Assembly: GCA_032207245.1 (NCBI GenBank)
Contig: CM063502.1
Location: forward strand, 112,931,199 to 112,995,198
Origin: Pardosa pseudoannulata
Taxonomy: Eukaryota; Arthropoda; Arachnida; Araneae; Lycosidae
Direction of reading: 5' to 3'
Length of the DNA stretch: 64,000 nt
Below are positions 1 to 64,000 of the stretch, one piece after another (position 1 is the first letter of the stretch; each line of letters starts with the position of its first letter). The translations under genes were made by a program, and so were the position numbers. The notes below the pieces were generated by a model. It searched no databases. It was not told where the DNA came from and worked only from the letters and a program-made list of their open reading frames with translations.

Positions 1-2
1 CG

Positions 3-300
3 ATACCAAGGTTAGAGCTTCTAGCTGCCCTAATGGGAGCAAGATTAGCATATTCGGTAATTAAAGCACTTCGTTGGAAATTGATTCAAAGATACTATTG
101 GAGTGATTCAACTACAGTTCTTAGTTGGATAAAGCAGGATGAAAACTGGTCTGTTTTTGTGAAGAATAGAGTTGATGAAATAAGAAAACTCAGTGATCCT
201 TCATCTTGGGGACATATTTCTGGAGAAGAGAATCCAGCAGATTTACCTTCTAGAGGTTGTAAAGCTACTTACCTAATGAAAATCAGATGGTGGGAGGGCC
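3..300 (+). pseudogene. BEL/Pao retrotransposon pol fragment (RNase H region)
   Basis: Open frame from the window edge, reading [16 protein letters not shown], then [10 protein letters not shown], then [12 protein letters not shown] and ending WWEG. These are typical of the RNase H part of BEL/Pao polyproteins, which degrades the RNA strand of the RNA/DNA hybrid during reverse transcription. The 5' part lies outside the window. The frame is cut off immediately after WWEG, exactly where a TGTAAC sequence typical of a gypsy LTR begins, so the element was interrupted by a younger insertion. Family assignment is from motif recognition. Confidence 0.8.
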
Positions 301-567
301 TGTAACGGTATATTTAATTTAGAATTAATTCTTAACTGTAAATATTATTTTTGTAAATTATTATTTTGTTTCTAAAACTTTTCCTTTTTGTATTTTGGCA
401 ACATTTGCCAGTGTTGTCAGAAGTTTAAAAACTAAACTAGAGCATGGTTAGAGAAAGTGAAAATAAAACATGTAAGAAAGATTTTTATGAGCTTATTCTA
501 TATTTTATCTGAGTATTTTTTAACCGAGTTATATTATATCCTCTCCTAAAAAAGCTGAAAACCAACA
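301..567 (+). mobile_element. Putative 5' LTR of a Ty3/gypsy (CsRn1-like) element
   Basis: The segment begins TGTAACGG directly at the break in the BEL/Pao frame and ends ...CCAACA just before a primer-binding-like TGGTGACC. TG...CA ends, a 267-bp length and an internal AATAAA (around 463) fit an LTR. The 3' LTR is not visible because the element runs into an assembly gap, so the LTR cannot be confirmed by comparing both ends. Confidence 0.55.
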
Positions 568-568
568 C

Positions 569-586
569 TGGTGACCTGGGATTCGT
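569..586 (+). other. Primer-binding-site-like sequence
   Basis: TGGTGACC lies one or two bases after the presumed LTR end. This matches the start of a tRNA(Trp)-type primer site used by CsRn1-group gypsy elements; the following bases diverge, so the site is partly decayed or the primer differs. Confidence 0.4.
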
Positions 587-599
587 TCGACTTCGTTAT

Positions 600-1031
600 T
601 TATGATGACTACGGAAACCGGTAGTACTATGACAATAGATACCTGATTTTATAAAAAATATTCTCCTTGTGTGTGAAGAAGATTTGGACAAATTAGCCTC
701 AATGGCTGACAAGATATTTGATATGAAATCTGAAAACAAAATTTGTAGTGTTTCGCCAAACGTAAATTCCAGTGATGCTTTACTTGCACGAATAGCTGCA
801 TTAGAACAAAAAATCGATGCTCTTCATATACAGGATCGCTCCAGATCGAGATGTAGATATCAAAACCGAAATTCATCACGCAGTCGTAGCCGTACGAACA
901 AACGATTTAATCCTAACGGAAAATTTTGTTTTTATCACTTCAAATTCGGAGATCGTTGTCGACCCGAAAAGTGTTATTTACCGTGTGCTTGGGAAAAGAA
1001 GGCGGAAAACTCCATGACGCAGCAGGATTAG
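600..1031 (+). pseudogene. Gypsy gag remnant with C-H-H-C-type finger
   Basis: A short MMTTETGS start at about 602 runs into a stop. The frame resumes at about 660 with CEEDLDKLASMADKIFD, a Gag C-terminal part, then an Arg/Ser-rich stretch, then CFYHFKFGDRCRPEKC and PCAWE. The Cys-x2-His...Cys finger is the unusual nucleocapsid motif of CsRn1-group gypsy elements. Most of Gag is deleted between the two pieces. The frame ends TAG at 1031 and overlaps the pol frame. Confidence 0.65.
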
Positions 1032-1813
1032 CGGCTACTACTGTTGCTGATATTGATGAGAGCCGCAAGTTTCGTTTATTTGTGAAGGACAAAAGTAGAG
1101 GACTTCGGTTTTTAGTGGATTCTGGCGCGGATGTCAGTCTCATTCCGGCGACTCATTCTAAAACAAACGTAAGTGACTTTAAATTATATGCAGCAAATGG
1201 AACCGAAATTCCTTCATACGGAATAAAGATTTTAACCTTAAATTTAGGGCTTAGAAGAGAATTTCAATTTCCTTTTATTTTAGCCAAAGTTGAAAAAGCT
1301 ATAATAGGTGCTGATTTTTTAAATAAGTTTAAACTTTCAATAGATATTTCTAATAAACGACTAATTGATGGGGTAACTAACCTGTCTGTTAAAAGTGATA
1401 TAACGACAGTGTTTTTTGATAATTCTATTAGTACACTTGATAAAAATTCAAAATATTATAATTTGTTGCTTGAATATCCCAATTTAACTCAACCTAATCT
1501 ATCGGCATGTAATTTTAAGCACAATGTAGAACATTATATTAATACAACAGGACAACCTGTGTATACAAAGGCTAGACAACTGGATTCCAAACGATTGCAA
1601 ATAGCAAAACAGGAATTTCAGTATATGTTACAAAATGACATTATTCGTCCATCAAAATCACAATGGGCTAGTCCGCTTCATATGGTTCCTAAAAAAGATG
1701 GTTATTCCGACCATGTGGCGATTATAGGCGTTTAAATGCACAAACAGTGCCAGATCGCTACCCCATTCCCCGATTAGACGATTTTAACCATATATTAAAA
1801 AATACTCGAATTT
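1019..1813 (+). pseudogene. Gypsy pol: retropepsin and start of reverse transcriptase, frameshifted, truncated by gap
   Basis: The frame shows the aspartic protease motif FLVDSGADVSLIP with its catalytic Asp at about 1118, a protease C-terminal IIGADFL, then the RT entry MLQNDIIRPSKSQWASPLH and MVPKKDG. The frame breaks at about 1705-1720 and continues in another frame as [20 protein letters not shown], the next conserved RT block. It runs into the N gap at 1814, so fingers, palm, RNase H and integrase are missing. Polyprotein order and motifs fit Ty3/gypsy. Confidence 0.8.
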
Positions 1814-1913
1814 NNNNNNNNNNNNNNNNNNNNNNNNNNNNNNNNNNNNNNNNNNNNNNNNNNNNNNNNNNNNNNNNNNNNNNNNNNNNNNNNNNNNNNN
1901 NNNNNNNNNNNNN
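1814..1913. other. Assembly gap (100 N)
   Basis: One hundred unknown bases. The sequence to the left is gypsy RT and to the right copia RNase H, so the gap hides a junction between two element families. Confidence 0.99.
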
Positions 1914-1915
1914 GA

Positions 1916-2425
1916 CAACTGAAAATTTACACTGATACTGACTATGCGGGTGACAGCAAAACAAGACGCTCAAGAACTGGCATGGTCAGTAAATTTGCCA
2001 ACGGTACTATATCTTGGACAAGTAAAAAACAAAAAAGTGTTGTTCTCTCTACTACTGAAGCTGAATATGTAGCAGCATGTGAAGGCTCAAAAGAATGTAT
2101 TTGGCTCAGTAGACTACTAAGTGAAATTGGTGCATCAAATGATCTGCCTGTGTTGTACGTGGATAATGCAAGTATTCTGAAACTTGTGAAAAATCCAGAC
2201 TATCACAAGAGATCTAAGCATATTGATGTAAAGTTTCACTTCATTAGGGAAAAATTCCAAGAGGGTAAGTTCAGTATTGAACATGTGGACAGTCAGAATC
2301 AAATTGCTGACATCCTGACTAAACCTTTGGGACGGTTACAATTCCAGAGACTGTGTCAACAATTGGGACTAAGAAACGGAAAAGTTTTGTTTGAGAGGAA
2401 CTGTAATAATGCCAACATAACTTAA
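1916..2425 (+). pseudogene. Copia-type retrotransposon RNase H, C-terminal fragment
   Basis: Continuous frame from the gap edge: [63 protein letters not shown] and ADILTKPLG. These are the consecutive RNase H blocks at the end of a Ty1/copia polyprotein: Asp in TDYAGD, Glu in TEAEY, Asp in VDNAS. The frame stays open to a TAA, so this end is well preserved. Everything upstream (Gag, protease, integrase, RT) is hidden by the gap or absent. Confidence 0.9.
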
Positions 2426-2870
2426 CTGAAAATAAAAGATTTTCGTGGGGGTTTTATTATGTCAATTTTTGGTTTGTTTTGGAGCGCTACAATTTACTGC
2501 TTTGCTGCCTTATTATTGGCTAATGAGACCAGTATTTTCTGTTTGAAATAGATTTCGAACGACTACGAGCATTCATACCGATTCAGCCATGATTCGGAAA
2601 TATAATTATTTAAAAATTTTGCTTGAGGCAAAAACGACGCTTGATCCTTGATCATTTCGGAGAACTGGACAATGGTTGATCAGCTTTCGGGTAGTCCAGA
2701 ATGTTTAATTAGCCAGAAGTTCTTCGAAACGATTGTCAAATTTTCGCACTCTTATTTTGCACACGCTTTCCATACCTCCTAATGTGTTTTATAAGAATTG
2801 TTTCATTTAAGCAGAAATTAAAACATATAGAGTATAATAAATCACTCTGGTTTAACACTTAAAATCAATT
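2426..2870 (+). other. Copia 3' end and flanking sequence, no gene
   Basis: Follows the copia stop codon. A purine-rich GTGGGGG at about 2446 could be the polypurine tract, which would make the next few hundred bases the 3' LTR, but I could not fix LTR ends. No open frame is credible. Confidence 0.4.
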
Positions 2871-3031
2871 TTTACATTCTTCTAAACATATGTTTTTGTA
2901 TCAAAAATGTTATGTATGATGTGTAAATGCATCATCAAAGAAGTGATTGTAACAAAACAAGCAAGACACTATTGACAATGGAAAGTGTTTTTATGCAATT
3001 TAAGAGATAAATTGTGTTTTTTTAACAGACA

Positions 3032-3037
3032 TTTATT
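3032..3037 (-). promoter_or_regulatory. Polyadenylation signal AATAAA of the tandem-exon gene
   Basis: TTTATT on the plus strand, i.e. AATAAA read on the minus strand, about 100 nt after the stop codon of the terminal exon. Spacing fits a short 3' UTR with cleavage near 3010-3020. Confidence 0.5.
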
Positions 3038-3137
3038 AGAAGAAATAAAATTACATTTCACATGCTTGAGTTTTATAACTTTAATAGTAAGTTATAAATA
3101 GAGGCATATCATTTGAATTATATTTTTTCTTCAAGAA

Positions 3138-3151
3138 TTAGTCGTTTTGAT
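3138..3151 (-). CDS. Terminal coding exon of the tandem-exon gene
   Basis: The flanking intron sequence (about 3160-3440) aligns with the standard array intron, so this position corresponds to an exon start. On the minus strand a T-rich tract ends in TTTATTTTAG at 3152. The exon then reads AT CAA AAC GAC TAA: with the phase-1 base from the previous exon this gives Asp or Asn, then Gln-Asn-Asp-stop. The acceptor is stronger than those of the repeat exons. The 3' UTR runs leftwards to the AATAAA at 3032-3037. Assignment is inferred from phase and position. Confidence 0.5.
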
Positions 3152-5605
3152 CTAAAATAAATGAAATAAAATAAGGATTACAGAAGATTATTTATAAATT
3201 AATAAGCAAAGCATAATACATATCTAGTCAAGAAATGTGTCTTCATTGAAAAACTTAGCTAAAGGTATTAAAGCAAATGAATAAATATTTATTCAAAATG
3301 CAAAAGCATGTGTTAAATATAAAAAGTGAAAACAATTAATTTTACAATATGATAATCACATGGACAATAACATGCACACAAATTTATATGTAAAAAAAGC
3401 TGATATATAAAATACAAATATTGTAAGAAACATATAAGAGTTTAAAATAGTACATGGTCTCTTTAGAAAGTAAAGCCATATATTTCATTGTGAAGCAATT
3501 GTACAAAATAATATCTTAGATTCACTGGGATAATCATATTTTGAGTTACCTAGCAAGCAGTTGCTTGCATAAAATTCTTAACCCAGAAAAACTCTTGTAA
3601 ATAAAGATCTTGCACAAAAGATTCTCTGTATCATATCTTATACAAGAGATGAAACAGATGACATAAATATGATCTCTACAGGTCACAATGTACTGTTAAC
3701 TGTATGGAAGATTTTTGCTATAGTTTTGTGTTAAACTCTGCAAATAAACAGCAGAAACTTTTCAAATAATTAAGCAGGCTTTAAGAATGAATGTTTCTCA
3801 TAAAAGCAAGACTACTGATGGTTCGATGTGTTTATGGTAAAAAAAAAACAAAGAATTTGATAAAAATCAGTACTGTAAACTTATCAACTCTTTCAATTCA
3901 AGAAAATGTACTTATGTGAAAGAATTTTTGCAACCATATAATCAGGAATATTTTTGCAGCTTCATAATCCTTTTTTTAAAAAGCGTATAAGTACAGAAGA
4001 ATATTTTTATTTTGAAAAAATTCAATATAGTAATCTTTTTATTATTATGAAAATGAGTGTTTTTAATACCAATAAAGTTGTTGACATCCCTTTCTGGAAT
4101 CATCAAGTCAGTGTCATATAGGAAAGTTTGCATATGTAACATTTTTATATTATTTCAAACTATTTATCAGATAGACCAACTATATTATGAAATTTCTTTG
4201 ATATAATGCAGTAAAAAATTTAAATTTTAAAAATTTATTCATGGGTGCACCAATAAAATATCCTTACTGTATAGATAATGAATGGATTTCAACATATGAA
4301 AGCACAAAAGTTTTATCAAATTAATTAAATACAAATAATAACATTGTAAGCTCTTGATAAAAACTAATGCAAATATAAAAAATATATATTTAAAATATTT
4401 TTACTAGTAATTTAGGAATAATCCTGTTTAGAATAAGCATAGAATACTGAATATCCTGCAATCCTGCATAGAATGAGAATAAATTTATTATACTCCTGAA
4501 TGAATTATTTAGATATTTTTTAAACACAAGTGCCTGAGTGCAATATTACCTAACAACTAAGTTCTTATAAATATTATTCAATTCTTTGTAACCTTATTAT
4601 CACTGTTAGTTTTTGTTGCTGGAAATACATATAAACTTTTTTCAGCCACTTTAAATTTGTTGCTTCATTTCAACTGAACACTGCAGGGTTAAGTTTTTTT
4701 TTAAATAATAGCATTATTTTTATGTTATTATTACAAACTATTATTATATTTCAATGTAAAATATTAAGTATATTTATTTATGAAAGTAATAAACACTTAT
4801 TTCTACTGTTTTATTAAAGCATAATCAAGCTATTTAATATTTAAGTAAAATTTCTGTTCAGAGCTCACCTCTCAATGTAATTGGCAAGCTGGTAATGGTT
4901 ACTAAAATTATATATATTTAACTGAAAGTGTTTCAAGATATTTTTATGTGAATTGTTGTTTTTTTTAAACTTATATTCTTTAAAATAAAGTTTTATAGAA
5001 AATGAATTTGTTGAAGTTTTCATATAACCTTACAAGATATAAAGAATTAGCAAACATAATAATGACAGTAATCTCAGTCTGGATGAATATAATACAAATA
5101 AGCTATAAATTTTGACAAACCAAGTGTCTGAAAAGAATTTCAGCATTCCTGAAAAGCTTAGATCATTCTAATATCTGCTTAATGATATAAGGAATCCACT
5201 GAAATATGGACTAGTTTTAATTATACTTTACTCCGGGGATAAAAGAAATGCACTGTCTATTACAATAATCCAAGATTTTAAATAAATTTTAACTGAGCTG
5301 ATACCAAAATTTTTTATCTACAGCAAAATATAAGTATTCAAATAATTAAAAATTCTATTGCATGCTCTATTTAATTTATACTGAAATGTGTTTACATTGT
5401 GTCATATTTTATGGAAAGACTAAAAGAATAAATACAAACTAATAATTATGCTTCATAAGAACTAGATATTCTAGCAATAAAGACTGCAGCATCTCTAAAT
5501 TACACATGCATTTCTATAAGTTAATTTTTATATTATTATTATTTTCTTGAAGCAAGTGTAAAATTTGGTTTTCAAAGAACGCTAAAAAAGTTTACTGTAC
5601 TTTAC
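3152..5605 (-). other. Last intron of the tandem-exon gene
   Basis: About 2.45 kb, alignable by eye to array introns over most of its length (for example AAGCAGGCTTTAAGAATGAA near 3774 and TCAGGAATAT near 3943). I see no exon inside it. Small frames here are intron sequence. Confidence 0.5.
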
Positions 5606-5704
5606 TTTTAGTTTCTCTTTTCTGCATGGATTTTTCATTTAATATCTTCATCATTTCAGAACCACGTGTAAGAGTTTCTGATTTCATCCTTTTAACTTTT
5701 TCAT
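5606..5704 (-). CDS. Repeat exon x1 (type A)
   Basis: Minus-strand 99-nt exon between TCTCTGCAG and GTAAAGT. Encodes EKVKRMKSET, LTRGSEMMKI, LNEKSMQKRETK after the split first codon. Its last base is A, not the usual G, so the junction codon to the terminal exon would be Asn instead of Asp. Last repeat before the terminal exon. Confidence 0.6.
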
Positions 5705-5737
5705 CTGCAGAGACAGAGATAAAAATGAATTACAGAT

Positions 5738-5740
<3 letters not shown>

Positions 5741-5806
<66 letters not shown>
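5741..5806. repeat. (TA)n microsatellite
   Basis: Sixty-six bases of TA dinucleotide in the intron just upstream (minus sense) of exon x1. Confidence 0.98.
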
Positions 5807-5808
<2 letters not shown>

Positions 5809-6332
5809 AATTATCATGACTATATAACAACTAACCTGGGGGAATAATATCATTTCAATGAAAAGATTAGTATAAGAATCTAAAAACAAAACAAAACAAA
5901 ACTTTTCTTTAGTATTAAAACTAAGGTGAAAGTTAATATTCCATTGTATTAATCAAATAGTATAGAACAAACACTCAACTTCTATACATGAAAATTCTTA
6001 TATAAAATATAAATTAACATATTAGAGTGTGTTAGAGTACATGGTCATTGTGGATAATAAAGTCATATATTATATTATGAAGTAACTGTATATAGCAAAA
6101 ACTAAAATCCACTAGGATAGATAATATTATGAGATAACAATATGGAATACAAGCTTATGATAATATATCATAAGAAATAGATATCCTACATATATCTATA
6201 AATCTATAGCATCTCTAAATTGTTTATATATTTTAAATCAGCAACAATTTATACTATTATTATTTTTTTGAAGGAAGTAAAAAGCTTGGTTTTTTTTAAG
6301 AAGAATAAATATTTTTTTTTAGTGTATATTAC

Positions 6333-6431
6333 TTTTAGTTTCACTTTTCTGCATGGATTTTTCGCTTAATATCTGCATCGTGGTAGAACCATGTGGAAGA
6401 GTTTTTTATTTTATTCTTTTAATTTTTTCAT
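6333..6431 (-). pseudogene. Repeat exon x2 (type A), in-frame stop
   Basis: Aligns fully with type A exons (LPHGSTTMQI, SEKSMQKSETK) and has AG and GT borders, but codon 8 after the split codon is TAA. If spliced in, translation would end here. Last base A. Either skipped or decayed. Confidence 0.6.
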
Positions 6432-7078
6432 CTAATGAGAAGGTGAAATAAAAGAAATTACAGATAACTATGTATACAAGAATAAACAAACATATATAAC
6501 ATCAACAGTGGAAAAATAATATTTCATTGAGAAGCATAGTATAACATTTAAAAAACAAAAAACTAAACTATTCTAAAGTATGAGAAAACTAGGGTCAAAT
6601 TTAATATTCCATTGTGTTAATCAAACAGTATAGAATATGTTCTATAATCTCTATACATAAAAATTCCTATATAAATATAAATTCTTTACAAAACATATTC
6701 AAGTATGTTAGAGTATACAGTGTTTTTGGAGAGTAAAGTTATATATAATATTGCGAATTGACTATATATAACAACTTAAATCCATTGTGGTACAATATTT
6801 TATCAGATAACTACTAAGCAGCTGCATGCTGAAGTGTCTAAGAACTACTAAAATAGTAGTTTATATTATTATGACCTATTTCATCCCTTGTAAAAGTAAT
6901 ACAGTAGAGTATACTCTCCGAAAGATTTGTGATACAGTTTTGTATGTAACTCTACAAGAAAAGCAGCAGAAACTTTTGAAATAGTTAAACAGGCTTTAAA
7001 AATGAATGTTTCTTATGAAAGCAAAACTATCCAATATTCATTGTTTCTGGTAAATACAAAGGACTTGATAAAGTTACA

Positions 7079-7150
7079 CCCTTACCAACTTGTTTCTCAA
7101 GTTGTTCCCTTACCAACTTGTTCAACTTCACCCTTACCAACTTGTTTAAC
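7079..7150 (+). repeat. Local triplication of an array intron motif
   Basis: CCCTTACCAACTTGTT occurs at 7079, 7107 and 7131 (periods 28 and 24), where other array introns have one copy of a similar CCCTTATCAACTTCTTC. A small tandem expansion beside the hAT insertion site. Confidence 0.8.
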
Positions 7151-7164
7151 ACAAAGAAGTGTAC

Positions 7165-7172
7165 CTTATGTT
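7165..7172 (+). repeat. Left 8-bp target site duplication of hAT element
   Basis: CTTATGTT, repeated at 12083-12090. In uninterrupted array introns the homologous site is a single CTTATGTG. Confidence 0.85.
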
Positions 7173-7725
7173 CAGCACCATATTATCGGCAGGGCACACA
7201 GGGCATGTGATTAGGGCCCACTAATTTCAGGAAATTAAAAATTTTTTAGATTCAGAGGTAATTTTGAAACAAATAAATTTTGTAGATTTAAAAATTAAAT
7301 GCTTTTATTCTATATACAAATTATGTGAGCTAAAATTTTCTAAGTTTTTCATTATTTCACAGAGTAAGTATAAAAATAAGTATAAATGTAAGTATAAATA
7401 CCCACAGATTTGTCATGGGTTTGCACTTAAACACTAAAGGCAAGAATGCAGGTCAATTTGCAAATGCAATCCACCAATCAGATGGCTAGATTTTGAGAAC
7501 TTTTCTAAAAAATGTTCTAATCACAAAATTGAGCTTTCTGATTAGTGGATTCCATTTGTGAAATGTTTGGAATATAATCTGCATAATAGCATTTCTTTTC
7601 AACCCCATGATCAAATAAAAAAAAATGCTTGTTGCATTTGCTGCTGTTTCTCTGACAGGGTCTGAAGAGCTGCATGGTTTGAAAATTTGAATTAATATAT
7701 TTATTGGTATGTTTTTACCAATAAA

Positions 7726-10264
7726 ATGAAATGTTCTTATAAGTATCCTTCTGGACCTTCAAAATGTCTGAAAAAAAAATAAATAAAAAAGATCAGCAAG
7801 AGAAAAAGCTGCAAGGTAGTATAGAACAATTATGCTTTTCTGCCTGTACAGAAACTCTGTTTCAGTTAACAAATAATTTGGATGGTACAGCATTGATAAT
7901 AATACTGATGGATTAGATGTAGCTACAACTTCAAATGTCCTTGACAGCAAAAATGAAACATGTTCAGATGGGAATGTATTTCCTTCCATTATCACACAAA
8001 CAGACTCAAATGGTATTTCTATTTAAAAGAAAATTATATTGATTTCATACTTAATGAAGATCCTGCTGTTTGGACTAATATTTCTGATGTGTTAAAAGAA
8101 CAATTTGTAATCCACCCACCTAGACAAAATATTGAAAAGATTAATTTAACAGAAAAAATAATTGAAAATGGGAAAAGATTCCTTAATGAAAATAATTTAT
8201 ATTGAATTATGAAAAATGGAGAAAAGGTAAAAGGAGAATGGCTTTTTTTATCCCCATCAAACTATTCAGTTTATTGTTATGTTTGCAAGTTATTTTCAAA
8301 TTGTAATTCTGCACTAGCAATTATAAGATTTAATGATTGCAAACATGTGTCAGAACAATTGTCAGAGCATGAGAACTCAATTTTTGATAGGAAAGCTGTG
8401 TGTGCATTGGCATCGAGTTTGAAAGCTACTTAGAGAATTGATTCACAACTAGATCTCCAGCAGGAATCTGAATGCAAGTACTGGAAATCAGCATTTACTA
8501 GAGTTGTTGGTGTTGTTAAGTATTTAGGAAAACAAGGTTTGTCCTTTTTTGGTGATAACGAGACTTTAGGTTCACCTTACAATATCATTTCTTGAGATCT
8601 CTGCAATTAATATCACAGTTTGACACATTCTTAGTTAAACACTTAAAAGATTACGGAAATCCAAGAAAAAAGCATGTACATTACTTGTCCTCCTCTATAG
8701 TAAGTGAATTTATTTCACTAATGTCAGGAAAAGTAACCAGAACAATTATAAAAGAAATACAGGAGTCGAAATATTTTGCAATTATAGTAGATTCCATTCC
8801 TGATATTATCCCAAATTGACCAACTATCATTTGTTGTAAGATATGTAGATTCATCTTTAAAACCTGTGGAAAGTTTTTATTACTTATTCCTATCCAAAGC
8901 CATGGTTCAGAACACTTAGAAAAATTAGTTTTTTCTACATTTTAAATAATTTTAATTTGGATATTATGAATATTAAAGGACAAAGCTATGGCAATGCAAG
9001 TAACATGTCAGGCAAATATTCTGGTTTGCAAGGTAGGATTAAGGCAATTAATACTCTTGAGGAATATATAGGCTGTTCAGCTCCCACATTGAATTTAGTG
9101 ACAAAATGCAGCATTGAAAGTTGTACTCAAGTTATGCCATTTTTTTTCTTTATTACAAAATTTGTATAATTTTTTTTCTGCATATCATTGGTAGAATATT
9201 TAAAAAGCTATATGCTGTAAAAATAGTTCATGTCCTATCTTAAAAAATCATTCAACAACTAGGGTATCCAAATGCAAAAACAACAAAATCTTTGCGAAAA
9301 ATTATGCTCAGATTATTAATGTATTGGGTGTATTATATGACAGTTTAGATGAATCTGCACTAACAAGAGAGAAAGCTTCTTAACTCTCTTCCAAATTACA
9401 AAACTTCGACAAAACTGTAAGTGTTATTGTCTGGGATACAATTCAGCAGTGGCTTAATAAAAGTAGCAAACAACTGCAAAGTAATTCAGAAAATCTAGCA
9501 AGTGTTTTAATGCTATTTAACTCATTGATCTCTTTCCTTCAATATGTTAGAAAAACTTTGATATTTAAGAAGAAGCTAAATTAACTATTGAAAATTCAAA
9601 TTATGTCATTAGTAGAAGGAAAAAAATGTACTAAAAAGTAGATTTCTAGGTGATAGTGATACTTCTTCTGTAGATCTCTCTCCCAGAGATAATTTTATAG
9701 TGACTTGTCTTTATGATTTGTGTGATTCTTTAATATTGAGTTATCATCAAGAAAAGTTTCATATGAATGTGTCCTAGAAAAATTTTCTTTTCTACTGAAT
9801 TCTGATAGCAATGAAGTCTTTAATGATTCTGAATTTTCTGATAGCAATGAAGTCTTTAAGCATGCTTATTCCAGCAGCATTATAAGGCTGATTTGGATGA
9901 TGGTTTTCCAAATTAATACATGCAATTTCTGCCAATTAAGTAGAAAGATGAGAGTATTCTTGATATGTTGCAAAATTTGCATAAACTTAACATGAGGGCA
10001 ACATTTCAAAATGTAGATTTAGTTTTAAAATTATTTTTAACTTTACCAATTAGTAACTGTACTGGTGAACAAAGTTTCTCACTTCTGAAAAGGCTAAAAT
10101 CTTCATTAAGATCAACCCTCAGTGAGGACAAACTCAATGCATTAGCAATTCTTTGTTTTGAAAATGATATTACATCTAATTTAGATTATACTGATATAAT
10201 TAATGAGTTAGCAAGCCAAAAAATTAGGAAAAAAAAAAACAATTTCCTAGTTTTCATACTTTGA
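7726..10264 (+). pseudogene. hAT transposase (ZMYM1-like), multiple stops and frameshifts
   Basis: Starts MKCSYKYPSGPSK, the usual N-terminal KYPSG of this transposase type. A lysine-rich segment follows, then DFILNEDPAVW with PPRQNIEKI (about 8045-8150), then a TTF-type zinc-finger piece YCYVCKLFS (about 8280). Next comes a DUF4371-like stretch with EFISLMSGKVTRTIIKEI (8700-8770). The C-terminal hAT dimerisation region is at 9965-10264 (LFLTLPISNCTGEQSFSLLK, LNALAILCFENDI). At least six stops or shifts break it, so it cannot make transposase. A domesticated gene is unlikely given the lesions. Confidence 0.88.
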
Positions 10265-12054
10265 GGTAAATTTTAAAAAGTTTTTCTGCATTAAAAAATT
10301 CAAGTTTCTCATATTAAGATTAAAATCCTATTTTAAAATTTAATACATCTTTAATCCTACAAGTACACTATATATATTTTGTAATGTTTTTAGTTTTCCA
10401 TGTATGCAACTTTTTCATTTAAACTATTGAAATATATTTTTGAGGATAAATTTTGAACTGTTAGAATAAATATTTTAAAGCTTTTTATTTAAAATAGAAA
10501 TATAACAAAGGCATGATTAAATGTTTAATATTTATACACCTGTTAGTATCAAATTATATTTTCATGCTTATAAGTATCATACTTTATATAAACTTTCACT
10601 TTGTGAAATTAAGTTTATTCAGGTAATACTACAATATTTTTAAATTAAAATTTGCATTTTTTATCTATTTGCTTTAATCATGCCTACAGAACCTTAATTC
10701 TATTTTTATTGTCAACTTAATTTATAACTATCCTTTTAGACAGTTTTTAGAAGTCTCTTACTTTCTTTATCTAAAAATTTAAGTTATCTTAAAGCAAAAT
10801 CAAACCGATCCTAATTCTTTGTGTTAATATTTCTTTTAAAATTTAAATTCATTAATTGAATAAATGAGTGTTCCTTCACTTCAAGAAAACTTTGTGAAAA
10901 TAATAATTATTAAAAAAGAGATGCAATTCTTGTCTGAAAGCCTGCAAAAGTCAAGGAAAAGGGAAATTTTCCCCTGAGGAAATTGAATTTGTTCTGTAGT
11001 TAGTTAACTTGCTTTCCTGATACTCGCAACCCTTACCTCTCTAAAAAATCTCATATATTAAACTATTAGAATAAATTTTAGACAATAAATCTGAATATAA
11101 ATTTTAAATAATAAATCTGAATAGATTCAGAACTTAATTTTATAGAAATGACATGATTGAATGTTTAAATTTTTTATTTCATTTAATCTCAAACTATTGA
11201 TATATTCAGATAAGTATTTGCTTTTAGCATTTTTAGAAATATTTCTTTTAATTATTCATGCATCACAAATGATAAATACAAGTGCAAATGAAGTGTTTGT
11301 CCAGCTTAGTAATCAATGCCCAAGTGGCAGAAACACTGCAACATGGCGACATTATCACTGACAATGAAGACCTTTTGTAAACCACTTTTGTCTGCCCAAT
11401 TTGAAAATTTTCTCCTCAGTTTTCAAACTTTTTGTTTTTGGAAGCTTTAGCCAAATTTTTGACAGGGAGAACACTCATATACATATGATGAGTCTTATTT
11501 TTAGGGAGGAAGGGAGGCTAGAGATTTTGTAGCTTCAAACTCTGTTACATTTTTGTAAATTATAACTACTTTATTAAAATAAATCGTTTTTTTTTAAAAA
11601 TACTAATTTTATTTGTCATAGAACTGTCTGAAAAACTTAATAATGAAAAGAATAATAAGAATAATGAGAAATAGCATGTTTCAAATAAAATGATTAAACA
11701 TTACTAGTTTAATACCAAATTTATTCATTAAAATTGTATGTAAATTTTGTGGACAGGGTATAAAATTCTAATAGCTTGTTTCAGACAGCTACAAAATTTT
11801 CTGCCACTGGGCTCAAGGCAAAAACTAGAGGAGGGGCATGTATCCAGGGTACCAAATGAAGATTAAAGATGTATGGGGATAAATATCAGAGGGGGGGGGG
11901 TCTAGAAAAACAAATACTTGCTTTGGGTAAATGATAGTTTATATCCTAGTAATATTAGTAAATTCTATGTACACAGTCATCAATGCAAATCTTTCAACTA
12001 TACATTAATAAAATGTAATAATCTACAAGGGCCCAAAACATACTCTCTGCCCTG
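10265..12054 (+). other. hAT 3' non-coding part
   Basis: AT-rich sequence between the transposase stop and the right terminal repeat, with a G10 run at 11891-11900. No credible coding frame. Confidence 0.6.
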
Positions 12055-12082
12055 AACCTAAAATCTTGATAATCTGACCCTG

Positions 12083-12090
12083 CTTATGTT
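12083..12090 (+). repeat. Right 8-bp target site duplication of hAT element
   Basis: CTTATGTT, identical to 7165-7172; array intron sequence (GATTTTGAAACATATAATCA) continues directly after it. Confidence 0.85.
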
Positions 12091-12829
12091 AAACAGATTT
12101 TGAAACATATAATCAGGAATGCATATGCAACACAATACTCCTTTTAAAAAACTTATCTGCACAAGAAGTTCTGTTACATTGTGTTTGAAGAACTAAGATT
12201 TAACTAAGTGTTCTGCCATATGAGAGCTAATGAGCTTACCTGAGAAGCAAACACATCATAAAAACAAAATAATAATGCATATTAAAATCTGTACATAATC
12301 AATTTTAATTATGATTCATTTCAGGAATTAAGGAAATAAACTACATACTAGAGTAGTCATAAATTTTAAAACCAAGTTTAAGTGAAATGATTCCAAATTT
12401 TTTTATAACTAAAGAAAAAGTTAAGAATTCAAATTACTAAAAATTTCTTTGCATAGTCTAAAGAATTATCACTGCAATATGTTAAAATTGTATTCCCAAA
12501 TTTTATGGAAAGACTGAAAGAATACATCCTAATAATAATATATTAACTTGATAAAGTTAAGTACTTCACCCTTATCAACTTCTTCAACTCAAGAAAATGT
12601 ACCTTATGTGAAAGAGATATGAAACATATAATCAGGAATGCATATGCAACATAATATTTCTTTCTGAAAAAACTTATCTTCCAGGAAGTTTTGTTTTCTT
12701 GTGTTTGTGCTTGGACAACTAAGATCTGTTGTTCTGCAACATGAGGGCTAATGAGCTTACCAAAGAAGCAAACACTTTAATTTCTTAAATTCTCTAAGAA
12801 TAACAAAAATTACTTTTAGTGTGTTTTAC

Positions 12830-12928
12830 CTTTAGTTTCTCTTCTCTGGACGGATTTTTCATCTAATATCTTCATCCCTGTTGAACCATGTGGAAGAGTT
12901 TTTGATTTCATGCTTTTAACTTTGTCAT
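12830..12928 (-). CDS. Repeat exon x3 (type A)
   Basis: 99-nt open exon, acceptor TCTCTGTAG, donor GTAAAA. Encodes DKVKSMKSKT, LPHGSTGMKI, LDEKSVQRRETK. Last base G, so the junction codon is the usual Asp. Confidence 0.65.
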
Positions 12929-14110
12929 CTACAGAGACATAGATGAAAATGATTTACAGATGACTATATATATAATAATAATAATCATAAATATTTAATA
13001 ATTTAGCTGAGAAAATAATATCTTTGCATTGAAAAGTTTAGCACAATTTTCAAAAAACAAATATTTTAACTTCTTTAGTATTAAAAAACTAAGGGGAAAT
13101 TAATATTCCATTATGTTAATCACATAATATAAAACATAAACTCAAATCTTTATACATGAAAATTTCGATAAAAAATATAAATTCTGTACTAAACAAATTC
13201 CAGTATGTTAGAGAACATGGTCTTTGTGGAAGGTAAAGTAATGTATTATATTGTGAAGTAACTGTGCATAACAGAACTGAAATCCACCTGATAGATCATT
13301 TTATAATGTAACTACTAAGCAGCTGCATACTGAAGTGTCTACAATTTCAAAGGAAAAAAAAAGAGAATATCATAATCATGTTTCATCTCCTGAAAAAAAT
13401 GTATGGTATTGCATACTCACTGAAAGATTTAAAATAAAATTTTGTATTTAACTCTGCAAATAATAAAAAATAAATAAATAATAAAAGCAAAAATTTTTTA
13501 AATATAAAAACAGATTTTTTTTAAATATTTCTTACACAAACAAAACTACTGAATGTTCAAAATATTTACAGTAAATACAAAGAACTTGATAAAAAGTAAG
13601 TACTTACTTCTTATCCATTTATTAAACTGAAGAAAATGGATCTTATGAGAAAGAGATTTTGAAACATATAATCAGAAATGTACATGCAACATAATGTTAT
13701 TTTTTGAAAAAGCTTATGAGCATAATGTTTTTACAATGTATTTGAAATCCTAAGATCTACTGTTTTACAACACGAGGGAGAATGAGCTTACATGAGAAGT
13801 CAACCTCATAAAATTAGAATAATAATAATATGAACTACTGCCAATGATCTACACTAATTATGTTTCATTTCAGAAATTAAGAAAATAAACAACATACTAG
13901 AGTTGTCCTAGATTTTTAAAACAAGTTTACTTGAACTGTTTCCAAATTTTTATAACTATATCAAAATTAAAGCATCTAACTACTAAAAGTATCTTTCTAT
14001 TTTCTACTGAATTAACACTGAAATGTGTTTAATTTGCCCTCAAATTTTATGGAAACACTAAAGGAATACAACCTAATAATATATCATAAGAAATGGATAT
14101 TAGTATTATA

Positions 14111-14140
14111 AAGTTTTAATTTCTTCAACTATAGAGAAAG
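14111..14140 (-). pseudogene. Relic of a deleted repeat exon
   Basis: AGTTTTAATTTCTTC...ATAGAGAAAG followed by GATAAAAATTAATTACA aligns with the acceptor side of a normal exon (TTTTAACTTTTTCATC then TACAGAGACAGAG). The rest of the exon and its donor are missing. It explains the double-length gap (2.5 kb) between x3 and x4. Confidence 0.45.
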
Positions 14141-15402
14141 TGATAAAAATTAATTACAAATGATTATAACTATGGAAAAAATCAAACCTATACAACTACT
14201 AACCAGGGAACACAATATCCTTTCCTTGAAAAGCTCAGTATAGGTTTAAAAAAATTAACTATTCTTTAGAATGAAAAACTATGTTTAAATTTAATATTCC
14301 GTTGTGTTAATCAAAAAGTATAGAAAATGCACTCAAATATCTAAATGTAAAAATTCTTATATAAAATACACATTCAGTACAAAACCTATTCCAGTATGTT
14401 AGAGTACTAGGCCTTTATGGAATGTAAAATCATATATTACATTTTGAAGTAACTGTATATAGCAAAAATTAAATCCATTAAGGTAGATAATATTAAGAGA
14501 TAACTACCAAGCAGCTGCATACTGAACTGTCTAAACTATCAAAAAAAGAGTAATATCCTTATCCTCTGTTTCATCTTTTAAAAGAAATACACGGTAACAC
14601 ACACTCTTAAACATTTGTGATATAGTTATTTGTTTATCTCTGAAAAAAACTTTTAAAAGATTTAAACAGGCTTTAAAAATGAATGTTTCTTACCAAAACA
14701 AAGCTATTTAAACTTCAAAATGTTTACAATAAATACAAAGAATTTGATAAATGTAAGTACTTATTCTTAATCAATTTCTTCAACTGAAGAAAATGTACTT
14801 TATGTGAAAGAGCTTTTAAAACATATAATCAAGATTGCATATGCAACATCATATTCCTTTTTAAAAAATCTTACCAGCACAACAAGTTCTGTTACATTCC
14901 AGTTAGAGCACTAATATCTATTGTTTTTCAACATGAGGGTTAATTAAATTAGCTAAGACAAAATCCTTATAAAGTCTGAATAATAATATATATGGACTAT
15001 TGCACATGATCTATTTTAAATATAATTCATTTCAGGAATTAAGAAAATAAACTGGATAACAGAGCAGTCCTAAATTTTAAAAACAAGTTTGACTGAACTG
15101 ATTCTAAATTTTTATAACAAAAGGGAAATTGAAGCATTCTAATAACTTAAAATTTCTTTGTATACTCTACTCAATTAATACTGAAATAAATTTAAATTAT
15201 GCTCAAATTTTATGGAAAGACTAAAGGAATATAAACTTATAGTAATATATCATAGGAAATGTATATTCTAATAACGTCTGTAGAACTCTAAACTGCATAT
15301 GCATTTCTAATCAGCTAATATTTATATTATTATTATTTTCTGGAAGGAAATGAAAAATCTGATTTTCTAAGAATAAAAAAAAATTCTTTAAGTGTACTTT
15401 AC

Positions 15403-15501
15403 CTTTAGTTTCAGTTTTCTGCATGGATTTTTCATATAGCATCTTCATTGTTGTAGAATCATGTGGAAGAGCTTTTGATTTTGTTCCTTTAACGTTTTCA
15501 T
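15403..15501 (-). CDS. Repeat exon x4 (type A)
   Basis: 99-nt open exon with CTCTGTAG acceptor and GTAAAGT donor. Encodes ENVKGTKSKA, LPHDSTTMKM, LYEKSMQKTETK. Confidence 0.65.
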
Positions 15502-16767
15502 CTACAGAGACAGAGAAAAAAGGAATTGCAGATGTTTATATATACTCTAATTAAACCTATATAACAACTTACCTGGGAAAATAATATTTTACTGAAAAGT
15601 TTGGTATAAATTTAAAAAAAAAACTTATTTTTAAGTATGAAAAATAATTTGAAATTTAATATCCCATTGCATTAATCAAAAAGTATAGAACATGCACACA
15701 AATCTCTATATAAAATAAACTCATATAAAAATTAAAATTCTGTATACAATATATTCCAGTATGTTAGAGTAAGCAGTAATTATGAAAAGTAAAGTCATAT
15801 ATTATATTATTAAGTAACTGTAAATAATAACAATTTAAGTCCACTGGACAGATCAGATTATCAGGCAAGTACCAAGCAGCTGTATGCTGAAGTGTCAAAC
15901 ATTTCCATAAAAAGTAGAATATATCATTATGATCTGTTTCATATCTTGTTAAAGTAACATGATAGTGCATACCTTCAGAACAATTTGTGATATAGTTTTG
16001 TGATTAACACAGTAAAAAAACAGCAGAAACTATTGAAATAGCTAAACCGGCTTTAAAAATGAATGTTTCATAAAAATACAAAACTATTGAATAGTCAATA
16101 TGAGAACTTTATAAAGATAAGACCTGCACACTTATCAAATTCTACAACTAAAGAAAACATATCTTATGTAAAAGATTTATGCAATCAAACACTATGGAAT
16201 GTCTATAGAATATAATACTCCTCTTACGAAAAGCTTATCAGCATAAAAAGTCCTGTTTCATTCCATTTGGAAAATGACTATATATTGTTTTACAACACGA
16301 GAGCTAATGATCTAATCTGAAAAGTCAAAATTATCATAAAAACAGAAAATATACATATGATCCACTATACATGATCTATTTTAATTATGTTACATTTAAG
16401 GAATTAAAGAAGTAAACTGCATATTAGAGAGGTCTTAGGATTTAAAATAAAGTTTAACTGAACTGATTTCAAATTTTTATACCTACAGCAAAGTTAAAGC
16501 ATTGAGATTATTAAAAAATTCTTTGCATACTCTAATGAATTAATACTGAAATATGTTTAAATTTTGTTCAAATATTATGGAAAAACTAACAGCTTAAGTA
16601 CAACTTAATAATAATATATCATAGGAAATAGGTATTGGCATAATAGTCTGTAGCATCCCCAGCTTGTACATGTATTTCTAATCAGCTAATTTTTATATTA
16701 TTATTATTCTCTTGCAGGAAGTGCAAAATCTGACTTCCTACAAAAAATTTCTTTTAGGGTACTTTAC

Positions 16768-16866
16768 CTTTAGTGTCTCTTTCCTGCATCGATTTTTCTT
16801 CTAATTTCTTCATCATTGTGGAACCATGTAACACAGTTTTGGATTTCATCATTTTAACTTTTTCAT
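16768..16866 (-). CDS. Repeat exon x5 (type A)
   Basis: 99-nt open exon, acceptor CTGTATAG, donor GTAAAGT. Encodes EKVKMMKSKT, VLHGSTMMKK, LEEKSMQERDTK. Paralogue of x11, differing at 16 bp-scale sites only a few times. Confidence 0.65.
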
Positions 16867-17860
16867 CTATACAGACAGAGAGAAAAATAAATTAGAGATA
16901 ACTATAACTAAAAAAAACCCCTATTATTTAGTATTAAATTTAAAAGGTTAAATTAATACTCAATTGTACTTATCAAAATGTATACAACACACACTGAAAT
17001 CTCTATACATGAAATTTCCTACATAAAATATAAGTTCTGTACTAAGCATAATCGAGTATGTTAGAGTACATGATCATTATGAAAAGTAGAGTTATAAATT
17101 ATTTGTTCAAATAACTGTATATACCAACAACTTATATCCATTAGGATAGATAATATTATGAAATAACTAACAAAGAGCTGCATGTTAAAATGTCTAACAT
17201 CTAAAAAAAGGGATAACATTATTATTTCTAATCATTTTACTATCATAAATGTAAGTACTTCTTCCTGATCAACTTCTTCAACTGAAGAAAATGTACATTA
17301 TGTGAAAGAGTTTTGAAAATGTTTATCAGCACAGATAGCTCTAATACGTTAAATTTGTAGAACTAAGATCAATATTTTTGCAGCATGACACCTAATAAGC
17401 TTAGCTGAGAAGCCAAATTCATCATAAAATCAGAATAATAATCGATATGAACCACTGCATATGGCATCTTTAAATTATACTTCACTTCAGGAATTAAGAA
17501 AATAAACTACAAACTAGAATAGTACAAATTTTAAAAACAAATTTAACTCAAATTATTTCTAATTTTTATAACTAAATCAAAAATAAAGCATCATAATTTG
17601 TAAATTATATTTTGCATACTCTACTGAATTAACACTGAACTCTGTTTAAATTTTGCTGATATTTTATGGAAAGACTAAAGGATTACAATCTGATAATAAT
17701 ATATCAAAAGAAATTTATAATACAATAATAATACCTATACCATCTTTAAATTGTACGTCCAAACTTAATCAGCTAATTTTTATATTATTATTATTTTCTT
17801 GCAGAAAGGGAAAAATCACATTTTTTAAGAATAATAAAAATTCCTTCTACTATACTTTAC

Positions 17861-17959
17861 CTTTGGTTTCTTCTTTCTGCATTTTAATTTCCTCTGATAT
17901 CTTCATCGTTGTGGTGCTATATGGTAGAGAATCTGATTTCCTCCTTTTAACACTTTCAT
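17861..17959 (-). CDS. Repeat exon x6 (type B)
   Basis: 99-nt open exon, acceptor CTCTGTAG, donor GTAAAGT. Encodes ESVKRRKSDS, LPYSTTTMKI, SEEIKMQKEETK: the B subfamily has Asp-Ser after KS, Tyr for His, and a SEEI segment. Identical in sequence to x12 except one base. Confidence 0.65.
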
Positions 17960-19168
17960 CTACAGAGATAAATGTAAAAATGAATTATGATGATTATGAC
18001 TATTCCAATAATTAAACTTTTGTAACAACATACCTTGGAAAGTAATAACATTTCATTAAAAAGCTTAGTATAACTATAAAAAAACAAAACAACTTAACTA
18101 TTCTTTAATATTAGGAAAGTAATATGAAATTAATATTCTACTGTGTTAATGACATTGTATAGAACACATACTCAAATCTCTATACTTGAAAATTCGTATA
18201 TAAAATAATTCCATATTAAGCATGTTCCAGTACGTCAGAGTACATGGGCATTGTGAAAAGCATAATCATATATAGTAAGATAACTGTATGTAGTAACAAC
18301 TTAAATCCTTAAGGATAGATAATATTATGAGATAACTACCAGGCAGATGCATAATGAAGTGTGTAAGATCTCAAGAAAAGGGTAAATAATAGCTTTATCA
18401 TCTGTTTCAAATCTTGAAAAAGTTACATAGTAGTGCATACTCTCAGAAAAATTTGTGATATACATTTGTGTTTAAGTCTAAAAAAAAAAAAAAAAAAAGC
18501 AGAAACTTTTGAAATAGTTATACAGGCTTTAAAAAATGAGTGTTTCTTACAAAATGAAAACTACATAATATTCAATATGCTTACAGTAAACATATAAAGA
18601 AGTTGATAAAGATAAGTACAGGACACTTATCAAATTCTACAACTAATGAAAATATACCTCATGAGAAAGATTTTTCACAATCAAACACTCAGGAATGCCC
18701 ATATAGCATAATATTCTTTTTTAAAAAAGCTTATCCATACAAGAAGTTCTGTTTCATTCCATTTGGAACATTACTATATATTGTTTTGCATTATGCTACA
18801 TTGCAGGAATGAAAGAAATAAACTGCATATTACAGAGGTCTTAGATTTAAAAATCAAATTTATATAAACTGATTCCAAATTTTTATAGATACAGCAAAAT
18901 TAAAGCATTGAGATTACAAAAAATTCTTTCCATACCCTAATGAATTAATATTGAAATGTGTTTAAATTGTGCTCACATTTTATAGAAAGACTAAAGGAAT
19001 ACAACTTAATAATAATATATCATAGGAAATGGATATTAGGAAAATAAAGTCTGTAGCATCTCTAAAATGTACATTCATTTCTAATCAGCTAATTTTAATA
19101 TTATTATTATTATTATTTTCTCACAGGAATTGTAAAATCAGGTTTCCAAAGAATAATAAAAATTTCCT

Positions 19169-19172
19169 TTAA
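19169..19172 (+). repeat. Left TTAA target site of piggyBac-like element
   Basis: TTAA, repeated at 27741-27744. The paralogous empty site at 34789-34792 has one TTAA in otherwise matching sequence. Confidence 0.9.
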
Positions 19173-19180
19173 CCCTATAA

Positions 19181-19288
19181 GCGTCTGAGCCGGCTTTTTC
19201 TGTATCCCCGAAACCGCTCTCAAAGCGGCTGAGCCGGCTTTTTTTGGACCTCGATTTTCGCTCATAAAGGGGCTGAGCCGGCTTTTTC
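19181..19288 (+). repeat. Three subterminal 44-bp-spaced repeats of the piggyBac-like element
   Basis: GCGTCTGAGCCGGCTTTTTC at 19181, GCGGCTGAGCCGGCTTTTT at 19225 and GGGGCTGAGCCGGCTTTTTC at 19269, exactly 44 bp apart, and related to the terminal repeat (AAGCGGCTG). Related inverted copies (CAGCCGCTT) occur near the other end at 27658 and 27726. Likely transposase-binding sites by analogy with subterminal repeats of other transposons. Confidence 0.75.
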
Positions 19289-19704
19289 TGCTTCTTCCTT
19301 CCCCCTCGTTTATTTCCTTGATTGACAAGGGGGAGGTTCTGCGGTTGAGAAGGAGGAGATTGCAACTGGTGCATTTCGGTAGTACATTATATCTTGTTAA
19401 TAATACCTTTAGTCTGAAAGATTATTTTATTTCTATCCAAATGTCTGTGTTAAAATTTTTGTCTTTAGAGTTTTATCCGTTTTTTTTAATGCAATTTGAA
19501 GAATGGTAGATTATTTAGTTTGTTTCCGTTTAAATTTAGGAGTGAGTGGGAGGGAAGACTCAAGTTCGACTAAGGAACATTTTTACTACTATATATTAAC
19601 TAAAAAACCCGAGGAATTTATTGCAAAATTATATAAATTTAAAATTAATATTTAACGTTAGTATTGAAATAAATTAATAGTGTGTAAAGTAAAAAGTACA
19701 GAAA

Positions 19705-19708
<4 letters not shown>

Positions 19709-19748
<40 letters not shown>

Positions 19749-19823
19749 GTATATGTATATATATGTATATATATATGTATATGTATATATATGTATATAT
19801 ATGTATATGTATATATATGTATA

Positions 19824-19896
<73 letters not shown>
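19709..19896. repeat. (TA)n/(TATATG)n microsatellite
   Basis: About 190 bases of TA with interspersed TATATG units. It generates spurious Tyr-Ile frames on both strands. Confidence 0.98.
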
Positions 19897-19901
<5 letters not shown>

Positions 19902-20222
19902 ATTGTGCAATATTTTTAGTAAATGATAAAACTATATCAAACAAATTTATTGCTAGTAAAACAATAGAATAATTTAAATTGAATATTTATATGAAAATAA
20001 AATCTTAATTATCCAGTTTAAAAATATATATATTTCGAAATATACTATTATTTTAATGTTAAAATTCAGAAAAATTCAGAATAGCGTATTCGGAAGGGGC
20101 ACGAGCCCATGTAATCCTTCCCCGCATCCCTTCCCGTGACTTCGTTTTTATTTTTATTTATATTTTCAAGAACACTGTGTCTTATATAAAAAAAAGAATA
20201 ATAATAAAACATCTGTCTTCAA

Positions 20223-20246
20223 TCTCTCTCTCTCTCTCACACACAC

Positions 20247-20287
<41 letters not shown>
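20223..20287. repeat. Compound (CT)n(CA)n(TA)n microsatellite
   Basis: CT run, then a short CA run, then TA repeats. Confidence 0.97.
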
Positions 20288-23561
<3,274 letters not shown>

Positions 23562-24619
23562 AAAGATATAGATGCACGTCTATATGGGTGTGTATGAATG
23601 CATACATATATTCTACTAAAACTCCTAGTCAGCACCTTCCTGACATACCTCCAACCCCGTTATAGCATTACATAAGTGTGTGAACAAATCTTTCCTTTAA
23701 GACCTACAATGCTAAAAATCCGTTAAACCACAGACTAATTATTTTCCGCCAGGAATGAAGAGTTTGAAAATTTGAGATATTCTTTTATCTCTCTGTAATT
23801 TTACTTTTCCCACTTGAAATATTTCTTGTATTGGAAGTGTGTACTATTTTTTTACCTTTATGCTCTTAAGCATTTGTAAACATAATTGTATCATATTCGA
23901 ATTGACGGAAGTAGTGCTTTGCGGCAAGTTAATGGATTTAAAACTTCCTGTTTTTCTGTGCTATCATTAAAGAGAAATTGTATTTCATCTGTCCTAATGC
24001 ATGGGAAAAGGCTCTAGCTTCAATCACTTCTTTGTCGTGTTTACTTTCACTCGTTGATGAATTCTGAATTTTCTTCGTTATCAGATTGCTTACTCTAAGC
24101 ATATGGTTTGCCGTGCATGATACGAATGTGCGGATAAGAATTACTAAATTCTAGGGATGAAATAAACATAAAGTCAGGAGAATTAAAGGTTTGTCTTAAA
24201 ATAACTATGTACGTTTATGAAAAAAAAAAGATAAAAGAATAATAAATAGATTCTTAGTGATGTTGATAAAGCATTACAGAAATTATTGCAATAAAAAAAT
24301 CACAAGTACTTTACTGTATTTCTAACTGAAGAAAAAACAACTAAATTGTATTAAAATGCTGAAGTATGTACAGGTGTAATGCTTGTACTTACCTAACATT
24401 TTACTGATATGAAGAGATAACTCTGTCTTTATCTAATTTTAACAATAGATATATGAATGCAAGTTGATTTACCGCTACTACTACTACAAACTCGTTATGA
24501 CGCCAACTGGTATTGGAACTGATAGTAGTACTATAGCGCGGTTAGACTGTTTATCAATATCAATATACATTATATTTACATTATATATATACACACTTGT
24601 AGGTGAATGTATGCTTTTA

Positions 24620-24790
24620 AGCCAAACGGTGGTTGAATGGTTCAGTTTTTTTTTTGGGTACCGGAGTTCATGGATTTGAATCCCACTGCTGGCATGGATG
24701 CTTGTAGCCGTTCAGAATCCGCTTTAAGCAGTAGGTCCCGGCCTCATTAGCCCTCATCAGCAAAACAGTAGACCGTATCGCTCCATACCA
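24620..24790 (+). mobile_element. tRNA-derived SINE-like sequence
   Basis: TGGTTGAATGG at 24630-24640 fits the RNA polymerase III A box exactly, and GGATTTGAATCC at about 24672 resembles a B box with one or two changes, at a spacing of about 32 bp. The sequence between and after (TGGGTACCGGAGTTCATGG, then a GC-richer tail to about 24785) looks like a SINE body. Not confirmed, as I see no second copy. Confidence 0.4.
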
Positions 24791-27657
24791 AAAACCATGT
24801 ATGCATTTATATATATAGTTTAAAAAAATTTTAATTTAGCATTAATTCAATTGTTTCGGAAGAGTGATGATATAGATTTTAATAAAGGCAAGATGAACCT
24901 TAAAAAAAAACAGTCTTATTCGTATGTACAATTGAATAGTCATTTACTTAATAAAAGAGACAAACTTTCTGAAATCACAAAAAATACAAAATACTTACGT
25001 TGGTCGAAAAACTCTTACTATTTTTAAATATTTAAATCTTTTCCTTTAATAAAATATAAATAAATAAAAATTTTAGGTGAAATTATTTTACTGTAAATCG
25101 GCCATAAAAGAAACTAGTTAAAAAGCAATCGTAATTTGTATTAAGGATTTTTTAAATGTAACCAAGTAATAAATGGCATTTTTGTTTAAATCTATATCTT
25201 AACAAATTCCAGATTAGACAAATATTTCTATTTACTAATTTTTACTAAATGAAACTGTATAAATAATTAAAGTATTTTATAAATGCACTTAATTGCAAGC
25301 CAAGAACTCTAAACTAAAATAATAACATCGAATTTCCTCTTTAACTAGTATTCCAATCAGGCATGGAAGAAAATAAGTGCAACATTTCAGCACGTACCGA
25401 CTAAGATGCTTTTGTGACCAGGGCACAACCTAAATTATTGTGCCTCATTCTTAAAAAAAAATTGATAATAGGATATTCATATTCAAATAAAAACTTTAAC
25501 ATTAAATTAGAAACAGGTTTTAAATATTGTTTCTATTTTTTCATTATTTATAAGCATAAAACTATTTATTGAATTAGAATTTAAGTAAACATAAAACAGA
25601 TATGTAAACACAAACACAAACAGAAATGGAAATACTTGTATTAATTTAAAAGCGAAAGAATGCAAAATATCAACAAAATTATCCTTTCTCTTAAAATGTT
25701 TAGATGACTTTGGGTAGAAAATAAAATCAAGTACAAATGCCATTCAAATTGCAAATTTCAATGTTACATTTTATTTCATTAATCATGAAAAATACTACTA
25801 AAAATGGCAAAGGTATTATATTCTACTAACTTCAGCAATTTAACCTTTAGCTATCGATGAACACAGATGTTGAAATTTAAAAAAAAAGCGGTTAATAATT
25901 AAAATATTTGAAAAGCAAAATTTTTGTTAAGTAGTTTTAATAGCTGCAGTTTGAGAATTTTAAAAATTTTCAAATATGTTTTAAATTTTAATAGATACTC
26001 CCCCCCCCAGTTTTGCCGCAAATAAACAGAGTACTTTAAAACCCTTCGAACGTTTGTTTCTATCTGACTTAATGTGTAAATCTTAAGTGAATCAATACAG
26101 TTCTTACACCTTCGAAGCTTTTTCCATTTTAAAAAAGCTGTTTCAAGATTTATTAAAGGAACTGGCATCGTTTAACTACTGCAAAAGTCGTCAAAATTAA
26201 CTTTATTTTCTTTATTCTATAATTTATAAACTAAATTTATATAGAAAAAGAAAATTTTATTACATAATTTATATTTCTTTGATTACATAATAATAATAAG
26301 TGATTTGAAATAAAAGCAGATTTTAATGATTTGATAGAAATACTTCGTGGTTTAAAACATTGAACATTTTTAATAATAAACACAATAATTAATACAAATG
26401 GAAGCAATAAAATGTTATTGGTTATCGTGATATTTCTGAGAGAAAACAAGTTAATTATATCTTATATTATCAGGTATTTTTTTTTAAATGATCTTAAAAA
26501 GGTCTTTTTTTTCAGCGGAGACATAATATTCACCTCGTGGTAACTAATTTTTAAGACACAATATATATCTTTAACTTAAACTAATAAACTGTATTTTAAA
26601 AAAACTGGGCAATGTTGTGCGTAGATAGCTGTAAATAATTATAAGTTTGAAGGTTTAATACTAAAAAAATTTCTTTTTAAATCAAGAAAAGTTTTAAGGA
26701 AGGCAAGCGACTTTGAAACTTAGTTTTTAAAGCATTCAAGATTTAACTGGGTTCCGAAAATTAGCATAAAGGATGCCCTTATATAAGTCATATAAGGCAC
26801 TAATATCCATCAGGAAAAAGTTTTAACTCAATAAAATATTTTCATAAAAGTTCAGCCCCACATTTATAGAAACGTTCCTTGGGCACTGCAGTTTATTGTA
26901 ATTTTTTATACGTTTTCACACTATGTGAAGAAAAAATTGGGTATCGATTTTTATTTACGTTAAATGTAATTTATATAAAATCAAGTATTAAATTATAAAT
27001 GAGTATAGTGAATTATTTAGTTGTTTCGAGAGGTTAAACACTTTGTAACTCCATAAACCACTTTGCGTTTTAAAGGCTTACTCATTTTTATGAAAAATGC
27101 ATTAATAGACAATACAAAATTTGAGGAAGTATGCGAAAAAATGCATGAATCTGAATAATTTTAAAGCCGATAATTTGTAAAATAAAACCAAAAACACAAG
27201 GCTGTATAATATAATTAAATTTAGTTTTAAAATAAAGATGTAGGGTAAGAGGCAGATTTTAGTGAAAAAATCATTACATTGGAAACACTTGATTTTATTT
27301 TGAAGGAAAAGCTTAGCATGTCTTTATTAGTGGGAAATATCATATTTTTAATCAAATTTTGATATTTTGCACTCCCACTGTCACTTTAGATGTATATTGG
27401 AAATAAATATTCCAAAATGTTAAAGTTATATTAGAATAAGAAATTATGTGGAAATGCTAGAAGTCAAAATGCTATTGCAAACTCTTACGAGAAAAATCCT
27501 ACGAGCAAGAATAGAACAGATTTTGTGCTTATCAACTCAAAGCGGAAGAGTAACAAAAGGCAACTTTACGAGGGATGGACAATGAGGAAAAGTAGGAGGT
27601 ACAACTGTCACCTTTCCCATCAAAGCAGGGGGGAAAGAAAAGTCACGTCTTGGATAC
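24791..27657. other. piggyBac-like element interior, right half, no gene
   Basis: AT-rich, with short frames only (60-90 codons) of low-complexity composition. The last 250 bases are GC-richer and lead into the right subterminal repeats. Confidence 0.5.
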
Positions 27658-27740
27658 CAGCCGCTTTACAAGAGAACGAGTTCTAACACTCACGGCATTT
27701 TAAGAGAGAAAATTTCGATAAGATGCAGCCGCTTAAAAGG

Positions 27741-27744
27741 TTAA
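27741..27744 (+). repeat. Right TTAA target site of piggyBac-like element
   Basis: TTAA followed by TGTACTCTAC, the continuation of the array unit. Confidence 0.9.
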
Positions 27745-27754
27745 TGTACTCTAC

Positions 27755-27853
27755 ATTTATTGTCACTTTTCTGCTTGGATTTTTCACCTAATATCTTCAT
27801 TGTTGTAGAACCATATAGAACAGTTTTTGATTTCATCCTTTTAACTTTTTCAT
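27755..27853 (-). CDS. Repeat exon x7 (type A), altered donor
   Basis: 99-nt open exon encoding EKVKRMKSKT, VLYGSTTMKI, LGEKSKQKSDNK. Its donor reads T|GTAGAG instead of G|GTAAAG as in its paralogue x13, and the piggyBac element begins a few bases further into the intron. Splicing from this copy may be impaired. Confidence 0.55.
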
Positions 27854-28363
27854 CTACAGAGACAGAGATAAAAATGAATATTTAAACAAATTCTCGTAAA
27901 TATATAACAACTAACCTAGGACAATAATATTATTTTATTAAAAAGCTTAGTATAAATTTTAGAAAAATAAATAACTATTATTTAGTATTAAATAATTAAC
28001 CTGAAATTAATACTCCATTATGCTAATCAAACATATAGAAGAAACACTTGAATATCTATACATGAAAATTCCTACATAAAATATAAATTATGAAAAAAGC
28101 ATATGTAAGTATGTTAGAGTATATGGTCATTGTGCAAAGAAGAGTCATATATTTTATGTTCAAGTAACTGTATATATCAATAACTTATATTTATTAGGAT
28201 AGATAATATTATGAAATAACTACCAAGCAGCTGCATGAAGTGTCTAACATCCCTCACCAAAAAAAGACAAGATATAATTACCATGTGTTTCACCTCTTGA
28301 AACAATTACATTGTAGTGCAGTCTCTCAGAAAGATTTATGATATAGTTTTGAGATAAACTTTG

Positions 28364-28365
28364 CA

Positions 28366-28401
<36 letters not shown>
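28364..28401. repeat. Poly(A) run in array intron
   Basis: Over 30 A residues at the intron position where other units have a short A run after TGCAAA. Confidence 0.9.
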
Positions 28402-28404
<3 letters not shown>

Positions 28405-29105
28405 TAAAAACATTTAAAATAGTTAAACAGGTTTTAAAGATGAATGTTTCTTACAAGAGTAAAACTACTGAATGTTCAAAATGTTTATGGTAAATACAAA
28501 GAACTTGATAAAGTTTCTTCCTAATCATCTTCTTCAACTGAAGAAAATGTATATTATGTGAATGAGCTTCTGAAACATATATCCAGGAATGTACATGCAA
28601 CATAATATTCCTTTTTGAAAAAGCTTAACAGCACAGGAAGTTCTAATGGTTTCTATTTGGAGCTCTAAGATCTATTATTCTGTAATATGAGGGCTTATAA
28701 ACTTAGCTGAGAAGCTAAAATCATCAAAAAATCAGAAAAATAATACATAAAAATAAAACTGGAAACTACAATAGTCCTAGATTTTTAAAAGAAACTTAAC
28801 TCAACTTATTTCTAATTTTTATAACTAAAGTGAAAATAAAGCATTGTAATTTATAAAAAAAAGCTTTGAACACACTACTGAATTAACACTGAAATGTGTT
28901 TAAATTAATCTCATTTTATAGAAACACTAAAGGAATACAACCTGATAATAATATATAATAGGAAATATATATTATTATAAGAAGATCTATAATATCTTTA
29001 AATTGTGCATGTAATTTTAATCAGATAATTTTTAAATTTTTTTCTTGCAGAAGGTTAAAAATTCATTTTCTAAGAATAATAAAAATTCCTTATAGTGTAC
29101 ATTAC

Positions 29106-29204
29106 CTTTTGTTTCTTTTTCCTTCATTGTAATTTCCTCTGATATCTTCATCGTTGTTGTTCTATATGCAAGAGAATCTGAATTTTTCCTTTTAACACTT
29201 TCAT
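29106..29204 (-). CDS. Repeat exon x8 (type B)
   Basis: 99-nt open exon, acceptor TTCTGTAG, donor GTAATGT. Encodes ESVKRKNSDS, LAYRTTTMKI, SEEITMKEKETK. Same protein as x14. Confidence 0.65.
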
Positions 29205-30506
29205 CTACAGAAACAGACATAAAAATGAAATACTGATGACAATAACTATTAAAACAATCAAACTTTTATAGCAACTAATCTGGGAAAATAATAATATTTT
29301 ATTCAATAGCTTAGAATAAGAATCAAAAAATAAAAAAAGTTAATTATTCTTTGGTATTGAAAAACTAATATGAAATTAATTTCCCATTGTGTTAATGAAA
29401 TATCGACATCTCTATACATGAAAATTCCTATATAACATAAAAATTCTGTACTAAGCATATTCGAGTATGTTACAGAACAAGGTCACTGTAAAAAGTAAAG
29501 TCATGTAATATGCAGTAACTGTATATAGCAGCAACTTAAATCCATTAGGAGAGTTAATATGTTGAGATAACTATCAAGCAGTTACGTGGTGAAATGTTTA
29601 AGATCTCAAAAAAGGTAAATAATATCATTATCATCTATTTCATCTATAGAAAAAATTATATAGTAGCACATACTATCAGAATAGTTTGTGATATACTTTT
29701 GTGTTTAACTCTGCAAAAAATAGCAGAAACTTTTGAAATAGTTAAACAGGCTATTAAAAAAAATGTTTCATACAAAAAAATCAACAGAATATTCAATATG
29801 TTTACAGTAAACATAAATAACTTCACAATAAGTACTGCAGACTTATCAAATTCTACAACTAAAGAAAATATACCATGTGGGATAGATTATTTCAAATCAA
29901 ACACTCAGGAATGTCTATGCAACACAATATTCCTTTTTGGAAAAACTTATCAGCACAAAAAGTTTTGTTTCATTCCATTTTGAATATTACTATATATTGT
30001 TTTGCAATACCAGGGATAATGATCTTAGTGGAGACATCAAAATAATCTTAAAAACAAAAAAAATACATATAATCCCCAACACATGATAAATTTTAATAAA
30101 GCTTCATGTGAATTAAAGAAATAAACTGTATATTAGAGAGGTCTTAGATTTCAAAATTAAGTTTAAATAACTGTTATTTTTTACCTAAAGCAACATTAAC
30201 ACATTAAATTGCTAAAATAAATTTTGCATTCTCTACTGAATTAACACTGAAATGTGTTTAAATTTTGCTCAAATTTTTTGGAAAGTCTAAAAGAATGCAA
30301 CTTAATAACAATAAATTATAGGAAAAGGATATAAGGATAATAAAGTCTGTAGCATCTCTAAACTGTATATGCATTTCTAGTCCGCTAATTTTTATATTAA
30401 TATTATTTTCTTGCAGGAATTTTTTTTTATTCTTTGGAAACTAGAGTTTACACAACTCTGGCTTCCAAGGAATAAAAAAAAAAAAAATTCTTTTAACGTC
30501 CATTAC

Positions 30507-30605
30507 CTTTAGTGTCTCTTTTCTCCTTGGATTTTTCACCTAGTATCTTCATTGTAGTAGAACCATATAGAACAGTTTTTGATTTCATCCTTTTAACTTT
30601 TTCAT
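30507..30605 (-). CDS. Repeat exon x9 (type A)
   Basis: 99-nt open exon, acceptor TGTCTGTCTAG, donor GTAATGG. Encodes EKVKRMKSKT, VLYGSTTMKI, LGEKSKEKRDTK. Same protein as x15. Confidence 0.65.
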
Positions 30606-31431
30606 CTAGACAGACAGAGATAAAAATCAGTTACAGAAGACCATACACATACAAATAATCATAACTATATAACACCAAACCTAGGAAAATAATATCATTT
30701 CATTATAAAGCTTAGTATAACTAAAAGAAACTATTATAAAGTATTAAATAACTGAGGTGGAATTAATATTCCATGGTGCTAATCAAAAAGTAAAGAACAT
30801 ACACTCAAATCTCTATACATGAAAATTCCTACATAAAATATAAATTCTGTACTAAATATATCAAAGTGCAATAGAGTACATGGTCATTGTGATAAACAGA
30901 CTCATATATTATATGTTCAAGCAACTGTATATACAAAACATTTATATCCATCAGGAGAGATAATATTAATAAATAACTACTAAGCAACTGCATGCTCAAA
31001 TGTATAACATAACCAAAATAAAACCAGAAGATATCATTATCATCTGTTTCATCTCTTGAAAGAATTAAATGGCAGTGCATACTCTCAGAAAGATTTGTGC
31101 TATAGATTTGTGTTTGACTCTACACAAAAAAAGCAAAAACTTTTAAAATTGATAGACAGGCTTTAAAAATGAATGCTTCTTAGAAATGAATGTTAAGTAA
31201 AGCTACCTACAGTTCAGAATGTTTACAATAAATACAAAGAATTTGACAAACGTAAAAATTTATACCTAATCGACTTCTTCAACTGAAGAAAAATGTCAAA
31301 GAGCTTTTGAAACATATAATCAGGAATGTATATGCAACATAATATTCCTTTTTGAAAAATATTATTTTCTTGCAGAAACACAAAAATTATATTTATTAAG
31401 AATAATAAAAATTACTTTTACTGTACTTTAC

Positions 31432-31530
31432 CTTTTGTTTCTTCTTTCTCCATTGTAAGTTTCTTTGCTATCTTCATCGTTGTGGAATTATATCGAAAAG
31501 AATCTGATTTTGTCCTTCTAACTTTTTCAT
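31432..31530 (-). CDS. Repeat exon x10 (type B)
   Basis: 99-nt open exon, acceptor CTCTGTAG, donor GTAAAGT. Encodes EKVRRTKSDS, FRYNSTTMKI, AKKLTMEKEETK; differs from x16 by Ala for Ser in one position. The intron to its left lost about 450 bp relative to copy 2. Confidence 0.65.
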
Positions 31531-31722
31531 CTACAGAGAGAGATATAAAAAAGAATTACAGATAACTATAACTATTAAAATAATCAAACCTTTATAACAA
31601 CTCACCTGGGAAAATAATAACATTTCATTAAAAAGCTTAGTACATGTTTCTAAACTCAAAAAACTTAACTATGATTTAGTATTAAAAAACTAAGGTGAAA
31701 TTACTATTCAATTATCTTAATG

Positions 31723-31913
31723 ACATAACATGGTTCGTACACTGTTTTAATGGAAAAAATTAAGCACCCTTCAAACTTTTTAAGCACCTCTTATCAGAAA
31801 CATATCAGATAAAATAACGGTTATTACATTAGGTTCAATAAAAACATGAACAAAAGAGAGTGTGTATAAGTGAGAAATCATTGTATTTCACAGGCACAGA
31901 AGTCAAAATTTTT
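31723..31913. mobile_element. Unidentified dispersed-repeat fragment running into a gap
   Basis: Array sequence stops at GACATAACA and is replaced by TGGTTCGTACACTG..., which continues to the N gap. The paralogous site at about 39198 has no such sequence. A GGTTCGTAC-type start is seen in some dispersed transposon families, but the other end is missing, so the class is open. Confidence 0.45.
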
Positions 31914-32013
31914 NNNNNNNNNNNNNNNNNNNNNNNNNNNNNNNNNNNNNNNNNNNNNNNNNNNNNNNNNNNNNNNNNNNNNNNNNNNNNNNNNNNNNNN
32001 NNNNNNNNNNNNN
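31914..32013. other. Assembly gap (100 N)
   Basis: One hundred unknown bases, exactly between the two copies of the 7-kb duplicated array segment. Confidence 0.99.
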
Positions 32014-32349
32014 GGTCTTAGAATTTAAAATAAAGTTTAACTGAACTGATTTCAAATTTTTATACCTACAGCAAAGTTAAAGCATTGAGATTATTAAAAA
32101 ATTCTTTGCATACTCTAATGAATTAATACTGAAATATGTTTAAATTTTGTTCAAATATTATGGAAAAACTAACAGCTTAAGTAAACTTAATAATAATATA
32201 TCATAGGAAATAGGTATTAGCATAATAGTCTGTAGCATCCCCAGCTTGTACATGTATTTCTAATCAGCTAATTTTTATATTATTATTATTCTTGTGCAGG
32301 AAGTGCAAAATCTGACTTCCTACAAAAAATTTCTTTTAGGGTACTTTAC

Positions 32350-32448
32350 CTTTAGTGTCTCTTTCCTGCATCGATTTTTCTTCTAATTTCTTCATCATTG
32401 TGGAACCATATAACACAGTTTTGGATTTCGTCCTTTTAACTTTTTCAT
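32350..32448 (-). CDS. Repeat exon x11 (type A)
   Basis: 99-nt open exon, acceptor CTGTATAG, donor GTAAAGT. Encodes EKVKRTKSKT, VLYGSTMMKK, LEEKSMQERDTK. Differs from x5 at the Arg-Thr and Tyr positions. Confidence 0.65.
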
Positions 32449-33442
32449 CTATACAGACAGTGAGAAAAATAAATTAGAGATAACTATAACTAAAAAAAAC
32501 CCTATTATTTAGTATTAAATTTAAAAGGTTAAATTAATACTCAATTGTACTTATCAAAATGTATACAACACACACTGAAATCTCTATACATGAAATTTCC
32601 TACATAAAATATAAGTTCTGTACTAAGCATAATCGAGTATGTTAGAGTACATGATCATTATGAAAAGTAGAGTTATAAATTATTTGTTCAAATAACTGTA
32701 TATACCAACAACTTATATCCATTAGGATAGATAATATTATGAAATAACTAACAAAGAGCTGCATGTTAAAATGTCTAACGTCTAAAAAAAAGGGATAACA
32801 TTATTATTTCTAATCATTTTACTATCATAAATGTAAGTACTTCTTCCTGATCAACTTCTTCAACTGAAGAAAATGTACATTATGTGAAAGAGTTTTGAAA
32901 ATGTTTATCAGCACAGATCGCTCTAATACGTTAAATTTGTAGAACTAAGATCAATATTTTTGCAGCATGACACCTAATAAGCTTAGCTGAGAAGCCAAAT
33001 TCATCATAAAATCAGAATAATAATAGATATGAACCACTGCATATGGCATCTTTCAATTATACTTCACTTCAGGAATTAAGAAAATAAACTACAAACTAGA
33101 ATAGTACAAATTTTAAAAACAAATTTAACTCAAATTATTTCTAATTTTTATAACTAAATCAAAAATAAAGCATCATAATTTGTAAATTATATTTTACATA
33201 CTCTACTGAATTAACACTGAACTCTGTTTAAATTTTGCTGATATTTTATGGAAAGACTAAAGGATTACAATCTGATAATAATATATCAAAAGAAATTTAT
33301 AATACAATAATAATACCTATACCATCTTTAAATTGTACGTCCAAACTTAATCAGCTAATTTTTATATTATTATTATTTTCTTGCAGAAAGGGAAAAATCA
33401 CATTTTTTAAGAATAATAAAAATTCCTTGTACTATACTTTAC

Positions 33443-33541
33443 CTTTGGTTTCTTCTTTCTGCATTTTAATTTCCTCTGATATCTTCATCGTTGTGGTGCT
33501 ATATGGTAGAGAATCTGATTTCCTCCTTTTAACACTTTCAT
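33443..33541 (-). CDS. Repeat exon x12 (type B)
   Basis: 99-nt open exon, acceptor CTCTGTAG, donor GTAAAGT. Encodes ESVKRRKSDS, LPYSTTTMKI, SEEIKMQKEETK, as in x6. Confidence 0.65.
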
Positions 33542-34058
33542 CTACAGAGATAAACATAAAAATGAATTATGATGATTATAACTATTCCAATAATTAAACT
33601 TTTGTAACAACATACCTTGGAAAGTAATAACATTTCATTAAAAAGCTTAGTATAACTATAAAAAAAACAAAACAATTTAACTATTCTTTAATATTAGGAA
33701 AGTAATATGAAATTAATATTCCACTGTGTTAATGACATTGTATAGAACACATACTCAAATCTCTATACTTGAAAATTCGTATATAAAATAATTCCATATT
33801 AAGCATGTTCCAGTACGTCAGAGTACATAAGCATTGTGAAAAGCATAATCATATATAGTAAGATAACTGTATATAGTAACAACTTAAATCCTTAAGGATA
33901 GATAATATTATGAGATAACTACCAGGCAGATGCATAATGAAGTGTGTAAGATCTCAAAAAAGGGTAAATAATAGCTTTATCATCTGTTTCAAATCTTGAA
34001 AAAGTTACATAGTAGTGCATACTCTCAGAAAAATTTGTGATATACATTTGAGTTTAAG

Positions 34059-34062
<4 letters not shown>

Positions 34063-34097
<35 letters not shown>

Positions 34098-34118
34098 AAA
34101 AAAAAAAAAAAAAAAAAA
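34063..34118. repeat. Poly(A) run in array intron
   Basis: Over 50 A residues with one C, at the same intron position as the run at 18480-18499 in copy 1. Confidence 0.95.
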
Positions 34119-34802
34119 GCAGAAACTTTTGAAATAGTTATACAGGCTTTAAAAAATGAGTGTTTCTTACAAAATGAAAACTACATAATATTCAATATGC
34201 TTACAGTAAACATATAAAGAAGTTGATAAAGATAAGTACAGGACACTTATCAAATTCTACAACTAATGAAAATATACCTCATGAGAAAGATTTTTCACAA
34301 TCAAACACTCAGGAATGCCCATATAGCATAATATTCTTTTTTAAAAAAGCTTATCCATACAAGAAGTTCTGTTTCATTCCATTTGGAACATCACTATATA
34401 TTGTTTTGCATTATGCTACATTGCAGGAATGAAAGAAATAAACTGCATATTACAGAGGTCTTAGATTTAAAAATCAAATTTATCTAAACTGATTCCAAAT
34501 TTTTATAGATACAGCAAAATTAAAGCATTGAGATTACAAAAAATTCTTTCCATACCCTAATGAATTAATATTGAAATGTGTTTAAATTGTGCTCACATTT
34601 TATAGAAAGACTAAAGGAATACAACTTAATAATAATATATCATAGGAAATGGATATTAGGAAAATAAAGTCTGTAGCATCTCTAAAATGTACATTCATTT
34701 CTAATCAGCTAATTTTTATATTATTATTATTATTATTTTCTCACAGGAATTGTAAAATCAGGTTTCCAAAGAATAATAAAAATTTCCTTTAATGTACTTT
34801 AC

Positions 34803-34901
34803 CTTTATTGTCACTTTTCTGCTTGGATTTTTCACCTAATATCTTCATTGTTGTAGAACCATATAGAACAGTTTTTGATTTCATCCTTTTAACTTTTTCA
34901 T
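34803..34901 (-). CDS. Repeat exon x13 (type A)
   Basis: 99-nt open exon, acceptor CTCTGTAG, donor GTAAAGT. Encodes EKVKRMKSKT, VLYGSTTMKI, LGEKSKQKSDNK. The single TTAA at 34789-34792 just beyond its donor is the empty counterpart of the piggyBac insertion site. Confidence 0.65.
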
Positions 34902-35413
34902 CTACAGAGACAGAGATAAAAATGAATATTTAAACAAATTCTCGTAACTATGTAACAACTAACCTAGGACAATAATATTATTTTATTAAAAAGCTTAGTA
35001 TAAATTTTAGAAAAATAAATAACTATTATTTAGTATTAAATAATTAACCTGAAATTAATACTCCATTATGCTAATCAAACATATAGAAGAAACACTTGAA
35101 TATCTATATATGAAAATTCCTACATAAAATATAAATTATGAAAAAAGCATATGTAAGTATGTTAGAGTATATGGTCATTGTGCAAAGAAGAGTCATATAT
35201 TTTATGTTCAAGTAACTGTATATATCAATAACTTATATTTATTAGGATAGATAATATTATGAAATAACTACCAAGCAGCTGCATGAAGTGTCTAACATCC
35301 CTCACCAAAAAAAGACAAGATATAATTACCATGTGTTTCACCTCTTGAAACAATTACATTGTAGTGCATACTCTCAGAAAGATGTATGATATAGTTTTGA
35401 GATAAACTTTGCA

Positions 35414-35447
<34 letters not shown>

Positions 35448-36149
35448 TAAAAACATTTAAAATAATTAAACAGGTTTTAAAGATGAATGTTTCTTACAAG
35501 AGTAAAACTACTGAATGTTCAAAATGTTTATGGTAAATACAAAGAACTTGATAAAGTTTCTTCCTAATCATCTTCTTCAACTGAAGAAAATGTATATTAT
35601 GTGAATGAGCTTCTGAAACATATATCCAGGAATGCACATGCAACATAATATTCCTTTTTGAAAAAGCTTAACAGCACAGGAAGTTCTAATGGTTTCTATT
35701 TGGAGCTCTAAGATCTATTATTCTGTAATATGAGGGCTTATAAACTTAGCTGAGAAGCCAAAATCATCAAAAAATCAGAAAAATAATACATAAAAATAAA
35801 ACTGGAAACTACAATAGTCCTAGATTTTTAAAAGAAATTTAACTCAACTTATTTCTAATTTTTATAACTAAAGTGAAAATAAAGCATTGTAATTTATAAA
35901 AAAAAGGCTTTGAACACACTACTGAATTAACACTGAAATGTGTTTAAATTAATCTCATTTTATAGAAACACTAAAGGAATACAACCTGATAATAATATAT
36001 AATAGGAAATATATATTATTATAAGAAGATCTATAATATCTTTAAATTGTGCATGTAATTTTAATCAGATAATTTTTATATTTTTTTCTTGCAGAAGGTT
36101 AAAAGTTCATTTTCTAAGAATAATAAAAATTCCTTATAGTGTACATTAC

Positions 36150-36248
36150 CTTTTGTTTCTTTTTCCTTCATTGTAATTTCCTCTGATATCTTCATCGTTG
36201 TTGTTCTATATGCAAGAGAATCTGAATTTTTCCTTTTAACACTTTCAT
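36150..36248 (-). CDS. Repeat exon x14 (type B)
   Basis: 99-nt open exon, acceptor TTCTGTAG, donor GTAATGT. Encodes ESVKRKNSDS, LAYRTTTMKI, SEEITMKEKETK. Confidence 0.65.
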
Positions 36249-37546
36249 CTACAGAAACAGACATAAAAATGAAATACTGATGACAATAACTATTAAAATA
36301 ATCAAACTTTTATAGCAACTAATCTGGGAAAATAATAATATTTTATTCAATAGCTTAGAATAAGAATAAAAAAAAATAAAGTTAATTATTCTTTGGTATT
36401 GAAAAACTAATATGAAATTAATTTCCCATTGTGTTAATGAAATATCGACATCTCTATACATGAAAATTCCTATATCACATAAAAATTCTGTACTAAGCAT
36501 ATTCGAGTATGTTACAGAACAAGGTCACTGTAAAAAGTAAAGTCATGTAATATGCAGTAACTGTATATAGCAGCAACTTAAATCCATTAGGAGAGTTAAT
36601 ATGTTGAGATAACTATCAAGCAGTTACGTGGTGAAATGTCTAAGATCTCAAAAAAGGTAAATAATATCATTATCATCTATTTCATCTATAGAAAAAATTA
36701 TATAGTAGCACATACTATCAGAATAGTTTGTGATATACTTTTGTGTTTAACTCTGCAAAAAATAGCAGAAACTTTTAAAATAGTTAAACAGGCTATTAAA
36801 AAAAATGTTTCATACAAAAAAATCAACAGAATATTCAATATGTTTACAGTAAACATAAATAACTTCACAATAAGTACTGCAGACTTATCAAATTCTACAA
36901 CTAAAGAAAATATACCATGTGGGATAGATTATTTCAAATCAAATACTCAGGAATGTCTATGCAACACAATATTCCTTTTTGGAAAAACTTATCAGCACAA
37001 AAAGTTTTGTTTCATTCCATTTTGAATATTACTATATATTGTTTTGCAATACCAGGGATAATGATCTTAGTGGAGACATCAAAATAATCTTAAAAACAAA
37101 AAAAAATATACATATAATCCCCAACACATGATAAATTTTAATAAAGCTTCATGTGAATTAAAGAAATAAACTGTATATTAGAGAGGTCTTAGATTTCAAA
37201 ATTAAGTTTAAATAACTGTTATTTTTTACCTAAAGCAACATTAACACATTAAATTGCTAAAATAAATTTTGCATTCTCTACTGAATTAACACTGAAATGT
37301 GTTTAAATTTTGCTCAAATTTTTTGGAAAGTCTAAAGGAATGCAACTTAATAACAATAAATTATAGGAAAAGGATATTAGGATAATAAAGTCTGTAGCAT
37401 CTCTAAACTGTATATGCATTTCTAGTCCGCTAATTTTTATATTAATATTATTTTCTTGCAGGAATTTTTTTTTATTCTTTGGAAACTAGAGTTTACACAA
37501 CTCTGGTTTCCAAGGAATAAAAAATAATTCTTTTAGCGTCCATTAC

Positions 37547-37645
37547 CTTTAGTGTCTCTTTTCTCCTTGGATTTTTCACCTAGTATCTTCATTGTAGTAG
37601 AACCATATAGAACAGTTTTTGATTTCATCCTTTTAACTTTTTCAT
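37547..37645 (-). CDS. Repeat exon x15 (type A)
   Basis: 99-nt open exon, acceptor CTGTCTCTCTAG, donor GTAATGG. Encodes EKVKRMKSKT, VLYGSTTMKI, LGEKSKEKRDTK. Confidence 0.65.
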
Positions 37646-38902
37646 CTAGAGAGACAGAGATAAAAATCAGTTACAGAAGACCATACACATACAAATAATC
37701 ATAACTATATAACACCAAACCTATAGAGCTTCATTATAAAGCTTAGTATAACTAAAAGAAACTATTATTAAGTATTAAATAACTGAGGTGGAATTAATAC
37801 TCCATGGTGCTAATCAAAAAGTAAAGAACATACACTCAAATCTCTATACATGAAAATTCCTACATAAAATATAAATTCTGTACTAAATATATCAAAGTGC
37901 AATAGAGTACATGGTCATTGTGATAAACAGACTCATATATTATATGTTCAAGCAACTGTATATACAAAACATTTATATCCATCAGGAGAGATAATATTAA
38001 TAAATAACTACTAAGCAACTGCATGCTCAAATGTGTAACACAACCAAAATAAAACCAGAAGATATCATTATCATCTCTTTCATCTCTTGAATGAATTAAA
38101 TGGTAGTGCATACTCTCAGAAAGATTTGTGCTATAGATTTGTGTTTGACTCTACACAAAAAAAGCAAAAACTTTTAAAATTGATAGACAGGCTTTAAAAA
38201 TGAATGCTTCTTACAAATGAATGTTGAGTAAAGCTACCTACAGTTCAGAATGTTTACAATAAATACAAAGAATTTGACAAATGTAAGAATTTATTCCTAA
38301 TCGACTTCTTCAACTGAAGAAAAATATCAAAGAGCTTTTGAAACATATAATCAGGAATGTATATGCAACATAATATTCCTTTTTGAAAAACCTTATCATA
38401 AAAGGAAGTTCTCAGATCTATTATTTTGCAACATGCAAGCTAATCAAGCTTAGCCGAGAAGGCAAAATTATCATAAAATCAGAATAATAGTACATATGAA
38501 GACATGATCTATTTTTTATGCTTCATTTCATAAATTAGGAATTTAAACTGCAAACTAGAATAGTTGTAGATTTTAAAAACAAAATTAACTAAACTGATTC
38601 CTAATTTTTATAACTAAAGCCAAATTAATGCATTATAATTCATAAAAACTACTTGCATACTCTACAGAGTTAACACTGAAATATGTTTAAATTGAGCTCA
38701 AATTTTATGGTAAGATTAAAAAGAATACAGCCTTATAATAATATATCATAGCAAATTAATATTATAATAATAATGTTTATAGCATCTCTAAAATATATGT
38801 GCATATTTAATCTGCTACTTTTTATATTAATATTATTTTCTTGCAGAAACACAAAAATTATATTTATTAAGAATAATAAAAATTACTTTTACTGTACTTT
38901 AC

Positions 38903-39001
38903 CTTTTGTTTCTTCTTTCTCCATTGTAAGTTTCTTTGATATCTTCATCGTTGTGGAATTATATCGAAAAGAATCTGATTTTGTCCTTCTAACTTTTTCA
39001 T
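38903..39001 (-). CDS. Repeat exon x16 (type B)
   Basis: 99-nt open exon, acceptor TCTCAGTAG, donor GTAAAGT. Encodes EKVRRTKSDS, FRYNSTTMKI, SKKLTMEKEETK. Confidence 0.65.
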
Positions 39002-40027
39002 CTACTGAGAGAGATATAAAAAAGAATTACAGATAACTATAACTATTAAAATAATCAAACCTTTATAACAACTCACCTGGGAAAATAATAACATTTCATT
39101 AAAAAGCTTAGTACATGTTTCTAAACTCAAAAAACTTAACTATGATTTAGTATTAAAAAACTAAGGCGAAATTACTATTCAATTATCTTAATGACATAAT
39201 ATAGGACATGCACTTGCAACTCTATACATGAAAGTTCCAATATATAATAAAAATTTCATATTAAGCATATTCAAGTACAATAGAGCACATGTTCATTGAC
39301 AAAAGTAAAGTCATATATTATATTTTGAAGTAACTCTTTATAACAACAACTTAAACTCATTTGGATGGATAATATGATGAGATATAACTATCAAACAGTT
39401 CCATGCTGAAATGTCTAAGGTCTCCAAGAACGGTAAGTAATATTGTTATCATCTGTTTAGTCTCTTGAAAAAATTATATGGTAGTGCATAGTCTCAGAAA
39501 GGTTTATGATATATTTTTGTGTTTAACTCTGCAAAAAAAAAAAACAGCAGAAACGTTTGAAATAATTTAACAGGCTTTAAAAAAATGTTTTTCAGAAAAG
39601 CAAAACTACTGAATGTTCAAAATGATTATGGTAAATACAAAGAACTTGCTAAAGTTAAGTACTGTATCTTATAAAACTCTTTAACTGAAAAAAAAATGTA
39701 CAGCCTGTGAAAGAGCTTTTAAAGCATATAATCAGGAATTCATATGCAACATAATATTTGTTTTTCAAAAAACTTATCAGAACAGAAAGTTCTGTTACAT
39801 TATGTATGGACCACTACAATGTACTGTTTTGAAACAAGAGGGCTAATAAACTTAGCTCACAAGCCAAAACCTTCATAAAAATGGAATAATAATATATGTG
39901 AAGCACTATACATGATCTATTTTAATTATACTTTATTCAAGAATTAAGGAAATAAACTGCATACTAGTGTAAACCTAGATTTTAAAAACATGTTTAACTA
40001 AACTAATTACTTTAATATATCCTTTAC

Positions 40028-40126
40028 CTTTAGTTTCTTTTTTCTACATGGATTTTTTACCTAATATCTTTATCATTGTAGAACCATGGGGAAGATATTT
40101 TGATTTTGTCCTTTTGACTTTCTCAT
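40028..40126 (-). pseudogene. Repeat exon x17 (A-prime lineage): no AG at the usual site, in-frame stop
   Basis: Encodes HEKVKRTKSK, YLPHGSTMIK, ILGKKSM then TAG. The bases before the exon are TC, not AG. A pyrimidine-rich TTGGCTTGTGCTCAG lies 38 nt further out (ending at 40165) and would make a 137-nt exon, which does not fit phase 1. Shares this structure with x21 and x27. Donor GTAAAGG is intact. Confidence 0.5.
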
Positions 40127-40622
40127 GAATGAACTTTTTCATGATGTCTTTTTGATGTTGGCTTCTGAGCACAAGCCAACATCGATGTAAAATCTGCCTA
40201 ATATTACAGTTGAACCACTGGCAAATGATCAAATATAATTATTCTTTATTTCATGGATTGAAAATATTAATTATATATTACAATAAATCCAGATTTTTAA
40301 TACAAGATTAACTCTAATAAATCCAAATTTTTATAACTTCAGTGTAATTTAAATATTGTAATTACTAAAATTTCTTCCCATACTCTGAACTACAGTAAAA
40401 TATGTTTAAATTATACTTATATTTCATGAAAAGACTTAAGTAATACAACCTAATAATAACATATCATAGGAACTGGATAGTCTAATAATGTCTCTAGTAT
40501 CTCTAAATTGCACATGCATTTCTAAACAAATAATTATTAAAATTATTATTATTTTCTTGCAAAAGGTAAAAAATTTTGATTTCTTACAGCAATAGAAATT
40601 ACTTATAGAAATTATACTTTAC

Positions 40623-40721
40623 CTTTAGTTGTTTCTTTATTCATTCTTTTCACACTTAATTCCTTCTTTGCAGTCGAACCACTTTTAGGACTTTTCCTCC
40701 TCAACCTTTTCTCTCTTTCCT
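40623..40721 (-). CDS. Repeat exon x18 (type C)
   Basis: 99-nt open exon, acceptor CTCTGTAG, donor GTAAAGT. The divergent C type encodes (E)ERERRLRRKS, PKSGSTAKKE, LSVKRMNKETTK. Strongly basic, with KSPKSGS. The junction codon is Glu (GAG), not Asp. Lies only 496 bp from x17. Confidence 0.65.
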
Positions 40722-41997
40722 CTACAGAGACAAATAAAATTAATTACAGATAACTATAGCTATACCAAGGAGAAAATATCATTTCATTCAGAACATCAGT
40801 ATCAGTTAAAAAACAAAAAGGAAACTTTTCTTTATTTTGGTATAGAAAAAGTAAGGTTAATAACAATATTCCATTGTGTTAAACAGTTAGTATATTATGC
40901 GAACTCAAATTTCTATGCATAAAAGATGATATATAAACTATAAATATCATATATAATATATTCAAGTATGATAGAGTACATGATCTTTGTTCAGAGTAAA
41001 GTCATATATTATATTGTGTATATAACAGTAGAGTAACTGTATACAACAACAAGATAAATATGCTAAGATAGATCATTTTATCACATAACAAATAAGCAGC
41101 TAGATGCTGAAGTGTCTAAGAAATAAAAAAAGACATATGATTGTCATCTGTTTCATCTTTTAAAAAAATTACATGGTAGCACAAACTCTCAGAAAGCTTT
41201 AAGATTTACTTTTCTGTTACACTCTGCAAAAAAATAAAAATAATAAAATAAAAATATAAGCAAAAACCTTTGAAAAAGTTAAATAGGCCTTAAAAAGGAA
41301 TAATTTTTACAAAAACAAAACTATGAAATGTTCAATACGTTTATGGTAAAAACAAAGGACTTTATCAAGATAAGTAATGCACCCTTATCAACTTCTTCAA
41401 CTGAAGAAAATGTGTCTTATTTGTAAAAGCTTTTGAAATATGTAATCAGGAATATATATGCAACTTAACATTCTTTTTGAAAAAGCTAATTTCTTCATTA
41501 AGCATTAACATCTACTGTTTTGCAACACGAGAGCTAACGAGCTTACATGAGAAGTCACAATCGTCATAAAATAGGTATAATAATAATATAAACCACTGTA
41601 CATGATCTACTTTAACTATGATTAATTTCAGAAATTAAGGAGATAAATAACATACTAGATTAGTTCTAGATTTTTAAAACAAGTTTAACTGAATTGATTC
41701 CAAGTGTTTATAACTAAATTGATATTGAAACATTGTAAATACTAAAATGTTCTTTTCATATTCTATAGAAATAACACTGAAATGTGTTTAATTTATGCTA
41801 AAATTTTGTGGAAAAATTAAAGGAACACAACCTAATAATAATATATCAAAGAAAATAATTATTAGTTAAGTTTGTAGCACATCTAAATTGTACCTACATT
41901 ACTAATCAGCTAATTTTTATATTACTATTATATTCTTCAAGGAAGAGAAAAATCTGGTTTCCAAAAAATACTAAAAATATCTTTTACTGTACTTTAC

Positions 41998-42087
41998 CTT
42001 TAGTTTCTGCTTCTCGTCTTATTTGCTCTAATACCTTCATCGTTTCAGGACCATATGGAGGAGAATCTGATTTTGTATCTTTTTCAT
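41998..42087 (-). CDS. Repeat exon x19 (short B-prime type, 90 nt)
   Basis: Open exon three codons shorter than standard, acceptor CTCTGTAG, donor GTAAAGT. Encodes EKDTKSDS, PPYGPETMKV, LEQIRREAETK. The deletion removes three codons in the N-terminal part and keeps frame. Same as x25. Confidence 0.65.
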
Positions 42088-42744
42088 CTACAGAGACAGA
42101 GATAAAAATTAATTACAGGTGACTATAAATATAGCAATAATCAAACCTATATAAAAACTAACCCGGGAAAAAATTATCATTTCATTGAAAAGCTTAGTAT
42201 ATGCCTCAAAGAAATAAAAGCTTAACTATTCTTTGGTATGAAAAAATTAAGGAGAAATTTAATATTCCATTCCCTTAATGAAAATTATAGAATATGCACT
42301 CAAACCTCTATACATAAAAATTCTATATAAAATATAAATTCCCTACAAAGCATATTCCATTATGTTGGAATACATGTTCTTTGTGGAAAGTAAATTCATA
42401 TATTATATTGTGATGGAACTGTATATAACAACAGCTTAAATCAACTTAGATACATCATTTTATTATATAAATTCCAAGCAGTTGCATGCTGATGTGTCTA
42501 AATTTTCAAAAGTAGGCAGAAGATATCACTATCAACTCTTTCACCTCTTGTTAATGTAATAACACGGTAGCTCATACTCCCAAAATTTTCTAATATAGTT
42601 TTGTGTTTAACTTTGCAAATAAACAGGAGAAACTTTTGAAATAGCTAATTAATCAGCTAATTTTTATATTATTATTATTTACTTGCAAGAAGTGAAAAAT
42701 CACATTTTCTAAGAACAATAAAAATTGTTTTTACTGTACTTTAC

Positions 42745-42843
42745 CTTTGGTTTCTACACTCTCCATTGTAATTTTCTTTGATATTTTCATCTTTGAGGAA
42801 GTAGAAGGAAGAGAATCTAATTTTCTATTTATAACATTTTCAT
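42745..42843 (-). CDS. Repeat exon x20 (type B)
   Basis: 99-nt open exon, acceptor ATCTGTAG, donor GTAAAGT. Encodes ENVINRKLDS, LPSTSSKMKI, SKKITMESVETK. More diverged than its twin x26. Confidence 0.6.
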
Positions 42844-43853
42844 CTACAGATAGAGAGATAAAAGTGAATTGCAGATGACTATAACTATTCCAATAATCAA
42901 ACATTTATAACAACTCACCTGGGAAAAGAGTGACATTTCATTAGAAAGCTTAGTATATGTTTCTAAACACCAAAAAATAACTATTATTTAGTATTATAAA
43001 ACTAAGGGGAAATAACTATTCCATTTTTTAATGACATGTATTCGCAACTCTATACATGAAAACTCCCATATAAAATAAAAATTCCATACTAAGCATATTC
43101 AAATACATTAGAGTACATGTTCATCAAGAAAAGTAAAGTCATATATTATATTTTGAAGTTACTCTATATCACAACAACTTAAATCCATTTGGATACATAA
43201 TATGATGAGATATAACTATCAAACAGTTACATGGTGAAATGTCTAAGATCTCCAAGAAGGGTAAGTAATATCGTTATCATTTGTTATGTCTCCTGTAAAT
43301 ATTATATGGTAGCGTATACTCTCAGAAAGGTTTGTGGTATATTTTAGTGTTTTTACTCTGAAAAAAAAAACAGCAGAAATGTTTGAAATAATATAACAGG
43401 CTTAAAAATGAATGTTTTTTACAAAAGCAAAACTACTGAACATTCAAAATGATTGTGGTAAATACAAAAATCTTGGTACAGTTAGGTACTGTATTTTATT
43501 AACCTCTTTAACTGAAGAAAATGTACTTTCTGTGAAAGATCTTTTAAAGCATGTAATCAGGAATGCCTTTGCAATATAATATTCCTTTTTGAAAAAACTT
43601 ATCAGCACAGGAAGTTCTGTTACATTCTGTATAGACCGCTATAATGTATTGTTTTGCAACAAGAGGGCCAATAAACTTAGCTAAGAAGTCAAAATCATCA
43701 TAAAAATTGAATAATAATATATATGAAGCACTATACATGATCTGTTTTAATTATACTTTATTTCAGGAATTAAGGAAATAAACTGCATACTAGTGTAAAC
43801 CTAGATTTTAAAAACACGTTTAACTGAACTGATTCCTTTAATAATTCCTTTAC

Positions 43854-43952
43854 CTATAGTTTCTTTTTTCTGCATAGATTTTTTATCTAATATTATTATT
43901 GTTGTAGAACCATGGGGAAGATATTTTGATTTTGTCCTTTTGACTTTCTCAT
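43854..43952 (-). pseudogene. Repeat exon x21 (A-prime lineage): open but no AG at the usual site
   Basis: Open frame HEKVKRTKSK, YLPHGSTTII, ILDKKSMQKKETI, donor GTAAAGG. The usual acceptor is replaced by TTCATTC. The frame continues upstream (SQHQKALMKKF) to TTGTGCTCAG ending at 43991; using that acceptor would give 137 nt and break phase. Confidence 0.5.
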
Positions 43953-44449
43953 GAATGAACTTTTTCATGAGGGCTTTTTGATGTTGGCTTCTGAGCACAA
44001 GCCAACATTGATATAATATCTGCCTAATATTACAGTTGAACCGCTGGCAAATGATTAAAATTAATTATTTTTTATTTCATGAATTGAAAAAATAAACTAT
44101 ATATTACAGTAACCCCAGATTTTTTACACAAGTTTAACTCAGGTAATTCCAAAAATTTTTTTTTAACTGCAGTGTAATTTAAGTATTGTAATTACTAAAA
44201 TTTCTTTGCATACTCTGAACCACACTGAAATATGTTCAAATTATGTTTACATTTTATGGTAAGACTAAAGTAATACAACCTAATAGTAACATATCATAGG
44301 AATTGGATATTCTAATAATAATGTGTCTAGGATCTGTAAATTGGATATGCATTTTTAACAGCTAACTTTTATATTATTATTGTTTTGTAGCAGCAAATGA
44401 AGAAACTGGTTTTTTAAGAATAATAAAAATTTATTTTAGTATACTTTAC

Positions 44450-44548
44450 TTTTAGTTTCTCTTATCTGCATGCATTTTTCATCTAATATCTTCATCGTTG
44501 TAGAACCATGTGGAAGAGTTTTTGATTTCTTTCTTTTTACTCTTTCAT
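44450..44548 (-). CDS. Repeat exon x22 (type A)
   Basis: 99-nt open exon, acceptor GTCTGTAG, donor GTAAAGT. Encodes ERVKRKKSKT, LPHGSTTMKI, LDEKCMQIRETK. Last base is A, so the next junction codon would be Asn. Confidence 0.62.
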
Positions 44549-44584
44549 CTACAGACACAGAGATAAAAATGAATTATATATGAT

Positions 44585-44586
<2 letters not shown>

Positions 44587-44621
<35 letters not shown>
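44587..44621. repeat. (TA)n microsatellite
   Basis: About 35 bases of TA in the intron beside x22. Confidence 0.97.
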
Positions 44622-44623
<2 letters not shown>

Positions 44624-45825
44624 GAATAATCTAAATTATATAACAACTTACCATAGGAATTATTATTTCATTAATAAGCTTAGTATAAGTTTAAAAAAAC
44701 AAAATAATTAAATATTCTTCAGTACAAAAATATTCCACTGTGTTAATCAAAATTTACAGAACATGTACTAAAATCTCTATGCATAAATATTGCTATATAA
44801 AATATAAATTCAGTTCAAAAACTTATTTGTGTATGTTAGAGTACATGGTTCTTGTGAGAAATAAACTCATATATTACATTGTGGAATAACTGGTATTAAC
44901 AAATTTAATCCACTAGGATAAATAATGAGATAACTACCAAGCTGCAACATGATTAAGTGTCTAAGATCTCTAAAAAAAGCAGAATATATCATTATCACCT
45001 GTCTCATTTCTAGTAAAAGTAACATCATACAACATACATTCTCAAAATGATTTCTGAAATAGTTTTGTGTTCTATTCTGGAAAAAAACAGCAGAAACTTT
45101 TAAAATAGTTAAACAGGCTTTTAAAATGTGTGTTTCTTACAAAAGCTAAACTAATGGATGTTCAAAATATTTATGGTAAGTGCAAATAACTTGATAAAGG
45201 AAAGTACTTCATTCTTGAAACTTCTTCAAATGAATAAAGTGTACCTGAAATGAAAGAGCTTTTGGAACATATAATCAGGAAAGTATATGCAACATAATAT
45301 TCCTTTTTATAAAGCATATCTGCACAGGAAGTTCTTTTACATTCCATTTGGAGCACTACTATCTATTGTTTTCAACATAAGGACTAATGAGCTTAGCTTA
45401 GAAGCTAAAATCGTTAAACAATCGGAATAATATTATATTTGAACCACTGCACATGATCTAACTCATTTATGGTTCATTTCTTGAACAAAGGAAATAAACT
45501 GCATACTAGAGTAGTTCTAGATTTTAAAACCAAAGTTTAACTTAACTGATTCTAAATTTTTATAACTAAAGTAAAATTATACTAAAAATTTCTTTGCTTA
45601 CTCTACTGAATTTATAGTCATATATATTTTGTAATTGCACTCAAATTTTATGAAAAGACTAAAGAAGTACAACCTAATAGTGATATATCATAGGAAATAG
45701 ATACTATAATAATGTAGTCTGTAGCATTTCTAATCAGCTAATTTTTATACTATTAATATTTACTTGCAGGAAGGGAAAAATCTGTTTTTCTAAGAATAAT
45801 AAAAATTTGGGTTAGTATAGTATAC

Positions 45826-45924
45826 CTTTTGTTTCTCCTTCCTTCAATTTTATTTCCTCTACTATCTTCACCTTTGTGGAACCATATGGAAGAGTTTTTG
45901 ATTTTGTCCTTTTAACTTTTTCAT
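45826..45924 (-). CDS. Repeat exon x23 (A/B hybrid type)
   Basis: 99-nt open exon, acceptor CTCTGTAG, donor GTATACT. Begins like type A (EKVKRTKSKT, LPYGSTKVKI) and ends like type B (VEEIKLKEGETK), suggesting recombination between subfamilies. Confidence 0.62.
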
Positions 45925-46037
45925 CTACAGAGACAGACATAAACATGAATACAGAGGACTATAATTATACCAATAATCAAACCTATACAGCAAGTAACCT
46001 GAGAAAATAATATCATTTCATTGAAAAGCTTAGTATA

Positions 46038-46714
46038 ACATAGGTGCCAACTTCTAAAAGGGAAAAATCTGTTGTTTTACTGTATTTATTTGTAGTTTAT
46101 TGCAGTAATGACATTGTTTTGCAAATGGATAAAAATATACACTTTAAAAAAGGAAAAATTGCAAGATTTATTTAATCTATAAAAGATATATTTAGCTATT
46201 ATTCACAAATTCTTTAAAAGTAATAAATATCCGTAGTTTATTGAAATAACATTTTTTTAGTGTATTTATAATTAAAAAGTAAAAAATTGCAGCACTGTTT
46301 CTCCAATATGTAAAACAATTCTATATGTCTTTAGCATTGTCAATTGCTGTTGGACAAGATTTTGCTTCTTTCAAAAATTGTTTGTCAAAATCATTTTCAA
46401 AACATTCTAAACAGTTACTGCATTTCACAATTAATAACTCTTGTAATGTTTCATTAGACAGAGATTGTCTAAAATCAGCTCTGATATTTTTTATTAGAAT
46501 GTATACTCACTCATCATTCACATTTTACTTCTTGCCAAAATACATAACTATTAATATAAGGAAGAAGAATGCAAACATGGAATTTGTAGGGAAATTTTAG
46601 GGATTTTATAATATATCGCTGAAAATGGAAAAAATAGTTTTTTGATCGGAAGATCAGAAACACATCAAAACATCAGAAAACGTCTGAGTATATCGGAAAC
46701 ATTGGCATCTATGA
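46038..46714. mobile_element. 677-bp terminal-inverted-repeat element (MITE-like)
   Basis: Interrupts the array motif GCTTAGTATAAGTTTC. Ends are ACATAGGTGCCAAC and, reverse-complemented from the right, TCATAGATGCCAAT. TATA flanks both sides (46034-46037 and 46715-46718). A 91-codon plus frame inside (46325-46600) has no family I recognise. Superfamily uncertain. Confidence 0.7.
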
Positions 46715-47819
46715 TATAAGTTTCAAACAATAAAAATTTAACTATTGTTTAGTATGAAAAAATTAAGGTGAAATTTAATATTCATTGTATTAATCAAAAC
46801 GTATAGGCCATGCACTGAAATTTCTATACAAAAAAATTCCTATATAAAATATAAATTCCGTACAAAACATATTTCAGTAAGTTAGAGTACAAGGTCTTTG
46901 GGGAAAGTAAAGTTATATGACGTTGTGAAGTAAATGTATATAACAACAACTGAAATCTACTGGGATAGATCATTTTATCAGATATCTACGAAGCAACTAC
47001 ATGTTGAAGTGTCTAAGGTCTCCAAAAGAAGAAGAAGATATTGTTATCACCTGTTTCATCGCTTGTAAAAGTAACATGTTAGTGCACACTCTCAGAAAGA
47101 TTTCTGATATAGCTTTTTGTTTAACTCTGCAAATAAACAGCAGAAAGTTTAGCAAGAGTTGAGAAGGCCTTAAAAATTGATGTGTCTTACAAAAGCAAAA
47201 TTACTGAATGTTCAATATTTTTACAGTAAACACAAAAAAAAAATGATAAAAATTTTAACGATTTTATTTAAAATTAATTTGATGGCATTTTCATGTAGCA
47301 TTAGTAATATATTTACAAAAGTTCTGTAGCTTTCTATCAAACATAATAATGCAAACAGTCTCATTTACTTATGATTCCAGAGGAGAATGGAAAAAAAAAA
47401 CTAAAAACTTTACTAAACAAGGTTTTTGAAAAGAATTTTACCTTAGCTCAGTAGCCAAAATCATCATAAAATCTTCCTAAAATTACAGATGAACCACAGC
47501 ACTTTCTGAATTTTTATAACTGCAGCAAAATTTAAGAATTATAATTACTAAAAATTTCTTCGCATACTTTACTGAATTATCACTAAAATGTGTTTAAATT
47601 ATGATAATATTTTATGAAGAGACTAAAGGAATGCAACCTAATTATAACATATACAAACTGGATATTCTAAGAATAATGTCTCAAGCATCTCTAAATATCG
47701 CATGAATTTCTAATCAGCTAATTTTTAAAATTATTTTTATTCTCTTCCAAAAATGAGAAAATCAGGATTTCTTAGAGCGTTAGATATAGCATCACGTATA
47801 GAAATAACATAGACTTTAC

Positions 47820-47918
47820 CTTTAGTTATTTCTTTATTTATTCTTTTCACACTTAATTCCTTCTTTGCAGTCGAACCACTTTTAGGACTTTTCCTCCTCA
47901 ACCTTTTCTCTCTTTCCT
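47820..47918 (-). CDS. Repeat exon x24 (type C)
   Basis: 99-nt open exon, acceptor CTCTGTAG, donor GTAAAGT. Encodes (E)ERERRLRRKS, PKSGSTAKKE, LSVKRINKEITK. Twin of x18. Confidence 0.65.
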
Positions 47919-48421
47919 CTACAGAGACACATAAATGTAATTACAGATAACTATAGCTATACCAAGAAGAAAATATCATTTCATTCAGAAGCTCAGTATC
48001 AGTTAAAAAACAAAAAAGAAACTTTTCTTTACTTTAGTATATAAAAAGTAATGTTAATATCAATATTCCATTGTGTTAATCACTTAGTATATTATGTGCA
48101 CTCAAATTTCTATGCATAAAAGCTGATATATAAACTATAAATATCATATATAACGTATTCAAGCATGATAGATTACATGATCTTTGTTCAGAGTAAAGTC
48201 ATATATTATATTGTGTATATAACAGTAGAGTAATTGTATACAACAACAAATTAAATTTACTGGGATAGATCATTTTATCAGATAACAACCAAGCAGGTAT
48301 ATGCTGAAGTGTCTAAGAAATAAAAAAAGACATATCATTGTCATCTGTTTCATCTTTTGAAAAAATTACATGGTAGCACAAACTCTCAGATTAATTTAGA
48401 TTTACTTTTGTGTTTAATACT

Positions 48422-48423
<2 letters not shown>

Positions 48424-48453
<30 letters not shown>
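48424..48453. repeat. Poly(A) run in array intron
   Basis: About 30 A residues after CTGCA, the recurrent expansion site of the array intron. Confidence 0.95.
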
Positions 48454-48457
<4 letters not shown>

Positions 48458-49204
48458 TAAATAAGCAGAAACCTTTGAAAAAGTTAAACAGGCCTTAAAA
48501 AGAAATGTTTCACACAAAAAGAAAACTATTAAATGTTCAATATGTTTATGGTAAATACAAAGAACTTTATCAAGATAAGTAATGCACCCTTATCAACTTC
48601 TTCAACTGAAGAAAATGTGTCTTATGTGTAAAAGCTTTTGAAATATATAATCAGGAATGTATATACCACATAATATTCCATTTCAAAAAAGCTTATTTCT
48701 TCATTAAGCATTAAGATCTACTTTATTGCAACACGGGGGCTAACGAGCTTAAATGAAGAGTCACAATCCTCATAAAATAGGTATAATAATAATATAAACC
48801 ACTGTACATGATCTACTTTTACTATGATTTATTTCAGAAATTAAGAAGATAAATAACTTAGTAGATTAGTTCTAGATTTTTAAAACAAGTTTAATTGAAT
48901 TAATACCAAGGGTTTTAAAACTAAATTGATATTGAAGCATTGTAAATACTAAAATGTTCTTTTCATATTCTATAGAAATAACACTGAAATGTGTTTAATT
49001 TATGCTAAAATTTTGTGGAAAAATTAAAGGAACACAACCTAATAATAATATATCAAAGAAAATAATTATTAGTTAAGTTTGTAGCACATCTAAATTGTAC
49101 CTACATTACTAATCAGCTAATTTTTATATTACTATTATATTCTTCAAGGAAGAGAAAAATCTGGTTTCCAAAAAATACTAAAAATATCTTTTACTGTACT
49201 TTAC

Positions 49205-49294
49205 CTTTAGTTTCTGCTTCTCGTCTTATTTGCTCTAATACCTTCATCGTTTCAGGACCATATGGAGGAGAATCTGATTTTGTATCTTTTTCAT
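49205..49294 (-). CDS. Repeat exon x25 (short B-prime type, 90 nt)
   Basis: Same as x19: EKDTKSDS, PPYGPETMKV, LEQIRREAETK; acceptor CTCTGTAG, donor GTAAAGT. Confidence 0.65.
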
Positions 49295-49952
49295 CTACAG
49301 AGACAGAGATAAAAATTAATTACAGGTGACTATAAATATAGCAATAATCAAACCTATATAAAAACTAACCTGGGAAAAAATTATCATTTCATTGAAAAGC
49401 TTAGTATATGCCTCAAAGAAATAAAAGCTTAACTATTCTTTGGTATGAAAAAATTAAGGAGAAATTTAATATTCCATTCCCTTAATGAAAATTATAGAAT
49501 ATGCACTCAAACCTCTATACATAAAAATTCTATATAAAATATAAATTCCCTACAAAGCATATTCCATTATGTTGGAATACATGTTCTTTGTGGAAAGTAA
49601 ATTCATATATTATATTGTGATGGAACTGTATATAACAACAGCTTAAATCAACTTAGATACATCATTTTATTATATAAATTCCAAGCAGTTGCATGCTGAT
49701 GTGTCTAAATTTTCAAAAGTAGGCAGAAGATATCACTATCAACTCTTTCACCTCTTGTTAATGTAATAACACGGTAGCTCATACTCCCAAAATTTTCTAA
49801 TATAGTTTTGTGTTTAACTTTGCAAATAAACAGGAGAAACTTTTGAAATAGCTAATTAATCAGCTAATTTTTATATTATTATTATTTACTTGCAAGAAGT
49901 GAAAAATCACATTTTCTAAGAACAATAAAAAATTGTTTTTACTGTACTTTAC

Positions 49953-50051
49953 CTTTGGTTTCTACACTCTCCATTGTAATTTTCTTTGATATTTTCATTG
50001 TTGTGGAAGTAGAAGGAAGAGAATCTGATTTTCTCCTTATAACTTTTTCAT
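49953..50051 (-). CDS. Repeat exon x26 (type B)
   Basis: 99-nt open exon, acceptor ATCTGTAG, donor GTAAAGT. Encodes EKVIRRKSDS, LPSTSTTMKI, SKKITMESVETK. Closer to the B consensus than its twin x20. Confidence 0.65.
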
Positions 50052-50912
50052 CTACAGATAGAGAGATAAAAGTGAATTGCAGATGACTATAACTATTCCA
50101 ATAATCAAAACTCCCATATAAAATAAAAATTCCATACTAAGCATATTCAAATACATTAGAATACATGTTCATCAAGAAAAGTAAAGTCATATATTATATT
50201 TTGAGGTAACTCTATATCACAATATCTTAAATCCAATTGGATACATAATATGATGAGATATAACTATCAAACAGTTGCATGGTGAAATGTCTAAGATCTC
50301 CAAGAAGGGTAAGTAATATCGTTATCATCTGTTTAGTCTCCTGAAAATATTATATTGTAGCGTATACTCTCAGACAGGTTTGTGGTATATTTTAGTGTTT
50401 TTACTCTGTAAAAAAAAAGAAAAAAAAAACAGCAGAAATGTTTGAATTAATTTAACAGGCTTTAAAAATGAATGTTTTTTACAAAAGCAAAACTATTGAA
50501 CATTCAAAATGATTATATTAAATACAAAAAACTTGGTAAAGTTAGATACTGTATTTTATTAACCTCTTTAACTGAAAAAAATGTACAGCCTGTGAAAGAG
50601 CTTTTAAAGCATATAATCAGGAATTCATATGCAACATAATATTTGTTTTTCAAAAAACTTATCAGAACAAAAAGTTCTGTTACATTATGTATGGACCACC
50701 ACAATGTACTGTTTTGCAACAAGAAGGCTAATAAACTTAGCTCACAAGCAAAAATCTTCATAAAAATTGAATAATAATATATGTGAAGCACTATACATGA
50801 TCTATTTTAATTATACTTTATTCAAGAATTAAGGAAATAAACTGCATACTAGTGTAGACCTAGATTTTAAAAACAAGTTTAACTGAACTGATTCATTTAA
50901 TAATTCCATTAC

Positions 50913-51011
50913 CTTTAGTTTCTTTTTTCTGCATGGATTTTTTACCTTATATCTTTATCGCTGTGGAACCAAGGGAAAGATATTTTAATTTTGTCCTTTT
51001 GACTCTCTCAT
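50913..51011 (-). pseudogene. Repeat exon x27 (A-prime lineage): stop and no AG at the usual site
   Basis: Encodes HERVKRTKLK, YLSLGSTAIK, I then TAA, resuming GKKSMQKKETK. The usual acceptor is changed (TT before the exon). The alternative TTGTGCTCAG about 40 nt further out is conserved with x17 and x21. Confidence 0.5.
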
Positions 51012-51508
51012 AAATGTATTTTTCATGATGGATTTTCGATGTTTTCTTCTGAGCACAAGCCAACATCGATGTTATATCTGCCTAATATTATAGTTGAACA
51101 GCTGGCAAATGATCAAATTTAATTATGCATTATTTCATGGATTGAAAAAATAAACTATATATTACAGTAACCCCATATTTTTATATAAGTTTAAGTCATA
51201 TAATTAAAAATTTTTTTAACTGCAGTGCAATTTAAGTATTTTAATTACTAAAATTTCTTTGCATACTCTGAATTACACTGAAATATGTTCAAATTATATT
51301 TACATTTTATGGTAAGATTAAAGTAATACAACCTAATAATAACATATCATAGGAACTGGATATTCTAATAATAAAGTCTCCAGCATCTCTAAATTGCACC
51401 TGCATTTCTAAACAACTGATTATTCAAATTATTATTATTTTCTTGCAAAAAGTAAAAAATTTTGATTTCTTAGAGCAATAGAAAATACTTATAGAAATTA
51501 CACTTTAC

Positions 51509-51604
51509 CTTTAGTTTTTTCTTTCTTTATTCTACTTCCACCTAATTCCTTCATTGTAGTTGAAGCACTTTTAAGACTCTTTATCCTCCTTTTTTCTTCT
51601 ACAA
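51509..51604 (-). CDS. Repeat exon x28 (C-like type, 96 nt)
   Basis: Open exon, donor GTAAAGT. With the outer acceptor CTCTGTAG it is 96 nt and encodes VEEKRRIKSL, KSASTTMKEL, GGSRIKKEKTK. A second in-frame acceptor (GTTGTAG) six nt inside would give 90 nt. Intermediate between types A and C. Confidence 0.6.
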
Positions 51605-52584
51605 CTACAGAGACATAGATAAAATTAAATACAGATAACTATAGTTATATGAATAAACTTAACTGTATAACACCTAATCTAGGTGAAATATCATTTCATT
51701 GAAAAGCTTAGTTAAAACAAAACAAAAAAAAACTTATTTACTTTATTATAAAAAAAGTATGGTGAAAATAGATATTCCATTGTGTTAATTACTATGTATA
51801 TAATGTGCAATCGAATTTCTAAACACAAAAGTTGATATTTAAAATATGAGTATCATACAAAATATATTAAATATATTACAGTACATGTTCTTTCTGAAAA
51901 GTAATGTCATATATTATATTTTAAAGTAACTGTATATAACAGCACCTTAAATCTGCCGGGATACATCATTTTATAAGTTAACGACCAAGTAGCTGCACCC
52001 TGAAGTGTCTAAGAACACTAAAAAAGGCAGATGATAGCATTATCATCTGTTTCATCTCTTGAAGAAATTACATGATAGTGCAAACTTTCAGAAACATTTA
52101 TGATATAGAATTCTGTTGAACCCATAAAAATTACAGCAGAAAAAATATTTGAAAAAAAAAATCTAAAAACTTTACTAAACCGGGTTTTTGAAAAGAATTT
52201 TACCTTAGCTCAATAGCCAATATCCTCATAAAATCTTCCTAAAATTACAGATGAACCACAGCACTTTTTGAATTTTTATAACTGCAGCAAAATTTAAGAA
52301 TTATAATTACTAAAAATTTCTTTGCATACTCTGCTGAATTATCACTAAAATGTATTTAAATTATGATAATATTTTATGGAGAGAATAAAGGAATGCAACC
52401 TAATTATAACATATTATACAAACCGGATAGTCTAAGAATAATGTCTCGAGCATCTCTAAATATTGCATGCATATCTAATCAGCTAATTTTTAAAATTACC
52501 TTTATTCTCTTAAAAAAACAAGAAAATCAGGATTTCTTAGAGCATTAGAAATAGCATCACGTATAGAAATATCATAGACTTTAC

Positions 52585-52683
52585 CTTTTGTTATTTCTTG
52601 TTTCATTCTTTTCACACTTAATTCCTTCTTTGCAGTCGAACAACTTTTAGGACTTTTCCTTCTCAACCTTTTCTCTCTTTCCT
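52585..52683 (-). CDS. Repeat exon x29 (type C), first repeat exon in the window
   Basis: 99-nt open exon, acceptor CTGTGTAG, donor GTAAAGT. Encodes (E)ERERRLRRKS, PKSCSTAKKE, LSVKRMKQEITK. Upstream of it (rightward) the array intron continues to 53479 and then stops; no preceding exon was identified. Confidence 0.63.
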
Positions 52684-53479
52684 CTACACAGACAAATAAA
52701 ATTAATTACAGATAACTATAGCTATACCAAGGAGAAAATATAATTTCATTCAGAAGCTCAGTATCAGTTAAAAAACAAAAAAGAAACTTTTCTTCATTTT
52801 AGTATATAAAAACTAAGGTTAATATCAGTATTCCATTGTGTTAATCACTTAGTATATTATGTGCACTCAAATTTTTATGCATAAAAGCTAATATATAAAC
52901 TATAAATATCATATATAATAGATTCAAGTATGATAGTGTACATGATCTTTGTTCAGAGTAAAGTCATATATTATATTGTGTATATAACAGTAGAGTAACT
53001 GCATACAACAACAAGTTAAATCCACTGGGATAGAACATTTTGTCAGATAACAACCAAGTAGATACATGCTGAAGTGTCTAAGAAATCAAAAAAAGACATA
53101 TCATTGTCATCTGTTTCATCTTTTGAAAAAATTACATGGTAGCACAAACTCTCAGAAAGATTTAGGATTTACTTTTGTGTTTAACTCTGCAAAAAACTAA
53201 AAAATAAGAAATAATAAAAAGAAAAATATAAGCAAAAACCTTTGAAAAAGTTAAATAGGCCTTAAAAAGGAATGTTTCTTACAAAAACAAAGCTATTAAA
53301 TGTTCAATATGTTTATGGTAAATATAAAGAACTTTATCAAGATAAGTAATGCACCCTTATCAACTTCTTCAACTGAAGAAAATGTGTCTTATGTGTAAAA
53401 GCTTTTGAAATATATAATCAGGAATGTATATACCACATAATATTCCTTTTCAAAAAAGCTTATTTCTTCATTAAGCATA

Positions 53480-53814
53480 AACCCTCCGAGTGGAATACAG
53501 CGTTGGAAAAAAGTCTCCAATAAATTAACTAGCTCTTTACTGTTTCGGTGTGCAAAGCGGTTTGATGTATTTTTCCTTCCCCCATTTTTCGTCTGAAATG
53601 GAATATGTGAAACCCACCCTTGTTTATTGTTGCTTTACTTCCGGCTATAAATAGTGCTCCTCCCAGAGAGACTGTCCCGAAGGGGTTCCATTGTAACCCG
53701 GTGCCTGCGAAAGTACTCTTGTCTTATCTATCGATTTGACCCAAGCGGATTCTTTCTGTGAAACTGTGGGGCTTTGAGTTAAAAATTGTTTTGACTTTTT
53801 TCAAAGCAGTTTTT
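53480..53814. other. Non-array GC-richer block at the array edge
   Basis: Array homology ends after ATTAAGCAT, where other copies continue TAAGATC or TAACATC. The block is GC-richer and carries CTATAAATAG. It could hold the promoter or first exon of the minus-strand gene, a plus-strand promoter, or an LTR-like insertion. A minus-strand ATG frame (MEPLRDSLSG) at about 53690 meets a GTAAAG donor but in phase 2, which does not fit the phase-1 exons. Confidence 0.4.
53645..53654 (+). promoter_or_regulatory. TATA-box-like CTATAAATAG
   Basis: Perfect TATA consensus in a GC-richer context on the plus strand, with TCCCAGAG about 16-23 nt downstream. No gene follows on the plus strand nearby; an LTR promoter is one reading. 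Confidence 0.35.
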
Positions 53815-55260
53815 AGGTTAAGTAATGCCTGTAGAAAATATTTTTGTTACTGAAGCAATGTAGTTTTAAAATTCTTATATGAATTTAGTAAGAACCTTAT
53901 GTCTTTATAGTTTAACAATTTTCAAAAGTTTTTATCGGGTACTGAAACTGCATTATGAAAACTTCTATAAAATAAATAATATTGTTTCCGTACATTCCGA
54001 AAATATTTAAAAAAATAAATAAATATTTTATAGTTTAAAAAAATTAATGTTTTATAGTTGTATTTTAACATTTTAAAGCTTTCTTTTTAAACATTAACTT
54101 TCAGCATTATAATTTCATATTTCTTAATGATACATTACAAGAGAGTAATATGATTTTACTTTAATGTTCCCTCTTTTCCCTCTTAAGTTGTTTTATTAAA
54201 TATACAAATTTTGCTTTAAAAAGAACTGATGATTTTAGGAATTGTAATGTGGCACATATACGTAGCTTAAAAATTGGGTATATAAATTCTATCCCATTTG
54301 TCTATACACATAACATTTTCAGATTAATCTTGGATGCGTTCAAATGTGTTTTACTCTGTTATGTTAGAACATAGTAATATAATATACTGTTATAATTGAA
54401 AAGTAAGATAAGTTTATTTACTGAGGTATTTCTTCGTTAAAATATCAAATATTTTTTTTTCTTTTTCTTTTCTTTTTCTTTTTTTTTTCTTTTTTTTTTC
54501 TTTTCTTTTCTTTTTTTTTTTTTTTAAGGGGTTTTATTCCATAAGTAAAAATTTCTTCGTAGGGAATAAATCTAATTACGCAATAATCTACATCGAATAA
54601 TAATACATAATATGTTGGATTTGAATATATATATATATTTATTTAGGTATATTTTCTTTTATTCTGTGGAGTTTTAAAAGTTGTAAGTATATAAAGTGAC
54701 AGATATAGAACAAATTAGATTATTTCTAAGTTTCTTGTAGGAACAAGAGTAATTTCTAAATTTTATTTCTAAATTTTCTAAATTTTTTTTTTTTCTTTTT
54801 TTTTGTATTCTGTTGCTATTTTTAAGGGTAAGTAAAAACTTAAAACTTGTTCTAGGTATTCGTATTACATAGGATGTACACGTGTTGATCTCTGTCAACG
54901 TTAACATTTGTACATAATTTTAAACTATCATAAACATTTTCATTTTGAGTGAAAATGTAATAGGGTAGGGTGCTGCACTTCGGAACTGGAATTCGTGGGC
55001 TTGAATCCTACTGATGGAATGACCCCATTGACGACTTATTTGCATTTTTTTAAAACTATAGCTCTAAAGTTCTAAAAATTTTAAGAAAATCGAGTAAGAT
55101 TTGATAAATTTGATTCAATACTCTTTTTTAATTATCACTTCCTAGCTCAGAAGTTTGAGCTAAAAAACTATTACTATATTGAAGATTTAACAAATGATTA
55201 ATGCTCGTCGTCCGATTCGAGTGTGAAATATATTTTTTAAGAAAATATGGTACCCTTTGG
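53815..55260. repeat. Diverged tandem duplication, copy 1
   Basis: Shares ordered blocks with 55290-56850: TTAATGTTCCCTCTTTTCC at 54161 and 55791, AAATTCTATCCCAT at about 54283 and 55913, and TATGGTACCCTTT near 55245 and 56836. No coding frame. A CT/T-rich tract lies at 54450-54525. Confidence 0.8.
54450..54525. repeat. T/CT-rich low-complexity tract
   Basis: About 76 bases of almost pure pyrimidine (CTTTTT units); absent from the second copy of the duplication. Confidence 0.95.
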
Positions 55261-55289
55261 AAAGTTTTAATTTAAATTTTTAAATTAAA

Positions 55290-56850
55290 CGCATTTAAAT
55301 GCATCTAGAAAATATTTTTATGTAATCTGCAATAATGTAGCTTTATAATTTTTAGATGTATTTAGTACAAATCATGTGTCTTCATAGTTTACCAACTTTC
55401 ATCAATTAATTTTTATTTGGTACTATTACGAAAATTTCTCTACAATAAATAATAACGTTTCTGTACATTAAAAAAAAATTTCTAAAAAAATAAATAAACA
55501 AATGTAAAAACAAATTACACAAAATTATTTTAAATATAGTTGTTTTAACAAGATTGAAAAAAAAAAAACAGTTAAATCTCTGAAACAACTTATAATTTTA
55601 TAGTTAATTCTGTTTTATATAACTCATTATGATTCGTAAAGAAATAAATGTTTTACAGTTGTGTTTTAACATTTTTAAGTTTTCTTTTAAACATTTACTT
55701 TTATCAGTAAAATTTCACATTATGTACTGATAACATGTACACATCATTTACTGTTAATGATGCATGATAACAGAATAATATGATTCTACTTTAATGTTCC
55801 CTCTTTTCCTTCATAAGTTATTTTGTTAAATAAACAAATTTTGCTTTTAAAAAGCTGAAGATTTTAGGAGTTGTAATGCGTCCCATATACATAGCTCATA
55901 AATTGGGTATAGAAATTCTATCCCATATGTGTATACAGATAACATTTTCAAATTCAATCTGAATGTGTTTAAATGTGTTTTACTCTGTTATGTTAGAACA
56001 TTGTAAAACATCATGCTGTTATAATTGAAATATAAGAGAAGTTTATTTACTGTGATACTGCTTCGTTGAAATGTTGGAATAACTTTTTTTTAAAGTTTTA
56101 TACTATAAATAAAAAATTCTTCATTAGGAATAACTCTTATTACACAATAATCTACAAAGAATAGTAATACATAATATGTTGGATTTGAATTTATATTTAT
56201 ATATTCATGTATATTTTAATTTATTCTGTGAAGTTTTAAAAGTTTTAAGACTATAAACTGGCCGATATAGAATAATTCAGACTGTTTATAAGTTTTTTGT
56301 AAGAACATGAGTGAATTCTAAATTTTATGGAATTTTCTTGTTTATTTTTCCTACTTTTTTGTATTCTGCTGCTATTTTTAAGGGTAAGTAAAAACGTAAA
56401 ACTAGTTCTAGGTAAAAATGATCCGTATTACATAGGATGTACATCGTGTTGATCTCTGTCAACATTTGTACACAGTTCAAAACTATCATATACTTTCTGA
56501 GTTTGAGTGAAAGTATAATAGGGTAGAATGCCGGCAGAAGGGGTAGGACGCTGATGTTCGGAACCGGAATTCGCGGCCTTCAATCATACTGATAGAATGA
56601 TTTCATTGATGATTTATTTGCATTTCTGTAAAAACCATAGCTCTCAAGTTCTAAAGTAAGTCCATCGTTACCGCAGTAAGATATTAAGAAAATGTGGTAA
56701 GATTTGGAATACTCTTTTTTAATTATAATTTCTTAGCTCAGACGTTTGAGCTAAAAACCTATTAATATATTGAAGATTTAACAAATGATTAATATTTGTG
56801 GTCGATTCAAGTGTGAAATACACGGTTTAAAAAATATGGTACCCTTTCAA
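55290..56850. repeat. Diverged tandem duplication, copy 2
   Basis: Partner of 53815-55260 at an offset of about 1.5-1.6 kb. Both copies keep a 20-bp near-palindrome (TAGCTCA, 6-base loop, TGAGCTA at 55143-55162 and 56734-56753). No coding frame. Confidence 0.8.
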
Positions 56851-57013
56851 AGGTTTTTATTTTTATTTATTTTATTTATTTATTTATTTATTTTTTTTTA
56901 GTATTACAGTAAACATTTTAATTGTTTTTATATTTTAGAATACAACTGAAAGAAAATCTAGTTAAAAACAAAACAAAATAAAAGAAATAAATAAGTTGTG
57001 CAATATAAGTACA

Positions 57014-57113
57014 NNNNNNNNNNNNNNNNNNNNNNNNNNNNNNNNNNNNNNNNNNNNNNNNNNNNNNNNNNNNNNNNNNNNNNNNNNNNNNNNNNNNNNN
57101 NNNNNNNNNNNNN
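57014..57113. other. Assembly gap (100 N)
   Basis: One hundred unknown bases in non-coding AT-rich sequence, upstream of the LINE. Confidence 0.99.
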
Positions 57114-57348
57114 TAACAGACAAGAAACAAAATAAAAATAGCCAAAAACCCTGTAAAGGCCCGACAATACCTGCTAACACAGTACTATACAGGAGAGAAA
57201 CAACCGCCATGTAGCCTTGAGCTCTGTCCATGTCCATGAAGTATTTTTTTTTGAGAAGCAGTGTCATGTAACTACTAAACAATCACTGTTATTTTCTGTA
57301 CGTTACTGTTACAGTTTACTGTGTGCCATACAGGAATGTATTTCAATG

Positions 57349-57362
57349 AACGTGGAGTAAAG
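57349..57362 (+). repeat. 5' target site duplication of the LINE
   Basis: AACGTGGAGTAAAG, identical to 62724-62737. Confidence 0.9.
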
Positions 57363-57561
57363 ATTACTCGGTATTTGGTTGGTGTAGCACGTGGCGGCTT
57401 ATCTCTCTCGTGCTTTCCTGGTGTTTTCACGGCTTTTGGATATCTTTTTTTAGCTTGTTTCTTCTCTGTTTACCTTGGTTTTTGCTTTCTGCTGTGCTTT
57501 CTTCTTACTTTTCTCCCTTCTACCTGCGTTTATGAGGTAAGTGGGTTTGTTTTTTTTCGGT
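57363..57561 (+). other. LINE 5' UTR
   Basis: About 200 bases between the target duplication and the ORF1 ATG at 57562. In I-clade elements this region contains an internal promoter; I see no motif that proves it here. Confidence 0.6.
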
Positions 57562-58806
57562 ATGGAGGTGTCGTCGGATGACGACAACTTCTGGTCGGCG
57601 AATTTCCAGCCGCTTAATTTTTTGAATGAGGCTTTCGCTCAGGGAGTGGGGCCTCTTACTATCTTCCTTGAAAACCCTGAAGGGAATATCCCCAATTTTC
57701 ACCCCAAAAAATTAAAGGATGAACTTATACGCCTCGTGGGCCCCAACATAAAGCTCAACTTTTTAAAAGCTACAAGAAACGGGAAAATTGTTTGCGTGAC
57801 TGACGACAACACCACTGCCATCCAGCTACTTAATATAAAAAATTTACTTTCGGTACCAATCCTACCCCGCTTAATCCCAGACACTCTCACTACCAAATTT
57901 CTTCTATATGACGTTCCACAAAATGTAACTTGCAGCGAGGTGGCCGAGGAACTTATGGCAACCGGCGTGCCAGTTTCTGAAGTGCGTCGGTTCCAAAAGC
58001 TGACTGAGGGCAAACGTGTACCATTAAAAACTATCCTAGTGACAAAAATCGGGCAAAACCTTCCCGATAAAATTATTTTGTGGTTCGAAGAAATAAGAAT
58101 AAGACCATTTATAGACAGACCTCGCCAATGCAATAACTGCTATCAATTCTCGCACTCAACTAGGGCATGTAAAAAATGCCTTCGTGTGCATTAAGTGCGG
58201 AGAAGGTCATTCGGCTCAACAGTGCCAGTCTGATTATGTGAAATGTAGTAACTGTGGCGAAAGTCATGAAGCTAATAACAAGAATTGTAACGCTTATATC
58301 CGGGAAGCAGAAATAAATAAATTCAAATGTTTGAATGACTTAACAATTACTGAAGCCAGGAGGCGTTACTCACAAAAATAATAACATTACAAAAACAATA
58401 TCCTATGCAGAGGCGGTGGCTCCCAAGCCAAGGGAAAAGGACAACTATTTGCAAGAAGTTACTACGAATATAGAAAAAAGACTGGAAAAGTTTGAGGTAA
58501 CACTCCAAAGTTTTTTTAAACACTCAAGTTGAAACGTTCAATAAAGTCATTGAAATAATGACATCATCCTTCACTAATATATTACAAAAGTTTTTCCCTA
58601 CGGCACCACAGAGTGCTACTCAAAAATCTGAAAAAAGAAAGAAAAGGATGTTAAGGGACGTTTTGCCCTCTTCCCCCTTATCTCCCTCTGATGGAGATTT
58701 TGGGTTGATGGAGTACTCTGGTCTTAGTTCGCAAGGTAGCCCTTGCCCTACCTTGGCCCCCTTACCCCCTTGTGAGTATGCTGGCCCGGACGGGCCCTCC
58801 TCTTAG
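57562..58806 (+). pseudogene. LINE ORF1 (Gag-like, CCHC zinc knuckles), three frameshifts
   Basis: ATG at 57562 (MEVSSDDDNFW). An N-terminal domain of about 190 residues is followed by a knuckle CNNCYQFSHSTRACKKC. The frame then shifts at about 58177-58184 and continues with further knuckles CIKCGEGHSAQQC and CSNCGESHEANNKNC. A second shift at about 58373-58381 (A run) leads to ISYAEAVAPK, the motif often following the knuckles in these ORF1 proteins. A third at the T7 run 58511-58517 leads to the C-terminal end at TAG 58806. ORF1 protein binds element RNA. Each lesion is a single-base shift, two of them at homopolymers. Confidence 0.85.
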
Positions 58807-58840
58807 GGTGTGGGTCTTTCGGTTTCTGTTTTTGTTTTTG

Positions 58841-61800
58841 ATGGCGGGTTTTTCTGTTGTGTCGTGGAACGTTCGTGGTCTTCGGGCCAGGGCCGCTTGG
58901 CTTAAATGCCCTGTTTTTTCTTCTGTTCCTGTTCTGCTTGCTCAGGAAACTTTTCTTACCCCGGATCTTCATTTTTCCTTTGACCAAAAGGTTCTGTATC
59001 GTAAGGATCGTCTGGGGGGAGGTGGAGGTGGCATCCTCACCACCGTTCAGCGCTGTTTTACCTCGATATCTATCTCTCTGCCCATTCAGCATTCTAATAT
59101 TGAACACGTCGCTGTCAAAGTTTGGATTAATAATACTCCGCTTACTATTATTAATATCTATAGCCCAAGGTGCAGCTTTGATCTGAGTTACTTCAGTTCC
59201 CTGCTTGATAATATTGAATCTCCATTTATTATTATGGGTGACCTAAATTTAAACCTCCTTAAACGGGGTAGCTACGGCCTGGCTCCAGTAAATCAGTTTC
59301 TTGATTGGGTCTCTAGGAATGATCTTTGCATTGTAAACATGGACATTCCTACCCGTTTCATGACTCGCAACTTACCCTCTTTTCTCGATCTTGCGATCGT
59401 CTCTCCTGATTTTTCCCATTAATCCAATTTTATGTTCACCCCGACAATTTTGACTCTGACCATTGTCCGATCTTCCTGCAACTTCATGGTCCGTACGCTC
59501 AACGGATTTCTGGTGCTTTTCGTCTTTGGACTAACTGGTCGAGGGCTGGCGGTGACTTAAACGAGTGCATGAAACAGCATAATCTGACCTCATACTCCGA
59601 TCTCATATTTCCTTGCAAACAGGCTATTTCGGACAATAGACATTATCAAAGAATCTCTGGAACTTCTTACCCGCAGTGGTGGAACTCTAGGTGCTCTTGG
59701 CTCTTAGGGCAGAAAAGAAAGTTCTTTCGGTTAGCTAAGCGCCTCTTTTCACGTGATCACTGGATAAAGTACAAAAAGATTTCTAGTGTCCTTCGGCGTC
59801 ACATAAAGAGCAGCATTCGTAACTACTGGAATAATCTCTGTAATCGGCAAAACGGCATTCAAATTATTTATCGAACTCTTAAAAAGCAGGCTAATAGACA
59901 AGCTCATGGTGGGACTCTCCTGTATAGTGGTATCAGTATTACCTGCCCCCGCCACCAAGCTGCTTTATTTGGACAGAATTTCTATCCAACGGCAAACCAT
60001 CCACCTCTTCCTTACACCTTAACTAATGCGGCTGTTGAGTTTGACGACGCTATCGATACCTTTGAGCTTCAGAGAGCGATCAAAACTGCGAAATGTACTG
60101 CTCCGGGGGAAGATGGCATCTCCATTAAGCTGATTAAACACATTGATGATGACAATCTGTGCAAAATTGTTCGCCTGTTTAATGATTTCCTTGGACAAGC
60201 CTACGTACCGCCTCAGTGGCGCTCTGCCATTATTCTCCCTATTCTGAAGCCTAAGAAACCCAGTACGCTGATTAGTTCTTATAGGCTTATTGCCCTTACT
60301 TCGGTTTGGTGTAAAATCTTCGAACGCATTATACTCCACCGTCTCACTCTCTGGGCTACTAACAACAACGTCTTTCCTCCTGGCCTCGGGGGCTTTCTTC
60401 CTAATAGGGATTGTCAAGCTGTTTTGGCCAAGCTGTATCTTGACATCATGGACGCTCGTCTGAATAAGAAATACGTCCTTCTTGCAAACTTAGACATTGA
60501 AAAAGCTTACGATTCCATTTGGATTGATGGACTGATCTACAAATTAGCCTCTATTGGTATTGGAGGGAATACTCTATTATGAATTACAAATTGGTTATAT
60601 GATAGGGAGATCAAAGTGAATTGGCGTAGTCATATCTCTCCCCCACACAAAGTCAAAACTGGTATCCCCCAGGGCAGCGTGCTGTCACCGTTCCTTTTTT
60701 CTGTTTACATGCAGGATATCTTTGATACGACCCCGGCCCGGGTTACTATTTTAACGTATGCTGACGACATACTTGTGTATGCTATTTGTGATGACCTCAA
60801 TACAACGTGCAAGGACCTACAAACCGCTCTTGATAACATCGTCATGTGGTGTGACTATTGGAGGCTTTGCATCTCACCTATGAAAAGCGCTGCCATTAAT
60901 TTTTCTAGGGGCAGATTTCCTTGTCCTGAGTGTCGTATTGCCGGCTACACTATCCCATGGAGTAAGTGCATAAAGGTTTTGGGCTGCTTTCTGACCTTTA
61001 ATATGTCTCTGGCGTCTCAGATACATCATCTGCGGGAAAAAACCCACCGTCGATTAAATATGCTAAAAGGATTGGTTTACAAAACTCGTGGTGCTACAAG
61101 TCGGACTCTTCTCCCCGTCGTTAATGCTGTTATACGTAACGTTTTCGACTACTGTAGCTTCATGTATACAGAGACTTCGAAGAAAAATGCAAACACTATG
61201 GAAACCCTCTATTCTACTGGTCTCCGTCTAGCCACTGGTCTTCCCCGGTGGATGCCGATACCTGTGCTACGGGCCGAAGTCCATCAAAATAGCATAATGT
61301 GTCGTATCCGTCATCTCACTAAATGCTTTTTCATCAAACAACTAGCGCTAAGTACAAAATCTCTATTATATGATAATCTCCATAAGAGTACCTTGGGTAA
61401 TGTAACCAATAACCCAAAAGTTCTGCAAGACATGAACGAGACTCTGGAAGAGTATCACCTGAGGTCAACCCACTTTTTGGACCCAGGCAGAAACCTTTGT
61501 TGTTTTCAAGTGGAGATAATTACCGAGGGCCTTGCTTTTCAAAATAAAAATATATCAAAAGAAACCGTCGTGGCCTTATGGACGGAGTTCATCAATAATT
61601 TTCAACCTAAATCCATTCTAATTGCTACTGACGCCTCCAAGGATATTGATAAAGTGGCCATTGCGGCCTACAATCATTCACATAACTCTGGAAGAGCCAT
61701 GCTGACCCACCAGATAAACTCGATCTTTACCGCGGAGGCCCTTGCCATCATTCTTGCTCTCGACACTTTCTGCCAGCAGAATGAACATTTCTTAATTATA

Positions 61801-62445
61801 TCTGACAATCGTTCCGTCCTCTTGGCTCTTCAATCTGCCCACCCAAAATCATCTGCGGTCATCCTTCTGCTGCAAAGTAAAATTAGTCATGTAATTGGAA
61901 AAATCAAATCTATTAGACTGGTCTGGACCCCTGGGCATAGAGGAATTCATCCAAATGAGAAAGCTGATGAGTTATGCAAACAAGGCCCTTATAGTACTCA
62001 ACACCTTAATGTGGTGAGCCCTAAAGACTCTATCAGGAGGATTAAAAATGATATGTACACAGCGAGTGAACATGAGTGGGACAGAAGCATCTACCGCCAG
62101 AGATATGGTGCGATTGATCTCCTTAATCAAATGCATCGTAAATGGATTTTCCACCGTCAGATTGATGTGTTGGTGGCTCGATGGCGTACTAAAACAATTC
62201 AATGCAAGTACATATGGCACAAGCTGAATATGGCTCGTTCCCCCTTATGCGATCATTGCTCGGAAAACGACACTCCAGATCATATTTTACTTTACTGTGT
62301 CAAGTTCCAGGCGCAGCGTCGTATGTTATTTAATTCACTCAACATATGCGGTAATCCTTCGTATGACTGTGTGATCAATTCAGCCACAAGCTCGTGGCGT
62401 GGGCTGGTTGCCCTGGTATGTTTTACGTTTCGCTCCCTCGGTTGA
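58841..62445 (+). pseudogene. LINE ORF2: endonuclease, reverse transcriptase, RNase H; one frameshift, one stop
   Basis: Start MAGFSVVSWNVRGLRA at 58841, 35 nt after ORF1 ends. Endonuclease: SWNVRG, QETF, IIMGDLNLN, then a one-base shift at 59408-59421, then DSDHCPIFL with its catalytic His. RT: TAPGEDGIS, SYRLIALTSVWCKIFERII, LDIEKAYDSIW, an in-frame TGA at 60580-60582, GIPQGSVLSPFLFSVY and YADDILVYA with the catalytic Asp pair. RNase H: IATDASKD, FTAEALAI, ISDNRSVLLAL, WTPGHRGIHPNEKADELC. It ends with a Zn-binding CDHC...HILLYC segment. The TGA is one change from CGA (Arg). Confidence 0.93.
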
Positions 62446-62698
62446 GGGTAGTTTTTCTAGCGTTTCACTTTTGTCCCCGTTTGGTATGTTTCCCTGACGG
62501 ATCTTTCTTTCTTTCATGTTATCTTCGTTGAATACTTCCCGTGTGGAATTTGTCGCCGTTTGGCTTTAATATCTGTTATCTACGTCTGTTTTCTCTCGCT
62601 AGTGTATAGCGTTTTTCTTTTTGTGCTTCTTCCTCTATGGTTATGTCTGTAGAGATAAAGCCGGCCACGTGGCTGTAGCATATATCTCACAAATACTC
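62446..62698 (+). other. LINE 3' UTR
   Basis: Non-coding; includes the palindrome GCCACGTGGC at 62664-62673 shortly before the TAA repeats. In LINEs this region is recognised by the RT for target-primed reverse transcription. Confidence 0.65.
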
Positions 62699-62725
62699 TA
62701 ATAATAATAATAATAATAATAATAA
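62699..62725 (+). repeat. (TAA)9 3' tail of the LINE
   Basis: Nine TAA units ending in the 3' target duplication, with which the last AA is shared. Confidence 0.95.
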
Positions 62726-62737
62726 CGTGGAGTAAAG
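62724..62737 (+). repeat. 3' target site duplication of the LINE
   Basis: AACGTGGAGTAAAG, matching 57349-57362. Confidence 0.9.
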
Positions 62738-62762
62738 TGTGTTTGTATATAAAGTGTATTGG

Positions 62763-62793
<31 letters not shown>

Positions 62794-63673
62794 TGAGTAT
62801 GACTGGCATAACGTAATAAATCCATTAAGGTAAAAATTTAAAGTTTAGTAGGTGATTAATGCTGTTATATCTAATGAGTGACAAATTTCATATTTTATGC
62901 TGTAATTTTTTAAATTAGTTAAAAGTAATTAAAAAACATTACAACAACAATTATAACTGATGATTTTGCGATCTATGTATATATATATATATATATATAT
63001 AATTTTAATCGCTATTATAATCACATCATATGTTCTAAGATAGAAGGAAAATCTTTATTTTATAATACAAATTATTATTGTTTACGTTAGTAAATATATT
63101 TACAGAATATGTTGAAATTTATGAGTAAATATTGTTTTGTAGGTATGTCTCTTCATCAATACCTACCAAAAACTTGTCGCTTTATTTGTTTTGATTTGAT
63201 TTGTCCCGTGGAAAATTTAACTTGGTTCTAATGTATTCACTCACAAGTACACATACACACATATGCATACCTAAAAATATCTAATATATATCTATGTGGT
63301 TAGTATAATTTCGTGCATAAGAATTATAATTTTACTTAATGATATATTTTATAATTTAAAATTCTGTAATATCATCCAAAATCTTGTTATTTATATAATT
63401 ACTGTATGCTGATTACTATTGTCTGTATTATGATATATACAGAAAATTTTTAGTTTTTAGAACATAACATACATTTCTTGTAACTTTTAATGGTATTATT
63501 TTATAAATATGACAGTTATTCATTGTTACTATGTTTTACTTTTAGGGAATTATAAACTTTATATTCAAGCCATAACTTTGCTGTATTGCCTCCTAATTCT
63601 ACTCTGTTAATGGAATGAGGTTATCCTCACTTTGAATAAGAAATCTCTAACTAAGAAGTTTTTCATCATCACT
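62738..63673. other. AT-rich intergenic sequence, upstream of the methyltransferase-like gene
   Basis: Contains an A25 run (62769-62793) and a TA microsatellite (62979-63002). TTTTACTTTTAG at about 63534-63545 could be a 3' splice site of a 5' UTR exon leading to the ATG at 63674. No promoter motif is convincing. Confidence 0.4.
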
Positions 63674-63836
63674 ATGGATTCCTATACTCTGTTTGTAGGA
63701 GAAGGGGATTTTTCTTTTTCTGCTAATTATATCTTGAAAAGCAAAGTGTACAAAGAAAAAGTATTTGCATCTTGTTTGAATTTAAGTCCCTTAACAGAAA
63801 GACAGCAAAGTAACATCAAAATTATAGAAGAGAATG
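63674..63836 (+). CDS. First coding exon of a DUF2431/BMT5-like methyltransferase-type gene
   Basis: ATG at 63674 gives MDSYTLFVGEGDFSFSANY, containing the GEGDFSFS signature of the Rossmann-type DUF2431 domain. That domain is found in 25S rRNA (uracil) N3-methyltransferase BMT5 and in metazoan FDXACB1-type proteins. It continues VFASCLNLSPLTERQQSN and IKIIEENG and meets a donor G|GTAATT at 63837; read-through would stop shortly after (TAG near 63854). The predicted role is S-adenosylmethionine-dependent RNA modification, known for the yeast protein only. The remaining exons lie outside the window. An upstream in-frame extension to 63632 lacks an ATG. Confidence 0.75.
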
Positions 63837-64000
63837 GTAATTTTAACACTTTATAGTTTTATTTCAAGAAATTGAATAATGTACTATTTTTATATTTTAT
63901 ATATACACACACACACATTTACTACCCATGTATATTAGAATTTTTCTTTTAATGCATTTTTGTGAGGTAGAGAGGCAGACGGATATTTTCCCCCTAGGCT
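63837..64000 (+). other. Start of intron 1 of the methyltransferase-like gene
   Basis: AT-rich sequence after the donor, with a short (TA)(CA) microsatellite at about 63897-63917. No second exon is visible before the window ends. Confidence 0.5.

Follow-up and report, generated by a model that had tools for sequence, protein, structure and literature searches.

Selection keeps frame and splice sites intact in a tandem array of phase-1 exons of Pardosa pseudoannulata, and related exons are joined in retrotransposon-borne cDNA copies

The PEVK region of titin (connectin) is encoded by many small symmetrical phase-1 exons, each specifying about one repeat of ~28 residues, and yields a charged disordered chain with a history of exon block duplication and a length varied by splicing. 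LTR elements such as maize Bs1 are known to have captured spliced host transcripts. Here we describe an array in a window of 64,000 nt of the P. pseudoannulata genome (the whole stretch analysed) that resembles titin PEVK in its small symmetrical phase-1 exons, charged modules and block duplication, but whose product, at 2.1% P and 4.5% V over the 25 joined intact exons, is not P/V-rich as PEVK is. As in Bs1, a spliced host transcript lies between LTRs, in this case at a locus on contig C4; unlike in Bs1, the host is an animal, the LTRs are identical and the captured piece comes from a repeat gene that has no known relatives, while a different piece of this gene family lies in a second LTR locus.

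In schistosome micro-exon genes most exons of the central coding region are symmetrical, which is taken as favouring frame-keeping alternative splicing, and some products have unstructured regions; the micro-exons, shorter than 36 bp, are bracketed by a long exon at either end, with the signal peptide encoded in the 5' one (PMC4671649). The exons described here are likewise symmetrical but measure 69-147 nt. By eye, the start exon of their relatives, whose product begins MPPKKKAMPKKKVIPKRKARR..., has no hydrophobic stretch and no evident signal peptide. Size rules out identity as a micro-exon gene, the window exons being 90-99 nt long, and the analogy to such genes drawn in a preliminary description of this DNA is abandoned.

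Within an assembly of 2.4 Gb and 1949 contigs, where the contig of the window is labelled C6, a profile built from the exon and its 15-nt flanks was searched against the window and 100 kb on either side (264 kb, of which 5.3 kb are N). The search recovers 29 full exon copies, all on the minus strand and spanning 52683 down to 5606, with one additional 5' stub near 14167 (Table 1); in the 100 kb on each side of the window the best remaining match reaches only E 1.1. These are the mini-exons of the preliminary description; 26 measure 99 nt, e02 measures 96 nt, and e05 and e11 measure 90 nt each. All 29 lengths are multiples of 3, as befits symmetrical phase-1 repeat exons. Each unit of ~1 to 1.5 kb comprises an intron and one exon, usually of 99 nt, and GC content is ~26% across most of the array. 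A GT donor is present in 29/29 copies, an AG acceptor in 26/29 and an open phase-1 frame in 26/29; frame and both splice sites are intact together in 25/29, the very count given earlier. Because every intact exon has a length divisible by 3 and begins and ends in phase 1, its gain, loss or skipping keeps the frame. No Rfam family reaches its gathering score within the window.

The four exceptions are e03, e09, e13 and e28. The first three form a sub-lineage without an acceptor, with stops also in e03 and e13; a longer upstream extension of these copies was considered and rejected, since by eye the region includes an inverted repeat and offers no in-phase acceptor, and two of the three copies contain stops; they are accordingly taken as decayed. 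Copy e28 contains a TAA in the window, whereas its counterpart on contig C308 is open. Among the 26 acceptor-bearing copies the proposed frame is open in 25 and the other two same-strand frames in none. One antisense frame is open in all 26, and runs for 40-121 codons in the 12 copies examined. Simulations that forbid sense stops leave the antisense frame open in a mean of 10.8 or 14.1 of 26 copies and reach 26 in 0/150 runs; a scarcity of sense Tyr, His and Gln codons may reduce antisense stops, an argument from reasoning that these simulations, falling short of 26/26, do not fully bear out.

Table 1. Positions of exon copies, scaffold pieces and gap in the window.
Feature	Position	Strand	Remarks
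Exon e01, 99 nt, type A EREKRLRRKSPKSCSTAKKELSVKRMKQEITK	52585..52683	-	AG/GT, open
Exon e02, 96 nt	51509..51604	-	AG/GT, open
Copy e03, decayed	50913..51011	-	without AG acceptor, one stop
Exon e04, 99 nt	49953..50051	-	AG/GT, open
Exon e05, 90 nt	49205..49294	-	AG/GT, open
Exon e06, 99 nt	47820..47918	-	AG/GT, open
Exon e07, 99 nt	45826..45924	-	AG/GT, open
Exon e08, 99 nt, final base A	44450..44548	-	AG/GT, open; C88 copy with 1-nt deletion
Copy e09	43854..43952	-	open, without AG acceptor
Exon e10, 99 nt	42745..42843	-	AG/GT, open
Exon e11, 90 nt	41998..42087	-	AG/GT, open
Exon e12, 99 nt	40623..40721	-	AG/GT, open
Copy e13, decayed	40028..40126	-	without AG acceptor, one stop
Exon e14, 99 nt	38903..39001	-	AG/GT, open
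Exon e15, 99 nt	37547..37645	-	AG/GT, open
Exon e16, 99 nt	36150..36248	-	AG/GT, open
Exon e17, 99 nt	34803..34901	-	AG/GT, open
Exon e18, 99 nt	33443..33541	-	AG/GT, open
Exon e19, 99 nt	32350..32448	-	AG/GT, open
Exon e20, 99 nt	31432..31530	-	AG/GT, open; 1 difference from e14
Exon e21, 99 nt	30507..30605	-	AG/GT, open; identical to e15
Exon e22, 99 nt	29106..29204	-	AG/GT, open; identical to e16
Exon e23, 99 nt	27755..27853	-	AG/GT, open; differs from e17 in last base only (T)
Exon e24, 99 nt	17861..17959	-	AG/GT, open; identical to e18
Exon e25, 99 nt	16768..16866	-	AG/GT, open; copy of e19, 3 differences
Exon e26, 99 nt	15403..15501	-	AG/GT, open
Stub of further copy	14114..14167	-	acceptor region and first exon bases only
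Exon e27, 99 nt	12830..12928	-	AG/GT, open
Copy e28	6333..6431	-	both splice sites, internal TAA; C308 copy open
Exon e29, 99 nt, final base A	5606..5704	-	AG/GT, open
Scaffold piece with e01-e19, exactly 25,000 bp	32014..57013	.	flanked by 100-N gaps
Scaffold piece with e20-e29, exactly 30,000 bp	1914..31913	.	flanked by 100-N gaps
100-N scaffold gap	31914..32013	.	meeting point of near-identical series e14-e19 / e20-e25

The window array is not one assembled stretch; it consists of two scaffold pieces lying between 100-N gaps. The series e20-e25 probably represents e14-e19 again as a second haplotype; the homology of e23 to the 3' flank of e17 stops at ~27741. Given the two pieces and this probable haplotype overlap, 29 is not a reliable copy number, and the fixed count in one 50-kb array that had been proposed does not stand. 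The case illustrates that tandem exons are easily miscounted where an assembly contains scaffold gaps and more than one haplotype. The flanks of the array on C6 are themselves unreliable because of the scaffold gaps.

Evidence for splicing comes from relatives of the window exons. The C4 locus is a small LTR retrotransposon with direct LTRs of 233 bp that are 100% identical and belong to a multicopy family (608 first-look candidates, 40 of them scored). Its interior contains six intronless joined exons in the order found on contig C65, namely the start exon, EENK, DENN, DENN, GKK and then 65 of the 69 nt of the DEKG exon; the start exon carries 5' UTR, joined at its acceptor, and the five internal joins coincide with the GT/AG borders of the introns in the source. 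DEKG was rejected as the last exon of the gene: it is internal, 69 nt long and followed by its own GT, and the C4 copy owes its stop to fusion with element sequence. On C12, a rearranged LTR locus contains DENN-GKK-EREI-NQND-DENN-DENN (the last in part), joined at exon ends. The intron-bearing sources of both copies, including the start exon, lie on C65 and C58, where additional array pieces share their strand, with exon lengths of 102 nt for EENK, 99 and 99 for DENN, 147 for GKK, 69 for DEKG, 96 for EREI and 102 for NQND. The DENN units match the window exon profile at E 1.9e-9 and 6.8e-9; among the 30 best matches, C65 introns resemble window introns at 65-78% identity over 240-1400 bp, and their acceptor tracts are similar.

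Exons of this kind, relatives of the window exons, are thus joined into messenger RNA, and in the C4 and C12 copies they are spliced in the phase-1 register that the preliminary description had predicted for coding exons of a gene with symmetrical units. In line with its suggestion that exon number or choice could vary, the two copies join different exon sets and exon content varies from contig to contig. The window exons themselves occur in neither cDNA copy; we infer that they are spliced to that start exon. Genome-wide, the C4 reading frame gives 17 matches, comprising C4, C12, separate exons on C58 and C65 and, weakly, C16; the start exon is located on C58, C65 and the C4 copy only, and is not found in the 264-kb stretch of C6. 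As cDNA copies sit in the genome, the gene would at some time have been expressed in the germ line. Such retrotransposon-borne copies allow splicing to be read from the genome itself with no need of RNA data, and the start-exon and junction sequences are now available for direct transcript detection.

The intact state of the window exons is not a matter of chance. Neutral simulations under four settings (1000 runs each) retain a mean of 0.4-3.2 of 29 intact copies versus the 25 observed, with 0/1000 runs reaching 25 in any setting and a maximum of 22 in all 4000; a further neutral simulation gives a mean of 1.3/26. Composition is retained as well, the charged fraction being 0.46 in the 25 intact copies versus 0.31 in stop-free neutral runs and the hydrophobic fraction 0.22 versus 0.37 (0/150 as extreme in both cases). 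The preliminary description had named dN/dS near 1 together with frame-breaking indels at chance level as grounds for giving up the coding reading. The former is what we find: pooled dN/dS is 0.97 (NG86; 300 pairs from the 25 intact copies), exons and introns have diverged equally, divergence at the three codon positions is 0.294/0.324/0.297 (18 copies), and 22 close pairs show 23 nonsynonymous and 2 synonymous changes (p 0.21, not distinct from neutral). The latter is not: the window has far fewer stops, lost splice sites and frame-breaking lengths than neutrality would leave, although one copy on contig C88 does carry a 1-nt deletion. Gaps in pairwise alignments are divisible by 3 in 25% of cases in exons and 24% in introns, a low exon share that we attribute to misaligned diverged pairs, given that all 29 lengths are multiples of 3. 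The window exons are therefore selected for an open frame and splice sites; their amino-acid sequence is hardly constrained, and frame, splice sites and charged composition are retained. The array is a natural case of coding sequence whose frame, splice signals and composition are preserved as its residues drift at about the intron rate, and its many copies in a single genome allow such drift to be measured.

The same substitution pattern would be expected if once-functional exons had passed into neutral drift in some haplotypes at least. Such decay is unlikely overall, though the window contains three copies without an acceptor and three with stops, and only 6/10 complete copies on C88 are intact: the first full codon of the copy at 80326 is a stop, the copy at 85669 lacks an acceptor, that at 79066 is degenerate, and that at 85076 is broken by the 1-nt deletion, which makes the e08 counterpart there 98 nt long, the sole exception to lengths in multiples of 3. 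Stops at places matching C88 are also marked on C299 and C359. Against decay stand the excess of intact copies over every neutral run, the retained charge, the 7/8 complete copies intact on the C58 stretch and the absence of the e28 stop from C308. That the exons are a non-coding purine-rich repeat, open as a by-product of composition and recent duplication, is very unlikely; the exon is 49% A and 20% T and the antisense frame is likewise always open, but simulations with the exon's own composition leave only a mean of 4.8/29 copies open (9.4 at half branch lengths), the other same-strand frames are closed and related exons are spliced in frame behind an ATG. Least credible of all is a mobile-element gene, with the array a nest of element copies: two copies do lie inside LTR loci, yet the C4 frame is confined to the few places listed above despite its many-copy LTR family, and introns whose acceptor tracts are conserved separate the array exons.

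The array is probably part of a very large gene of symmetrical phase-1 exons with a long charged product. Each unit would encode one module of ~33 charged residues, the array would grow and shrink through duplication of units and blocks, and the window exons would be spliced into one transcript with a copy of the C65/C58 start exon. Quite possibly, however, at least two genes lie in tandem, the one with the start exon and DENN, GKK, EREI and NQND ending before the array, and the array being a neighbouring paralogue whose own start exon is diverged or unassembled. On C58 the array (142k-126k) lies ~97 kb upstream of the start exon (29k) on the same strand, and could not be read through that exon, whose 5' UTR, read in phase 1 from its acceptor, meets a stop after 15 codons; nor was a copy of the start exon found in the scaffold within 100 kb of the window array, although the gap-ridden C6 flanks weaken that point. 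On C65, in contrast, the array exons (11.6k-4.7k) lie downstream of the source exons and relatives (123.6k to 73.6k), all on the minus strand, and ~62 kb without a match separate the last relative found from the array. Tandem genes would alter gene borders and leave the nature of the exons unchanged. A fuller version of the single large gene is possible but doubtful: more than 40 interchangeable phase-1 exons, variable in number and order between haplotypes, would encode a long, disordered, basic protein in which selection acts on frame, length and charge and not on sequence, and germ-line transcripts would twice have been copied into LTR loci, the C12 copy as a circular permutation of genomic order, as from reverse-transcribed back-spliced RNA.

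Database searches identified no relative of the product. In Pfam, nine joined window exons and the C4 reading frame both remain below curated cut-offs (best E 0.055 and 0.016); sequence matches to the PDB at E 0.35-0.5 are taken as noise, with nothing credible among them; and 459 aa of joined exons match no protein at E <= 10 (7996 candidates scored). Open reading frames in the flanks, judged by length and composition, appear by eye to be mostly mobile elements, and none is assignable to the array gene. Among the papers listed in a literature search, none is on this gene as judged by title and abstract opening, which is no claim of its absence from print. The joined product of the 25 intact exons is 28.9% K+R and 17.4% D+E. 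The start exon of the relatives suggests a basic, disordered and perhaps nuclear protein; in the single large gene favoured above, this would be a long intracellular chain whose length and charge count for more than its sequence.

A profile search recovers 29 full copies of the short minus-strand exon in the window (e01-e29), and multiple alignment gives a length of 99 nt for 26 of them, 96 nt for one and 90 nt for two. An AG precedes 26 of the 29 copies, a GT follows all 29, and the phase 1 frame is open in 26; the three features coincide in 25, reproducing by multiple alignment the count made in the preliminary description. The last exon base is G in 25 copies, A in three and T in one. One exon together with the preceding G encodes one module, typically of 33 residues, as in copy e07 (DEKVKRTKSKTLPYGSTKVKIVEEIKLKEGETK).

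Neutral evolution does not reproduce this degree of intactness. Simulated on the unit tree (26 units, the three acceptor-less copies excluded; branches are long for two tips adjacent to a gap or an insertion), it keeps on average 1.3 of the 26 exons intact; the observed 25 was not reached in any of 1000 runs. When all 29 copies and exon-only branch lengths are used, the neutral mean is 0.4, 2.3, 0.7 and 3.2 across four settings (intron or exon composition, each with full or half branch lengths), and the highest count in 4000 runs is 22 versus 25 observed. An open frame alone is matched in 2 of 1000 runs under the mildest setting and in none under the other three. Separately, one antisense frame is open in all 26 acceptor-bearing window copies, more than sense-constrained simulations give.

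The check proposed at the outset, namely dN/dS and exon versus intron divergence, speaks against ordinary coding constraint. Pooled NG86 estimates are dS 0.388 and dN 0.375 (300 pairs of 25 window exons; e03, e09, e13 and e28 excluded), and exon and intron substitution rates are similar in each divergence class (287 of 325 pairs of 26 copies, aligned in both flanks). Across 18 aligned units, codon positions 1, 2 and 3 differ by 0.294, 0.324 and 0.297; conservation is among the strongest in the 40 bases upstream of the exon (0.21 and 0.18, most 20-base blocks being near 0.3), and a single block of the following intron is equally low, at 0.17. At intron divergences of 0.1-0.2 (23 pairs), gaps per 100 bases number 0.35 in exons versus 2.2-2.5 in introns; at higher divergence the exon rate comes close to that of introns (2.2-3.5 in exons, 3.5-5.0 in introns). 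Taking all pairs together, multiples of 3 make up 25% of the gaps in exons and 24% of those in introns. In 22 close pairs, 13 between contigs (intact copies only) and nine inside the window, 23 nonsynonymous versus 2 synonymous differences give a ratio of 2.9, which is not significant. The amino-acid composition of the window exons is held, with a charged fraction of 0.46 and a hydrophobic fraction of 0.22, and none of 150 stop-free neutral runs is as extreme on either; net charge per module is no tighter than in these runs. Purine-rich splice enhancers, not protein, could be the target of part of the selection on composition.

Related exons suggest a larger gene of which the array would be part. 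On the minus strand of another contig of the same genome, C65, a start exon (MPPKKK) is followed in order by exons EENK, DENN, DENN, GKK, DEKG and EREI, by further relatives, several at E > 0.05, and by array exons. The C65 introns align with those of the window at 65-78% identity; the window units therefore belong to the same duplication series. Judged by eye, the start exon begins with a lysine/arginine-rich stretch like a nuclear localisation signal and has no evident signal peptide. The joined product of the 25 window exons comprises 818 residues (K+R 28.9%, D+E 17.4%, net +94), from which we infer that the putative product would be a long, disordered, basic chain. Because the array on contig C58 lies upstream of the start exon, two tandem genes may exist.

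Natural cDNAs, intronless copies of exons of this kind, occur in LTR loci on contigs C4 and C12. The C4 match is flanked by 233-bp LTRs that are 100% identical and belong to a multicopy family, with three other LTR pairs among the matches listed about 4.4 kb apart. Its reading frame encodes 213 residues and holds two identical 33-residue modules (DENNKRTDTKNLPSCSTTMEKVDAKTPKKGRTK). A search with this frame finds its source exons, intron-bearing, on C65 and C58, and the C4 exons are 94-100% identical in DNA to those of C65. The start exon-EENK, EENK-DENN, DENN-DENN, DENN-GKK and GKK-DEKG joins all fall at the source GT and AG, and on the 5' side the element is joined to the start exon at the acceptor of the latter. 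Only the first 65 nt of the 69-nt DEKG exon were captured, and the C4 stop codon is therefore not that of the gene. A second frame, 3' of the first, has no Pfam match and looks like a pol remnant.

The C12 copy sits in a rearranged LTR locus whose 509-nt inverted arms are 100% complementary and in which 172-nt direct copies bracket the captured exons. Their order is DENN, GKK, EREI, NQND, DENN and then 24 nt of DENN. GKK is joined straight to EREI, whereas on C65 DEKG sits between the two; this join may reflect exon skipping or, since C58 gave no DEKG or EREI match, an allele without DEKG. NQND lies downstream of DENN on C65, and the C12 NQND-DENN join therefore opposes the order in the genome. 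Either the template was a back-spliced circular RNA, or the exons come from an allele with a block duplication, a change to which the array locus is prone.

The assembly itself bears on the copy number. The window array consists of two scaffold pieces bounded by 100-N gaps and measuring exactly 30,000 and 25,000 bp; the length of contig C88 is likewise round, exactly 115,000 bp. Such round lengths suggest cuts by a Hi-C scaffolder, and the window flanks 1-1813 and 57114-64000 may therefore be non-native. The e14-e19 and e20-e25 series adjoin at the gap at 31914. Blocks e15-e17 and e21-e23, like e18-e19 and e24-e25, are 97.5-98% alike, and e14 differs from e20 by one base, their flanks aligning less well. 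On C58 there is a single such series, which runs e12, e13, e14 to e19, and we read the window duplication as probably two haplotypes placed side by side. Since the C58 series differs from both window series by 2-3%, a real duplication is also conceivable. The array reaches past the window's gap: C88 overlaps window positions 57013-50914 (99%) and adds, on the 5' side, seven further copies (types e05-e11, four of seven intact) and one degenerate copy. In the fetched stretches, intact copies make up 6 of the 10 complete ones on C88 and 7 of the 8 on C58. The e08 copy on C88 has a 1-nt deletion, a true frame break; C299 and C359 show a stop marked at matching places, and a broken version may be common to several contigs. 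Genome-wide, the exon has at least 99 matches: at least 69 on C16, C58, C65, C88, C299, C308 and C359 combined, at least 28 on the contig carrying the window, all within it, and at least one each on C4 and C12. On C16 the upstream-exon relatives and the array exons lie on opposite strands, an arrangement that is an inversion or a misassembly.

Positions of the exon array, related exons and mobile elements
Feature	Sequence	Position	Strand
Array exon ends	window	5606 to 52683	-
Non-LTR retrotransposon	window	57541-62445	+
Stretch lacking exon copies (e23-e24 interval)	window	19172-27741	
Start exon	C65	123.4k	-
DENN	C65	105k	-
NQND	C65	83.7k	-
Further relatives, lower limit	C65	73.6k	-
Array exons	C65	11.6-4.7k	-
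Upstream-exon relatives	C16	3379762-3394588	+
Array exons	C16	3435811-3542420	-
e08 copy with 1-nt deletion	C88 (fetched stretch L030)	85076 (L030:5076)	
LTRs	C4 (fetched stretch L029)	L029:578-810 and 2010-2242	
ATG of first frame	C4	L029:940	
TAA of first frame	C4	L029:1579-1581	
Rearranged LTR locus (L034)	C12	163938501-163942500	

The non-LTR retrotransposon, with RVT_1 and RNase H identified by Pfam and an endonuclease part by eye, lies just beyond the 25-kb piece and has a related copy about 93 kb leftward in the flank. By eye, the retroelement frames at 1-1813 and 1914-2425, which flank the 100-N gap starting at 1814, differ in type; this fits a scaffold join there. Between e17 and e18 there is no equivalent of the stretch of about 8.5 kb that lies between e23 and e24; the single part of this stretch that was sampled, 20000-21000, recurs elsewhere in the genome.
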